This document shows positions 1 through 64,000 of a stretch of 64,000 nucleotides of DNA, one piece after another (the stretch's first letter is position 1; each line of letters begins with the position of its first letter). The position numbers and the translations under genes are program-made. Source of the stretch: Rugalucina vietnamica (lineage: Eukaryota > Mollusca > Bivalvia > Lucinida > Lucinidae); NCBI GenBank assembly GCA_964017185.1, contig OZ024875.1, positions 32,249,456-32,313,455 of the forward strand. The letters run 5' to 3'. Below the pieces are notes generated by a model that did not search any database, was not told the origin of the DNA, and saw only the letters and a list, made by a program, of their open reading frames with translations.

Positions 1-130
1 TAGCTTCCTGGGCAATAAAAATAATAATAATGATAGACTTTATTTTCAGAGGGTTACACATTTAGCAACAAAATACAAGCTAATCTTCCATGAGGCCCTC
101 AAGAACAGGTACTTTAAAGAGTTATGTGGT
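1..130. repeat. Dispersed repeat end with (AAT)n tract
   Basis: A short AAT-rich tract followed by a segment containing 'ttagcaacaaaat' and 'ccatgaggccctc'. A similar arrangement (AAT/AAAT tract, then 'atttagcac', 'cccatatggtcctcc') is seen at 40139-40265. This suggests two ends of one interspersed family, possibly a retroelement 3' end. Similarity is by eye only. Confidence 0.4.
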
Positions 131-575
131 TGCTTGCTCTAGGACAGCCCAAGGATAGTAGGATAACAGACCTTCCGAGTCTGACACTCTACCAGTGCCC
201 TCTAGACATGGAAAAGTTGTTTTAGGCCTAAATGATTTATATGTGTGGTTCCAGTTTCCCTTCCTACCCTAATTTTTTCACCCTACCCTAAACATTAAAA
301 TGACCTTTAGAAAGATAAACAACTAAAAATAGCCATATTTTCCGATTTTGAGGCCGTTTTCAGTGTTAAATGTTTTGACTAAAGTAAATAATACTCCCTA
401 CCTACCTACCCTAATTTTTTGGGGCATGAAACAGGAACCACACATATTTCATTTAGGCCTTATGAATTCTTAAGAACTTTTGTGAGCGGTATACAACTTT
501 ATAATAAGTTTTTTTACGAAGGAGACGTAAGTAATGTTATTTTTCTAAATTTAAGGATTCAATGTCTGTACCTAC
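131..575. other. TKT intron sequence, nothing recognised
   Basis: This lies downstream (minus sense) of TKT exon 5 and should be intron. I looked for the next transketolase exon, which should begin with a Trp/His stretch after the split Gly, and did not find it. It is probably beyond the left edge. Confidence 0.4.
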
Positions 576-767
576 CCAAAAGCTTTCAGTCTGGCCTCAT
601 ACGTGTCCATATCATGCTGTAGCATAGCGGGGTCGCTCTGACCTAGTCTGTTGATATCAAATATGGCTACCAGATTGTCTAGCTTGTAGAAACTGCTGAA
701 GGCCAGAGCCTCCCATATGGAGCCCTCCGCACTCTCACCATCCCCAATTAGACAGTATACACGGTAA
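576..767 (-). CDS. TKT: TKT exon 5
   Basis: Encodes about residues 147-210, carrying the thiamine-diphosphate motif from GDGE (155-158) to N186. The donor GG|GTAGGT splits a Gly codon, which in the family is followed by Trp-His. Confidence 0.94.
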
Positions 768-3700
768 CTGGAATAGAAAATCTACCATTAATAGGGTTGC
801 AATATATTACATTTCAATAATAGACAAAGTTTGTTTGAGCTCCTGTTTTACATCCCACTCAACACCTTATATTATAGGCATGGTCCAGTTTGAACAGTCA
901 TTCTAACCATTTAATTTCATAGATTGGATTAAATTAAACAGTTGACAGTATTTTGACTAGTGAAAGAATCTCTTACATGTGGCTGATTGCATATCTGAAA
1001 GCACCTTAATTTGTTTAAGCATTATAATAAAGCTGGACTCAGTATTTAGAAATTAAACTGTTTTCTCAGCCTGATAACTGAATTGCTGGCAAAAAGTATT
1101 GTCCAGTGAAAGTACACGTATATGCACAGCAACTCTGACCTAGGTACCCAGTAGCTACATCTCCAAACTCATGAAACCAGCGTTTATGAAGCTATGATTT
1201 GAGTAATGACACACAGAAATGTATCTAGCTGTCAAAATTTCACAGTATTAGAAGTATGCGTTACAAAACTCACTCTGATTTGTCAAAGTATTTCCCCGTG
1301 TATGCCATACCAGCGGCACAGCTCAGACCTTGACCTAGAGAGCCAGTGGCTACATCAACAAAGGACAGTTTCTGGAAAGACAAATGCATTAAAGTTTTTA
1401 TCTCTTGCTTCATACAGATCCGAAGCTTCACTAATTACACCAAATGGAGAATCCTTTTTTATCAAAAATTACAGGTACCTTGATTTTCTTTTTTCTTTTT
1501 CATTTCACTCTGACAACTGAACAACTTTGCATTACAGCAGGCAAAAAGGTGTGGATTCAGATTGAGATTTTTTTTGTCACAACAGTCCCAGCTCAGAGAA
1601 TCAAGTGTCTTGACTTGAGCTTATCTAGCTTATCATCAATTTTTTAGTCATGTTGGGACAGTGCCAATGTCTCCTGAGCATTTAACCAGTACTGCGTGGA
1701 GCTCAAGGTGTAATAATGACACAAGGAAATAACATGGTGCAGAGGGCTTTTAAAAGCCTTACTCCAGCAACTGATTTTCTACCACAGACTACAGTACTAC
1801 CCTCTGCTTCTAAGAACTTACCGGTGTTGGGTGTCCCTCCAGGTCACAATCCAGTTTTCTGAGTTTTGTTAGATCACTGACAGGGAAGTTCCCAGCCTCG
1901 GCCCAGGCTGCATACAGGATTGGAGCTGCATGACCCTAAAAGACATAGAAAATTAGAATCATTATGAAAACTTGTCCATGCAATATACACAGATTTTTTT
2001 GAGCTTTAAAAAATTGAAAATTTTTTTACTGAAAAATTTTGAGTTTTTTTCTTATTTTTGCTTACAAAATATAGATTGTGAGTACACATTAGAACCGCCT
2101 CGGTGAACCGAGTACCCACAATCTATGTTTTAAAGCAAAAGTAAGAAAAATAGGTATACCCCTGCATACCCCAGGTTTGCTATATAAAAGTGGGGTTCAA
2201 GGGGGTATACATTACATGAATGTTTTCATGATGGAAATAAAAAATACATACATGTATTTTTGTACAAGATTTTTGCAAAAATCCTTAATATGAGCCTTTG
2301 CATGAGAAAACAAACAATTTTCTCAATGCATATGCGAAAACAAAGGCGTATATCAGCTTAGCAGTAACTGCGAAGCTGATCAGCGCCTTTGTTTTCGCCA
2401 CACAGATAGTACATTTCCTCTTCTTCTAAAATCTGAAATTTCAAGCTTCTAGCCTGCTTCTGAGACTGTACAGGCCGGTTTGTGTCGGATCTGGTCACAA
2501 CCCAAATTGACTCATATATGAAATTCTTAAGTACAACAGTGCTTAAAATTTCATGGTTGGTGGGATGGGGTATTAAAATTCAGACATTGAAGACTCATCT
2601 CAACTTTTTCCAAGCCTTAACCAAAACCAAAAGGGAAAAAACCTTGATTTTTGATAAAAATTCTGATAAATTCAATGCAGTTGTGTCTACAATCTTGATA
2701 AAGGCAAAGTGAATCAATACCAGCTGCTTCAAACAGTTTAACACTCCATGAATGTCACTTTGTGGAATTTGTGGGATTAGTATGTTTTGGAAGTCCGATG
2801 GCAAGTGCATTTACAGAATTTATCTGCCCCTTGACAGCTGATATGTGGAATTTTGTGATATTTCCACAGCCCTGCCAAAACCTTGATATTTGAGCCGCCT
2901 CATGAGAAAACCAACAATTTGCATATGTGAAAACAAAGGCGCTGATCAGCTTCGCGGTAACCGCAGAGCTGATCAGCGCCATTGTTTTCTCTACACGGAT
3001 AGTACAATCCCTCTTCCTCTTAAATCCAAAATTTCAAGTTTCTAGCCTGTTTCTGTGACTGTACAGGCTGGTTTGTGTCAGACCTGTTCTGAAACCACAT
3101 TGTTGGTTTTCCCATTTGTAACAATTTCTGGTACCAGTAAATTCAATGGAATTTTGTCTACAATCTTGATAGAGGCAAAAGTCAATCAATATCAGCTGCT
3201 TCAAACAGTTAAACATTTAGTGTAAATTGAAACATTTGCTTGCACTGATTTAAAACAACATAATCAATAGCATTTGAGCCTGTGCATGAGAAAACCAACA
3301 ATTTGGGTTTCCGACCAGGTCTGATACAAACCGGGTTGTACAGCAGTCACAGACCAGAGGACCAATGGTCCTGTAAACGCTCACCTGAGATCAGCTGCAT
3401 ATACCAATAAACATGTTTGAATATTATGGTATTTAACTCCAGTGCAGGGACAGATAAGCCCTTGGGCCATTTTCTTTTTTCAGAATCTTCAATATTCTGT
3501 CCATTTGCCAATTTTCTGTTGGCTTTTTCCTTCAAATGACATTTTAACAGTTTTCCCAATTCAGATGCACAGGCAACCCATGTTGACCTTGCCATAAACT
3601 TGGTCAAGGTCATCACAGGGTCATGATTTATATATACATTGGAGTACTTTAGCCATCGATGCCTCACGCCAAGTTTCCTTGAAATCAGTCTATTGGTTTC

Positions 3701-6700
3701 AGAGAAGATGATTTTTGATGGGTTTTTACCATATATGGGCATGGCGGCCATCTTGGTCATGTGACCTAGATTATTTATATACACATTGATTCCCCCATTC
3801 TATAGATGCTTCACTTAAAATTTGGCTTTGTTTGGCCAAGCGGTTTCAGAGGAGAAGACGTTTGAATATTATGGAAATATACATGTATATTGCCCCGGGG
3901 TGGGGGCACATGAGCCCCTGGGGTCCAATTTTTTTCAGAATCATTAATATCCAGTCCTACTGCTCATTTCCTGCAAGACTTTCACTTTAAATGACATTTT
4001 AAAAGTTTTCAAATGCATTGGTGACCTATGTTGACCTTCCCGTAAAATAGGTCAAGGTCATCACAGGGTCATGATTTATTTACACATTGTAGTGCTTGAG
4101 CCATTAATGCTTCGTGCCAAGTTTCGTTGAAATCGGTCAACCGGTTCTGGAGAAGAAGATTTTTGAACGGTTTTTACCATATATGGGCATGGCGGCCATC
4201 TTGGTCATGTGACCTGGATTTTTTATATACATATTTGTTACCCCTTCCTATTGATGCTTCACATAAAATTTCGCTTTGATTGGCCAAGCGGTTTCAGAGG
4301 AGAAGATGTTTGAATATTATGGAGATATACATGTATATTGCCCCGGGGTGGGGGCGGATGAGCCCCTGGTGCCCAATTTTTTTCAGAATCATTAATATTC
4401 AGTCCTACTGCTCATTTTCTGCAAGATTTTTCCTTTAAATGACAATTTAACAATTTTTCCCATTCAAATGCATTCGCGACCTATGTTGACCTTGCCGTAA
4501 AATAGGTCAAGGTCATCATAGGGTCATGATTTATATACACATTGTAGTGCTTGAGCCATTAATGCTTCATGCCAAGTTTGGTTGAAATCGGTCCAGTGGT
4601 TCAGGAGAAGAAGATTTTTGAAGGGTTTTTACCATATATGGGCATGGCGGCCATCTTGGTCATGTGACCTGGATTATTTATATACACATTGGTTCCCCCT
4701 TCCCATAGATGCTTTATGTAAAATTTGGCTTTGATTGGCCAAGCGGTTTCAGAGGAGAAGATCTTTGAAAATGGTGGACGACGGACGGACGGACGGACGA
4801 CGGACGGACGACGGACGGACGGACGGACGGACGACGGAGCATGGGTATACTATAAGCTCACCTTGTGAGCCTGACGGCTCAGGTGAGCTAAAAAAGGCTA
4901 GAAACTTGAACTTTGGGATTTAAGAAGTCAAGAAGAAGAACAGTACTATCCGTGTAGCAAAAACAAATATGCTGATCAGCTGTGCAGTTACTGCACAGCT
5001 GATCTGCGTCTTTGTTTTCGCATATGCAGACTGTTGGTTTTCCCATGCAGCGGTTCATTTACTATCTCCAATTTTGCTCTTAAAAACTGTGTAAATATGT
5101 AGATGTTTTATGTTGCCATAAATAATTGTATCAGACCGATTAAACAATCTTAACGCTAACATTGAATTGCTAGCTAAGCTTAAACAAAAACTTGATTTTA
5201 TTGAAAAAAAAAAAATCTTTTGCCTCGGTCCTTTTTCACTGTTTCATATGATAAAAACACACAGTAAAAAACTACATGTATTTATTATCTTTAGACATTG
5301 AAGGTTATTCGATCATAATTCAGTGTACCATGTTTTCTTAGCAGTTCACTGGACATACTATGCACAATGGGATCAGACTGCTAACAACTTGTGTGGCACT
5401 GGGATGGCAATCTGAATTGAAGTGAATTCTATCAGGGGCCTTTACTGGCTGTCACTGTGTAAGGAGATTTTATGGTTATTATGGCATGAGAAAATGTGTA
5501 TTTTAAGTTCTGTTCCAAACCACTTCATTCCAACATAAACAAACAAAGATGTACAATCACAGAAAATGGTCACATGCTTGCTACAAAGCAGAAAGAATGA
5601 ACCATTAGATCAAATGGAGATGCTCTGTGCTTGGACAAAAACTAAATAACTATTTGAGCCACCTCGTGGGAAAACCAACAATGTGGTTTCCGAACAGGTC
5701 CGACACAAACCGGGCTGTACAAGCACAGAAGCAGGCTAGAAGCTTGAAATTTTGGAGTTAAGTAGAAGAGGAATTGTACTATCCGAGTAGCGAAAACAAA
5801 GACGCTGATCAGCTTCGCGGTAAAACCGCGAAGCTGATCTGCGTCTTTGTTTTCGCATATGCAGATTGTTGGTTTTCCCACGAGGCGGCTCTTTTTATGC
5901 CCTTAATTCATTACACGTTTTCAAATATCCTCCTTAAGCTTATCAGTTCCTCTGTCCAAACAATATTTACTTTTGTAAAGTATGCACGATTAAGTAAAGA
6001 ATAAACAAGTAAATACATGAAACAGGATATGGATAAAATGAATGGATTTTATCATAATATTATAAAGGAGAACATCCATTCTGTATGGGAGACTGCCTAT
6101 AGAAAAGGCGAAATAATTTTTTATTTCAAAAACACTTTTTTGTCAGTGAATTAATTAGTTTGAATATGCCTTCATTGATTCCTAGAATGTTTTCCTCCAG
6201 GAAAAAGTACCTATTAAAATTTTTGGTGTGAAAACATAGTTTCTGCAATTAACCTTAATGGAAATTGAATAAGTTTTTTTCAGGTGTGTTCCCCCTAGGA
6301 CCAAGAAATTTTTTTTTGCACACAGTTGTAGTTTTACATTACAGACATCATATAAAAATGGCATGCTTTGACAATTTTGTTTAGGACTGTAGCTTGTTTA
6401 TATACATATTTCTACCTGGCTGAACATGACCTAGTGTTTGAAAAGTAGCCACACCAGGTGAAAGTCTGCCCTCTGTTCTTCAACTAGACACATTTCTGGT
6501 GAACTTTGATGATCAACACTCGTTAGGTTTTAGAAATTAAAGTGTCTGTACCAATGTGTTTGTTTATGTCTAAGTGGTGACCCATACCTTTGTCTTGGCT
6601 TAGTAACATGTAAGCTTGTGTTCGCATATATGAGGCAAGTCATGGTCTACATAGTCATCGGGTTCTATATTTTGCTAAATGCTATGTCAAACAAACTGTG

Positions 6701-9700
6701 TTGCTCAAAATATGTGGGTAAATATTTACTAGCCTTATAACACAAATAGTCGATTTTTGTTGCTTGCATGTATACATAAGAAGGTACATTTATCAGACAT
6801 GTAGAGTATTCACCTTGAATTTCATGTGGACAGTATGTATGATGACAATGTAGGATATACATTGTATGCATTACAGGCAACGTTCAAAAGTTATAGATAA
6901 GATAGAACTTGTATTTTATCAAAATGTGACCATTAGCAGCATTGTTTTACGCTGCAAATATTATTTTACCATGTATTTCGATCAATACTGTAGATCCGGA
7001 AATATTTGCGAGAACTTAATTTTCGCTAATATTCGCGAATAGGTTGCCTCGCGAATTCAAAGTTCTCGCTAATAAAGAGTCACTATAAACTCTATATAAT
7101 ACATGGACACTCACTCGCGAATTCAAGAACTCGCTAATAATTCGCAAATAGAAATTTCGCGAAATAAAAGTCACGCGAAAATTTCCGAATTTACAGTACT
7201 TGAGAAAATCTGGGTTTTTGGTATCAATTTTTTTTGTCAAAAAAAAATTACCCCTGCCCCCAAAAAACTAACGTTATGGCGAGTATATGTAAAATTTTCA
7301 AATCAAACTTGTTTTGCTGTGTGCACAGGATGTCAGGCTTCCACAAAAACACACAATAATTATTACAGGCAATATTTATGCGTGCTTCTCAATGCAGGTT
7401 TTCAAAATCTAGGCAAACTGAATATGGGTTTTGACGTGACCCTTTAATAGTCAAATTGTGTATTGACAAACATATTGATTTATCAAATAACAGCGAGGTC
7501 ATGTACAGGCAACCAGCTATCATAACCAAACTGTTCCTGTGCAAGCTTCATGGGGGCAGATTACCTGTACTTTGTGTATATCTCTTCACCACTAACTGAC
7601 AAATGCTCTTCTTCAAACAACAGAAGAGGAAGAATGGACACAGAAATATTTTCATGGTCAAATCATCATGGAAGAAATGAACTAGGTATAAAATGATGAC
7701 AATACTAAATGGCTATAGCAGCAAGCTCCTGTTCAACCTACCTTGGACAAAACAAATCTATCACTAGCTGGGTCACGTGGATTTTCCGAGCTGTAGCGCA
7801 TTGTGTTGAAGAACAGGACCGACATGATCTCTGCAGCGGAACAACATGATGTTGGATGCCTGTAAATGCAAAGAGAACACCACTTCGGACACAATGAAAT
7901 CAATCTGCATTTTCATGCTGATTTCTTTGTGTTAAGGCTTAACGTCCTAGTCAACAATTATTCAGTCATGTCGTGACAAAGCCACTGCTTCCTGTGTACT
8001 AACTACTAACCAATACCATGGGCTGTTCAGGGGAGTTAATTTGTCTTGCTAGGAAAGCATGGGCTCATGAGTGCAGATGGAACCCAGGACCTGTCGATTG
8101 AGTCAGATGGTCTAACTCTATAAACACCTGGCCACCGCCCTCGCCCAATTTTCATCCCGGTTTTCTTGGGTTGGGTTTACCCAGGCGGATAATTTCATGC
8201 CAACCCTAAATACTCATAACTATCCAAATGTATATAGAATATTTTCTTTAGTATCAAAAGTATACACTCCACGTATGAAAATGGATATATTTACAAAAAT
8301 TTTCGTACGGATTTTTCTGTGAAACATTTATTAGAAAGCTGCAGTTTGCAAGCAACTTTGGCAAGGAATGTTCTTGTAATTTTTGCAAAGCTATTCAGAC
8401 AGGGTTCCCATTTACCGTCCTTTAGGGGTTTTTAACCACCAAAACCTTCTTATATAGGCCTATATATAAGGGCCGTGGCCAACTGTCCAAAAAATGTTCA
8501 CTGTTATCACGGCCTGATATGTACTTGCATGCCCCCCCCCCCCCCCCCCCCCCCCCCCCGGAAAATTATTGAAAAAATGGTGCAATTTGGTGGCATCTGG
8601 TGCATTTTCCGGGTGGTTTTTGCTCGGCTGAAATAGGCCATTTTATAAGGAGAATTATGATTATTTTTGCATTTATGCCTTGATAGGACGTAAAATAGTA
8701 CACCTGTAAAATGGGGCGCTCTATATCTGCAAAATTTTCGATAGACATCAAAATATTTTCACACCTATAGATGCACTAAATATTTGTAGTTCCTGCGAAA
8801 GCGTTCTCTTCAATGTATATTTTCTGTATCCTTTGCCATCATGATCAACTTACACATTAAAACAACACGAGATCCCGGAGTTTCACTGCAAAATTTCCCC
8901 GCAGATTCACATTTCTACAGTAATCTCCCAGCCTTCTCATTAGCAGGCGGCAGGAGGCTAAATTGCCTTCTATTATGAATGTTCAGCCTCCTACTTTTCA
9001 TATATTCACAGTGTATTTCTTTTAAATGAACCTACTTTTGCCTTCTACTTGAAGTTTTCAGCCTGTTAATTCAAAAGTTAGTGAAAAGGCTGAATCTCCC
9101 GACGATTCTCAGCTTTTCTCACGAACAGTGTCCACAGGTGGCCTGGGTGCTTGTGATAGGCTACGGTATTTTATTGTGGCACCCCACGGGCCTTCCATGT
9201 GCCTTTTTTTGTATTGGTTTTACCAGTGGTAGCGCCATTATATAGTTTGGTTTGGTTGTTGCTTACTGTCCCGATCAACAATTTTTCACTCATGTGGGCT
9301 TCTAACGAAACTGATTAAATGTATTTGGATCCAAGGCTGACAGACGTGATATTGCAATGAAATTCGTGCATGCTATGTCGCTATAATTATTCGAAGGTAC
9401 TACATGGACTTTTTCATGGTGGCAACGCTCGGTCACACATCCCTCACGTGTTTTCTGCGCTGTCAGACGGTATACAGGGTGATCTTTGTCAAGTAATATG
9501 TCTTCACAAACCTAATTCTAATGTGTTTTGGACGACTTAACATAAGATGAAAGAATAACCAGTTGGCCAGACGTCCCTCGCTGTTTCTTAGCTTTTAAGG
9601 CCAGTCAGTGGGAGTAGAATTTGTAGTTCAAGCAAATCTATCCAGTCATAGGGGCTAACTAGAGGATATCTATTTTCTATTTAAAGAAAAAGCAAACTAA

Positions 9701-11023
9701 CAAGCCCCAGGGCGATAAACTGTTTTTCATGCTCAACTCAGCATATTAAATTTTTTCCTGCTCATAAATGTTGAAATGTCACTAATGTTTGGCATTTAAT
9801 TAGGGGATAACTGTATTCAATTTTTTCATTGGGGGCGGTATATCGTCGGATATACGGTCGGAAATTTTGTTTTAAGGCGACGCGTCAGCGTATATTGAAT
9901 ATTGTTATCCCCATTCTAATGTACATTTCCACTAAAACATCGAAAATGCATTGAATTTTAACGTCAAAATGGAAAAAAATAGTGTATAACGTCATATTTC
10001 GTTCAAATATATTGGTGCGACTTGTCGTACCAACTGTCAACATTGGTGCGACCAAGTCGCACCAGTCGCACCTTTGTCTACAGCCGTGCTAATGATTTAA
10101 ATAGAAGCCTTAAATTCCTCAATGGTCTTAGATAGGACCACTGAAGAAGGGAGGCTATTCCAAATCGGAATAGTTCTGGGGAAAAAGGAATTTTTCAGGG
10201 CATCACTATAGGCAAATGGTCTTGTGTATTGTGATTCATGTGATGCCCGAGTATGCCTTAGATTGGGTGCCGGGGTCAGGTATTTGTCTTTATCAAGAGA
10301 CACTGTACCGGAGTGTATCTTGTAGAAGAAGGTTAAGGAGGACCGCTCCCTGCGAGACTCCAGGGATGGCCACTCAAGTTCGTCTAGCATTTCACCGACG
10401 CTACTGGTGTTTCTCCATCGCCTGCAGGTCCACAGGGCAGCAGTCCTCTGCACCTTCTCCACCTTCTCAATCTGAGTTTCATGATAGGGATGCCAAATAG
10501 GAGCTGCATACTCAAGTTGAGGCCGTACCAATGTTTTGTATGCAACTTCCTTAGTATGCCTAGGTGCCAATGCCAAATTGCGCCGAAGAAAACCCAAAGT
10601 CTTAGTTGCCTTGCATGTAATTTCAGAAATGTGTTGACCCCAATCAAGATCATCTGTGATAGTTAAACCGAGGTATTTAGCGCACTGAACCTGTTCTAAT
10701 GTTTGCTGATGCCAGTCCGACCAGTTCAAGGAAATTCAAGTTTTACGATTAATACAAATTGACACCATCAAAAAGTGTCAACTGATAAGACATTAATTAT
10801 AAAATACAGAATCAGAAAAGATTCCGGATAAAACTGACGGGCATGTTTTTTCTTCAACGCAAATTCATTTCGCCGGTTGCGATTTTGCACAGGAAGTAGG
10901 ACGTGTCACTCACCCGGAATTACTTGCTTGAGTAGCATTTATGCTGTCAATTCTTAATTTGTTAGCAATGTCTTTCAAACTTTGCAAGGTTTTAGCGTCT
11001 GGCCTGTGATAATCGCCACTCAT
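576..11023 (-). CDS. TKT: Transketolase, 5' part of gene (five exons, continues past left edge)
   Basis: Transketolase is the thiamine-diphosphate enzyme of the non-oxidative pentose phosphate pathway, moving two-carbon ketol units between sugar phosphates in the cytosol. Coding exons, in order on the minus strand: 11023-10914, 7859-7742, 1935-1823, 1371-1274, 767-576. Together they encode about residues 1-210 of a protein usually near 620 residues. Visible landmarks: [13 protein letters not shown] (catalytic-site His38), [10 protein letters not shown] (His78), TGSLGQGL at about 123-130, and the thiamine-diphosphate motif starting GDGE at 155 and ending at Asn186 ([10 protein letters not shown]). 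Donors and acceptors fit GT/AG and phases agree across junctions. The ATG was chosen because it begins the [11 protein letters not shown]-terminus typical of animal transketolases. Introns 2 and 1 are long (about 5.8 and 3.1 kb) and repeat-filled. My base count for exon 3 is 113, one short of what the frame needs, which may be my miscount. Confidence 0.93.
1274..1371 (-). CDS. TKT: TKT exon 4
   Basis: Encodes about residues 115-146 ([15 protein letters not shown]... GKYFDKS). The acceptor is TTCCAG and the donor GA|GTGAGT; the split codon completes as Asp147 in exon 5. Confidence 0.93.
1823..1935 (-). CDS. TKT: TKT exon 3
   Basis: Encodes about residues 77-114 ([15 protein letters not shown] through GHPTP). 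The acceptor is TTTTAG and the donor CCG|GTAAGT. The left boundary could be one base off. Confidence 0.9.
1963..2232. mobile_element. MITE family B copy (hairpin MITE), in TKT intron 2
   Basis: About 270 bp bounded by imperfect inverted ends 'atgaaaacttgtccatg' and, at the right, the complement of 'catgaatgttttcatga'. The centre holds an inverted repeat around 'agattgtgagtac' and 'gtacccacaatct'. Other copies: 12195-12330 (partial), 19548-19825, 44240-44768, 58538-59100 and 62411-62652. Confidence 0.75.
2290..2505. mobile_element. MITE family A copy
   Basis: Carries 'atgagaaaac' near its left end and a strong central hairpin (gcgaaaacaaaggcg ... cgcctttgttttcgc). The unique arm contains 'tgtacaggccggtttgtgtcgg'-type sequence. 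This is a roughly 240-bp family repeated at least nine times in the window. This copy is diverged at its right end. Confidence 0.7.
2893..3110. mobile_element. MITE family A copy
   Basis: Begins 'gagccgcctcatgagaaaac', has the central hairpin (ctgatcagcttcgcggt / accgcagagctgatcag), then the unique arm ending near 'ccacattgttggttttccc'. Confidence 0.75.
3277..3352. mobile_element. MITE family A fragment
   Basis: Only the terminal and unique-arm portion is present ('gcatgagaaaaccaacaat', then 'ccgggttgtacagcag'). It abuts the element starting at about 3355. Confidence 0.6.
3355..4891. mobile_element. GAGCTCACC-family element with about 450-bp internal tandem repeat
   Basis: The left end reads 'gaggaccaatggtcctgtaa' and the right end is a hairpin around 'gctcacc ... 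ggtgagc' just after a GGAC tract. Inside, a unit of about 450 bp repeats about 2.5 times; the phrase 'accatatatgggcatggcgg' starts at about 3728, 4176 and 4631. Each unit carries 'tcaaggtcatcacagggtca'. Related shorter copies in the opposite orientation lie at 44184-45225 and 61597-62130. Confidence 0.75.
4773..4837. repeat. GGAC/GACG microsatellite
   Basis: An imperfect run of GGAC and GACG units inside the preceding element. It is also the reason a spurious Asp/Gly/Arg/Thr-rich ORF appears here. Confidence 0.9.
4892..5060. mobile_element. MITE family A, right part
   Basis: Contains the unique-arm end ('ggctagaaacttgaac'), the central hairpin (gctgatcagctgtgcag / ctgcacagctgatctgc) and the right terminus 'ttggttttcccatg'. 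The left terminus is missing, apparently replaced by the adjoining element. Confidence 0.7.
5650..5892. mobile_element. MITE family A, near-complete copy
   Basis: The best copy of the family. Termini are 'gagccacctcgtgggaaaac' and the complement of 'gttttcccacgaggcggctc'. The internal hairpin at about 5788-5857 has arms of about 30 bp with a very short loop (gaagctgat.. on both strands). No ORF of meaning. Confidence 0.85.
5893..6987. other. TKT intron 2 sequence, nothing recognised
   Basis: AT-rich, with no coding signal or repeat that I could match elsewhere in the window. Confidence 0.4.
6988..7196. mobile_element. Short TIR element with TA target duplication
   Basis: Inverted ends are CTGTAGATCCGGAAATATT at the left and the complement of AATTTCCGAATTTACAG at the right. 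TA flanks both sides (6986-6987 and 7197-7198), the mariner/Tc1-type signature. The body is built largely from TTCGCGAA and 'ctcgctaat' words in both orientations. Confidence 0.75.
7742..7859 (-). CDS. TKT: TKT exon 2
   Basis: Encodes residues 37-76, including [17 protein letters not shown] and the ending RFVLSK. The acceptor is TTTACAG and the donor AAG|GTAGGT. Exons 1 and 2 together are 228 bases, so the junction to exon 3 is in phase 0. Confidence 0.93.
8532..8559. repeat. Poly-C tract
   Basis: An uninterrupted C run of about 28 bases in TKT intron 1; its length may be affected by sequencing error. The remainder of 7860-10096 holds no coding sequence that I recognise. A few near-palindromic words lie at 9835-10075 ('ggtgcgaccaagtcgcacc'). 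Confidence 0.85.
10097..10729 (-). pseudogene. Truncated non-LTR retrotransposon (C-terminal RT fragment) in TKT intron 1
   Basis: An open frame of 210 codons matches the C-terminal part of APE-type LINE reverse transcriptases: [16 protein letters not shown], then [37 protein letters not shown], and the end region [12 protein letters not shown]. The catalytic FADD region and everything upstream are absent. It is therefore a 5'-truncated copy, the usual product of incomplete target-primed reverse transcription. The lack of stops suggests a fairly young insertion. It sits in the same orientation as TKT. Clade assignment (Jockey/CR1/L2-like) would need a tree. Confidence 0.85.
10914..11023 (-). 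CDS. TKT: TKT exon 1
   Basis: Encodes residues 1-36 plus two bases of Gly37. The start codon is the complement of 11021-11023. The donor reads GG|GTGAGT at 10914/10913. Confidence 0.9.
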
Positions 11024-11097
11024 TTTCGTTGGTGTCCACTTGCACGTTCCAACCGGTGAAATGTCAAATTGGGAATATCACGTGATTTTTTTAGTAC

Positions 11098-11242
11098 CAC
11101 GAACTACCGAATTACGGACAACTCGGCCCAAAGACAACTCGGCCCTGGACAACTCGGCCCAGGAAAATCTCGGATTAAGACAACTCGGCCCAATTCATAA
11201 GACAACTCGGCCCAGTTCAAAAGACAACTCGGCCCAAATAGA
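11098..11242. repeat. GACAACTCGGCCC short-word array
   Basis: About seven irregularly spaced copies of 'gacaactcggccc' and close variants. It lies just upstream of the TKT start, between TKT and the next plus-strand gene remnant. A similar style of array occurs at 62983-63050. Confidence 0.9.
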
Positions 11243-11256
11243 AATACTCACCATTG

Positions 11257-11281
11257 TTTTTTTTTTTTTTTTTTTTTTTTT
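11257..11281. repeat. Poly-T tract
   Basis: A homopolymer of about 25 T, possibly the tail of a minus-oriented retroelement, though no body was recognised. Confidence 0.8.
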
Positions 11282-11432
11282 GTCTTCTTTTTTCCCCCAT
11301 TATTCATTATTCACAATACAATTTTATATGACTTGTGTTGAGCAATGCATTAAAACTTTAAATTTCTTAGCATCCTAAAAGTAATGAAGCGAAATTGCAT
11401 TATTCTTTGGCTTTGGAATAATTTTCATCATC

Positions 11433-11692
11433 AAGTGTCATAAGATGAACGTATTGATTGGTAATCATCAATTAATTAATCCGAATGAAAGGCGTGATTA
11501 AAGGCGGGCGCATGGTTGCGCATCGTTTCAAATATAAGACCGACAGAAGATAATTATGAATGCAGTTAAAGGTGTCATAATAATGAACGTATTAAATTGT
11601 TTACCATTAATTAATTAATTAAAGGCGGGCGCGTTTAAAGTTCATTCAAAATATAAGACAGACAGAAGATAATTATGAGTACAGTTAAAGGT
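11433..11692. repeat. Two-unit tandem duplication
   Basis: Two direct units of about 120-130 bp share 'atgaacgtatt', 'aattaattaa', 'aaaggcgggcgc' and 'gacagaagataattatga', with several differences. They sit upstream of the TATA box at 11776. Confidence 0.8.
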
Positions 11693-11775
11693 ATTCACCA
11701 ATAAGTATGTTATGTTAATTGCCTTTCATTGGTCTTAATTGGCATAAAATTCCTTTGATTTGCCGAACTTACCCT

Positions 11776-11783
11776 TATAAATA
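11776..11783 (+). promoter_or_regulatory. Probable TATA box
   Basis: TATAAATA lies about 90 bp upstream of the ATG at 11870, with an inverted CCAAT-like 'cattggtc' further upstream (about 11727). Spacing is right for a core promoter of the following gene remnant. Confidence 0.5.
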
Positions 11784-12012
11784 CCACACAATATTTTTGC
11801 ATCACCATAACACATTCGGTAAATAAGCAAGAACGTACGTCCGTTTCTTAGCATATTTATTTATTCATCATGCCTGTGTATTGTCTCGAGTGCAGTAAGG
11901 TTGTTCGCCGCGAGGTCATCATGCCGTTTCGTGTGATCTTTGTGAGGGATGGCAGCATCTGAAGTGCAACACGGGTAAATTTTCTTTTCATATTATTATT
12001 ATCATCATAATT

Positions 12013-12100
12013 TGAGCCGCCTCATGAGAAAACCAACAATGTGGCTTCCGAACACGTCCGACACAAACCGGCCTGTTGTTTTTTTTCGGCATGAGGCTCA
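12013..12100. mobile_element. MITE family A fragment
   Basis: Starts 'gagccgcctcatgagaaaac', keeps about 70 bp of the unique arm and ends abruptly at 'ggcatgaggctca'. It is in the first intron of the preceding gene remnant. Confidence 0.7.
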
Positions 12101-12194
12101 TTTTACGTTATAATTATTATTATTATGGTTTCAAATGAGCACTATTTCGACGACCGAATAAAACCATTTGATAAATAAAACATTTTAGGCTCAT

Positions 12195-12330
12195 TATGAC
12201 ATCATCAGAATAGGCGAGGCGGTTAAAACGTGTACCCACAATCTAAGTCTTGAACAAACAAGAAAGATATCTAAGTTTCTAGAGAAATTTTCATTTTTTC
12301 TGTTTATTGCATGGGCAAATTTTCGTTATG
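12195..12330. mobile_element. MITE family B fragment
   Basis: Half of a family B element: 'cgaggcggtt', 'gtgtacccacaatct', then 'ttattgcatgggcaaa'. The other half is missing. Confidence 0.65.
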
Positions 12331-12488
12331 TTTTTATCTACAGGGATATCTAGAGAGAGTTATGTTGCAGCGACGAAGGGCTGAAGAACTGAAGTTTATC
12401 TGTCACAGCTGTTCTCAACAAGTGGATGAGGTAACAAATGCATAAGTATAATACACTTTACGGGTTTGTACTAAAGTGCTTGAATAAG

Positions 12489-12640
12489 GTACAAGTAGGC
12501 AATGATCAGGAAAATGCGCACAGAAAAAAATCACACTCCAAACCCCGAGGTAGGGAAAAAACTGAATTGACAATTAGGTACTAATACTTAAAACATATCG
12601 TAAGCCGAGTGAGCTGCTATTGAGTGTTTGAAACATAAAT
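12489..12640. repeat. GGTACAAGTAGGC-family repeat, end fragment
   Basis: The first of five copies of a dispersed repeat whose one end reads 'ggtacaagtaggcaa', followed by 'gatcaggaaaa'. Fuller copies: 16120-16690, 25214-25774 and 46265-46925 (opposite strand), with a partial at 31140-31320. No inverted termini or coding potential were seen, so the class is undetermined. Confidence 0.75.
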
Positions 12641-12884
12641 TTTGTAAAACTAATATTTTTATTATGCTACTTTGTACCTATTTTTACAGATCGCAGAAGA
12701 AGCTACGGAAGAGTCGTTTATGCTAGAGCCCCCACCACTGTCCCCGCAGCTGCCAACCCTAGAACGAGTTGTGAGTATATTTCACATTGTCAGAAAATAT
12801 TTTTCATTAGAGTTCATTATCAATGCTTGTGTTATTGGATTTTCAAATCCGACAATTTTCAAATCCGACACATGCGCAGTGGAG

Positions 12885-13937
12885 CAGTCTAAATGTGTTC
12901 CTGAATCTGAATCTGAATAGTTTACTGGTGACACGCCAAATGACATTATTTCACCTCCCTCATCCAATCGATTTAACCTCTCCGATTAACATTGTCAATA
13001 AACTGCTACTCAGAGAATCAATATCAGATCTGACTCAGAATAGTTTACTGGTGAAAAGTCAATTTACAATACCACATCAGGGGGATGGGGCTTGACCGGA
13101 GGGGACTAAACCAGAGCTCTCACAAGAGAAGTAAATTTCTGACATTTCAGCAGATGAGATCAGAGAATCAGGGACGTCATTCCAATCACTAATTGTCTGG
13201 GGGATAACTATGTAACTAGGCATTTGTACTTGCTGAAGGTATCTAAAAGACCAAGGAGCTAGAGTTGATTCCTAAAACGCATATTTTTGGGGATAAGGTC
13301 ATCAGTAAGTATTTTTGCTCTCCTTTCTAGACTTTTGTAAAGCAATATAATTACAATGTATATCACCCTTCCTTCTTTTATGCAGGGATTCCCATTTTAG
13401 TTTTTAAGGATGCCAGCCATACGACCATTTTCATATGTATAATTCCTACTTACAAACCTTGCTGCACGCTTTTGCACTTTCTCCAAATCATCTATCAGAC
13501 CTTCATAATGAAGGTCCCAAACTCAGCTACCATATTCAAGAATAGGTCTCACCAGACCATTATAAGCAGGGGCAAGAAACAGATTTGCTGTCAAAACACC
13601 AAGAGCCTGCACACATTGCTGATATGAGTATTCCATTTTAGATCCTTAGTTATTGTTACACCGAAGTATTTGATACTTTCAACATTTTCCAACAATGTAC
13701 CCTCAAGTTTGTAAGGAGCCTGAATTTTACATGTCCGTTAGTTCGTCAGCTGCATCATGCTGCACTTGCCGGGTTGAAATCTCATACCCCAGTTTAGGGC
13801 CCAACTACCTAAGCGATCAATATCCTTCGGAAGTTTCACTGTTCGTAACCCCCGCATTCTTGCAAAGTGAACAACAAGGGGCCAAGAACGGTGTCTTGAG
13901 GGACAGCAGATACAACAGGAGCCCATTGAACACATAT
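12885..13937 (-). pseudogene. Decayed non-LTR retrotransposon (RT fragment and 3' tails)
   Basis: Read on the minus strand, this region gives recognisable LINE reverse-transcriptase pieces: a degenerate VPQxTVLGPLLF block at about 13900, DIDRLGSWALNWGMRFQPGKCSMM, then ENVESIKYFGVTITKDLKWN, LVRPILEYGS with an in-frame stop, and EKVQKRAARF at about 13470. The catalytic aspartates are deleted. The 3' end (12885-13140) carries the family tail 'gaatagtttactggtga' with TTCTGA-like repeats (minus sense), partly duplicated. The same tail recurs at 45325-45430 and 62225-62400. Confidence 0.8.
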
Positions 13938-15050
13938 TTAATGATTAGCTATTTTTGAAGCAAATTTTTACCGGTTTTAATGCGATTTGAGCACAGCTAA
14001 TTATTAGCGATTTCGTCTACAAAATATAATGATTAGCGATTTTTGGTAGAAAATTTTACCGACTGATTAGCGACTTGACACATTTTAACGGTTAGCGATT
14101 TCCGGTGAAACTGAAGTAAAATGGGCGCATTTCTTCTCGTGAGCTGACCGTAATTGTGTCTGTGTTTCTAGACGTCGAATTTAAATGCGACAAATAAGTT
14201 AGGGAACGGTGCTATTACATTTGCGCTCATTTTCCAAATATTTCGTTTGCGCTCATTATTCATTTTCGTGCTGAAAAGTATATCAATTGTGCTAAGTTTA
14301 AGTGGACGAAGGTATATTTGCGTGCATTCCTTGGCCATAGCTTCATAGCCGTTTTCGGCGTTATTTGCAAAACATTCAAGACTTTTGCTGTCCATAGAAA
14401 TCTATGCAAACTGAAGATGCTGCATGATTATGTGATTCGGTGATAAAACATGATGTAAGATCCAAACTGAAAGTCGTTCATTCATTGGGAATGACCAGAT
14501 TCAACATTTTATGCATGTTTCGCTTTCCAAAATTGAGCTTTACGGAGTGCAGAAGCAAAAAGACAAACTCGTTTTCAGTAAAAGTGGGGTTTTTCACTCA
14601 TGGAATATTGTATCATCCGTAGCACAAAGAAAAAAATGCTGCGAACTTAAATAATTTGGCATACATATGCATGTAGCTAGGCCAAGATATGACATACATG
14701 TGATAAACAATTCAGTATCACCAGAAATAGAAAATTGGATTTTTTTTCCAACTTTTCCAAAGACCTTAAAGTGTTCCCTTACTTTTAACCATGTGTATAT
14801 AATAGATATTTTCATTCATGCTATTTTACAGAGAGCAGTAGCTTCCTTTTCCTCTTCTGAAATCCCTTTAATTATATTGATAAAGAAAAAAATAATAACC
14901 TGTATGCCAGTAAAAATAATTCAACATCATCACATTAAAGCTATTTTACTGATTTGGCAAAGCGATTTGTTGGCCAAAATTTTACTGCTTAGCGATTTTT
15001 GGACAAAAATTTTACTGATTAGCGATTTCAGAGGTACCCCCATTGAGACC
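13938..15050. mobile_element. TTAGCGATTT word-array element inside LINE debris
   Basis: Both ends consist of irregular copies of 'tgattagcgattt' and 'ttttactga' (13938-14110 and 14935-15045). The 800 bp between has no recognised gene. Its position within retroelement sequence suggests an insertion, but I could not define a target duplication. Confidence 0.5.
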
Positions 15051-15372
15051 CTCCTTTAGCTAACTGAGTTTCACAGCTACGGGATTTCCTTAATGCATGT
15101 TGCCTTTCTTTTTATTATTTTTTTTTACAAATTTTGTCCTAAATCTCACATTTTTTTAAACATATACAACTTTAATTTGCATGTATAAACGTCACGCTCG
15201 ACGTCACGTACAATAATGTCAATGAAATGGGAATCCCTCAAGAATAGGAGGAGGACAGGTTTAATAGACTATGGCATTTCAGACAATACCTGGTAATACA
15301 AAAGTTTTATCGCCCGAAATTATAAGGGAATTGAAATGCTCTCCCTGATTCATTCACTTCCTCCAATATCAC

Positions 15373-15889
15373 GGGGTCTATTCTCTAAGCCTCTATAATC
15401 TGGTGTCGTCCAGGTATAAGCAGGTTCCGGTAGTGGTTGTGAAAAATTTGAATGTAAACAAAGAAATGGAGTAGACAGGTGAACAGGTAAGTTGCATGAT
15501 TACTGTTTTATCTTTTGATTTTGAATAAAATCTTGATGTGCAGTCTCAAGAGAATTTACAAACGCTAGTAGAAATCAAAACTAGAGAGGCGAAGATGCAA
15601 TAGCAAATCAACCAAAATGTACCGCTAGTTTATCTTCTCGCGGATGAGGCACGTGCTTTTACGAGCTTTGAACATTGTCGCTGAACGCTTCTCAAACTTT
15701 TGCAAAGATTTGTTAATGCTTATTTGATGTTTTAATGTGTATCTAGAGACTGCACTTCAAAAATGTACATTGCTGACCTAAGTTCTTATATTTTTCTCAT
15801 TTTATGCAGAAAACAATAAAACACCCGACTAAATTTACCTTAACCAGCACAAATCCCGAGCATATTGGCTTGAAGAATAGACCCCGTGA
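15373..15889. mobile_element. TIR element of about 517 bp
   Basis: Ends are inverted: CACGGGGTCTATTCTCTAAG at the left and, at the right, the complement of a CTTGAAGAATAGACCCCGTG-type end. Target duplication is unclear. No ORF of note. Confidence 0.7.
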
Positions 15890-16119
15890 CTATAGGGTCT
15901 GTAATTGTCTGTCTAAGTCTATTGTGAGAGCTAGTGACTAATTTTCCCAGTCACCACGCTTAGTGAGGATTTGTCATTTTGGTATTTCACCCGTAAAATA
16001 ATCTGGTTTTGAATCTAGTTCTAATTGTCAATTTATAAATATATTACATCGTCTTGTGAAAGAGACAGGAATACAACTTGCTTCAAAGTCCAGTCACGCC
16101 TTTTAAAGTTAAATAAAAT

Positions 16120-16690
16120 GGTACAAGTAGGCAACGATCAGGAAAAGGCGCAATCAGAAAAAATATTCCCACTCCAAAAACCGAGATGGGAAAAAACCAA
16201 ACCAACAATCAAGCACCCACACCATGAAGACACATCGCAAGCCGAACGAGTGCCCTCCCCCCCCCCCCCGCAACAGGCGGCCACTGAGCCACCTAAATCT
16301 AACTAAAACACGACAGCACACATAAGGCGCCAACAGCACAAAAACCCCATGCACAAAGACATAAAACAATAAGAACCACCACAGAAGTATCGCATTGGAA
16401 CGATCAGTAATATAAAATTACTGGCTGGCCCAAACCGGTTTTACAGGTACCTAACCACACCCTTAGCTTCTGCAGTGGTTCACAACACTCAGTCTGTTGT
16501 TCGGTCCTCGTGGTGAATCTCTAGCCAGTCAATGAATCATCATGGAAAAACAAACAAATCATTATAAGCTCAACGATGAAAAAAACGAGGACTCACAGAA
16601 TGGGTAAGCTGCCCGACGATGGAGATCCCTGGGCGCCAAATAACCTACCAAGTTCTGCTGGAAGTAAGAAGGAGAGCCTTTGACGGAGCT
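16120..16690. repeat. GGTACAAGTAGGC-family repeat, full-length copy
   Basis: Runs from 'ggtacaagtaggcaa' through 'accgagatggg', 'ataaggcgccaacagcac', 'ggtcctcgtggtgaatctc' and 'gatggagatccctgggcg'. The last part differs from the 25214 copy. A C-run is present at 16257-16269. Confidence 0.8.
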
Positions 16691-17660
16691 AAAGTGGTAC
16701 CAGTTTATTCGATTTATGACCCCTGCAGGTGCATTATGATCAAGAGAACAGAAGATTGTCATAATGAAGCGATTATCTCTACTCTGCAGGGGGTTATAAA
16801 GAGACCTCTAAAGGGTGATACTTGTGGTACCACTGTTTATTGGTTTTATCGTCCATGATAACGTGCAGTAAAACTGCGCCCCCATATAATCATTATTGAT
16901 TATTCTTTTCAGAGTTATTGTTAGGTCACCAGGTTTTCTAGTGTCTTGCCCCTTATCAGTGGTCATCTAAATAGATAGGAATGCATTTATTTCACACCCG
17001 AACGGCTATGAAGCCAATGAAGAAACATAGCCTACATAACATATACAGTTCTATCAAGCTGCATGATTTCATTCTAAGAGCTCGGTCAGTAGATCATCTA
17101 TGCAGGGTTAGCTTATCTGAACAGATGGTATTTACAGGTTTTACCAGCTGAAATCATTTTTGATAATGTAATATTCTGCATGTTTATCAAAATGTCTTGT
17201 ACTGGCGAATCCACCAGGACTAGGATCAGATGACAAACAACATACAATTTTCAACTTTCGCGGCTTTTACATATGCAAATTTTGCATAGTGAGAAAATAA
17301 TTTTTAATTTGCGGTCATATGGATTTTTAACCAAAATAAAATGTGTATCAGAAATTTAAAGTTCAGTATATATACGTCGTCAACTATTTCCCATTTTACT
17401 GCATTCCATTACGTATGGTAAATGACACCCACAGAAAGAACATTCAACTTAAAATCGGTCATATGTATTCAATATACTGTTTCAAAGCTTTATCCACATT
17501 CTATGGTCATGGTTTATAATTATATATTTATTTAGAAAAATAAATCTTAAAATTCATGGTAGGTGACCTTCAACACCAGGTTAAGTACGAGTATTTAAAA
17601 GTACTCAGTAAAGCACGTTAACATTTACATCGCTTTAGACATGTTAGATGAAAATGTCAT
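16691..17660. other. Intergenic, nothing recognised
   Basis: AT-rich sequence with no exon signature or matched repeat. The short ORFs here show no family signal. Confidence 0.4.
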
Positions 17661-17674
17661 TCTAAATGTTATTC

Positions 17675-17822
17675 ATCTCTCGATGACATTAAAGCAAAAT
17701 CATCTGAATTTCAATCCATACTTTAAGTAATAATTATAAAAACAAATGATACGTCATTTTGATCTAGGATTGAAATTCAGGTTTGTAGCTTTTACTAGAT
17801 GATGCAGTTTTAATGTCCCTGA
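17675..17822. mobile_element. Small foldback element
   Basis: The arms 'gacattaaagcaaaatcatc' and 'aatttcaatcc' are matched by the complement of 'ggattgaaattcagg' and 'gatgcagttttaatgtc'. It is about 145 bp with a diverged loop. Confidence 0.6.
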
Positions 17823-17892
17823 GAAATCAAAATTGCGAACGCTTTTCATAATCCAATGAGAGCTCAAAGTGTGAAATTACATAGCAATTCTT

Positions 17893-18192
17893 ATCATATG
17901 ACGTCGCTGTTTTCCAGTGGATAACGTCATGTCATAAAAATCGTATGACCACACGTGTAATAACACTTTTGCGGGAATAAATAACGTCATTGACGACGTC
18001 CGTAACAACAATGTAAATTTTCATTGAAAATAAGTCCACTTCGAAGGCGATAAAATCCTATTTTAAAAGTCATATGATAAAACGAATCTTACACTCGTGG
18101 TCATTTCATATGAAATTTATCAAACTCACCGAAGGCTCGTTTAATAAATTTCATAATATGAAATGACCACTCGTGTAAGATCCTCTATTTAT
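17893..18192. mobile_element. ATGACGTCGCTG repeat, copy 1
   Basis: About 300 bp from 'tatcatatgacgtcgctg' to 'cgtgtaagatcctctatt'. It ends in a long hairpin (arms 'cttacactcgtggtcatttc' and complement, 18090-18183). A highly similar copy sits in the laccase intron at 23125-23415. Confidence 0.85.
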
Positions 18193-19350
18193 ATAAACAT
18201 TTTATTATCCATGAAGTGTCAGCTATTTGATTCCACACGCCATTATCAATTTTCGGCATGTTTGTCACGTAACCTGAACAGAATTTTGGAGCACTGAGTC
18301 GAAAACGTCAAATATTCGCTTTAAACGTCATGGTGATTCATGATCGACGTCACACCAACGTGTGTAATAAAATGACTAGCATGTTATACATACATAATTA
18401 TAATTCGTAAGACGGCAATTTCCAGTTTACGTGAGTAAACAATCAACATCACAGACTGCTTTTTGGCGTCGCTCTGCCATTAGGCCTAGCGTAGATTACG
18501 TGATTTAAAATGTTTTTAATTGGGTAATGAAGCGAATTGAGAATGACAAATTCATCTTGTGCGATTGTATTGGAAATACGTACTAATTTGCTTTAACTTG
18601 GAAAGAACAATATAGTATTCTTCAAATTGTCTTATGAACGCAAAAATATTGATTTTAAGGACAAGTAGGCACTGGATCTAAATAACGTAGGGGTATTAAC
18701 ATGATGGGTCACGCTTGCCCTCGTAATAAGTGCAAAGAGAGTAATACTTTGACATATAACCGATGATACATAAAAAATTAAAATTTCTAAGAAGGCCTAT
18801 GCCAGAAAAAAAAAGACAAGCTTTCATTGTAGGAAGGCTGGCGCGTGGTCAATATACAATGATTTTTTTTCTCAATATTTTCAATGCGACAAACCCGACG
18901 ATACATTCGATTAAGGTCATAGCATTGTTGGTGCATTTTGCTTGTACGCGATTTTCAGATCAGTGGCTCTTGAAGTCACATGACCACTACCGCGTATAAT
19001 TAAGTTACAGCTCATTAGGTCAAAAAATTTCATCGGTTGATGACGCTGGTTTTGACAATTATTGCGCAAGGTAAGTTTTTGTAGCCCGTAAATAATGTTC
19101 CTTTTTGTATTCATATAAATTACTAGTTACATTTTTTTTATTCGCATACACATTTTATGTCGTGCTAGAGCTGGGATGGGAACATATGTTTGCAAAAAAT
19201 AACTCGAGTCCACAACGTAAACGGTCTCCAACGTCAAATTATATCAGTAACGTAAATAATATGCACAACTAACATTTGCAGCTCAAGCGAATATGTACCA
19301 AATGCATTTATTTATTAATGGTTTCAAGCATAATAATAAACACCGAGTAC
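18193..19350. other. Intergenic, nothing recognised
   Basis: Contains scattered 'gacgtca'-like motifs around 18310-18360 but no gene or repeat boundary that I can support. Confidence 0.35.
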
Positions 19351-19354
19351 AAAT

Positions 19355-19362
19355 TGAAATAA

Positions 19363-19405
<43 letters not shown>

Positions 19406-19410
19406 AAAAA
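19355..19410. repeat. (AAAT)n microsatellite
   Basis: A near-perfect run of about twelve AAAT units ending in an A-run. Confidence 0.95.
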
Positions 19411-19547
19411 AAACAGATCCTGACACCAAAATTTGAAATATAAGGAGGCAATCACATTGAATAGGGCTACAAAGTATATGCACTCCTTGCAAGGTTTAGT
19501 TCTAATTTTCATATATAATTCAGGTAGCCTTGCGTCTTTCTTTACGA

Positions 19548-19825
19548 AAACTTGCCCATGCAATAAACAGATATTTTTTTAGCTTTAAGAATTGAAAATT
19601 TTCATCGGAAAAATGTTGATATTTTTCTTATTTTTGCTCAAAATATAGATTGTGGGTACAAGTTAGAACCGCCTTGGCGAGGCGGTTCTAACGAGTACCC
19701 ACAATCTATGTTTTGGAGCAAAAACAAGAAAAATAGGTAAACGCCTGCAAACCCCAGTTTTTCTGTATAAAAGTGGGGTTCAATGGGGTATACATCAAAC
19801 GGACATGTTTTCCTGATGGTTGCTC
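19548..19825. mobile_element. MITE family B, near-complete copy
   Basis: Left end 'acgaaaacttgcccatgcaa' and right end the complement of 'aaacggacatgttttcctga'. The central inverted repeat is around 'gaaccgccttggcgaggcgg', flanked by 'agattgtgggtac' and its complement. Confidence 0.85.
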
Positions 19826-20228
19826 TGGTGGCAACAAGTAGGATTTTTGTGTGCTTAGGCTCATCGAACATTGATATGTCCATCTTCAAGTAAAACGAAC
19901 GAGAAGTTTAAATATGCTTAAATTCTTAACCTTAGATTTATATAACTAAGTGTAAATAAGTATGATTTTTACATAAGGAAGAGTAAATAATTGTCTGACA
20001 CTAAATCTTTAATAATTATTTAAAACAGACAAACTTAAGAAGCACGCCTGTCGTGTGAAATCTACTTTATTCGTATTTATTCACACGATAAAACAACGCC
20101 ATGGATTTTCATTTAATTTTTCATTAGTCCAATTAGTTAAAAATTGGTGTATTATAATCGAATAAATAATGCCTCTATAGCTAACGACCTGACATGGTCT
20201 TAGCTGGAGCCGTGTTTCTCATGACAAG

Positions 20229-20468
20229 ATATGAGCCGCCTCGTGGGAAAACCAACAATGTGGTTTCCGAACAGGTCTGAAACAAATCAGGCTGTACAGT
20301 TACAAAAAAGAGCTAGAAGCTTGAAATTTTGGATTTAAGTAGAAAAGGAATTGTACTATCCGAGTAGCGAAAACAAAGGCGCTGATCAGCTTCGCGGTTA
20401 CCGCGAAGCTGATCTGCGCCTTTGTTTTCGCCTATGCAGATTGTTGGTTTTCCCATGAGGTGGCTCAT
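20229..20468. mobile_element. MITE family A, near-complete copy
   Basis: Termini are 'atgagccgcctcgtgggaaa' and the complement of 'ttttcccatgaggtggctca'. The central hairpin is 'cttcgcggttaccgcgaag' with arms extending to 'gcgaaaacaaaggcg'. Confidence 0.85.
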
Positions 20469-21117
20469 ATAACGGTTTCTTCAAATCATTCAGTTCTACA
20501 GAAAAAAAGGACCACTCAGAAATTTGACGACACGCTAGTAGGACCTCGAAATAAAACAATCTTTTAAGTAGGATGTTAAACTAGCTTTTATAAATTAAAT
20601 CAAAGTAAGGGTCGTATTTTTATTTTAATTTGAAATTAATCGGTTTTAAATAATTTGTTGTGAATTTAAACGGATATGTTATGTTTAGAATATTATTAAG
20701 TCCGTTTTATAAAAATTTCGAATTACTTGCGTGAGATTCTCGCAATGATTTATTATTATTATTATTATTTGATTTCTGTGGAATCTCTTACAGTGATATT
20801 AATCATTTAGTAAATTTTAGGCCAAATTTTGCGTCATAAACAATATTCGTAATACACAGACTAAAGATTTTCTCATTATCCATATAATATAGCCTTCATG
20901 TAGCTCACATATTAAGCTTAATGAATTTCATATTTAAATACAGTTGCAAAGTTACTCCAGTACAGGAATAAATCCAGATACCATTTTCATTAGAGTAAGT
21001 CCTCAGCTATGAGGCATTTATGTAGCATGAGTTTCATTTGCAATTCTCTGTGCATTATATTCTCATATACCGCTGTAAAGATTTATGCAAAAGGTATGTC
21101 TTCATTTTCATTTGTAG
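20469..21117. other. Upstream region of the laccase gene
   Basis: AT-rich, with a TTA microsatellite at about 20750-20768. The bases just before the ATG (ttttcatttgtag) look like a polypyrimidine tract plus splice acceptor. The 5' UTR may therefore lie in an upstream exon that I could not place. Confidence 0.4.
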
Positions 21118-23095
21118 ATGCGGGCCTTTTCGTTTCTTGTACTCTGCTTCTCACAACTCATGCTTCTGACGGGTGTTGCATGTGAATGCCGAATGGAAGA
21201 TGCCCATTGCGTGTTTTACCTAGAGTTCGAGCACCGTCTTACGATGATGCGACAAAAAGACTTAGTTTTCCCAGCCAATGGAAATGTTTACAAGTATGAC
21301 GTCGTCAATGTTTCTGCGGCAGAGCCAGTCAACGCTCGCGAAGTTATAACTGCGGATGGATGGGAGGAGCCTCGCCTCGTTGTGGCAGTCAACGGAACGG
21401 TACCTGGTCCAGACATTATTGTATATGAAGGCCAGACTGTGACTGTGTATGTCAAGAACCAGTTAAGAAGTGACGCTGTTACAATTCACTGGCACGGACT
21501 CCATCAGAAAATGACCCCATGGATGGACGGCGTGCCATGGGTCACACAATGTCCCATTCTACCAGGACAGACATTTAAGTACGAGTTCAAAGCGAAACCA
21601 AGAGGAACATTCTGGTACCACTCCCATGTTGGGTCCCAGAGATCGATGGGTGCATTCGGAGCTTTTGTTATCAGGGAGAAGATTGAAACAGACGTTGAAG
21701 AACACATTATGCAAATTCAAGACTGGAATCATGATTATGATTCTGACACAGGGCATATGAAAATGTTATATGGGGTCTATGATGGCCGACACAAGTGGTC
21801 CGGATCGCAAAGTCTCGATGGAAGCTTTTTCAGTATGTTTCGATTTCATTCTGGACTCATTAATGGAAAAGGGAGAGTTCACAGCCCAGTCAACAACATG
21901 GCTCCGTTGACAGTTTATGGAGTAGAACAGGGAAAGAAATACAGATTCAGAATTATTGGCACTGGGTCTCTTTACCCATTCCGAGTCTCAGTCGATGACC
22001 ACCCACTTACAGTTATTGCCTCAGATGGTTACGACTTAGAACCGATAACCGCTGAATCGTTTGTTATCAACCCAGGGGAGAGATTCGATTTCGAAATAAC
22101 AACATACAAAGACATTAAAAACTATTGGATACGTGGCGTAACTCTTGAAAAGAATGTTGACCATCGCGTGGAAGCCATTTTGAGGTATAAAGGCGCCGTC
22201 GAAGAAGAGCCAATTACGTCAAGACAGAGCTGCACGGCTGACAATCAGTGCCTGGTACTCAATTGCCCATTTATCTATTATCCAGAGCCCAACACATATT
22301 GCAAAACATTTGATGAACTACGATCTGGAACAACGGAGGACCCTGCACCACCTGTCATAAATGGCAAATTCGAAGAATACTTTCTCAACTTTGCATTTCC
22401 GGGTATCACTTCTTACCCGGGTTCGGTGAATGGTCGTACTTTTGATACTCCTGATGTGAATCCATTACTCCAGCCAGCTGAGTGGCACTCCCCGTGTGAG
22501 GCCCCCGAATGCGGTGATGACAGGCACTGTAAATGTACATTCGCTCTGGATGTTGGACAAGGAGACACGGTACAGATGGTATGGATGAATATGGGTCGAG
22601 GAAAAGGATGGTCACATCCAATACATTTGCATGGGCATTCGTTTTATGTATTGAAGATGGGCTATGGAAGATACAACGAAACATCTGGGAAGATAATGGG
22701 AGATAACTTAGATGTCGACTGCCGAGGTCATCCGGACAGGGAACAAAGTTTCTGCAATGATGCCACCTGGACAAATCAGACATGGCTGAACGGGAATGTC
22801 CCAGGCCTGAACACCGACCGGCCGCCGCGCAAGGATACACTCATCATTCCAACGGGCGGTTATGCTGTCATAAGAATCCGCGCTGATAATCCGGGCATCT
22901 GGAACATGCATTGTCATATTGAACTGCACAATCTAGATGGTATGCAGATGTTGATTAACGAATCATTTACCGAAGTCCCTGAACCTCCCCCAGGATTTCC
23001 AATGTGCCACTCATTCCCACCCAGTCCATACAGACAAGAACAAATTGCAAAGCAGACGAATGATGAAGAACGACGTGGGGACGAGGAGCATGAAG
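21118..23095 (+). CDS. Laccase exon encoding signal peptide and all copper sites
   Basis: A single 1,978-bp exon encoding residues 1-659 and the first base of Gly660. The donor is GAAG|GTATTT. If the intron were retained, translation would run on to a stop ending at 23178, adding 26 residues (ICMFHSLGLSYDVAVFQW...) partly encoded by the repeat and giving a protein without the membrane span. Confidence 0.95.
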
Positions 23096-23950
23096 GTATT
23101 TGTATGTTTCATTCTTTAGGTTTATCATATGACGTCGCTGTTTTCCAGTGGATAACGTCATGTCATAAAGTCGTATGACCATACGTGTATTAACACTTTT
23201 GCGGGAATACGTATCGTCATTGACGACGTCCGTAACAACAATGTAAATTTTTATTGAAAATATGTCCACTTCGAAGGCTATGAAATCCTATTTTAAAAGT
23301 CATATGGTAAAACGAATCTTACACTCGTGGTCATTTCATATGAAATTTATTAAACTCGCCGAAGGCTCGTTTAATAAATTTAATATGAAATGACAACTCT
23401 GTAAGATCCTCTATTTGACTAGAAAGCGAATTTAAATTTCACAGTAATGAATACTTGAAAATCATGCGGAAAGCACATGCTTTCTTCGTCAGAAACGTTT
23501 TGCATACTCAGTTCGATTCACAAGTTCTTGCTGGTCAGTTTCGCTAGATCAAATTATGGTTTCAACTACATAGGCTATTAATAAAATCTCAAGTTTACAC
23601 AATTAAGTTAAAATCAGTTAAAATCAGACATATTACTAATATTCACGATGGACCCTTTGCATTATGACAGGCAGAATGCATACCCATAGACAAAGTGAAA
23701 TATTGAGTGTCAGCAAATTGTTTCACGAGTATGTAACACCTGTTCCTCCATTACAGGGGAATTTAGCCGTGAAACATTTTGGATCGTCGTCGGCATTGCT
23801 ATCGGTGTAGTGCTGCTGCAATTCTTCGTGATCGTCGGGCTCTGCATGTGCATGAAGAGGAGGTCGAGTGGACCCAAGAACATCTCTATGCGTGATGCAA
23901 CTGGACATATTAACGCCGGGTTTACACAAACACAGAAAACCATTACTTGA
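21118..23950 (+). CDS. Laccase-like multicopper oxidase, membrane-anchored (two coding exons)
   Basis: Laccase-family multicopper oxidases oxidise phenols or metal ions with reduction of oxygen to water. Animal members act in cuticle or periostracum cross-linking, pigmentation and immunity. Coding exons 21118-23095 and 23757-23950 join in frame to 723 residues. A signal peptide (MRAFSFLVLCFSQLMLLTGVA) is followed by a Cys-rich stretch. Copper motifs are complete: HWHG at 124-127, WYHSH at 166-170, HPIHLHGH at 500-507 and HCHIELH at 598-604, with the type-1 Cys599 and axial Met609 (spacing +10). The second exon adds a hydrophobic span at about 667-693 followed by KRR and a short Ser/Thr-rich tail, predicting a type I membrane protein with the oxidase outside. 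The 660-bp intron carries a repeat insertion. The start is supported by the signal peptide. The exact substrate cannot be told from sequence. Confidence 0.95.
23125..23415. mobile_element. ATGACGTCGCTG repeat, copy 2, inside laccase intron
   Basis: Nearly the same sequence as 17893-18192, including the terminal hairpin. It begins about 30 bp after the splice donor and supplies the stop codon of the read-through frame. Confidence 0.88.
23757..23950 (+). CDS. Laccase terminal exon (transmembrane anchor)
   Basis: The acceptor is TCCATTACAG. The exon encodes GEFSRETFWIVVGIAIG and further hydrophobic residues, then CMKRRSSGPKN and a stop at 23948-23950. The frame agrees with the first exon, and a hydrophobic span plus basic stop-transfer residues is what a true anchor exon should show. 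Confidence 0.88.
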
Positions 23951-24625
23951 ATATCATGACGTGATGTTATAGAACCATTTCGTGCTCATAACAGTTGAAC
24001 TGTAAAATTTATCAAGTTCATAAATGTTAAATGTACATAATTATTGTTGGCATGAAACCGATATGAGCTGAATAAGTGACTGACTTTAATCATGAATCAA
24101 GATTCTATTGGATCATTTCTGGTTTTGCGACATTATAGAATGAAACAGCTCAGCTACGTTGAGCATGAAAATGGTTTTATACCACGGACCAAAGTAACAA
24201 ACTACGTAAAATACTCAGATTGGATCTACCAAGCCGATGTTTTATGAGCATTGCAATATTATACAATTATTGACTTCCTGAATAAGGTAAATATAAGGAT
24301 TTATCTACCCGACATAATTCCTTATGAATGTCTTCACTGCCTTCAACGGGTCTAACTTTTATTTCTCACTCTCATTGACAATATAAACAGAAAATGAAAA
24401 ACATTCGATCTACACGTAGTTGTCTAGTATGTGTAACATGAAATTTAATCAAGAAACCCGTCAATAGTTTTAATAGATATCCTGTAAAGTCAGAAACTTT
24501 AAATAGAACTGAATGTTCAACAGGCCTAATATCGTTACGGCCACAGGCATCACAGAACAACGAGCTATAAAACACACGTCTCGAAATACGACGAGAGGCA
24601 ATCTAAGAACTAACTCCGAGCAGGC

Positions 24626-24713
24626 ACATGACGTCAGAATGACGTCAGTCGACGTCGATGCGACGTCATAACGTCGCATCGACGTTGATATGACGTCATT
24701 TTGAACCATGTGC
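24626..24713. promoter_or_regulatory. Palindrome rich in TGACGTCA sites
   Basis: An imperfect palindrome of about 88 bp (ends 'ggcacatgacgtca' and 'tgacgtcattttgaaccatgtgcc'). It contains three TGACGTCA octamers and several extra GACGTC hexamers. TGACGTCA is the CREB/ATF consensus. It may equally be a tiny foldback element. It lies between the laccase 3' end and the P450 remnant. Confidence 0.5.
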
Positions 24714-25213
24714 CCTCTGGGCTGTACTCCATAAATCCTGAACCAAGATTAAACTTTTGAATCATTTTTAAACAGTACATAACTGTCGTGAATGAAATAA
24801 CTTTCGTCTCCATATCACATTCTCGAAATAGCTCGACAACAGTGTGGTTTGACCTTTAAGATAGCACCGGGAAAATAATCTCTCGGATCAGTATTAGGTA
24901 GCTTACCATCAGAAGCGGGAATAATACCAAACGATTGAAGGATCATTGCCAAATACAAGAATACTCTCGATTTTCCGAAATTTTCTCCGGGACATTCCCT
25001 GTGACCTGTGGAAAACTCTAGTAGATTGCGACGTGTCGGGTGGTCTGGTGGGAACAGTAACCCCTCACTGTTAAAAAAAAAACATTCGGGATCGAACACC
25101 CATAGGTTTTCCCAGAGCTTAGGACCACGATGGAAGTAGAATGACGCTAGATGTTTTTCGACGAAATACCCTTCGAAATTCTGGTCATCAAATGCTTGAT
25201 GTGGAATTGACAA

Positions 25214-25774
25214 AGGTACAAGTAGGCAAAGATCAGGAAAAGGCGCAATCAGAAAAAGATTTCCACTCCAAAAACCGAGATGAGAAAAAACTAAATTAAC
25301 AATCAGGTACTTATACCATGAAAATATATCGTAAGCCGAATCAGCAGCTATTTTCCCAGGCCACTCAGTTACCTAAACTTAACTAAAAATATGAAAACAT
25401 ACATAAGGCGCCAACAGCACAAAAAAGTTTAAACACCAAGACATAAAACAAAAGAACCACCACAGAAAAATCGAACGATCAGTAATATAAAATTACTGGC
25501 GGGCTTAAATCGATTTTACAGGTACCTAACCTCACCCTCAGCTTCTGAAGTGGTTCATAACAGTTAGTAAGTTCTTCGGTCCTCGTGGTGAATCTCTAAC
25601 CAGTCAATGAATCATCAAGAACAAACATATAAATCATGATAAACATCATGATGAATCAAAAACGAGGACTCAACAGATTCAGTAAGCTGCCCCACGATGG
25701 AGATCCCTGGGCGCCGAATAACTTACTAACTCCAGAGCAAAAATAAAACACCAGTTGGACCCCGGTGCAAGAAG
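25214..25774. repeat. GGTACAAGTAGGC-family repeat inserted in the P450
   Basis: Full-length copy from 'ggtacaagtaggcaa' to 'gttggaccccggtgca'. It separates the P450 segment ending near FEVLRYTS from the segment beginning PLSIPHQ. Its boundaries are therefore defined by the gene it broke. Confidence 0.8.
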
Positions 25775-26095
25775 TATATCGTAACACCTCGAAAACGGTA
25801 GCCATGGTGTATGGTCCGAAAGCCGGGGCATTCTCGATGATCCAACGACATCATCAACCTTGTTTTGTATTTTCTTTGTCACTTTTGGATGAGTCAGAGG
25901 TAGAGCAAAAGCGTTAATTAGAGTAGAGGTAGACGCAATCCCTATGATCCAAAACAATGCATTTCATATAACTTTCAGTAATGATTTCTGTTTTGGCATG
26001 ATTGGTTATTTCATCTTGAAAACTAATCAGATTTTTGACCATCTCCTCTCCCCCACCTGTTCTTTTGGTAGAATACCTAACGGCGGAATAATACT

Positions 26096-26098
<3 letters not shown>

Positions 26099-26152
<54 letters not shown>
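26099..26152. repeat. Poly-A tract (54 bp)
   Basis: A homopolymer inside the P450 remnant. It is either a retroposed tail whose body is lost or a slippage-expanded run. Confidence 0.9.
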
Positions 26153-26153
<1 letters not shown>

Positions 26154-26535
26154 AAGTCTCTTGTGGCAATTACTTCGCGAAACATATTTCCAAACGTTCC
26201 AGGGAGCAGCCTAACAACGATCGGTAGAAAATCGAACACAAAGCCCAGACCACCAATCAGTTGATGAGTAATATCGATCAATTTGGTTTAAACATATTTA
26301 TTCACATTATAACTACAACATATAAACATACAGTACATTACAATAGTATAAGAAGGGATTCAGAAAAAAGCCCTGTGGCTTATACTAATCTGTCTCCCGA
26401 AAGTGATCAAGATGTGCAAACAGCCGGTGAGAATTGTACCTAAATATCATTCATGTTCGTTCAAACCAATATTGGAATCAAGTTAATTGTATAGATAAAC
26501 AACATATGAATACATATATGTATGTAAATACTAGT

Positions 26536-26539
<4 letters not shown>

Positions 26540-26599
<60 letters not shown>
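26540..26599. repeat. (GA)n microsatellite
   Basis: About 30 AG dinucleotides, just beyond the stop codon of the LINE ORF in its 3' UTR. Confidence 0.95.
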
Positions 26600-26603
<4 letters not shown>

Positions 26604-26605
26604 TC

Positions 26606-27832
26606 TCAAGACTGAAAACGTTTGCTTGCAACAATGTACTTTTGCACGGCAAGAAAAATATCTGTATTGCTGTTTAGATCAAGTTGGTTGTTACCTACCA
26701 ATAAGCAATTTAAATTTGGTGTACAGATTCTAGATATCGTATCTAACATTTCAGTTCGTGCTGCGGTGTAACGTGGACATTCTAATAGATAATGTTTTGT
26801 GGTTTCGATAGATCCACATACACAGTGCTTGTCTTGTACTATATTTTTTGAGACGAGATGTTGATTTAAGGAGCTACATGAGGTTCTGAGTCTGGTATGT
26901 TGTATTTGGGCGTATCTATCACCGACCAAGTAATATTTCGGCGGTTTCTTAATATTTTTATTAATCTGATATTTGAAACTAGTGAACGTAGTGGCATCTC
27001 TGGCCTCACTAGGAAGTTCGTTCCATAGTCTTATGCTAGAGGGTATAAAGGAATCATAATAAAGTCCCGAGTTTGAAAGAGGTTGGTGTACTGTAACGTG
27101 TCTAAGGTTGTAATTAGTAGCTGTTTCAATCGGTTGTGGAACTAGATTGGAAAGATATTCAGGCGTCATATTATTATTCATTTTGTAAAACAGAGATAAC
27201 TTGTGCTTGGTACGTCTTTTCTCTAAAGTTTCCCATCCAGTTTCATTGTATAATTCTTCAATGGATACTAGTTTAGTGGTTCCTGTTACAATACGTGCAG
27301 CTTCAAGTTGGATCTTTTCGATGGCTTCAACTTCGTAACGCGTACAATTATCCCAGACAACGTCGGCATATTCTAATAATGGTCTTATGAATGATATATA
27401 AATTGTCTCTAAGGAACGCCTGTCAAGTAAAAATTTAAGTTTACGCATAACATATATTCTAGACCAAGCTTTAGAAGTTATGTAATTGATGTGCTCATGC
27501 CATTTACCATCGTTAGAGAGAAATAGACCTAGGTGTTTGTGTGACAATACTTCTTTAATCGGTTCATTATTCATAACTAAAGGAGGGTGGAATGGTTTAA
27601 TACGTTTTCTGGACACTAAAAGAGATTCAGATTTGGCAGCATTGAATTTAACAAGCCAGCGTTCTGCCCACCGATGAATCCGTTCCAAATCTAAATTTAA
27701 ACATCTAGCTGCTTCTACTGGATCGTCTACAATTATGTATAAACTAGTATCATCGGCGAAAAGCCTTACTGTTGAGCCAATGTCCATTACTATATCGTTA
27801 ATGTAAATTAAAAACAACAATGGTCCTAAAAT
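26606..27832 (-). CDS. LINE ORF, C-terminal half (reverse transcriptase and Cys/His knuckle)
   Basis: 409 codons including the stop, starting directly at the insertion boundary. It begins ILGPLLFLIYINDIV, the second half of the RT motif whose first half lies across the insertion. The catalytic FADDTSLYI follows, then the thumb region (HKHLGLFLSNDGKW, ISFIRPLLEYADVVWDN). The end is a C-x-C-x7-H-x4-C knuckle (HCVCGSIETTKHYLLECP). The polymerase Asp pair is intact and there are no internal stops. It is an active-looking protein half that cannot now be made as one chain because of the 7-kb insertion. TGA stop at 26606-26608. Confidence 0.9.
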   Translation of the reverse strand: MLGPLLFLIYINDIVMDIGSTVRLFADDTSLYIIVDDPVEAARCLNLDLERIHRWAERWLVKFNAAKSESLLVSRKRIKPFHPPLVMNNEPIKEVLSHKHLGLFLSNDGKWHEHINYITSKAWSRIYVMRKLKFLLDRRSLETIYISFIRPLLEYADVVWDNCTRYEVEAIEKIQLEAARIVTGTTKLVSIEELYNETGWETLEKRRTKHKLSLFYKMNNNMTPEYLSNLVPQPIETATNYNLRHVTVHQPLSNSGLYYDSFIPSSIRLWNELPSEARDATTFTSFKYQINKNIKKPPKYYLVGDRYAQIQHTRLRTSCSSLNQHLVSKNIVQDKHCVCGSIETTKHYLLECPRYTAARTEMLDTISRICTPNLNCLLVGNNQLDLNSNTDIFLAVQKYIVASKRFQS

Positions 27833-28350
27833 CACTGCTGGGAATCACGTGATACGCAATGTTTATGATATGTGCAAATTGTAAACAAGAAGCCGCCATT
27901 TTCCACCGGGTCAAGGTAAGTCTATCGAGTTTTCTTCCAAATGCTGAGGGATAATGATGGATGAATATGCCCAGTCCATGCAGATACATCAGATTTATTT
28001 AACTATGTGCGAGCTAATTTTTCAAAGTGTTTTGTTTGTGTGAACACCTCATTCCCATCATCAAAATTGTTTGTTGCCATGTACACCAAATATTTATTTT
28101 GGGCCTTATTCATTCTTCCAGCAACAATGCGTCTTTTCGTAGAGGTAAAACAACATTTTTTTTCAAAGGACAATTACCTCCATTTTACAGAAATATGCTA
28201 AGTGCCACATGAAAAAAGATAATCAACATCATTGACATTGCATCCCTATACACATGCAATGTGGATTGATACCCTCCACACTAAAACAAAAGTCATCATG
28301 TTTCTATGTTTCTATTCTTTCGTCGATAAATGTATTGATTGCTAATGCAC

Positions 28351-28660
28351 CAGTCCTTTGTAACCATTGCCCCCCCCCCCTTCACACATACCTACGGTGA
28401 AGGGTGGGGGATAGCCGGGCTTAAGTGCAGAGCAATTACTTGTCGAGTGTATCCGCAGTGCACGGGGAATTACGAGGTTTTTATGCATTAGGATCCTTAC
28501 TCCAGGGCAATTTTCTATTTCTAAGGTGAGGCCAAAGAGCAAAGTTTTGAACCCCGAGTTTGCCCCCTGTGTGTGAGGCTTATAGCAGGGCACTGAAAGC
28601 AGAAATGCCACAATCACCGCCCTTCCCCTTAGGTGGATGAGCAGTGGTTACAAATGACTT
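28351..28660. mobile_element. Small TIR element within the 7-kb element
   Basis: 'gtcctttgtaaccattgc' at the left is matched by the complement of 'gcagtggttacaaatgac' at the right. About 310 bp with a C-run near the left end. Confidence 0.55.
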
Positions 28661-28686
28661 ATGCATAATTGCAGCTAAAATATGAT

Positions 28687-28687
<1 letters not shown>

Positions 28688-28736
<49 letters not shown>
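28688..28736. repeat. Poly-A tract (about 49 bp)
   Basis: A homopolymer inside the 7-kb element, directly before ACGCGC-rich sequence. Confidence 0.9.
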
Positions 28737-28738
<2 letters not shown>

Positions 28739-30575
28739 GCGTATAACCCAAACGCGCGTCTGGCGTATGAATACTCTCAACATGCTTTAGATTTTGGACG
28801 AATAAAAATAATTTGTTCCTTTAACTCGCTTTAGCAGTCACACATTAGCGCCTGACTGAGACGTGTGCCGGACGTACAAAAATCTCAAAGTGTTGAAGTA
28901 CGTTTGTGTTACTTCCCAGACGCGCTAAACATTTGCTACAGGCGCACAGCAAACGTTCATCGCGCGTCTCACAAACGCTTAGGGCACGCTACGGAAGCAA
29001 TATCTCATAAAATCTGAAAACGAATGTGGCGTACACTAGCGTGCATAACACGTGCGCCAAATGCGTTCAAAGCGTAATATTTACTTTTTTCTAAAACCTC
29101 CTTAGATGAACCATTAGATATTCATCTGTGTTCATACTTCCATGAACAACATCGTGTCACGCGACGTCACATGACGTCAAACTTGACGTCAAAATACAGT
29201 GCTTTTGCCAAATTGATTGGACGTTGTAAACGTCGACGCCGTTCCGCTGTTTGAATACACACTGTGTGTAAATTATCTATTTAAGAAATGAATTTCATTT
29301 TTCTGGTGTTCATGGAGCTATGAACCGCAGTGGGTCGCGTGCAAAGTGAATGAACCCCAAAGGGGTTCATGTAAGCTTTGCTAGCGACCCACTGGTGTTC
29401 ATAGCTCCATGAACTACAGAAAAATTAAACTCATTGCTTATATTTACATTCATTTCTCTCTATCGCTTGTTGAAAAATCACCAAGGCGGTCACATTTACC
29501 AGCAAACAGAGAATCTACACACAGTGTGTGTTCAAACAGCGGAACGGCGTCGACGTTTACAACGTCCAATCAGATTGGCGAGATTCATGTTTTTTGACGT
29601 CAAGTTTGGATTACGTCACGTCGCGTGACACAATGTTGTTCCTGGAAGTATGAACACAGATGAACATCTAATGGTTCATCTAAGGAGGTTTTAGAAAAAT
29701 GTAAATATTTGCTTGTAAATGTGATCGCCTTGATGATTTTTCAACATACGATAGAGTGAAATGAATATAAATATAAGCAATGAGTTTAATCTTTCTGATG
29801 TTCATGGAGCTATGAACCGCAGTGGGTCGCTAGCAAAGTTTACATGAACCCCTTCGGGGTTCATTCACTTTGCACGCGACCCACTGCGGTTCATAGCTCC
29901 ATGAACACCAGAAAAATGAAATTCATTTCTTAATTCAACGCGCCTGTAACGCGCATGGAACTTATTCGAAACGTAAAAGACATTCACACAAGACACGCCC
30001 AGCTTCTGGGAAAATTTTAAGCATGATTAAACACAAACGTGCCTAGAGCGCGCACCGACCTTTAGCGACGTATATCAACGTACACCCAGCGTACACCAAA
30101 CGTACACCAAAAACGCACATGTAGCGCGTTTCTAATGTGTCTCTGACGTGCTCCTGACGTAGGTTGAATCATTCAAAGTTTACATTTTTGTCAACACGCC
30201 CGGCGCGCGTTGGCTTATTCTGCCGCGTATTTTAAACAGCAGTCACACACTAGCGTATAATCCAAACGCGCGCCGGGCGTGTCGACAAAAATGTAAAATT
30301 CAAAAAAAAACGCCAGGAGCACGTTGGAGACACGTTAGAAGCGCGTTAAACGCGCGTTTTTTACGCTTGGTGTACGCTTGTTGCACGTCGATATACGTCG
30401 CTGTAAGTCGCTGCGCGCTCAAGGCGCGTTTGCCCCACCTCCCCCCCCCAAAAAAAAAAAAAAAATAATAATAAAAAATTAAACATGCTTAAAAACTTTC
30501 TAGAAGTTCGGTGTGTCCCGGGTGTGTGTCTTATACGTTTCGAATAAGTTCCATGCGCGTAACATGCAAATTAAG
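28737..30575. mobile_element. Composite of large palindromes built from ACGCGC/GTACGC words
   Basis: Two long imperfect palindromes lie side by side. The first is 29073-29710; its outer arms 'ctaaaacctccttagatgaa' and complement converge through a central hairpin of 'ggagctatgaaccgcagtgg'. The second is 29936-30575 with outer 'catggaacttattcgaaacg' arms and centre near 30235. A third inverted copy of the 'ggagctatgaaccgcagtgg' segment lies at 29795-29915. The left flank (28737-29070) shares 'tagcgtataa' and 'caaacgcgcg' with the second palindrome. No ORF. Confidence 0.8.
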
Positions 30576-31139
30576 CATGACCTGAAACAGACAAGCTACT
30601 TTCAAACTGGATGCACTGCGACAGGTAAAATGCAGGTTTGTCGGACACGCACATTTAACATATCGCAAATTTTACACCCATGTACACCACATTAATTTTG
30701 AGAAATGTGACATTAATTTTGCGTATGCCAGTTTCGATAAGTTTTGGGGTATCATGTATGCTCCAATTTAATACGTTTTTATCATTGTCGTGTGAAGAAT
30801 TTGTACGTATTCATCACATCTGTGAAGAACTTGTTTTTAATATATAAACGGTACCAAGATTCACGTGTGTATTTTTGACATGTGAAGAATTGGTGCGTTT
30901 CTGCAAACTTTCTGTCAAGAACTGTTGAATTAAACTGTGCGTATGTTCATTTTCTGGGGCACATGGCGCTCTTGACGGTAGAAAAGTCTATGCTTTTACA
31001 TGTCAAAAGTGAGTATAAAAAGGTAAGGAGAAGTTTTTGATATGTGTAAAAAGCTAACTGATACTTTTTGCATACTTTTTGCATTAATTTAGAAGCGTGT
31101 AAACTTGTCTTTGAGACACTCTAAAAACTGGTTTAAGGC

Positions 31140-31320
31140 CCCCAGCATTTTTTTTTGTATTACTGATTGTTCCAAGGCGATACTTCTGTTGTGGTTCTAT
31201 TTGTTTTATGTTTTGGAGTCGAATTTTCGTGCTGTTTGAACCTTATGTACGTTTTCATAGTTTTGGTTAAGTTCGGGTTACTGTTTTGCATTTATTGGGA
31301 AATAGCTGCTCATTCGGCTT
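31140..31320. repeat. GGTACAAGTAGGC-family fragment
   Basis: Internal section matching 46630-46803 ('tccaaggcgatacttctg', 'aaatagctgctcatt'). The family sequence stops where the TIR element at 31318 begins. A short stretch of the same family ('ttgcgccttttcctgatca') reappears at 32135. Confidence 0.65.
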
Positions 31321-32770
31321 AAAGGGAAACATAATTATTAAACTCCCGCATATGATTTTCATGAAACTTCACATGCTTCAAGATAATTGTATCCTTGGAC
31401 TAAAATCGAAATAAAAGTGGGATGTCACAGGCCTCGTTTCCATGGTATCAGAACTTTTTTAATGTTTCTCGTGCATTTCAGAAAATCGCGTTCGTAGCGG
31501 ACATGTGTTTCAATATATGTGTTATTTTTGCATAAACACTTTAAACATACAATCAGTGTTATTTTCTTAAATTTTTATACTATTTGCTTTTAAACTGAGG
31601 AGATTACAAGCAAAATTAACTTTCCCGCCATGTTTTCAAACCTGGAAAAACTATGTATTTTTGCGATATCTCCTAAACTACGCATATGATTTTAATTAAA
31701 TTAAACCAATAGATATGAAACGCTGTAACCATTCAAAAGTTGAAATAAAAAGTGGGGGTCATCCAATTGCGTTGGAAGATTTATAAAAAACCCGTTCAAT
31801 ATTCCCGCCTTTTTCGTTTTAATGTCAAACGTTGCACTGACGTCGCGTATATTAATGCGACGTCATCAACAGCGAAAAAAAACGTTTTCACATGTAATTA
31901 ACCTTATACACGAATTAGGGTATATCAATTGTCGCATAACTAATTTAAAATAAAAATGAACAATATGTTTACCTGCTTTAGGACTTAATTATGCAGAAAC
32001 AAACAAAATAAGATTCTACAGCTTGCAACGTCATTGGAAAATCAAAACAAAACGACGCTAAAAGCTATGCATACACTAAACCGCCGACATTGCGCAAACA
32101 GTGTTCTCATAAACAATAGGAATTTCATTATGATTGCGCCTTTTCCTGATCATTACCCACTTGAATCGTTCTAATTTGATCGCTCTTTATCGGTACAGCT
32201 AATAAAAGTTAGCCTAAAACTTTTCATGGCTTATACTGTTTAGCTCCAGTAAGCATTTTTGTTTAAATGAGCTACCAAGCCTTAAAGGAGAACGTTCAAT
32301 GACAATACCTTTTAAACTCAAGGTCTGATCTAAGAAACATTTTGGTGCAAATATTGTTCAAATCGGTCATATTGTGATTTGAAGTTTTGGAACGAAGTGA
32401 ATATTTAATTAGAAAATTGTAAAACCATAAATAATGAATATATTCTATATTTCAAATTTTTTATGGAGGAAAACGTCCAAAATTGATAGTAAATCAATAG
32501 TACAAACCAGTGTAACAAAAATTAACAGAAAAATATTAATAAGGATTCATTATCATTAATTATGCATATTTAAGTAGAACTTTATAACGGCATTAAGCCT
32601 AATGAATATCCAAGATGGCCGCATCTTTTAACAGAAATTAATGTATATTCAAACCAACACAACTTTCTCAATATCCATGTGATTTTAATAAAACTTGTAC
32701 CAAATTGTTAAGAGAGGCACCTACTTTCATTTAAGATGCATTGTGTTTTAACATTGCCTTTCCCTTTAAG
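31318..32770. mobile_element. TIR element, CTTAAAGGGAAA ends
   Basis: Inverted CTTAAAGGGAAA termini bound 1.45 kb of AT-rich non-coding sequence. The termini are short and the interior contains other repeat pieces, so the assignment is moderate. Confidence 0.5.
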
Positions 32771-33184
32771 AGTCCATGTTTGAACAAAATGAGAATAAAA
32801 GATGCAAAGAGTGTGTGTCTGGGGTCGTTCAAGTGTACTCAAAAGATTCTAAACATCTAAAGCAAATACCAAAGTGAGGGTAAAAAAGGTGCAATTTTAA
32901 AGTGACTTAACATATGACCCCCACCTGGTTGATGGCTAATTTTTGAAGCACAGTTTTTGCCCATTGTTCAAAAGTGTGATCGAATAGCATATCTATGAAA
33001 TGGAATCCATAAAATTTTGTTAATTCTTATGAGCTTTATGGAAAATTGGTTAATGGCATCATTACGTTTCTAATTTTGTCGGGTATAGTAAAAAAAGAAA
33101 TGAAGAAAGAAAAAGGTATTCAACATGAAACATTAAAAAGACTATTGATGGTTAAGAGTCACACAGTTTGTATGATCTACACGT

Positions 33185-34262
33185 AACGTCAAAAGTTGCG
33201 GAACGTAATTGTAACGTCTGAAACGTCGTGAAAGTCTTCATGATAATTGTTAAATATCTAATGTTAATTGGAAGGTTCTCACAGTCCTGTGACATGCTAT
33301 TTTGTAAAAATATTTAACTTGTTTACTCGCTAATTAATGCGGGCAACTCATATTAACTTTATTGTAAACTTCTAGAATTTTTAAAGATATTGGGATCAAC
33401 TTAAACCGTCGCCGGTTGATATTATATGACGACAACGCCAAAAAGGCGAAAATTACGGCATTTGGGACACTTTTTAAGATTTGGTTTTTTGTTTATATTT
33501 TCATAGATAGTAGACGCAGAATGGCAAAAAATTACATGAACAATCTACATTCTAGATGTATTTTTCTATGTCCTTCTAAGTGTCTTTTAATACGTCATAT
33601 GTTTTTCGCATGCATAGAAAGAAAACAATCAAGAAATATGTAACGCAAATTGACGTTTTGGGACATTTTTTTAAGATCTGGCTTAATACCGAATTTAATA
33701 TGAATATGACTATCATTCGAATTAAAACTTCACATATCTCATGTACTCTAATTATGTATTTTGGTGATATATTTCATATTCCTCTTGGTCTGTTCGTTTA
33801 ATTTTAATTCAGATTTGAAAATTGAAATTCGAAAAAAATCGCGGTATTTTAAAAACATGTTACAAAATTTACTTTTGTTTTCTCTCGTTATTTTTTCGAT
33901 GTTTTCCATCACAAAGTTCTGAAAATCACAGCATCGTAAGCATACCATTTGCCGAACTCACAGGCCGAATTTCCCGTAATTTCATCAACAACTATCTCCA
34001 TGGGAATAATTTGAGTTTTCATGCATGGCCTTTTTTGTTACATGTTACATGACGTTTTTAGTGAAACTCAATGTATTTCACGCTTTATAACCCGAGTCTG
34101 TGAACGCAAAAACAAAAAATAATTTTATTTCCGTTAAAGGCGCGTCTGTAAGCTTTTCTGTGATACGAAACAGTTAATGCTACCGTTTTCCGTTCGTATT
34201 TTATCTGTAAATCTTTAGCGGTGGGTCGCGACTTTTTTCAGTGTACCGCAACTTTTGACGTT
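33185..34262. mobile_element. TIR element, AACGTCAAAAGTTGCGG ends
   Basis: AACGTCAAAAGTTGCGGAAC at the left and the complement of 'gtaccgcaacttttgacgtt' at the right, spanning about 1.08 kb. Internal phrases such as 'gggacactttttaagat' recur with variation. Confidence 0.7.
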
Positions 34263-34828
34263 TCTGAACTAGCGATAACATGGCTATGTCCGTCATTGTA
34301 TTGGACCTAATCAATTTTAGAGAGCCAAAATTCATCTACTTAGAATTTAATATTAAACTGACAGAAAATAAGAACACAATTTGTTTGTGTGGAAGGAATC
34401 AATTTGGTTTGCTGTGTACATGGTATCTAGCAAAGTAATCTGCTCGTAAAATTGCAGAATTTGGTTTTATCCGTTATGAAAAAAACTTCCCACGTTTTTA
34501 TAATACCACAGCAATATGTAATGGATTTCAATGAAATAATTAACATTTAATATTTAAGATATTGAAGGAAATAAAGCTTATGTGTGTAGGGTAACAGCGT
34601 GTTTTAAGTGAATTTTTGAAGTGTTTGAAACACTGGCCAGGTGAAATGCCACAAACAATGGCTCAAATTCTTCCAAATAGGGTTGTCCATGGAATGCACT
34701 AGGTGGCATAAAAATCAACAGGCGTATCTTGAAGTTATTTGGAAAGAAAACAAAACTGATGACGTCATTTGTTTACATTTTGGTGTATATGGAAACATTT
34801 GCGGTCACATGATTCCCAGCAGTGAAAT

Positions 34829-36931
34829 AGAGCCTTGCGGGACACCTGCCCCGATGGGTAGCCAATCAGAACTTCCACCAGGAATAAGTACTCTTTGCTT
34901 TCTATTTAGAAGATAATTGGCTAACCATTGGAGAAGACTTGCACTAATACCGGCTTGCTTGAGTTTAAACAGTAGACCTTTATGCCAAACGCGGTCGAAC
35001 GCTTTACTAATATCGCAAAATATTGCCCTTACTTCCTTGTTATCGTCTAATGCTTTACAAAATGTGTTATAAATGTCTACCAATTGATTGGATGTTGAAT
35101 CACCCGGTACAAAACCCGATTGAAGACTTGTTATAATTTCATGATCCTTAAAATAATTAAACATATGCTTATGGATAACTTTCTCCATTACCTTACCAAC
35201 TGCACTTAATAGAGATATAGGCCGATAATTACTAGCAATAGACGGGTCATCCTTTTTAAATATAGGTGTTACATTTGCCTCTTTCCAAATATCGGGACAT
35301 ATACATTTAGACATTGAATAATTAAAAAGATCACATAGTGGTTTAGCTAAAGGTAAGGCAGCCTCTTTAAGAATACGGTGATTTATATTGTCATGGCCCG
35401 TAGCTTTCCCAAGTTTTAATGAGTTTAGAACATCTTTAACCTCAGCTTCTGTAAAGACTATGTTATTTAAAGTAGGACCAACTGTGACATCAGGTTCGGG
35501 AAGCCTTGCCAAATGCTCATCTAGAACAGTTTGTTGAACAAAATAATTGTTTAATATGGTAGCTTTTTCGTTATTATCTGCAACATACATATCATCGTGA
35601 AGTAAAGGGGGAATATTTACATTACTGGTAGGTCTTATGAAGGATTTAAGTGTTTTCCAGTAATCTCGCGGATACAAGTTTGAAGTTTTTAGTTTATGTG
35701 CCATGGAATCAGTATATTCCTTTTTTGCTTTCCGAAGCTGACTAGTAACATCGTTTCGAGCTTGCTTGAATTTTTCATGATTTTGAAGTGTTTTATTATT
35801 TTTATACTTTTTGTATAGCCTATTCCTTTTTCTTATCATGCGCCTAATTGTACTATTAATCCAAGGAAGATCTCTAGGACGAATCATTACATGTTTTGTC
35901 GGGATACATTGTTCGGCAAGGAATACTATAGTTTTTGAAAACTGGTTTGCGTATGTGTTTACGTCAGCATTGCTTACGGACTTCCAATCATACTCTAGAA
36001 TCATCTGTCGTAAGTCGTCATAATTACCTTGATCGTATAACCAAATTTTTCTGGAAAAAGGTTTATCAATATGTTTCTTAAATTTAAAGATACAGTAAAT
36101 TGGGCAATGATATCGTATATTTTGCATTAGAAATGGTTCACCAACTCCAGAGATATCAATAGTATTTTTGTTACTCACCATAATAAGATCAATAATAGTT
36201 GCTGATTTTTCGGTAAAATTAGTAGGTTCGTTTATCAGCTGTTGCAGTCCGTACTGCTGACATAGATCTGAAATTTTCCTTTGCGATTGTGCGGCCAGCA
36301 TATTAAAATTAAAATCCCCTAATATTACAATATCTGAAATTCTCGTATCGACCGCCAGACCTATGGAATTTTCAATGTCAGACAGTACTAAAGGAGATGA
36401 CTCTGGTGGCCTATAAAATGTTCCAATCAATATCCTCTTATTCCGAACATTAGCTTCGACCCAAACGCATTCGATGGTGTGTAATTCTAAATCAGCTCTA
36501 CGTTTGCAAGGAATACCATCCTTAATATATACTAAAATTCCGCCATGACTATCGTCGCGATCACGCCTAAATGGAGTCTGAAAATTATTCATAAATAAAT
36601 CTTGGTTCGTCGTTAATTCGTTTAACCATGTTTCTGTTAAGGCAACTACACTAAAATTTGAAAATTCTGGCTCAATTATGTCCAATTTATACTTCACACC
36701 TTGAACATTATAATGTACAACAGAAAAATTCGCATTATATACTGGAAACGATTCTGAAGAATCTGTGTCCGATATATTATCATCTTCCGGACCTGGGTTC
36801 TTTTCAACGTCTCCAGATTGATATAACATAGATAAGAATACACACAGTTCAAAATTATTAAAATGCTTAATGCCTTTAATTCTTTGTAGTCTATAGTGAT
36901 GAATACCTATACGCGCCCTGTAAATGCACAA
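34829..36931 (-). CDS. LINE ORF, N-terminal part (2A-like motif, endonuclease, start of RT)
   Basis: 701 codons up to the insertion point. Order: a 40-residue leader; 2A-like GDVEKNPGP (residues 40-48); APE endonuclease with LTETWLN, RRDRDDSHGGI, GTFYRPPES and ILGDFNFN; a basic linker; then RT with LKLGKATGHDNI, NVTPIFKKDDPSIASNYRPI, SGFVPGDSTSNQL, the catalytic FCDISKAFDRVWH and the beginning of the GVPQG motif at 696-701. After that the frame enters the inserted element and stops at about 34805. No internal stops. The start was taken at the first Met; earlier initiation or a separate ORF1 cannot be excluded. Confidence 0.92.
36788..36811 (-). other. 2A-like ribosome-skipping motif DVEKNPGP
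   Basis: Codes Asp41 to Pro48 of the LINE protein. The D-V/I-E-x-N-P-G-P core is complete, with skipping predicted between Gly47 and Pro48. This would release a leader of 47 residues from the endonuclease-RT polyprotein. Such motifs are known in some APE-type LINEs of marine invertebrates. Confidence 0.88.
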
Positions 36932-37340
36932 GTCAATATTGAATTACGTAATGCAATCAATGATTGCATGATATAACTTTTTGGGCGCTAGGAGGTCAGT
37001 GTTTGATTTTTTAATAATATGTTGGTTTGAATTATTGACATCTTGATAACGTTGGCAGCCTGAGAACGTAGGATATTTACAAGAATCAGCAGAGAACAAG
37101 TGTCTGTAAGAATTTGAAAGATACAGATAAGAAGAAAAGATATTAGCCACCGACATAGGGTAATGGATATAATGCATATATAGATACAAATTGTAATATG
37201 TGAGGCTAATTCGAAATATACTAAAAGTTTGTGAAATAGGACAGAAAACATACAGTAAAGAACAACAGCTGAAAGAATAAGAAAAAAGAGAGTGATAGCC
37301 CAGATGGGCATACAACAACTCAAAAAGAGAAAAAAGCATG
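36932..37340 (-). other. Probable LINE 5' region
   Basis: An open frame of 131 codons (37339-36944) is very rich in Tyr, Ser, Ile and Leu and matches no ORF1 type that I recognise. I treat the segment as 5' UTR with an uncertain boundary. Confidence 0.35.
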
Positions 37341-37969
37341 TTTATAAAGTTGGGAACGTGTTGTTAATAATTTGTGATTTTAAGGAATACATAATGCAAA
37401 AAATGAAAAGTAAAATCGAACACGGAAAATATAATCACTAATCAGGACTTGGAATATTTCATTCTCAAATAACAAAATTCCATGTTAAGACATATTTTAA
37501 AGACATAGCCTACTATCAACAGACTAAATTTGTAATAAATACAAAAAAAAAATAGTGAGATACATTGTAAATGCACGTATAAAGAGCTCTATTTACAATA
37601 CAACAATCTAACTTTCATAGGATTTATTTTTCGTTGTCATGTACATGTATGTGTTAAGGATGTTGTATGGGACATCTTTGTCTTCGCTTTGGGAAATACA
37701 CCCGGATTTCATCTAATTAGAGCCAAAGTGTGTAGCGTTTTTAAATTGAAATTTGCACTCAACATACCGTATTATGTTTATCTATTCCTTGAGACTCGAC
37801 ACACAATATCCAGATGTCACATTGCAACGCATTTTGACCTTAAAGCATGTCCAAGCACATCTTTGAATTTATTTGTGGTCACAAAATGTTTGAAACACAC
37901 CCTAGGATACCACGACACAGACATTACCATATATATGCATCAACAAACACAGAAGGCAAACATGGCAAA
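37341..37969. other. Intergenic, nothing recognised
   Basis: AT-rich. No continuation of the P450 remnant was seen on the far side of the LINE. Confidence 0.35.
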
Positions 37970-38270
37970 GGAAGTTTTATTTGACTTCATGCTTAACGTC
38001 CCAACCAAAAGCAAAGGTCATGTCGGGACATTGCCTCCATTTTATGGGACTTTTACCCAAAGTGAGGATGTCATGACATCCAACAAGTGCTTCAAATATA
38101 ACCATCCAACTAAGCCACAAAGGCTTATATGTATGGATGGTTTGATTTGAACCACAGGCTCAAACCAGAGTGGTATACCAGTAATCAGCTGGTCAGTCAG
38201 AAGCGTGTAAGCTTTGCCTGGAAGCACAAACAGCCCATCTATTTCTTTAGGCCCCATGTACTAATTGGTT
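37970..38270 (-). repeat. SINE-like dispersed repeat C, copy 1
   Basis: In minus sense it contains 'gatgtcatgacatcc', 'tttatgggactttta' and 'gcccatctatttcttt' (plus-strand wording). Copies in the opposite orientation are at 40773-41410 (interrupted) and 58213-58515. No pol III boxes were identified, so SINE status is a guess. Confidence 0.65.
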
Positions 38271-39319
38271 GTCATTTTGATTGAATAATACATCAGCCAT
38301 GTGAGGAGACTGTAGCAGCATATGATGGCTTTGCGCAAATGCAACGCGCTACAAATGTGATATTTGGTGAATGATAAAAACCTGAAGTACAAAAATGCAT
38401 GTTCATTGAGTGTGTTTAATGTTTAATAATGAAGAGTATACAATTAGTTGATTTTGGGTGAAATGATCTTCAAATATTGTTAAAATACAATGTACAGTCG
38501 AGTTTCCGGTTACGCAAAGTTCCCGACTCCAGAAATCCTTATTAAAAACATGGTTAAACATGTATTACCAGTACCTTCAAAACAAATAATCAGTTTTTGT
38601 TCTCTTGGCAATTTTCTAAACATTGCATTATCCAATAAATATCTGTGAATGAGTTCACTCACACCAATCTTTTATCTTTAGTAGCTTTTTGCATGTCAAA
38701 TTTTATGACATCTGATGTCACACTGTTACATACCGAGAGCAAAGAAACATCGATTATGCATGGAAACAACCATGTACATTACGTACATGAAGGATCTCAT
38801 AAAATTATATAGAAAACTGTAAACACTGTTACATTATATTTAATGGCAAACACAGGCTGGACCAGAACCCAATACTTCAAACTTACGTAGGATGACACAT
38901 TGCCGGGGCTAAAAAATCAGCAAGAATGTGCAATTTCTTTTGAAATAGTCGCTTCTATGAGGTAACGGCTTCAAGAAACGAAAAATTTGGTCATAAAAAT
39001 CTTTCCTGCAAAGTAAAGGATATGACTTTGTTTACATCTTGTCGGGTATAGTTTAGCAGTAATTAAAATTCTATTCACCTGATGGCAATGATTTATCATT
39101 CACAAGAACATTTTGCGAAACCAAGTACTTGACTGTAATGGAAATTTGATTTTATGACAGTTACTAAATTTATTCACCCAAGAAACACAAAAGAAAAAGC
39201 GGCCCTCCTAGCAAAACGTGGGGAGCCTGGTTTGCTAACAGAGAACCGGACTAACAACTGAGAGGTCATGATTCGGTCCGATACCCGCCTGCGCCATGTA
39301 GCGTCCCTGAGCAAGACAC
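38271..39319. other. Intergenic, nothing recognised
   Basis: No coding signal. The last 130 bp ('ggtccgatacccgcctgc', 'ccctgagcaagacactt') resemble the body of another SINE, into which the next element inserted. Confidence 0.35.
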
Positions 39320-39329
39320 TTCAAGCTCC

Positions 39330-39585
39330 GGGCGAACCCCGTGGCCGAATGGTTAAGGTCGCTGACTTCAGTGCTCTTGATCATTCGATCATCTCAGCTC
39401 TGTGGGTTCGCACCTCGCACGGGGCATGAGTCACATGTGGGACAAGCATAGTTCTGCTTGCGGGTGTGTCAGGTGGTTTTTCCCCGGGTACTCCGGTTTT
39501 CGCCACACCTACCGATTGATTTGTCTTGATATGAGTAAAGAAGCTTGAAATGGATGCAAAAAAAAAAAAAAAAAAAAAAAAAAAA
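39330..39585 (+). mobile_element. tRNA-derived SINE with target duplication
   Basis: The head is tRNA-like (Ser/Leu type): A box region 'gtggccgaatggttaagg' and B box 'gggttcgcacctc'. A conserved tail domain 'ggtggtttttccccgggtac' follows, then an A-run (39558-39585). The direct repeat TTCAAGCTCC (39320-39329 and 39586-39595) is the target-site duplication. A related copy on the minus strand is at 58806-59076. Confidence 0.93.
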
Positions 39586-39599
39586 TTCAAGCTCCACAA

Positions 39600-40138
39600 A
39601 GTACCGGTTACGTACCCAGAAAGGGATGGCTTTGTCTCGCAATGACTAAATAATAGTTGTGAAATACATTACGGCCAAAACACAAAAGAAAGTGAGAAAA
39701 AAAAAATAATGACTTGACACAACCATCCTATGAGTCAGTATTTACATTGTGTATATGCATTAGACCCAAGGTTGCAAATAACATGTCTAGGCAAAACAGT
39801 TAAATTTTGCTTCAATGGCTTGTTTGGTAATGTTTTTACGTCCCACTTAATACTGTAGCTAAGGTCATGCGGAGAAACTAGCTCATTTTAAATTTTAACC
39901 GGAAAGGCTGAAGAACCCTTGGATCAATACCACTCTGGAAACAGTTCAATAGGCCCAGAGCTATGTATACATGTACATGTATGAGGTTGACCAATGTTTT
40001 GCTTGACCGACTTTGTCCAAGGACTATCCTATAAGGGGGTACAAGATAGACAAGTTTCGGTGGTCATTTTTTTTCATATATATATATATATTTTTTTTTT
40101 TTGCTTTGCTGTTGGTATGGGTAACCTTAAGTGTTGTA
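39600..40138. other. Intergenic, nothing recognised
   Basis: Includes a TA-rich and T-rich stretch at 40075-40102. No gene signal. Confidence 0.35.
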
Positions 40139-40265
40139 ATAAAAATAATAATAATAATAAATAAATAAATGAATAAATAAATTTTATATTTTAGGAGGAC
40201 AACAAATTTAGCACAATTGACAATCTCCCATATGGTCCTCCAGTGAATACAGACAGTGATCAGTA
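40139..40265. repeat. Dispersed repeat end with (AAT)/(AAAT) tract
   Basis: Second copy of the arrangement at 1-130: a triplet/quadruplet A-T tract followed by 'atttagcacaattgacaatc' and 'catatggtcctcc'. Confidence 0.45.
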
Positions 40266-40772
40266 TCAGACCTTTTTTATTTATTTTTTTTTCAGCCATT
40301 TTCGTATATTTTCGAGATGTAAGTAATGCTATATTTTGAAAGAAGAGAATCCAGTGCTTGCCTTATAATGCTGAGCGCCAAGCAAAGTAGCCACTGATAC
40401 CATTTAAACGGTCTTATTTATGATGCGGCTCTGGGTCTAACCTACGACACTCTAACCGATTACACAATGAGCAAGCACGATTTGGGAAAAATGTCCGTAG
40501 GCTGTCAGCAGTTAATTTGGTTGTTTGTATGGAGGCTAAACATTCCAGTCAACAAGTTTTTAGTCATGTCGGGGCGGAGCCAACGCTTGTGGGGCTGTCA
40601 GCAGTTTAGCAGTGTAGCATTGAAGTGAAGTCCCAAATCACGTACTTTGTAATATATATCAGCAGTAAGACGAATAGCAACTATTTAAGAAAAATCTGAA
40701 ACTTAGACCACTGAATCATATTCTTGTTGTAGTGTCAGCGTTTTATGTCCTACTTACATCGCAAGTCATACT

Positions 40773-41410
40773 GAAACAGGGGCCCCTACCCATTGGGGCC
40801 CCAGAAGGAAATAGATGGGCTGATTATGCCTCCAGTGAAAGCCTGTACGATGCTGACTGGCTACCTGATTACTGGTTAACCGCTCGGGTCTGAGCCTGCC
40901 CAAGAAAAGAGGTTCCGAGTCTAACCATCCGCACATTATAATATGAGCCGCATCGTGAGAAAACCGGAATTTTGCATATGCGAAAAACAAAGGCGCAGAT
41001 CAGATTCGCAGTAACTGCGAAGCTGATCAGCGCCTTTGGTTTAACCACTCGGATAGTAAAATTTGTCTTCTTCCTAAATCCGAAATTACAAGCTTTTGAC
41101 CATTTTCTGAGACTGCACAGACCCGTTTGTGTCGGACCTGGTAGGAAACCGTGAAGACCGGTTTTCTCGCATCAAGGCTCATATATTATAACCCCTTTTG
41201 GCTTTGTCTGGTTATATTTGAAGCACATGTTGGATGTCAAAGACTCATGACATCTTCATTTTGGGCAAGAGTCCCATAAAATGGAGGCAATGTCCCAACA
41301 TGACCTTAGCTGTTGACTGGGACGTCTTCATTTTGGGCAAGAGCCCCATAAAGTGGAGGCAACGTCCCGACATGACCTTAGCTGTTGACTGGGATGTAAA
41401 GCATCAATTC
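40773..41410 (+). repeat. SINE-like dispersed repeat C, copy 2, interrupted
   Basis: Sequence equivalent to 58213-58515 but split at 40942 by a family A MITE that ends near 41185. The second part repeats a short internal unit twice ('cattttgggcaagagtccca' at 41257 and again at 41327), making a 70-bp duplication. Confidence 0.75.
40943..41185. mobile_element. MITE family A inserted in repeat C
   Basis: Runs from 'atgagccgcatcgtgagaaa' to 'ttctcgcatcaaggctcat', with the usual central hairpin. The uninterrupted repeat at 58370 shows where it landed. Confidence 0.82.
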
Positions 41411-42604
41411 GAACGAATTCAAACTGAGACAGGGCATATTTGAAATTTCATCTGGAATGAATATGCCGGAGAAGCCCTAGAGCGATTTCCCAACCACTTA
41501 TTACATAGCAGATAGCTTTACCACACCACGGATGTTCTAGTCTAAGACTTCAGTTGTATCCGAAGGATGCAACTAACATGGACTGACCTCCACCCTAGAT
41601 CCCCACCCATTCGCACCCTTGTAACTATAAAAAAAATGTGTTTAAACTGCACATACGCAACAAACGTGAACTGCATGAAAGGGACATTTGGCATACTGGA
41701 CTTCAATAGACAAAAATGGAACACAATGCATTTTCATTTATTCAATAAATGAAAACTAATAGGGTGACAGGACTTTTGAGGAAGAGTATATTGCACCCCG
41801 TGTTCAGGACTTTCTCAAAACTGTTGTGTAATATTAAAACATGTACACAAGGAAAATTATATACTACATTTTCCGCGTACATTGCTCTACATGAACCATA
41901 ACTAATTTTCTCAAAACAAATGTGTTTTTGGATAGTTAAATATCTTGTTTAATGCAGTCGGAACGTGATGTGCAGAAAAAATCTGCCATTCGCGTGCAAA
42001 AGGATTACCTAAGCTATTCATGGTGGTAAGTTTATCGAAAATGCTTGTTTTGGTCACTTTTCATATCCCTTGTAATGCCATACTGGTGCTTTGCATGATT
42101 AAAATTGTGATGTTTGGCAATAAAGAATAACTATTCATAATAGAGTCGGACAAACTTTTGGCAAAATACATTCTTGTTTTCTCTCCAATCAGATGGTCAA
42201 AACTGGCCGAACATGTTCGAAGCAGCCAAAATATGCCAGTGTTTAGAACAATGACCTTAACGTACTAACCCATATTCAACAATAACTCTACTTGGCGGTT
42301 TGGTTCGTAATGTACACTTTGTCTAAAGTGAAAAATCAGTGTACTTAGACATCAGTCCAAAGCAACTTATGACCAGAAGTTTCATGAAAGGATTCATCAC
42401 AGTACATGTGTATATACTTATGGCGCACAACTGTAGTATAAGCTGCATATGAGCCTCGACACCAGAAGCCCATCCTTTGCAGTTGCCCCTGTCACATAAA
42501 TATTCGAAACCAGGCATATTGAAGTGTATAACTATTTAGAAATTGTATTTAGAAGTGAGGAGAGAAATATTGTATGCAGCACCACACGCAATGAGGAGTT
42601 CTTT
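41411..42604. other. Intergenic, nothing recognised
   Basis: No ORF with family signal and no repeat matched to the rest of the window. Confidence 0.35.
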
Positions 42605-42890
42605 TTTTCGAGTAGTGAGTTTCGAGTAACAAAAGCGAGTTTCGAGTTAGAAAAGTGAGTTTCGAGTCAAAAAAGTGAGTTTCGAGTCAAAAAAGTGAGT
42701 TTCGAGTTAAAAAAGTGAGTTTCGAGTTTCGAGTTAAAAAAGCGAGTTTCGAGTTAAAAAAGCGAGTTTCGAGTTAAAAAAAAGTGAGTTTCGAGTTAAA
42801 AAGGTGAGTTTCGAGTTAAAAAAACGAGTTTCGAGTTAAAAAGTGAGTTTCGAGTTTAAAAAAAAGTGAGTTTCGAGTTAAATAGTGGCT
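42605..42890. repeat. Tandem GAGTTTCGAGTTAAAAAA array (forward)
   Basis: About 14 units of 18-22 bp whose core is 'gagtttcgagtt', separated by A-runs of variable length. Confidence 0.95.
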
Positions 42891-43127
42891 TATTTAAAAA
42901 AAAAAATTCCAAAAACTGGTTTAAGTAATACTTATTCTCAAATTTCATTACGTAGCATTGAAAAAAGGTCCACTCCTCGCAACCATACACACGCACACAT
43001 CTGGGGCTTTTCTGTTTGCTGAAAGAAAATGTCATTGAAAAATTAAATAAAACATAAAAATCAAAACCGATTCCCCTCAAAATGACAGTGGACTTACCCA
43101 AATGATAACGATGGGAAAGTCCATTCA

Positions 43128-44192
43128 CCATAAACTGGTTAATGGATTTCGCTTAATATAAGTAGCCCTTCTGTTTTGAGTAAATAAGCGTTAATAAACT
43201 ATCATCCTTGACCGACATCAATGTACATAATAAAGCCAATTTGAAGTATGAAAGTTTCCAAATATGCGTGAAGATTTGCATTGATTAGTTGCTATCCATC
43301 AACTTATAATACCCATAATTGACTTTATAGATACCCATAAATCAAACTGATTTAATGATATGAATAAGTCAAATTATGGATATTCATAAATCGTATTATG
43401 GATGTCCATAAGTCAAATTTTGGATTTCCAAAATTCAGGCTGATTGTTGGATATCCAAAATTCGATTTATGGATATCCTAAATTTCCGTAATTCAGCTTG
43501 ATTAAGTGATTTTGAATTATGGATATCCTAAAATGATGAATAAATAATAAAACGGCACCCTATAGAAACTGAATTTTTTAACTCGAAACTCGAAAATTTT
43601 AACTCGAAACTCGAAAATTTTAACTCGAAACTCGAAAATAGTAACTCGAAACTCGAAAATTTTGACTCGAAACTCGAAAATTTTAACTCGAAACTCGAAA
43701 ATGTTGACTCGAAACTCGAAATTTGTAACTCGAAACTCGAAAATAGTAACTCGAAACTCGAAAATTTTGACTCGAAACTCGAAAATTTTAACTCGAAACT
43801 CGAAAATTTTGACTCGAAACTCGAAAATTGTAACTCGAAACTCGAAAATTTTGACTCGAAACTCGAAAATTTTAACTTGAAAAATAGAAAAATGGCAATA
43901 GATGATCTCTTGCAGAGGAGTTTGATGATCTCTTAGCTAACCAATCTAAGAAATACTATTTATTTCGGATGACTTTCGCGGAAAACAATCATCGTGGGTT
44001 TATTGATTGAATTACATCCGGTTTTTTGATGTTGGTACGTGACAGATATCATGTTTCTGACATGATTTGAATTCGACCTTGGGGACATAAAACTGATGTA
44101 ATATTTATGCAAATCGCATGTAACCTTGAAATTTTTATGTGTGTCATTGATGTGCTGACGCAATGTTTAAAAACGCCCTTTTCAGCTGAGCC
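43128..44192. repeat. 1-kb duplicated block, copy 1
   Basis: Collinear with 50608-51560. Shared order: 'cttaatataagtagccctt', a region made of 'ggatatcc' and 'ataattc' words (43290-43540), an AACTCGAAACTCGAAAATTTT array, then 'atagatgatctcttgcagag' to 'tgtgctgacgcaatgtt'. Copy 1 ends where the GAGCTCACC-family element begins. Confidence 0.9.
43570..43886. repeat. Tandem AACTCGAAACTCGAAAATTTT array (reverse of 42605 array)
   Basis: About 15 units of 21 bp, the reverse complement of the word forming the array at 42605-42890. The two arrays face each other across 680 bp. The 21-bp period leaves an open frame of repeated TRNSKIL units that I regard as accidental. Confidence 0.95.
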
Positions 44193-45225
44193 GAAGTTAC
44201 AGTATACACATGCTCCGGCGTCCGTCTCAAACACATCAGGCAAACATGTCCATGCAATTTATGCCCCCTTAAACCCCACTTTTATTATAATGCAAAACTG
44301 GCGTATGCATGGGTACATCAGGAAAACAAGTCCGTGTAAAGTATACCCCCTCAAACCTCACTTTTACATAGTAAAACTGGGGTATGCAGGGGTATACCTA
44401 TTTTTCTTATTTTTGCTCCAAAACATAGATTGTGGGTACTCATTAGAACCGCCTCGCCGAGGCGGTTCTAACGTGTACCCACAATCTACGTTTTGAGCAA
44501 AAATATCAAGATTTTTCTGAAGAAATTTTCATTTTTTACAACTGAAAAAAATCTCTGTGTATTGCATGGGCAAAGTTTCGTAATGTACCTATTTTTCTTA
44601 TTTTTGCTCCAAAGCATAGATTGCGGGTACTCGTTACAACCGACTCAGCGAGGCGGTTCTATAGTGTATCCACATTCTATGTTTTGAGCAAAATTAGAAA
44701 AATATGAAATTTATTCAGCTGAAAATTTTCAATTTTTAAAGCCTATTGCATGAACACGTTTTCGTAATGATCTTCTTCTCTAAAACCGCTTGGCCAATCA
44801 AAGCCAAACTTTATTTGAAGCATCGTTAGGAAGGAGGAATGAAAGTTTGCATAAATGGTCAAGGTCGCATGGCCAAGATGACCCATCATGGCTATAAATA
44901 GCAAATTCCTTTAAAAATATTCTAAGGCCTATGATTTTGAAACTTGCCTTGAAGCATCAGTGAATTGAGCTCTACAATTTTTTTTTATGAATTATGACCC
45001 TGTGGTGACCTTGACCTTTCACGGCAAGGTCAACTTAGGATGCCTATGCATTTGAATGGGTAAAAGTGGGAAAATGTCATTTAATGGCAGGAAACTTGCT
45101 TGAAATGAGCAAATGGACAGAAGATTTATGCTTATGTAAAAAATATCCCACGGTGGTTGTCTGCCAATTTTATTGGTATATATCCCAGATCTTAGGTGAG
45201 CGTTTTTAGGACAATTGGTCCTCTG
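44184..45225. mobile_element. GAGCTCACC-family element, reverse copy, interrupted
   Basis: Starts 'cagctgagccgaagttacag', is broken at about 44240-44768 by a family B MITE, resumes at 'cttctctaaaaccgcttgg' and ends near 'cttaggtgagcg...ttggtcctctgg'. It matches 61597-62130, which lacks the MITE. Confidence 0.82.
44240..44768. mobile_element. MITE family B, partly duplicated copy
   Basis: Contains two tandem partial units. The central inverted repeat 'accgcctcgccgaggcggt' is flanked by 'agattgtgggtac' and its complement at 44425-44490, and a second diverged set lies at 44610-44680. Confidence 0.8.
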
Positions 45226-45324
45226 GTTGGTATAATCCTTGCATTGTTTGTTGTCACCTCCCCATGACCGATTGAAACCCGTTTTAACTTTTTTTAGTTA
45301 ACGGAACCAATCTGACATTTGCCA

Positions 45325-45430
45325 CGACATCAGAATCAGAATATAGTATATTGGTGAAACGTCAACCTGACAATACCACACCAGGGGGATGGGGCTTGAG
45401 CGGAGGGGATTAGTCCCGAGCTTTCAGGGT
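45325..45430 (-). pseudogene. LINE 3' tail
   Basis: Only the last roughly 100 bp of the element type at 12885-13937 (tail 'agaatcagaat', 'ccacaccagggggatgggg'). It is joined to the GAGCTCACC element by the same spacer as at 62130-62225. Confidence 0.7.
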
Positions 45431-46264
45431 ATCAGTTTAGTTTACCCCGCCATTTTGTCCACCAGACCTGTTATCGATTACTTTCAAAGTTAATCACTAA
45501 CGATTACAATTAATTTCAATCTTACGATTAACGATTACGATTAAAAATATTTTTTCCTGAATTTAATCGATTACAATAACAATTGATTTGCAAATGTAAT
45601 CGAATAATCAATCGATTAGTTTTGCATTTATAATCTAGCCAGTCTTGAATTAAGCAGTTATGATTTAACTGTATATGGTATTATATTGGCATATAAGAAT
45701 CATCTAGGTGTATTGGGCACTTTATCTTAAGATTGATTGATCAAAATTACTGCAACACTCTAATCAATTGGCATTTTTTTTTTATCTAATTTGGAGTTGT
45801 TACCCAAATTATAAACACACACACACACACAGCATCGTGAGATCTAAAATTATGCTTTGACATCACTGAATTTGGTAATATCACTCTCTGTCATGGCCTC
45901 TCTACAGATAGGGGGAGATCGATTCCCTTAATCATTTGTTTATTGTCACCAACTTGTTCCAGGGTGTTTTGACAACACAACCCATATGACACCTGTTTAT
46001 TAGTTAATCTGTAAAGGTGTGACCAGGTAAGAATAGGTTTGAACTTTTGCAATAGGTTTCAAAGCCTATTTAGAATGAGGTCAATTCTATGTTTATAATC
46101 ATGGTCACTGAGGTCAAAGAAGAAGTGTTTGAAGATTTTTCTTTTCAGTTCAGAAAAATCATAACACGTTACAGACGTATAGGTTATAACTTGAATGTTA
46201 TGCGACAGTCTGCATGCTTAGTTTTTAACCCAATCATGGTTGATAACTATGTTGCCTTCTTTAA

Positions 46265-46925
46265 TTGCACGCCGGTGGGTCGGGCGTCAGACTCTATGAT
46301 GGCCCCGACTTAAGCTATTCATTTTAGTTGGTTGGGGCCGGAGCTTCTTGTCTGTTGCTTGGCCCACCGGGGTCCAACTGGTGTTTTTCTTTTGCTCCGG
46401 AGTTAGTAGGTTATTCGGCGCCCAGGGATCTCCATCGTTGGGCAGCTTACTCAATCTGTGAGTCCTTGTTTTTGATTCATCAGGATGTTTGTCATAATTT
46501 ATTTGTTTGTTCTTGATGATTCATTGACTAGTTAGAGATTCACCACGAGGACCGAATAACTTATTAAATGTTATGAACCACTGCAGAAGCTGAGGGTGAG
46601 GTTAGGATCCTGTAAAACCGGTTTAAGCCCGCCAGTAACTTTGTGTTACTGATCGTTCCAAGGCGATACTTCTGTGGTGGTTCTTTTTGTTTTATGTCTT
46701 GGTGTTTCAAATTTTTGTGCTGTTGGCGCCTTATGTATGTTTTCAATTAAGTTAAGGTAACTGAGTGGCCACCTATTGGGAAAATAGCTGCTCATTTGGC
46801 TTACGATATGTTTCATGGTATAAGTGCCTGATTGTTAGTTTGGTTTTTTTCCCACCTCGGTTTTTGGAGTGGGAATCTCTTTCTGATTGCGCCTTTTCCT
46901 GATCTTTGCCTACTTGTACCTCTTT
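46265..46925. repeat. GGTACAAGTAGGC-family repeat, longest copy, reverse orientation
   Basis: Ends 'gcctacttgtacc' at 46919. At the other end it extends further than the other copies and contains a CCGGTGGG / CCCACCGG inverted pair (46271-46370). Confidence 0.8.
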
Positions 46926-47104
46926 GTAAGAAGGGTCCTGAAATGATTTGAAAAATGTCAGAGAGAATTTCGATAAAAATAAGAGCTGTCGCAGGACAGC
47001 GTGCTCGACTGCTTCTGACCTTTGTCAAACATAAGGTCAAACCCGACCAGTAACCCAAAGCATTATGCTCATACATCTTTTTGCCTTGATGCAATAAGGC
47101 AAAA

Positions 47105-48100
47105 ATCACTGAACTATGAAAGTTAACTATAACTACCTAAGATTTAGAGGTCTCACTCATATTGTTCATATACCAACTGAGTGCCAAGACACAATGCAAA
47201 ATCACTGAACCGAGAAATAAGGTCACACTGACCTATAAGGTCTAGTGATACTTACTCATAATGTGAAAGAAATATGATCATATACCCATTCAGTGTTGAG
47301 ATATAAAGCAAAATCACTGAACCATGAAATTAGGTCATAGTGACCTATAAGTATGTTTGGGTTAAAGGTCTGGTCATACTCATTCATAATTAGAAAAAAG
47401 TATGAAAAAATACCAACTGAGTGTCGAGAAATAAGGCAAAATCACTGAACCATGAAATTAGGTCACATTGACCCAAGAATACTTTACGGTCAAAGGTCTT
47501 GTCATACTCATACATATCGTGCAAGAAGTATGTCCATATAGCAATTGAGTGCCGAGATATAAAGGAAAATCACTGAACTGTGAAATTAGGTCACAGTGAC
47601 CTAGGGTCAAAGGTCTTGTCATACGCAAACATAGTGTGAAAGAAGTATGTTCATAAACCACTTGAGTGCTGAGATATAAGGCAAAGTCACTGAACCGTGA
47701 AATTAGGTCACAGTGACCTATAAGTATATTGGGGTCAAAGGTCTGGTCATACTCACTCATAATCTGAATAAAGTATGAAAATATACTAATTGAGTGTCAA
47801 GATATAAGGCAAAATCACTGAACCGTGAAATTAGGTCACAGTGACCTAGGACTACTTCAGGGTCAAAGGTCTTGTCATACGCAAACATACTTTGAAAGAA
47901 GTTTGTTCATAAACCATTTGAGTACCGAGATATAAGGCAAAATCACTGAACCGTGAAATTAGGTCACAGTGACCTATAAGTATATTGGGGTCAAAGGTCT
48001 GGTCATACTTACTCATAATCTGAAAGAAGTAAGAAAATATACTAATTGAGTGTCAAGATATAAGGCAAAATCAGTGAACCATGGAAAGTAGTTCAAACGA
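47105..48100. repeat. Tandem array of about 128-bp units with nuclear-receptor-like sites
   Basis: Units contain 'aaaatcactgaaccgtgaaa', a GGTCA-N3-TGACC palindrome and a 'gggtcaaaggtc' direct repeat. Perfect palindromes begin at 47221, 47333, 47461, 47589, 47706, 47834 and 47962 (spacings 112, 128, 128, 117, 128, 128). GGTCA-N3-TGACC equals the vertebrate estrogen response element consensus. 'GGTCA-A-AGGTC' resembles a DR1 element. Binding is not shown. Confidence 0.92.
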
Positions 48101-48189
48101 CCCTTACCGTCATGACACACAAGTCAGTGTCACAAAGTCAAAAGATGAATGACCAACCATCTTCCTAAGTTGTTTCTATTAAGAAATAA

Positions 48190-49065
48190 AAAGAAAAAAA
48201 ATCGGGGAGTTCTAGATTTTGACCTCTAGCCACGCCCCCCTCACTCCGACCCAGAGGTCCGATGTCATGGAACCTAAAGTGTATGAAGGATGAATGCTTT
48301 ATGATAAGTTGTTGTCAAGATATGGACTCCTTGTAAAAGTTACACAGCAGTACATCTATTTTTACAGTGTTCTAGTTTTTTAACCTCCAGCCCCACCCCC
48401 AGGCATGGACCCAGAGATCCGATGCCATGAAATGAAACTCAACCCTACAGGGTACCTATGGTCCGAGTATGAAAGCCCTCTGATAAAAAGTTTTCAAGAT
48501 ATAGACTTCTAGAATACTATATCACAGAAAAGCCATTATTATTAATGGTGTTCTAGATTTTAACCTCTAGCCCCACCCCCTGGCATGGACCCAGGGATCT
48601 GATGCCATGGAATGAAAGCCGACCCTACAGGGTGTCAATGGCCCAAGTATCAATGCTTTCTGATGAGTGGTTGTCAAGATATGGACTTCTAGAAAACTTT
48701 AACACAAGAATTGCCATTTTTGAAGGTGCTCTAGATTTTAACCTCCAGCCCCATCCCCTGGCCTGGACCCAGGGGCCAGATGCCACGGAATGAAAGCTAA
48801 CCCTACAGGGTATCTATGGTCCAAGTATGAATGCTTTCTGATGAGTGGTTGTCAAGATATGGACTTCTAGAAAACTTTAACACAAGAATTGCCATTTTTG
48901 AAGGTGCTCTAGATTTTAACCTCCAGCCCCACCCCCTGGCCTGGACCCAGGGGCCATATGCCATGGAATGAAAGCTAACCCTACAGGGTATCTATGGTCC
49001 AAGTATGAATGCTTTCTGATGAGTGGTTGTCAAGATATGGACTTCTAGAAAACTTTAAGTGTGAC
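48190..49065. repeat. Tandem array of about 180-bp units
   Basis: About five units sharing 'gttgtcaagatatggacttc', 'attttaacctccagcccca' and 'ggacccaggggcc'. Homogeneity rises toward the right end, where the last two units are nearly identical. A short run of 'cgggaacgggaacg' follows (49067-49097). Confidence 0.9.
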
Positions 49066-49799
49066 GCGCACGGGAACGGGAACGCACACGGGAACGGGAA
49101 CGTGGACGACCGGGGTGACTGCAATAGCTCTATGCACTTCGTGCAGTCGAGCTAAAAACCCAAAGAGGACAAGAAAATATATAATAATGTTAAATTGTTG
49201 ACCAGTATGCATGAATAACTTTATTATGTGCCCATGTCATTGAAACCATAATCTGTTCCATATAACTGACGAATTTATTACATCAATAAAGAAAATGCTT
49301 TTTTGACATTTAGAGTTAGAAGCCAAAAATAATGACAAAAAATAATGACAAATGTACACAGTCTGATCTGTTACTGTATCAGAATTCCCATTTGATATAT
49401 CAACAATTCTTGAAAGTCAAGTAATTCCTGTTGTGAACATAATATTAGATATAAATTTATTTTGCTTTTTTCTTTTACTCTTTTTTTTTTCAGAAAAAGA
49501 ATTTTCAGCACATCTTGAAATATAATCAGAATTTATTCATAAAATCAATCACGATTACAGGCATTTTTGAAAAGTATTCGAATAAGATTAATTTCAATCG
49601 TAAAATCTACGATTACAGAATAATGTTTGATTGAAAAAAAATTCAATCGTAAAAGTAAAAAAAGTAATAAAAGTAATCATGATTAATGATTAAGATTAAC
49701 CCAGGTCTGTTGTCCACCCTGTCATTGTTGTTACGGACATTGTCAATGACGCTACGGTTTCCTTCAAAAGTGTTAATATACACACGAACTGTATTGTCT

Positions 49800-50545
49800 T
49801 AAGAGATGATAACCCTCTTGGGTGTGATTTTGAATATGAGAGTTACCTAAGGATGGCATGTATTGGATTAGTGAGCTGTAATCATTTGTCTACACTGCTG
49901 ATAAATAAAAAGTGTGTAAAAAGACTAAAATTTGATCAAAATTTTCATTTTTATTTAGTTTTAGCAGCCATCTTGGATTCCATATTTTATATTTCACAAT
50001 GATATAAATCTCATTTTATATGTGTGCAACGTTTACACAATATGATACAAATATGACATAACTGGACTATATTGGGTCAGAAAACACAAGAATTTGCACT
50101 ACAGGCGTTTAGTACTGTGTGGTTGAAATAGATGGCAGCCATCTTGAACTAATTTTATTGCCAAAGGGTGACAAGGTGATGTCAGTTGTGTTCATTTGTT
50201 GCATATTCATCCTCTACACCACTTATAATGTTCAAAAACATGAAAAAGAATGAAAGTTGGTTGAAAATTCAACTTTTTTTAAATTTAGGCGGTCATCTTG
50301 GATGCCATTTTTGTTTTACACTCACAAAAGACCATTGAGAGTATGACTCTTTCACAAAATGATACATCTGTAACAATTATTGATAAAATATGCGCAGAAA
50401 AGTTTGGATTTTGCACTATACAGGTATTGTACTTTGAAGTTTTAACAGATGATAACCCTATTGGACGCCATCTTGAATTATGAGAGTTGCCCAAGGCTGA
50501 CAAAGTGGCATCAAGTGGATTCTTGTTTCTGAAGGTGTTGGCTGT
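49800..50545. repeat. Three-unit degenerate tandem repeat
   Basis: Units of about 200-240 bp share 'gccatcttggat'-like and 'gatgataaccct' phrases. The GCCATCTTG motif resembles a YY1 core but recurs here only because of the repeat. Confidence 0.65.
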
Positions 50546-50607
50546 CCTAATCAGTCAAAACATTTTCTATACACCGCAAATCCAGGTCCACCCCCGAATC
50601 AGCCAGA

Positions 50608-51560
50608 CTATAATGGATTTTGCTTAATATAAGTAGCCCTTCTGTTTTCGTTAAAAAATCGTTAATCCTTGACCGACATCAATACATAATAAAGCCAATT
50701 TGAAGTATGAAAGTTTCCAACGATGCGTGAAGATTTGCATTGATTAGTTGCTATCCATAATTCAATTTATATCCATAACTGTATATATAGATACTCATTA
50801 ATCAAGCTGATTTAATGATATGAATAAGTCAAATTATGGATAATTCATAAATCGTATTCTGGATGTCCATAAGTCCAAAATTGAGGCTGATTGTTGGATA
50901 TCCAAAAATGGATTTATGGATATCCATAAATTTCCTTAATTCAGCTTGATTAAGTGATATTGAATTATGGATATCCTAAATTGGTGAATAAATAGTAAAA
51001 CGGGCCCATAGAATCTGACTTTTTAACTCGAAACTCGAAAATTTTAACTCGAAAATTGTAACTCGAAAATTTTGACTCGAAAATTTTGACTCGAAAATTT
51101 TAACTCGAAAATTGTAACTCGAAACTCGAAAATTTTAACTCGAAACTAGAAAATTTTGACTCGAAACTCGAAAATTTTAACTCGAAACTAGAAAATTTTG
51201 ACTCGAAACTCGAAAATTGTAATTAGAAACTCGAAAATTTTAACTCGAAAAATAGAAAAATGGCGATAGATGATCTCTTGCAGAGGAGTTAGATGATCTC
51301 CATGCTAACCAATCGAAGAAATACTCTTTGATTCGAATGACATGTACTTTCGGTTGACAATCATCGAAGATTGGGTTTATTGATTGACTAACATCCGGTT
51401 TTTTGATGTTGGTACGTGACATATATCATGTTTCTGACATGATTTGAATTCGACCTTGGGGACATAAAACTGATGTAATATTTATGCAAATCACATGCAA
51501 CCTTGATATTTTTATGTGTGTCATTGATGTGCTGACGCAATGTTAAAAAACGCGCTTTTT
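50608..51560. repeat. 1-kb duplicated block, copy 2
   Basis: Same order as 43128-44192 in the same orientation, 7.4 kb away. Its AACTCGAAA array (51020-51250) is shorter and less regular. The forward array found before copy 1 is absent here. Confidence 0.9.
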
Positions 51561-51980
51561 ACAATCAATTTCTGTGCACCACGACGATTCATATTGCGTC
51601 AATCCAAAATATTTTGAACCAAGGTCAGTGAGCGTGTTTTCCGAAAATGATACACTTTTAAAAAGGAAAGGTCATTAGTACAGAGCTGTGTCATGAGAAG
51701 ACGTTGATTTTCCAATAATCGTTTTTGACTGGACAGTTTATCTCATTCAGTCACAATGTTCTATAATAAATCTACCCTATAACTGATCTGTATCTAATTG
51801 ATTGCCTCTAAGTTTATGATATTGATGTAAATCAAGAAAAAACATTGATAAATTCATTGATATAATTTCCTTTTCTCTGGACATGACCATTTACTGCACT
51901 TGTGTTCGGATGTTAAGAACAAACTTCAATCAGAAAGAATTTGTTTGATGTGTATTTTTGACTTCCGCATTAGTACAATT
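51561..51980. other. Intergenic, nothing recognised
   Basis: No gene or repeat could be supported. Confidence 0.35.
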
Positions 51981-52170
51981 TGAGCCGCGACGCGAGAAAA
52001 CCGGTCTTCGGGATTTCCGACCAGGTGCGACACAAATCGGTCTGTACAGTCACAGGAGCAGGTTAGATACTTGAAATTTTGGCTATGAGTAGAAGAGGAA
52101 TTATACTATCCGAGTAGCGAAAACAAAGGCGCTGATCAGCTTTGCGGTTACCGCGAAGCTGATCTGCGCC
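51981..52170. mobile_element. MITE family A, left part (interrupted by 9.3-kb element)
   Basis: Runs from 'tgagccgcgacgcgagaaaa' through the hairpin to 'gaagctgatctgcgcc', where the next element begins. The missing right part ('tttgttttcgcc ... gatgcggctca') is found at 61489-61535. Confidence 0.88.
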
Positions 52171-52289
52171 TGTTAGGCGACTAAGTCGGTAATGCGCTTA
52201 AGTAGGAAAAAGTTACGACTATCTAGGAAAACGTCCGTCAGGCGCTTAAGTGGGAAATGCCACGGGGACCCAACTGTTAATCGTGATTA

Positions 52290-52553
52290 TTGATGCGACG
52301 TGGAATGTTAATGCATGCTATTATGAAGTTTCGTATGCGTCGGCGAGTTCGTTACGAATGCGACGTTCCACATCCTCTGTCCTTGGACGGTAAGTACCAC
52401 ATGTTTTGCTCTTGTGAAAATAAACAAAGCCGAGTTTACAAAATCGGCGTCCACTATGATCTGCAAAAATCTTCTATGTTCCCACCTGGAGTCAATTGGA
52501 ATACTTACGGCACTTGTGTTTTTCAGGTAATGGTTTATAAGGTTGACAGGTAG
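52290..52553 (+). CDS. Unknown 87-residue ORF, left arm
   Basis: I do not recognise this protein. It begins MMRRGMLMHAIMKFRMRRR, a strongly basic start, then YECDVPHPLSLDG and MFCSCENK, and ends QVMVYKVDR. It is almost identical to the ORF in the opposite arm, with six substitutions that I can count over 87 residues and no stop in either. A GTAAGT donor-like site after DVPHPLSLDG (at about 52389) and an AG before the last residues (tttttcag at 52520-52527) could make part of it intronic. It could be one exon of a lost transposase or not translated at all. Confidence 0.4.
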   Translation: MMRRGMLMHAIMKFRMRRRVRYECDVPHPLSLDGKYHMFCSCENKQSRVYKIGVHYDLQKSSMFPPGVNWNTYGTCVFQVMVYKVDR

Positions 52554-53720
52554 ATACAAGATTGCCACGAAAACTCATTACATTCTAAAAGTCATTTTGT
52601 TTTTCTAATTCTTGACCGTAAACTAAGAAGTATAACACAGTCTTGTGGTGTCTTTATTGAAATATGTATCCAAATGGCTTTGTAAATGCACACTTATTTA
52701 CTGAGCGTGAAAAACAGTAAGATAAGCATCTCTTGTATGCATCGTAGATTTTGTTAAAATTTAATATGCGACACAAAAATGCATCGTGGAAGATTGAGAC
52801 CCATGAATCAGTAAAATAAAAAAGCAAATATGGAGACAGTGATGCATTTACTTCAATTAATAGTTTCTAGATACATGTTAAAGGGGTCAACCATGTTTTT
52901 ATACTGTATTAACATTTGCAGAGGCTGGAGAAAGTTGTTTTAGCCTGAGGCCGAGGGTTCAAAGGGCTCCCGAAAGACTCCCGAAAGACTCTTCTAACTG
53001 CAATAAAATAACCATAGTTGATCGCTGTTCTTGTACAACACATCATTCCCATGGAAAACTGACTGACAACCGCACCTAAACCCTCACAAATCCCTTTAAT
53101 TCTTTTGTTTTCTCTCTCTCTCCCCCCCCCCCCACCCCCGCTTATCAAAAATGCATGGAGCCACCGATATTAAATGATCAAATATTATCTGGTTAAGCCT
53201 TAGTGGTCATTTAATGTTAGAAAACATATTACATATGTCACTGATATGCCCGAAAATGATTTGCTGTTTCGAGGCAAGAAGTCACTCGAATGTTGACAAA
53301 GCTATATCAGAAAACCACTCTGTGACCTCATTCAAAATAAAAGTGGCACATGCTTTGAAGCTCGCTCAACAAAGTACATGTAACTTACAAGGAAACAATA
53401 CACCGTGCAATATTGCGCTTGATAAAAGCACAAATTATGCTTTTGCATTGACGTAAATAACTTTTGTAAGAGCACAACAAAATGCTAATTCTTCCATGAC
53501 TCATTCTAGTAGTACGTACCTTCATCTTCGATGCATACAAAAGATGCTTATCTTACTGTTTTTCACGCTTAGTAGATAAATGTGCATTTACAAAGCCATT
53601 TTGATACATATTTCAATAAAGACACCCATAGGACTGTGTTATACTTCTTAGTTTACGACCAAGAATTAGAAAAACAAAAGGACTTAAAGAATGTAATGTG
53701 TATTCGTGGCAATCTTGCAT

Positions 53721-53984
53721 CTACCTGTCAACTTTATAAACCATTAGCTGAAAAACACAAGTGCCGTAAGTATTCCAATTGACTGCAAGTGGGAATATAG
53801 AAGAATTTTGAAGATCATAGTGGACGCCGATTTTGTAAACTCGGCTTTGTTTATTTTCACGAGAGCAAAACATGTGGTACTTACCGTCCAAGGACAGAGG
53901 ATGTGGAACGTCGCATTCGTAACGAACTCGCCGACGCATACGAAACTTCATAATGGCATGCATTAACATTCCACGTCTCATCAA
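53721..53984 (-). CDS. Unknown 87-residue ORF, right arm
   Basis: The inverted-arm partner of the ORF at 52290-52553, with the same length, start and end. Visible differences are CSRENK for CSCENK, QNSSI for QKSSM, PLAV for PPGV, and QLMV for QVMV. Function unknown. The frame is open in both arms although nucleotide differences have accumulated elsewhere in the arms. Confidence 0.4.
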   Translation of the reverse strand: MMRRGMLMHAIMKFRMRRRVRYECDVPHPLSLDGKYHMFCSRENKQSRVYKIGVHYDLQNSSIFPLAVNWNTYGTCVFQLMVYKVDR

Positions 53985-54194
53985 TAATCACGATTAACAG
54001 TTGGGTCCCCGTGAATGCGACTAAGTGGGAAATGCGACTAAGTGGGAAAAACGACTAACCAACTTGAAAAAGTTAATACGAGTCGGACTTGTAATTTCAA
54101 CTTGTTACATGTAAATCCATTTTAATATAGGATATCAATTCGCCGTGTCTTGAGAAAACCTGTCTTAAAGATTTTTCGACCATATCCAACACAA

Positions 54195-54835
54195 ACCTGA
54201 GTGTACAGCTAGTATCTCACGGGCATGCGAATTTCTCGCGACTGTTTTACGAATTCAGTCACACGAGTGTCGTGAGAATTTTCATGTGTCGCGAACTAGT
54301 CGCGAGGTGAACGCGAAGAAGTCGCGAGGGTTTTAAACATGTTTAAAACTTTTATGCGAATGTTTTCGCCAAAATATGACGCAAGACTGTCACGCAATTC
54401 TCTGGCGACAGTCGTACGACGTTCATGCGAGTGTCGCGAACATGTCGCCGCGAAATTTTGGAGAATTTACAATGCGAAAATTTCGCAACACTCGTACGAC
54501 TGTCGTACGAATGTCGTAAGACAGTCGCGCGACAGTCTTCAGAATACATGCGAACATCTTGCGACTATCTGGCGAGAAATTAAAACTAGGCGACATGAAT
54601 GTCGCGAGACACGCTCACGAATGTCTCGCGACTGTCGTACGAATGAAAATGAAACTATAGCTACATTCGTGGGAATTCGAACGACACTCTCACGAAGTTT
54701 CGCGACTGTCATACGACAGTCGCGCGACTATCGTGCGACAGTCGCGAGATATATTTCCAAAATTAGACCGAAATTCTCGAATTTGTCGCATACATGTAAG
54801 TGCCCATTCAATGAGACTGCAACGTGACAGTTGTA
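54195..54835. mobile_element. TCGCGA/GTCGTACGAC word element
   Basis: About 640 bp composed largely of near-palindromic words: TCGCGA, GTCGTACGA, GACAGTCGCGCGAC. The 162-codon ORF over it (rich in Arg, Ser, Thr and Cys) is a by-product of the words. Ends show only weak inverted similarity. Confidence 0.6.
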
Positions 54836-54969
54836 TCTATAATATATCGTTGTTATTTGTCGCGAAATAGTCTCGAACATAGAGGCTTTACGAACAGGGC
54901 CAGAGGCTCTTCTTTATGACCAACGAACTGTCTATGTAATAAAGGTTGTAACGTCGCTAAGCTGCGCGC

Positions 54970-55860
54970 AGCACTTGTGATATAGGAGAGGAATCTGTAG
55001 GACAGGGTCCAGTACTTGTGATATAGGGGGTGTACCGGTAGGGCAAGGACCAGTAATTGTGATTTTTGGGCGGTAACAGTAGGACAGGGTCCAGTAATAT
55101 GGGAGAGGTCTTGTCTGTAGGACAGGTACTTGTGATATAGGGGATATACGAGTAGGACAGTGTCTAGTTATTGTGATATAGGGGATGTACCGGAAGGTAA
55201 TGGTACGGTATGAGGGATATAGTGGCCTTAGCGGTAGGACAATGACCAATACTTGTGATACAGGGGAGGTATCTGTAGGACATGGACCAGTACTTGTGAT
55301 ATAGGGGATGTACCGGTAAAAACATGGTCCAGAACTTGTGATATAGGGTAAGTAACGGTGTGACAGGGGCCAGTACTTGTGATATAGGGGATATACCGGT
55401 AGGACAGGGACCAGTACTTGTGATACTGGGGAGGTAACTGTAGGACGGGGTCCAGTACTTGTTATCTAAGGACGGTAACTGTAGGACAGGGTCCAGTACT
55501 TGTGATATAGTGGAAGTAACTGTTGGACAGGGACCAGTACTTGTGATATAGGGGAGGTAATTGTAGGACAGGGACCAGTACTTTTGACCAGTACTTAGGA
55601 CAGGGAACAATACTTGTGATATAGGGTAGGTAATTGTAGGACAGGGACCAGTACTTGTGATATAGGGGGGTAACTGTACGACAGGGACCAATACTTGTGA
55701 TATAGGGGAGTAAATTGTAGGACAGGGACCAGTACTTGTGCTATAGTGGAGGAAACTGTTGGACAGGGACCAGTAGTTTTAACCAGTACTGTAGGACAGG
55801 AACCAGTACTTGTGATTTAGGGGAGGTAATTGTCGGTCAGGGTCCAGTACTTGTACTACA
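54970..55860. repeat. Minisatellite, about 42-bp units
   Basis: Roughly 20 units built on 'gtaggacagggtccagtact' and 'tgtgatataggggaggtaa', with small indels. It gives long spurious minus-strand ORFs with a Pro/Tyr-rich 14-residue period. Confidence 0.95.
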
Positions 55861-56183
55861 CCTTCATTACTTTCTCCCGCAAAAAAAAAAAACTTGAACT
55901 GCATAAACGCAAAACAACAGTAGAAAAAGAAAGGAAAAAACGCCATCTTGTATCTTTGAATGGGCCGAGAATAGAAAGAGAAAGTCAAAATGGATGGTGG
56001 CGGGATTTATGTGACATTATACATGATAAGCAGTTCCGCTTTTCCGATTGTTTACATCAATAAAATATCAGTTTCAATAGTGCAGCAAAAATTGTAATTA
56101 AAACACCAATTATCTGCTAACCACTGGCTTATCGCCTGCGAATTGTGTGTAACCGACAAAAAACCTGTATTCGGGGGTTAATG

Positions 56184-58102
56184 CAGGCGTCATACCTAGC
56201 CCGATTTTCGTCACGAATTTGGTAAAAAGACTAATTTTGAGCCGAAGCATGTACGAAGCCTGCCATGGACACACAAATACAACACGATTATACCCGAAGC
56301 CCTCACGAAGCATATACGAAGTGGTAGTTTTGCATACGATGTTGATGTGATTGGTACACGAAGGCTTCACGACATCGTGAGCTGTAAAATGTATTCCCGA
56401 AAGTGTCCCGAAGGCATAATGTGACTTCACGATGTTGTGTAAAAACCAAATGTTGAGACTACAGTGATACTTTGTCAGTTTCTTTCTTTTAAAATTAAAA
56501 TTGGAAATGCCAACGCAACCAGGAAGAGGGCGTTGGAGCGGAAGATTGCGCTCCACTCCAAAATTTCCCTCCAAGGTTCAACTCCGGGCCAAGAATCCAC
56601 TACTCTACTGGAAAGAAACCCGGGTGCTGCTTGAAAGAAAGAAAAATAATTATGAACAAATACCTTAAGAGATCTTGTTGCTCCTGCTTGATGTGTTTAT
56701 TACATGTATCATGTTCGAGTTGCGGGTAAAGAAGCACTGCTGAAGTCTTCTTCTTACTTATTGTCTTGTCCTCGAAATACGCCATGATTTTTGTCAGAAT
56801 AGAACCAACAGTACCCATCAAGATTTTCTGAGAAGTATGCTGTGTGGATACTGATTTTTGTATGTCCACGTTACCGTGGGAAATATTGTAAATGCAGAAA
56901 GAACAGTTTTGGTTATCGTATACCCATCGAGATGCCATCGTGTTCTAAATTTTTCAGAAACATATGGTGTAATCGAAGGGTCAAAATGGCCGAAGTGGTT
57001 AACCGATCGGTCCATGCCTATTTCGAAATAGGAATGCACCCGCAAATATAGGGGTGCACCCGCATATTTAGAGGTTCACCCCTATTTTTAGATACGGATT
57101 TTACCTGCATTTTAGGAGCAGGTAATACCTGCAATATAGAGATGCATGCCTATTTTAAGAGGTGCATGCCTATTTTTGAGGTGACCCCCCCCCCCAAAAA
57201 AAAAAAAAGCAGGTGCATGCCTATTTTAGGGGTGCATGCCTATTTTAGGGGTAAACCTCTATTTTATAGGTTAACCCCTAAAAATACGGGTTAACCCCTA
57301 AAATAGGCATGCAGGGGTTAACCTCTGTTTTGAAAATACAGGTTCACCCCTATTTTTAGGGGTCCATGTCTAAATAGAGGTGAACCCTTAAATAGGGGCG
57401 AACCCGTAAAAATGGGGGTTAACCCTTATTTTCAAATTGCGGGTGCACCCCTATATTTAGGGGTTGACCTGCAAATACGCAGGTGCACCCCTAAATAGAG
57501 GTTGACCCCTAAATAGCGGTGCACGCCTATTTTAGGGGTGCACCCGTATCTTTTTAGGTGCACCCGTAAAATAGAGGTTAACCGCTAAAGTAGACATGCA
57601 ACCCTAAAATAGGCATGCACCTGTATTTTAGGGGTTCACCTCTATCTTAAAATAGGGGTGAACCTCTAAATATGCGGGTGCATGTCTATTTCGAAATAGG
57701 CATGAACCGATCGGTCAAGGTATACTAACTGCAGATCTACAAGTCGTCCTCCGCCTCCGAGTCGAATAACATTCTCTCCAGCTTTGTCAGTAGAGTACAC
57801 GACCGACAAAATAAATGAAGTGAACGGAACGAAAGCCCGATTGTCGGACTAAAGGTATACATGCGAATTCTACACGAAATTGAACCTTCGTGTGTCCCTC
57901 GGACATTTTTGGCATGTCAAAGATTTTGGTGTCGCTAGCGATGGTGCTGCCGAAGGCTTTAAAAATCTCCCGACGGACATACGATGGGTAAAGATGCACT
58001 CACGAACAGTCCGATGTCTTCACGATCCGTGCCGAATTGGAAAATTTCCATAATCGTGTGTCCATCGTGTGTCAAAATCGGCTAGGTGTGGCGCCTACAC
58101 AA
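56184..58102. mobile_element. ACGAAG word element with inverted ends
   Basis: Inverted ends: 'catacctagcccgatttt' at the left and the complement of 'aaaatcggctaggtgtgg' at the right. The flanking 300 bp on each side are full of CGAAG, TTCACGA and TCGTG words. A second foldback element (57000-57718) is nested within it. Confidence 0.65.
57000..57718. mobile_element. GGGGTGCATGCCTATTTTA word element
   Basis: Inverted ends: 'accgatcggtccatgcctat' at the left and the complement of 'ataggcatgaaccgatcggt' at the right. The whole body is a shuffled series of 'aggggtgcatgcctatttt' and 'gggttaaccccta' type words in both orientations. Confidence 0.85.
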
Positions 58103-58212
58103 AGGGCTTTACGAAGTTTTGACGATTGTTATACCACACGAGCGAAATGCACAACCTACACAGTTACCACGCTACTCTAGCAGCAAACACATTTAATGCT
58201 GCACGAGCTGAA

Positions 58213-58515
58213 CTTGGCCCCCGCCCATTGGGGCCTTAAGAAATAGATGGGCTGCTTGTGCCTCCAGACAAAGATTGTTCGCTGCTGACTGACCATCTGA
58301 TTACTGGTTAACCGCTCAGGTCTGAGCTTGCCCAGGAAGAGTGGTTTCAAGTCAAACCGTTCACACATATAAGCCTTTGTGGCTTTGTTGGATGGTTATA
58401 TTTTAAGCACTTGTTGGATGTCATGACATCCTCATTTTGGGTAAAAGTCCCAGAAAGTGGAGGCAACGTCCCGATATGACCTTATCCGTTGACTGGGACG
58501 TAAAGCATCAATTCA
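58213..58515 (+). repeat. SINE-like dispersed repeat C, uninterrupted copy
   Basis: From 'cccattggggcctt' through 'actggttaaccgctcaggtc', 'cacttgttggatgtcatgac' and 'gactgggacgtaaagcatca', ending in a short (CAAA)n run. Confidence 0.75.
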
Positions 58516-58537
58516 AACAAACAAACAAGACTTTTTA

Positions 58538-58803
58538 TCATGAAAACGTCCGTGTAAAGCGTACCCCCTATACCCCACTTTGATATAGCAAAACTTGGGT
58601 ATCCAGGGGTATACCTATTTTTCTTATTTTTACTCCAAAACATAGGTTGTGGGTACTCGTTAGAACCGCCTCGCTGAGGTGGTTCTAACGTGTACCCACA
58701 GTATATGTTTTGAGCAAAAAATAGAAAAAAAAAATCAAAAAATTTCCGACAAAACTTTCTTCAATTTTTACAGCTGAATAAATCTCTGTACATTGCATGG
58801 GCA

Positions 58804-58836
<33 letters not shown>

Positions 58837-59100
58837 TTTTGTTTTTGTTTTGTATTTTTAATTCAGTTTTACGTCCCTTTCAAGATTATTTCAGCTCATG
58901 TGAGACGGGCCAATCAGTAGGTGGGCGAAAACGGGAGGACCCCGAGAAAAACCACCTGGCACACCCGCAAGCTGAACTTGGCTTGTCTCACATGTGGCCA
59001 GAGCGGGCAGACACAGCGGTGAGATGATCGAGTGACTAAGAAACAGCGCTCTTAACCGCTCGGCCACGGGGGTCGCGGGCAAGTTTTCGTATTGTATCTA
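58538..59100. mobile_element. MITE family B interrupted by a SINE
   Basis: Left end 'atcatgaaaacgtccgtgta', central inverted repeat 'aaccgcctcgctgaggtggtt', then 'cattgcatgggcaag', the SINE, and the right end 'gggcaagttttcgta'. Confidence 0.85.
58806..59076 (-). mobile_element. tRNA-derived SINE, minus strand
   Basis: Minus sense: tRNA-like head 'cgtggccgagcggttaagag', body with 'aggtggtttttctcggggtc', and an A-rich tail (T-run at 58806-58850 on plus). The flanking GGGCAAG plus T's (58799-58805 and 59077-59083) is the target duplication. The B box is weak. Confidence 0.85.
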
Positions 59101-59243
59101 TTTCTTTATAATACGCATGATTTTATTACATATAAACCATTTTTTACCACGGACCAGGACGGACAATAATAATGATATTAATTCTTCTGTTACATCCCCC
59201 CGCCCCCAACAAATTAATGCTAAGTATCTATTTAGGCATTTAA

Positions 59244-60186
59244 GGATGTTCGCTGCCAATGAAAAAGTATTCAAACTTTTTTTCTAACCACTCTTTTTTG
59301 ATTCCAAAATACAACATAAGACATTTGAAAGCAAAATAAATATAGGGTAGTGTGCATTTTTTTCAAGCTACAGGCCTCTGAATGAGACCTCTGAGCATCA
59401 TGTTTTAAATTTAGTAAAATTAATTTAATTTTTAATTCTTTGAAACAAACCTGTCTTGAACAAAAATACACCTAGAATGCTTTCAAAAGTCATAATATTT
59501 ACGTAACGCAAACTATTTTGGACCAAACGCATAGAAAAATTTGCAACTTGAAGTGGATGACAAAATTGTACGAGTACTTTCCAACCCTACCCCCATACTT
59601 GAAAAGTCGGAAAAAATCAATATTTTGAAATGTGCCAAACCCATATTTGTTTATTCAAACTTTTTCTTGTATTTTCACACAACATAGAACTTTGTTATAT
59701 TGTTCGAATAAAAGAAAGAAATATATAGGGTAGTGTGCATATAAGAGAGAACCAACAACTTGAAAATCACCATTTTCAGCCTTTTTCAGCTGTTTTGTTT
59801 CTTTAAGCCCATTTCATAAAACCACCTAAAATTTTAAAACCAGCACACCAAAGACACAAAGACTGACTTAGAAGACCATGTACACTTATACTGCAGCTAA
59901 AATAAACAAAGAAATAGTGCAATTAATTTGAAAATGTGTAATATTCAAGTTTAATCTACCCTACCCCCTAAATTTCACTGACACTTAAATTTTTCTGAAA
60001 AGTTGCAGAAAATGGGGTGAAAAAATGAAGTTTCTTAGATTGACAATTTTCATGGCTCGTTCAATGCATATCATCATTATGTATCCAAATATGAAATATT
60101 GGGAAAATATCTGCAACCGTTTACGAGATATTCAACAAAAGAAAAACCGGAAGTGCCGAAATGTCAAATGTTAGCAGCGAACATCC
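59244..60186. mobile_element. 0.94-kb TIR element with TTAA target duplication
   Basis: Ends GGATGTTCGCTGCCAAT and the complement of TTAGCAGCGAACATCC, flanked by TTAA at 59240-59243 and 60187-60190. TTAA duplications are typical of piggyBac and Kolobok. There is no transposase and the interior is AT-rich. Confidence 0.82.
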
Positions 60187-60483
60187 TTAATGGTAATAAA
60201 CTGTTAAACATGTACTCGTATCTAGTTTTGGTATAATCTAAAACTTCGACGAAACAATTGCATCATTTAACTATATGCAACCAAGAACGGAACCATTAAG
60301 AGACCAAATCGGGAAATATCATTATAGAGGCAGATTGAGTATAGATTTTCATCGAACTTTAAACTAAGCAAAACAGGCATAGAAGATCAGCAAGATTGTG
60401 TAGTTATGTCAGAAATTGAAAACATACAAACATTTTACAATAATCACCCATTACATGACTGAAAGGGGGCAACACATACATGT

Positions 60484-61045
60484 ATGGCACTGTGTATTTT
60501 ATGGAGTGGAGTCATGGATTGGAGTCTTGGATTGGAGCAATGGAGTGGAGTACTGAAGTGGATTCTTAGAGTGGAACCGTGAAGTGAAATATTTGAGCGT
60601 AAGAGAAACATTTATTCTGGTGGTAATATTGGTCTCATTTGAACGGACGCCATAGCGAAATATGTAACACATGCATTACCCGTATAAGTAATGGAAATAA
60701 ATGGTTAATTTCTGGTACTTAGCCATTACTGGTACAGTTTATGCATCTCTTACACATTTTGTGATGGCGGACGTTGGCTCCGAGACAATTTCACCACCAG
60801 AAGTGAGTTTTCTGTAACACTCAAAATTTCATTCCAAGGTTCCACTCCAATAATCCACTCCAATACTCCACTCCATGACTCCAATCCAAGACTACAATCC
60901 ATGACTCCACTCCATAAAATACACAGTGCAAACACGTTTGCTGCATTCCAAGGTTCCACTCCAATAATCCACTCCAATACTCCACTCCATGACTCCAATC
61001 CAAGACTCCAATCCATGACTCCACTCAATAAAATACACAGTGCCA
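60484..61045. mobile_element. GGAGTGGAGT word element with inverted ends
   Basis: Inverted ends: 'ggcactgtgtattttatgga' at the left and the complement of 'aataaaatacacagtgccaa' at the right. Both arms consist of 'ggattggagt' and 'ggagtggagt' words. The right arm is tandemly duplicated (60834-60942 and 60943-61045). Confidence 0.85.
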
Positions 61046-61104
61046 ACACACATATTTGCTGCATTATCGCAAATATGCTGATAACGAGACTATTATTTTG
61101 ATTT

Positions 61105-61336
61105 AATCCGCGGGCGTTAAAAGATGCCTTCGTGGTATCCGGTCAGGTAAGACACACAATAGGTTGCACAGCCACAGAAATCTACTAAGCACTCTTGATA
61201 CTTTGGGTTTAGAAAACAGAGGGATTGTTGGCCTTCTATTTTTGTATTGTAATACAAGCACTGATCAGCTGCTCAACTGATCTCTGCTAATATTGTCGCA
61301 TATACAAAAGTCGGTTTTCTCATGACGCGGCTCATA
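61105..61336. mobile_element. MITE family A, diverged copy
   Basis: Right end 'ggttttctcatgacgcggctcat'-like. The central hairpin is decayed ('gatcagctgctcaactgatc'). It lies within the 9.3-kb element, so it is a separate insertion from the interrupted copy. Confidence 0.65.
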
Positions 61337-61482
61337 TGAAACATTCGAAGGAATTGCCTTAAGTTTCCTTTACGTTTCCTACTTAAGCGCAGTGAACGAA
61401 TTTCCTAGATAAGCGCAATTTTCTTTCTTCACCTGGACGGTTTTTCCCTACTTAAGCGCATTTCCTACTTAGTCGCCTCACA

Positions 61483-61536
61483 TGCGCCTTTGTTTTCGCC
61501 TAGGCAAAAATCCGGTTTTCTCACGATGCGGCTCAT
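61483..61536. mobile_element. MITE family A, right part (partner of 51981-52170)
   Basis: Starts with the duplicated TGCGCC, then 'tttgttttcgcctaggc', and ends 'ctcacgatgcggctca'. Confidence 0.85.
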
Positions 61537-61596
61537 TTGATCTCGTGACCTAAAATATTTCATTGACAGGTCTAGTTTTCTCATGAAATCGATTGT

Positions 61597-62130
61597 AGCT
61601 CACCTGAGCCGAAGTTACAGTATACCCATGCTCCGGCGTCCGTCCGTCGTCCACAATTTCAAACATCTTCTCTAAAACCGCTTGGCCAATCAAAGCCAAA
61701 CTTTATTTGAAGCATCGTAAGGAAGACGGAATGAAAGTTTGTATGAATGGTCAAGGTCGTATGACCAAGATGACCCATCATGGCTATAAATAGCAAATTC
61801 CTTTAAAAATTTTCTAAGGCCTATGATTTTGAAACTTGCCTTGAAGCATCAGTGAATGGAGCTCTACAATTTTTTTTTATAAATTATGACCCTGTGGTGA
61901 CCTTGACCTTTCACGGCAAGGTCAACTTAGGATGCCTACGCATTTGAATGGGTAAAACTGGGAAAATGTCATTTAATGGCAGGAAACTTGCTTGAAGTGA
62001 GCAAATGGACAGAAGATTTATGTTTATGTAAAAAAATTACCCCACGGTGGTTGTCTGCCAAGTTTATTGGTATATATCCCAGATCTCAGGTGAGCATTTA
62101 CAGGACCATTGGTCCTCTGGTTGGTATAAT
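61597..62130. mobile_element. GAGCTCACC-family element, short reverse copy
   Basis: Starts 'agctcacctgagccgaagtt', contains 'ttggccaatcaaagcc' and 'aaggtcaacttaggatgcc', and ends 'caggtgagcatttacaggac'. It matches 44184-45225 without the nested MITE. Confidence 0.82.
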
Positions 62131-62224
62131 CCTTGCATTGTTTGTTGTCGCCTCCTCGTGACCGACTGAAATCCGTTTTAACTTTTTTTAGTTAACGGAA
62201 CCAATCTGACATTTGTGACTTGTC

Positions 62225-62770
62225 ACGACATCAGAATTAGAATAGTTTATTGGCGAAACGTCAACCTGACAATACCACACCAGGAGGATGGGGTTTGACC
62301 GGAGGGGATTAGTCCCGAGCTCTCACAAGAGAAGTAAATTTAGACACACAATCATCCGAAATTTCAGCAGAGGAGATCAGAGAATCAGGGAGTTCATTCC
62401 AATCTTTAATACATTACGTAAACTTGCCCATGCAATATGATATTTTTCAGCAGCAAAAATTGAAAGTTTCTTTGGAAAACTTGATATTTTTAGTATTTTT
62501 GCTCAAAACATTGATTGTGGGTACACGTTAAAACAGCCTCGCCGAGGATCAAAAACTTAAGAAAAATAGGTATACCCCTGCATACCCCAGTTTTGCTATA
62601 TAAAAGTGGGGTGTAAGGGGGTATATATTGTATGGACATGTTTTCCCGATGAGTCTGGAGGAAAAAGCTATGCAAATAGGCATTTGTACTTGCTGAGGGT
62701 ATATGAAATGCCAAGGAGTGCTGATTCCTACACAGCCTGTTTTTGGGGATAAGGTCATCCGTGGGTACGG
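62225..62770 (-). pseudogene. LINE 3' fragment interrupted by a MITE
   Basis: LINE tail (62225-62400, 'ccacaccaggaggatggggt', 'gaagtaaatttagacac'), then a family B MITE, then LINE 3' coding-region debris ('ggcatttgtacttgctgagg', 'ttggggataaggtcatcc') resuming at about 62660. It corresponds to 13050-13310. Confidence 0.75.
62411..62652. mobile_element. MITE family B copy in LINE fragment
   Basis: From 'cgtaaacttgcccatgcaat' to 'atggacatgttttcccgatga'. The central inverted repeat is partly deleted ('gcctcgccgagg' remains). Confidence 0.78.
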
Positions 62771-62982
62771 ACTTAGAAATTTTGTGTTTAAGTTTTTGGT
62801 TAAAGTTTTTATAAGTCTATATATCTCTTGGTCCTGTTGATGGATAAAGTAGATACTTTGCATGTTGGTAGAATTGGTCCGAAGTTTTATGCAGTACCGT
62901 CATGACCAACCCTGGGTGACCTTGAGGTCAAGGTCATGGACTTAGAAATTTTGTGTTAAAGATTTTGTTTTTTTATTCCGAT

Positions 62983-63050
62983 AGTCCGAGGGCCCAATAG
63001 TCCTAGGGCCCGTTAATCCGAGGGCCCGATAGTCCGAGGGTTGTGAAGCC
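62983..63050. repeat. CCGATAGTCCGAGGGCC short tandem array
   Basis: Four units of about 17 bp with small changes, in the same style as the array at 11098-11242. Confidence 0.88.
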
Positions 63051-64000
63051 AAATGATTTTCAATTAAATGTATCCCACCCTTTTCATTTTCTGTCTTACA
63101 GCTGCAATTTGGTATGTTTTACAACACGTGACCTGGCGTGGCTTCATATAAAGTATTTGATTTACGTTGCAAATTTATAATCGTTTGCCTCAGATTTAAG
63201 TAACCCCAATCGCAGCAGACTTGTAAATGACCAAAATGACCTAAAATAAAAAAACAACACCATGGTATGTCCCACAAACTTGCATACATACTACCCATCT
63301 TGAAAAATCATTGTTTATGTTTAAACGCGGTACACCGATAGCCAGGACCAGAAGAGCCGTAATATATAAGGCAAAAATGTATACATATATATCTGGCTCT
63401 TTGTTGTATTCCTTTAGGGAAACGCCCAAAAATAAACAGAAGTCAATTGCAGTCCTGTATTCAAAATCTTGGAACACAGTAAATCAGAAATGTCTAAATT
63501 GGCAGTTGTCTGTTTCTATTTGATACGATCAAAAATGACTACCTGGAGACTCAGCATCACAGAAACATTGTAACCAATTAATCTCTCATATAGGGACACT
63601 TAATATGAAACAAATGGAGAATAACAACAATTAAAACTTTCAACAGTTACTAAACCTGCAAGAGCTGTCAAAACTAGCTGCCAACACTTAATTTCTTTCA
63701 CGATAATATCCGATTCCACCATGTAAAAGCTGTTTTCGTGCACAAAAACAAAAATAAGCTGACTTTTGATAAAAAATAATTTGAGAATGTGATCAAGAAC
63801 TTCGTCACTGTATGGGAGACATCCTGCATGTCTGGGGTCAGATCGAGGCTGCAATAATACCAGATCTTACTTTCTTCTTAGGGCCTCAGTTTCCGTATCA
63901 GAAGGTTTATGTTTAATATTCTAAAGAATTCTGTTATTTATGAAAATGGACCTATAAAATGGTGACCATTTGACTATTTCAATTTAACAATTAGTCAAGT
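63051..64000. other. Right-edge sequence, nothing recognised
   Basis: Minus-strand ORFs of 78 codons (63477-63241) and 84 codons (63854-63600) are present. The first has a hydrophobic core (ALYITALLVLAIGV). Neither has a motif that I recognise, and flanking splice signals are not convincing. Confidence 0.3.

Follow-up and report, generated by a model that had tools for sequence, protein, structure and literature searches.

The window, i.e., the whole stretch of 64,000 nucleotides analysed (C7:32249456-32313455, in a genome of 1.09 Gb assembled in 47 contigs), contains ten places rich in short repeated words, and they are labelled here E1 to E10, in the order of a preliminary description that had presented them as foldback or inverted-end elements of one recurrent class, each built from permutations of its own word. 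A laccase-like open frame was observed in the window, as were, on reading of the translations, reverse-transcriptase-like frames; taken with the types of repeat present, they suggest an animal genome. The places and the larger elements holding some of them are listed in Table 1. Six of the ten (E1, E5, E6, E7, E9 and E10) are mobile, each having precise ends and a target duplication.

Table 1. Word-bearing places and associated elements (window positions).
Feature	Position	Strand	Remarks
E1, MITE, 209 bp	6988..7196		ends CTGTARATYCGGAAAT; CGCGAA-rich body
E2, TTAGCGATTT direct repeats flanking ~830 bp	13938..15050	+	not inverted
E3, ACGCGC/CGTACACC word region	28737..30575		right part with 11-bp period; interrupted at 29076-29933
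Palindromic insert A-B-A'-B' nested in E3	29076..29933		own word TTCATGGAGCTATGAACC
Element #2, ~9.4 kb, dispersed, young	42593..51983		left terminus formed by the GAGTTTCGAGTT array; includes E4 and E5
E4, pair of word arrays in inverted orientation	42605..43886		20-bp units left, 21-bp units right; arm-specific spacers
E5, hAT-type insertion (by signature)	45463..49709		ends CAGACCTG; CGATTA words near left end
E6, 9.3 kb	52171..61482		ends TGT..ACA, with GCGACTAAGTGGGAAA / GCGCTTAAGTAGGAAA words close to each
E7, whole body of TCGCGA/TCGTACGA words in an 11-bp lattice	54207..54887		nested in E6
E8, imperfect inverted ends of 33 bp enclosing ACGAAG words	56182..58099		parts recur in E6 copies
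E9, whole-body palindromic array, ~19-20-bp units	56963..57718		right outer end absent in window copy
E10, GGAGTGG word foldback	60486..61049		ends GGCACTGTGTATTTTATGG; single form to 60929

Word content was determined by two measures, both independent of the words named in the preliminary description. For the first, the count of the most frequent 6-mer in the nine places other than E6 was compared with 300 dinucleotide shuffles. P values of 0.003-0.007 were obtained for at least one segment each of E1, E3-right, E4, E5-left, E7, E8-left, E9 and E10, and enrichment was weak in E2 (P 0.023 and 0.027). Against the same number of shuffles, the top 6-mer was not significant in E3-left (P 0.29), E5-right (P 0.50) and E8-right (P 0.16). 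The second measure was a scan of 8-mer repetitiveness, in which 40 of 318 scanned windows exceeded the largest of 530 shuffles; these covered E2-right, E3-right, E4, E7, E9 and E10, and the scan also flagged ordinary tandem repeats. Word construction is therefore real for most of the places, with the exception of the three insignificant segments. The words as originally named are not to be taken literally: a single occurrence each of AATCGATTAC and GGGGTGCATGCC was counted in the respective region, and two each of GCGACTAAGTGG and TTCGCGAA.

Periodic word spacing was observed in E3-right, E4, E7, E9 and E10, and it was element-specific, with no shared pitch. The period was 11 bp in E3-right (z 9.0) and E7 (z 10.2), 13 bp in E10 (z 6.9 and 10.9), 19-20 bp in E9 (z 7.9 and 8.4), and 20 and 21 bp, one per arm, in E4 (z 12.9 and 21.8), against a background maximum of z 4.1 (73 windows, five lags tested). 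A single helical pitch for all words was rejected, since 13 and 19 are no multiples of 10.5.

The words had also been described as near-palindromic or present in both orientations. Clear palindromy was found in E9 only (14 perfect 8-mers vs 4.4 expected, P 0.005); the values of about 0.03 in E7 and E5-left are matched by background, two of three background stretches giving an equal P of 0.035, and that of 0.01 in E4-right is due to the AAAATTTT spacer. Orientation is reversed between the arms of E4 and of E10, while in E2 the exact word lies on the plus strand in five of five occurrences. Complementarity between halves was strong (z 28-66) in E3b, E3-right, E4, E9 and E10 and moderate in E7 (z 6.0). 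A CpG is present in the originally named word at eight of the ten places. Low observed/expected CpG ratios in E9 (0.58) and E10 (0.43), at a background of 0.77 (sd 0.34, maximum 1.81, 156 windows), mean that high CpG is no rule of the whole set. On reading of the ends of E1, E5, E7, E9 and E10, the outer ~8-35 bases were word-free and the words followed next. No matches were obtained in a tRNA scan of the sequence or in an Rfam scan at gathering scores, and exact-pattern scans of viral_contigs and of genome_contigs gave no match.

E1 is flanked by TA at 6986-6987 and 7197-7198. All 39 other scored copies were 94-99% identical. In 35 of these the left edge lay no more than three bases from the TA, and in 37 the right edge fell at query 299-304. 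By this signature E1 fits the TA-target, Tc1/mariner-type group, TA alone being no proof of superfamily. E2 was rejected as a foldback: its repeats are direct and its halves are not complementary (inverted score z 0.3). E3 sits within a larger dispersed repeat, which in both copies read extends at least 600 bp beyond the right end originally given; the nested insert was missing in four of ten copies examined, and the halves of E3 were joined there. The boundaries proposed earlier were exact at both ends for E1, E5 and E6 and slightly off for E7, E9 and E10. The right ends of E3 and E4 did not hold, as the repeats containing them continue further, and E2, E3 and E4 are not supported as separate elements with terminal inverted repeats; none of the three showed ends of its own.

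In both arms of E4 the common word is GAGTTTCGAGT, and the spacer is typically AAAAAAGT/C in the left arm and AAAATTTTC in the right one, so that each arm apparently expanded separately. A partial second copy of E4 (50611-51559, 82%) carries the right-arm spacer. Both E4 and E5 belong to element #2, whose left edge fell at 42584-42617 in all 39 other scored copies. Its right end at 51983 is less sure: this was the commonest right edge, found in 12 of 39 main pieces, and eight reached the end of the query.

Within E5, CGATTA occurs nine times in the left 178 bp, and the element is bounded by an 8-bp duplication, TTGTCCAC, at 45455-45462 and 49710-49717. Target duplications of 8 bp together with CA(G) ends mark hAT elements, and E5, as one ancestral insertion, fits these by signature. 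The 83 bp to its left were 98-100% identical at all 39 other scored places, and because this flank is common to all of them E5 is regarded as a single ancestral insertion carried by element #2. A match to E4 adjoined E5 at 26 of the 39 other places. No open reading frame of at least 200 aa was found in 42-62 kb, E5 included.

E6 carries a 6-bp duplication, TGCGCC, in the window. Among 15 mate pairs at other loci, two were without an end; the duplication was exact at 10 of the remaining 13 and not exact at three. The right flank read NACGTN in 18 of 24 cases, that of the window included. By 6-bp duplication and TG..CA termini, E6 fits GingerRoot as far as the signature goes; it does not fit IS3EU, which always has TA..TA (PMC10045372). 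Pfam searches with 10 of the 32 open reading frames of at least 70 aa in 51.9-61.7 kb gave no match at the curated cut-off and only lower ones. Neither these frames nor the search of 42-62 kb for long frames yielded a recognisable transposase.

Several of the remaining places lie in E6 as passengers. Among E10 loci matching beyond the free form, 15 of 25 had an E7 match on the same strand 2.9-9.6 kb away, and pieces of E8 recurred beside E10 and E7 loci; a target duplication of E8 was looked for and not found. E7, E8 and E10 are thus modules carried inside E6. In the window copy E9, a separate family, has one side of E8 to its left and the other to its right. The earlier count of nine or more independent places is consequently reduced, and the ten do not all belong to one class. 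Ten independent elements were rejected, as E7 shares loci with E10 and E4 with E5.

Target duplications of E7, E9 and E10 were scored against mismatched flank pairs of the free copies fetched. Free copies of E7 are 716-739 bp long and carry AGCCCC or AGCTAG followed by TATCTCACTGG. Their 3-bp duplication was exact in 14 of 18 flank pairs (7.3 expected) and nearly always TTA/TAA. A 3-bp TTA/TAA duplication is the PIF/Harbinger signature, and E7 fits that superfamily by it; in the available part of PMC10045372, the wider group including PIF/Harbinger is given duplications of 1-4 bp.

E9 copies other than that in the window, where full, measure 827-944 bp and read TATGGTG..CACCATA. Of 20 flank pairs, 16 had an exact 6-bp duplication, against 0.00 expected. 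Two of the pairs (L007 and L072) read as one site in opposite orientation, so that 15 of 19 independent sites are exact; seven of 28 loci, without one end, were dropped from this test. TA..TA termini and the 6-bp duplication fit IS3EU/GingerRoot by signature. In the case of E10, free copies are 444-459 bp long and run from GGCACTGTG to CACAGTGCC; the right end of the window copy is duplicated in tandem to 61049 (97%). A 9-bp duplication was exact in seven of nine flank pairs (0.12 expected) and had at most one mismatch in nine of nine. Five of the 11 copies lie at one site, which leaves six of seven independent sites exact. By a duplication of about 9 bp E10 fits Mutator, again as a signature. 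The superfamily names for E1, E5, E6, E7, E9 and E10 all come from duplication length and termini only.

Expansion of the words by slippage, proposed in the preliminary description, has support from free E7 copies and from E10; E9 gives no clear sign of it, nor do the 22 copies of E7 inside E6. Among the 18 free E7 copies (mean identity 0.972), five distinct indels of at least 4 bp were found, all of them 11 bp long except one of 10 bp, and the 11-bp segments matched a neighbouring unit at 0.82-1.00. The 11 E10 copies (identity 0.930) differed by two such indels, one 13 bp and one 7 bp long, and each of them duplicates exactly the sequence next to it. Copies differing by whole word units, duplicated side by side, were seen in E7 and E10 only. 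The ten indels of at least 4 bp in E9 were of mixed length, 4-58 bp (20 copies, identity 0.950; a further nested copy of 1876 bp, L008, was omitted from the alignment). In the 22 E7 copies inside E6 (identity 0.945), seven of 22 indels of at least 4 bp were 10-12 bp long, which yields no clear rule; of the two flank controls, the left failed (kept at 1 of 23 loci), and the right, kept at 15 of 23, gave broad indel lengths.

Conversion between arms, also proposed, was rejected in the copies examined. Left-right identity was equal within and between copies, with respective values of 0.867 and 0.870 in E10, 0.901 and 0.894 in E9, and 0.796 and 0.797 in E7 (11 of 11, 12 of 20 and 12 of 18 copies compared), and the arms are therefore not being converted. 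The same arm compared between copies gave 0.937-0.986.

The majority sequence of E7 contains 95 CpG in 727 bp, and the mean observed/expected ratio over the 18 free copies was 2.30. Distances between CpG pairs peaked at 11, 22 and 33 bp (56, 37 and 27 pairs), and CpG bases were no more variable than the rest (0.0129 vs 0.0158 per site). This 11-bp CpG lattice is possibly new. An E7 end pattern gave 963 exact genome matches and its control none; among the matches listed there were at least eight paired ends, with lengths of 727, 727, 726, 704, 693, 684, 598 and 1019, too few to judge.

We consider it likely that most of the word regions are the ends, or even the entire bodies, of cut-and-paste DNA transposons that are non-autonomous and belong to several superfamilies, with the words serving as transposase sites. 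The words would be putative subterminal binding sites of a transposase or a helper protein; binding is the leading inference because word-free tips are followed by words and because Herves, Galileo and Tetris offer precedents. Short derivatives would retain just the two word-bearing ends, and the words would multiply by replication slippage or unequal exchange until whole-body word elements arose. Extra sites would aid recognition, so that selection would favour the form in families unrelated to one another; since every transposase would read a site of its own, each family would keep its particular word. This is the route proposed for the Foldback-like Galileo and Tetris. The convergence of unrelated elements, as suggested in the preliminary description, is borne out to the extent that the target duplications differ (TA, 3, 6, 6, 8 and 9 bp), and the elements are hence apparently unrelated. 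Points against this explanation are that no transposase was matched to a word, that the superfamilies are known as signatures alone, that the E9 indels are mixed and those of E7 copies inside E6 follow no clear rule, that the arms are not homogenised, that E2, E3 and E4 showed no ends of their own, and that E3-left, E5-right and E8-right lack significant word enrichment.

It is unlikely, in our estimate, that the words are passive, i.e., that slippage of a motif fills a non-autonomous element with hitch-hiking repeats that bind nothing. Unit-length indels beside near-identical units in E7 and E10 would be expected from such a process, and the arm-specific spacers of E4 suggest separate expansion of its arms, but both arms keep one word despite their differing spacers, the words of five families begin right behind the outermost bases, and CpG-dense words persist in E7 at a ratio far from the background (2.30 vs 0.77). 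That the hairpin and not the words matters, inverted repeats being kept for cruciform or double-stranded RNA use, is highly unlikely. It would account for the strongly complementary halves of E3b, E3-right, E4, E9 and E10, but those of E7 match moderately only, and the left and right sides of one copy are no more alike than sides taken from different copies, so that among the copies examined pairing is not being kept up.

Ordinary satellites or minisatellites, inverted by chance, are an even less credible explanation for the regions as a set, even though E4, E9 and E10 hold arrays according to TRF and E2 consists of direct repeats only. E6, E7, E9 and E10 are dispersed, with fixed ends and with target duplications seen over many copies, and E1 is dispersed with fixed ends at TA. 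The satellite reading is refuted for these five, stands for E2 and may apply to E3 and E4. Returning to transposon ends that carry binding sites, a bolder extension can be given no more than a low probability: the word lattice would be, in this genome, a general end-design toward which unrelated transposases, duplicating 3, 6, 8 or 9 bp, each evolved, and the E7-type extreme (727 bp, 95 CpG, 11-bp lattice) would be a cooperative, possibly methylation-sensitive binding platform growing word by word.

In the Foldback elements FB and sea-urchin TU, tandem repeats make up the long inverted ends. Shared among FB, TU, Galileo and Tetris are such ends, variable copies and, mostly, the lack of an intact transposase, and separate origins in several lineages have been proposed before. 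This architecture was found in E4, E9 and E10, moderately in E7 (z 6.0) and not in E2 (z 0.3), and Foldback mobility, i.e., dispersed copies with a target duplication, in E7, E9 and E10. Whole-body word construction had been presented as a class without a name; Foldback elements whose inverted ends are repetitive inside have, however, been described before, as has the idea that the repeats are binding sites (PMC3688188, PMC4079207). The proposed class largely dissolves into this known Foldback-type convergence, inflated partly by nesting.

The THAP domain of Galileo binds repeats inside the long inverted ends, and in the Galileo paper long ends of this kind are named as characteristic of more than one superfamily (PMC3688188). 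According to a view cited by the Tetris authors, such structure evolved independently through transposase loss and end growth, and most foldbacks seem to be Mutator in their paper (PMC4079207), Galileo being a P element. The Tetris unit is ~220 bp (PMC4079207), whereas units here are 11-21 bp. Words fill E7 and E9 over almost their whole length, and their 3-bp TTA/TAA and 6-bp TA..TA signatures are unlike those of Mutator and P foldbacks.

The transposase of Herves binds CGATTCAT, which is repeated near both ends, a four-fold repeat being sufficient (PMC3143072, available part). A short family-specific word repeated near both ends is common to the hAT elements Ac, Tol2, Tag1 and Herves; E5 is similar in its 8-bp duplication, CAG ends and CGATTA words but differs in that its right end is not significantly word-rich and it has no open reading frame of at least 200 aa. 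According to the portion of PMC10045372 consulted, IS3EU and GingerRoot have TA..TA termini and a 6-bp duplication, with TG..CA occasional in GingerRoot, and Polinton is also given a 6-bp duplication. E9 resembles IS3EU/GingerRoot in TA..TA and 6 bp, E6 GingerRoot in TG..CA and 6 bp. Slippage has also been proposed for the tandem-TIR MULEs of plants, and E10 is like these in its 9-bp duplication and tandem right end (97%), but the available part of PMC3310237 concerns plant elements and describes no short-word body.

Bodies made of word arrays are, to our knowledge, not described for the IS3EU/GingerRoot group. Literature titles and abstract openings, mostly of open-access papers, contained no description of elements filled with words throughout and bearing 6-bp or 3-bp duplications; such elements, with E9 and E7 as extremes, are possibly new. 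If the words are binding sites, their number varies between near-identical copies in several apparently unrelated families, and, if this is true, the success of a copy could be related to its number of sites, which would test the proposal that foldback ends grow because additional binding sites favour mobilisation. For annotation, nested word elements in large young transposons can mimic one class.

Features in and around the word-rich elements
Feature	Positions	Size or unit
Element with inverted ends	52261-54013	ends of ~490 bp
Insert in E3	29076-29933	
Element #2	42593-51983	~9.4 kb
Second word, middle of E4	43281-43540	3 exact copies
Tandem array inside E6	54969-55854	41-bp unit, about 22 copies
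Right flank of E6	61483-61488	
Dispersed repeat	51978-52171	~194 bp
Hairpin unit	44402-44495	~94 bp

The element with inverted ends was bounded by CACGGGG termini and a 5-bp duplication, AATGC, a signature by which we take it to be Transib-like. Its arms were 94% identical, and each contained a near-identical 88-aa frame; a Pfam scan of the left-arm frame returned no match.

In E3, a word region, the insert consisted of overlapping palindromes in the order A-B-A'-B', and its insertion site was visible in E3 copies lacking it.

Element #2 was young and dispersed. The main pieces of its right part were 94–100% identical at the other scored places, and the window copy contained no ORF of at least 200 aa. 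Within it, an unrelated second word, GGATATCC, was situated between the two inverted word arrays of E4.

Copies of E6, the 9.3-kb element with TGT..ACA ends, favoured NACGTN targets, as observed in 18 of 24 right flanks (the window and other loci taken together). The tandem array inside E6 is an ordinary minisatellite.

Two small repeats also recurred. The longer, beginning GAGAAAACCGGTC, adjoined both element #2 and E6, and many occurrences were observed in the window and the fetched loci (other places in this genome). The hairpin unit was structured as GAACCGCCTCG..CGAGGCGGTTC inside ATTGTGGGTAC..GTACCCACAAT, with further copies near 2047, 19622, 44593, 58619 and 62487 and 53 BLAST matches among the fetched loci.
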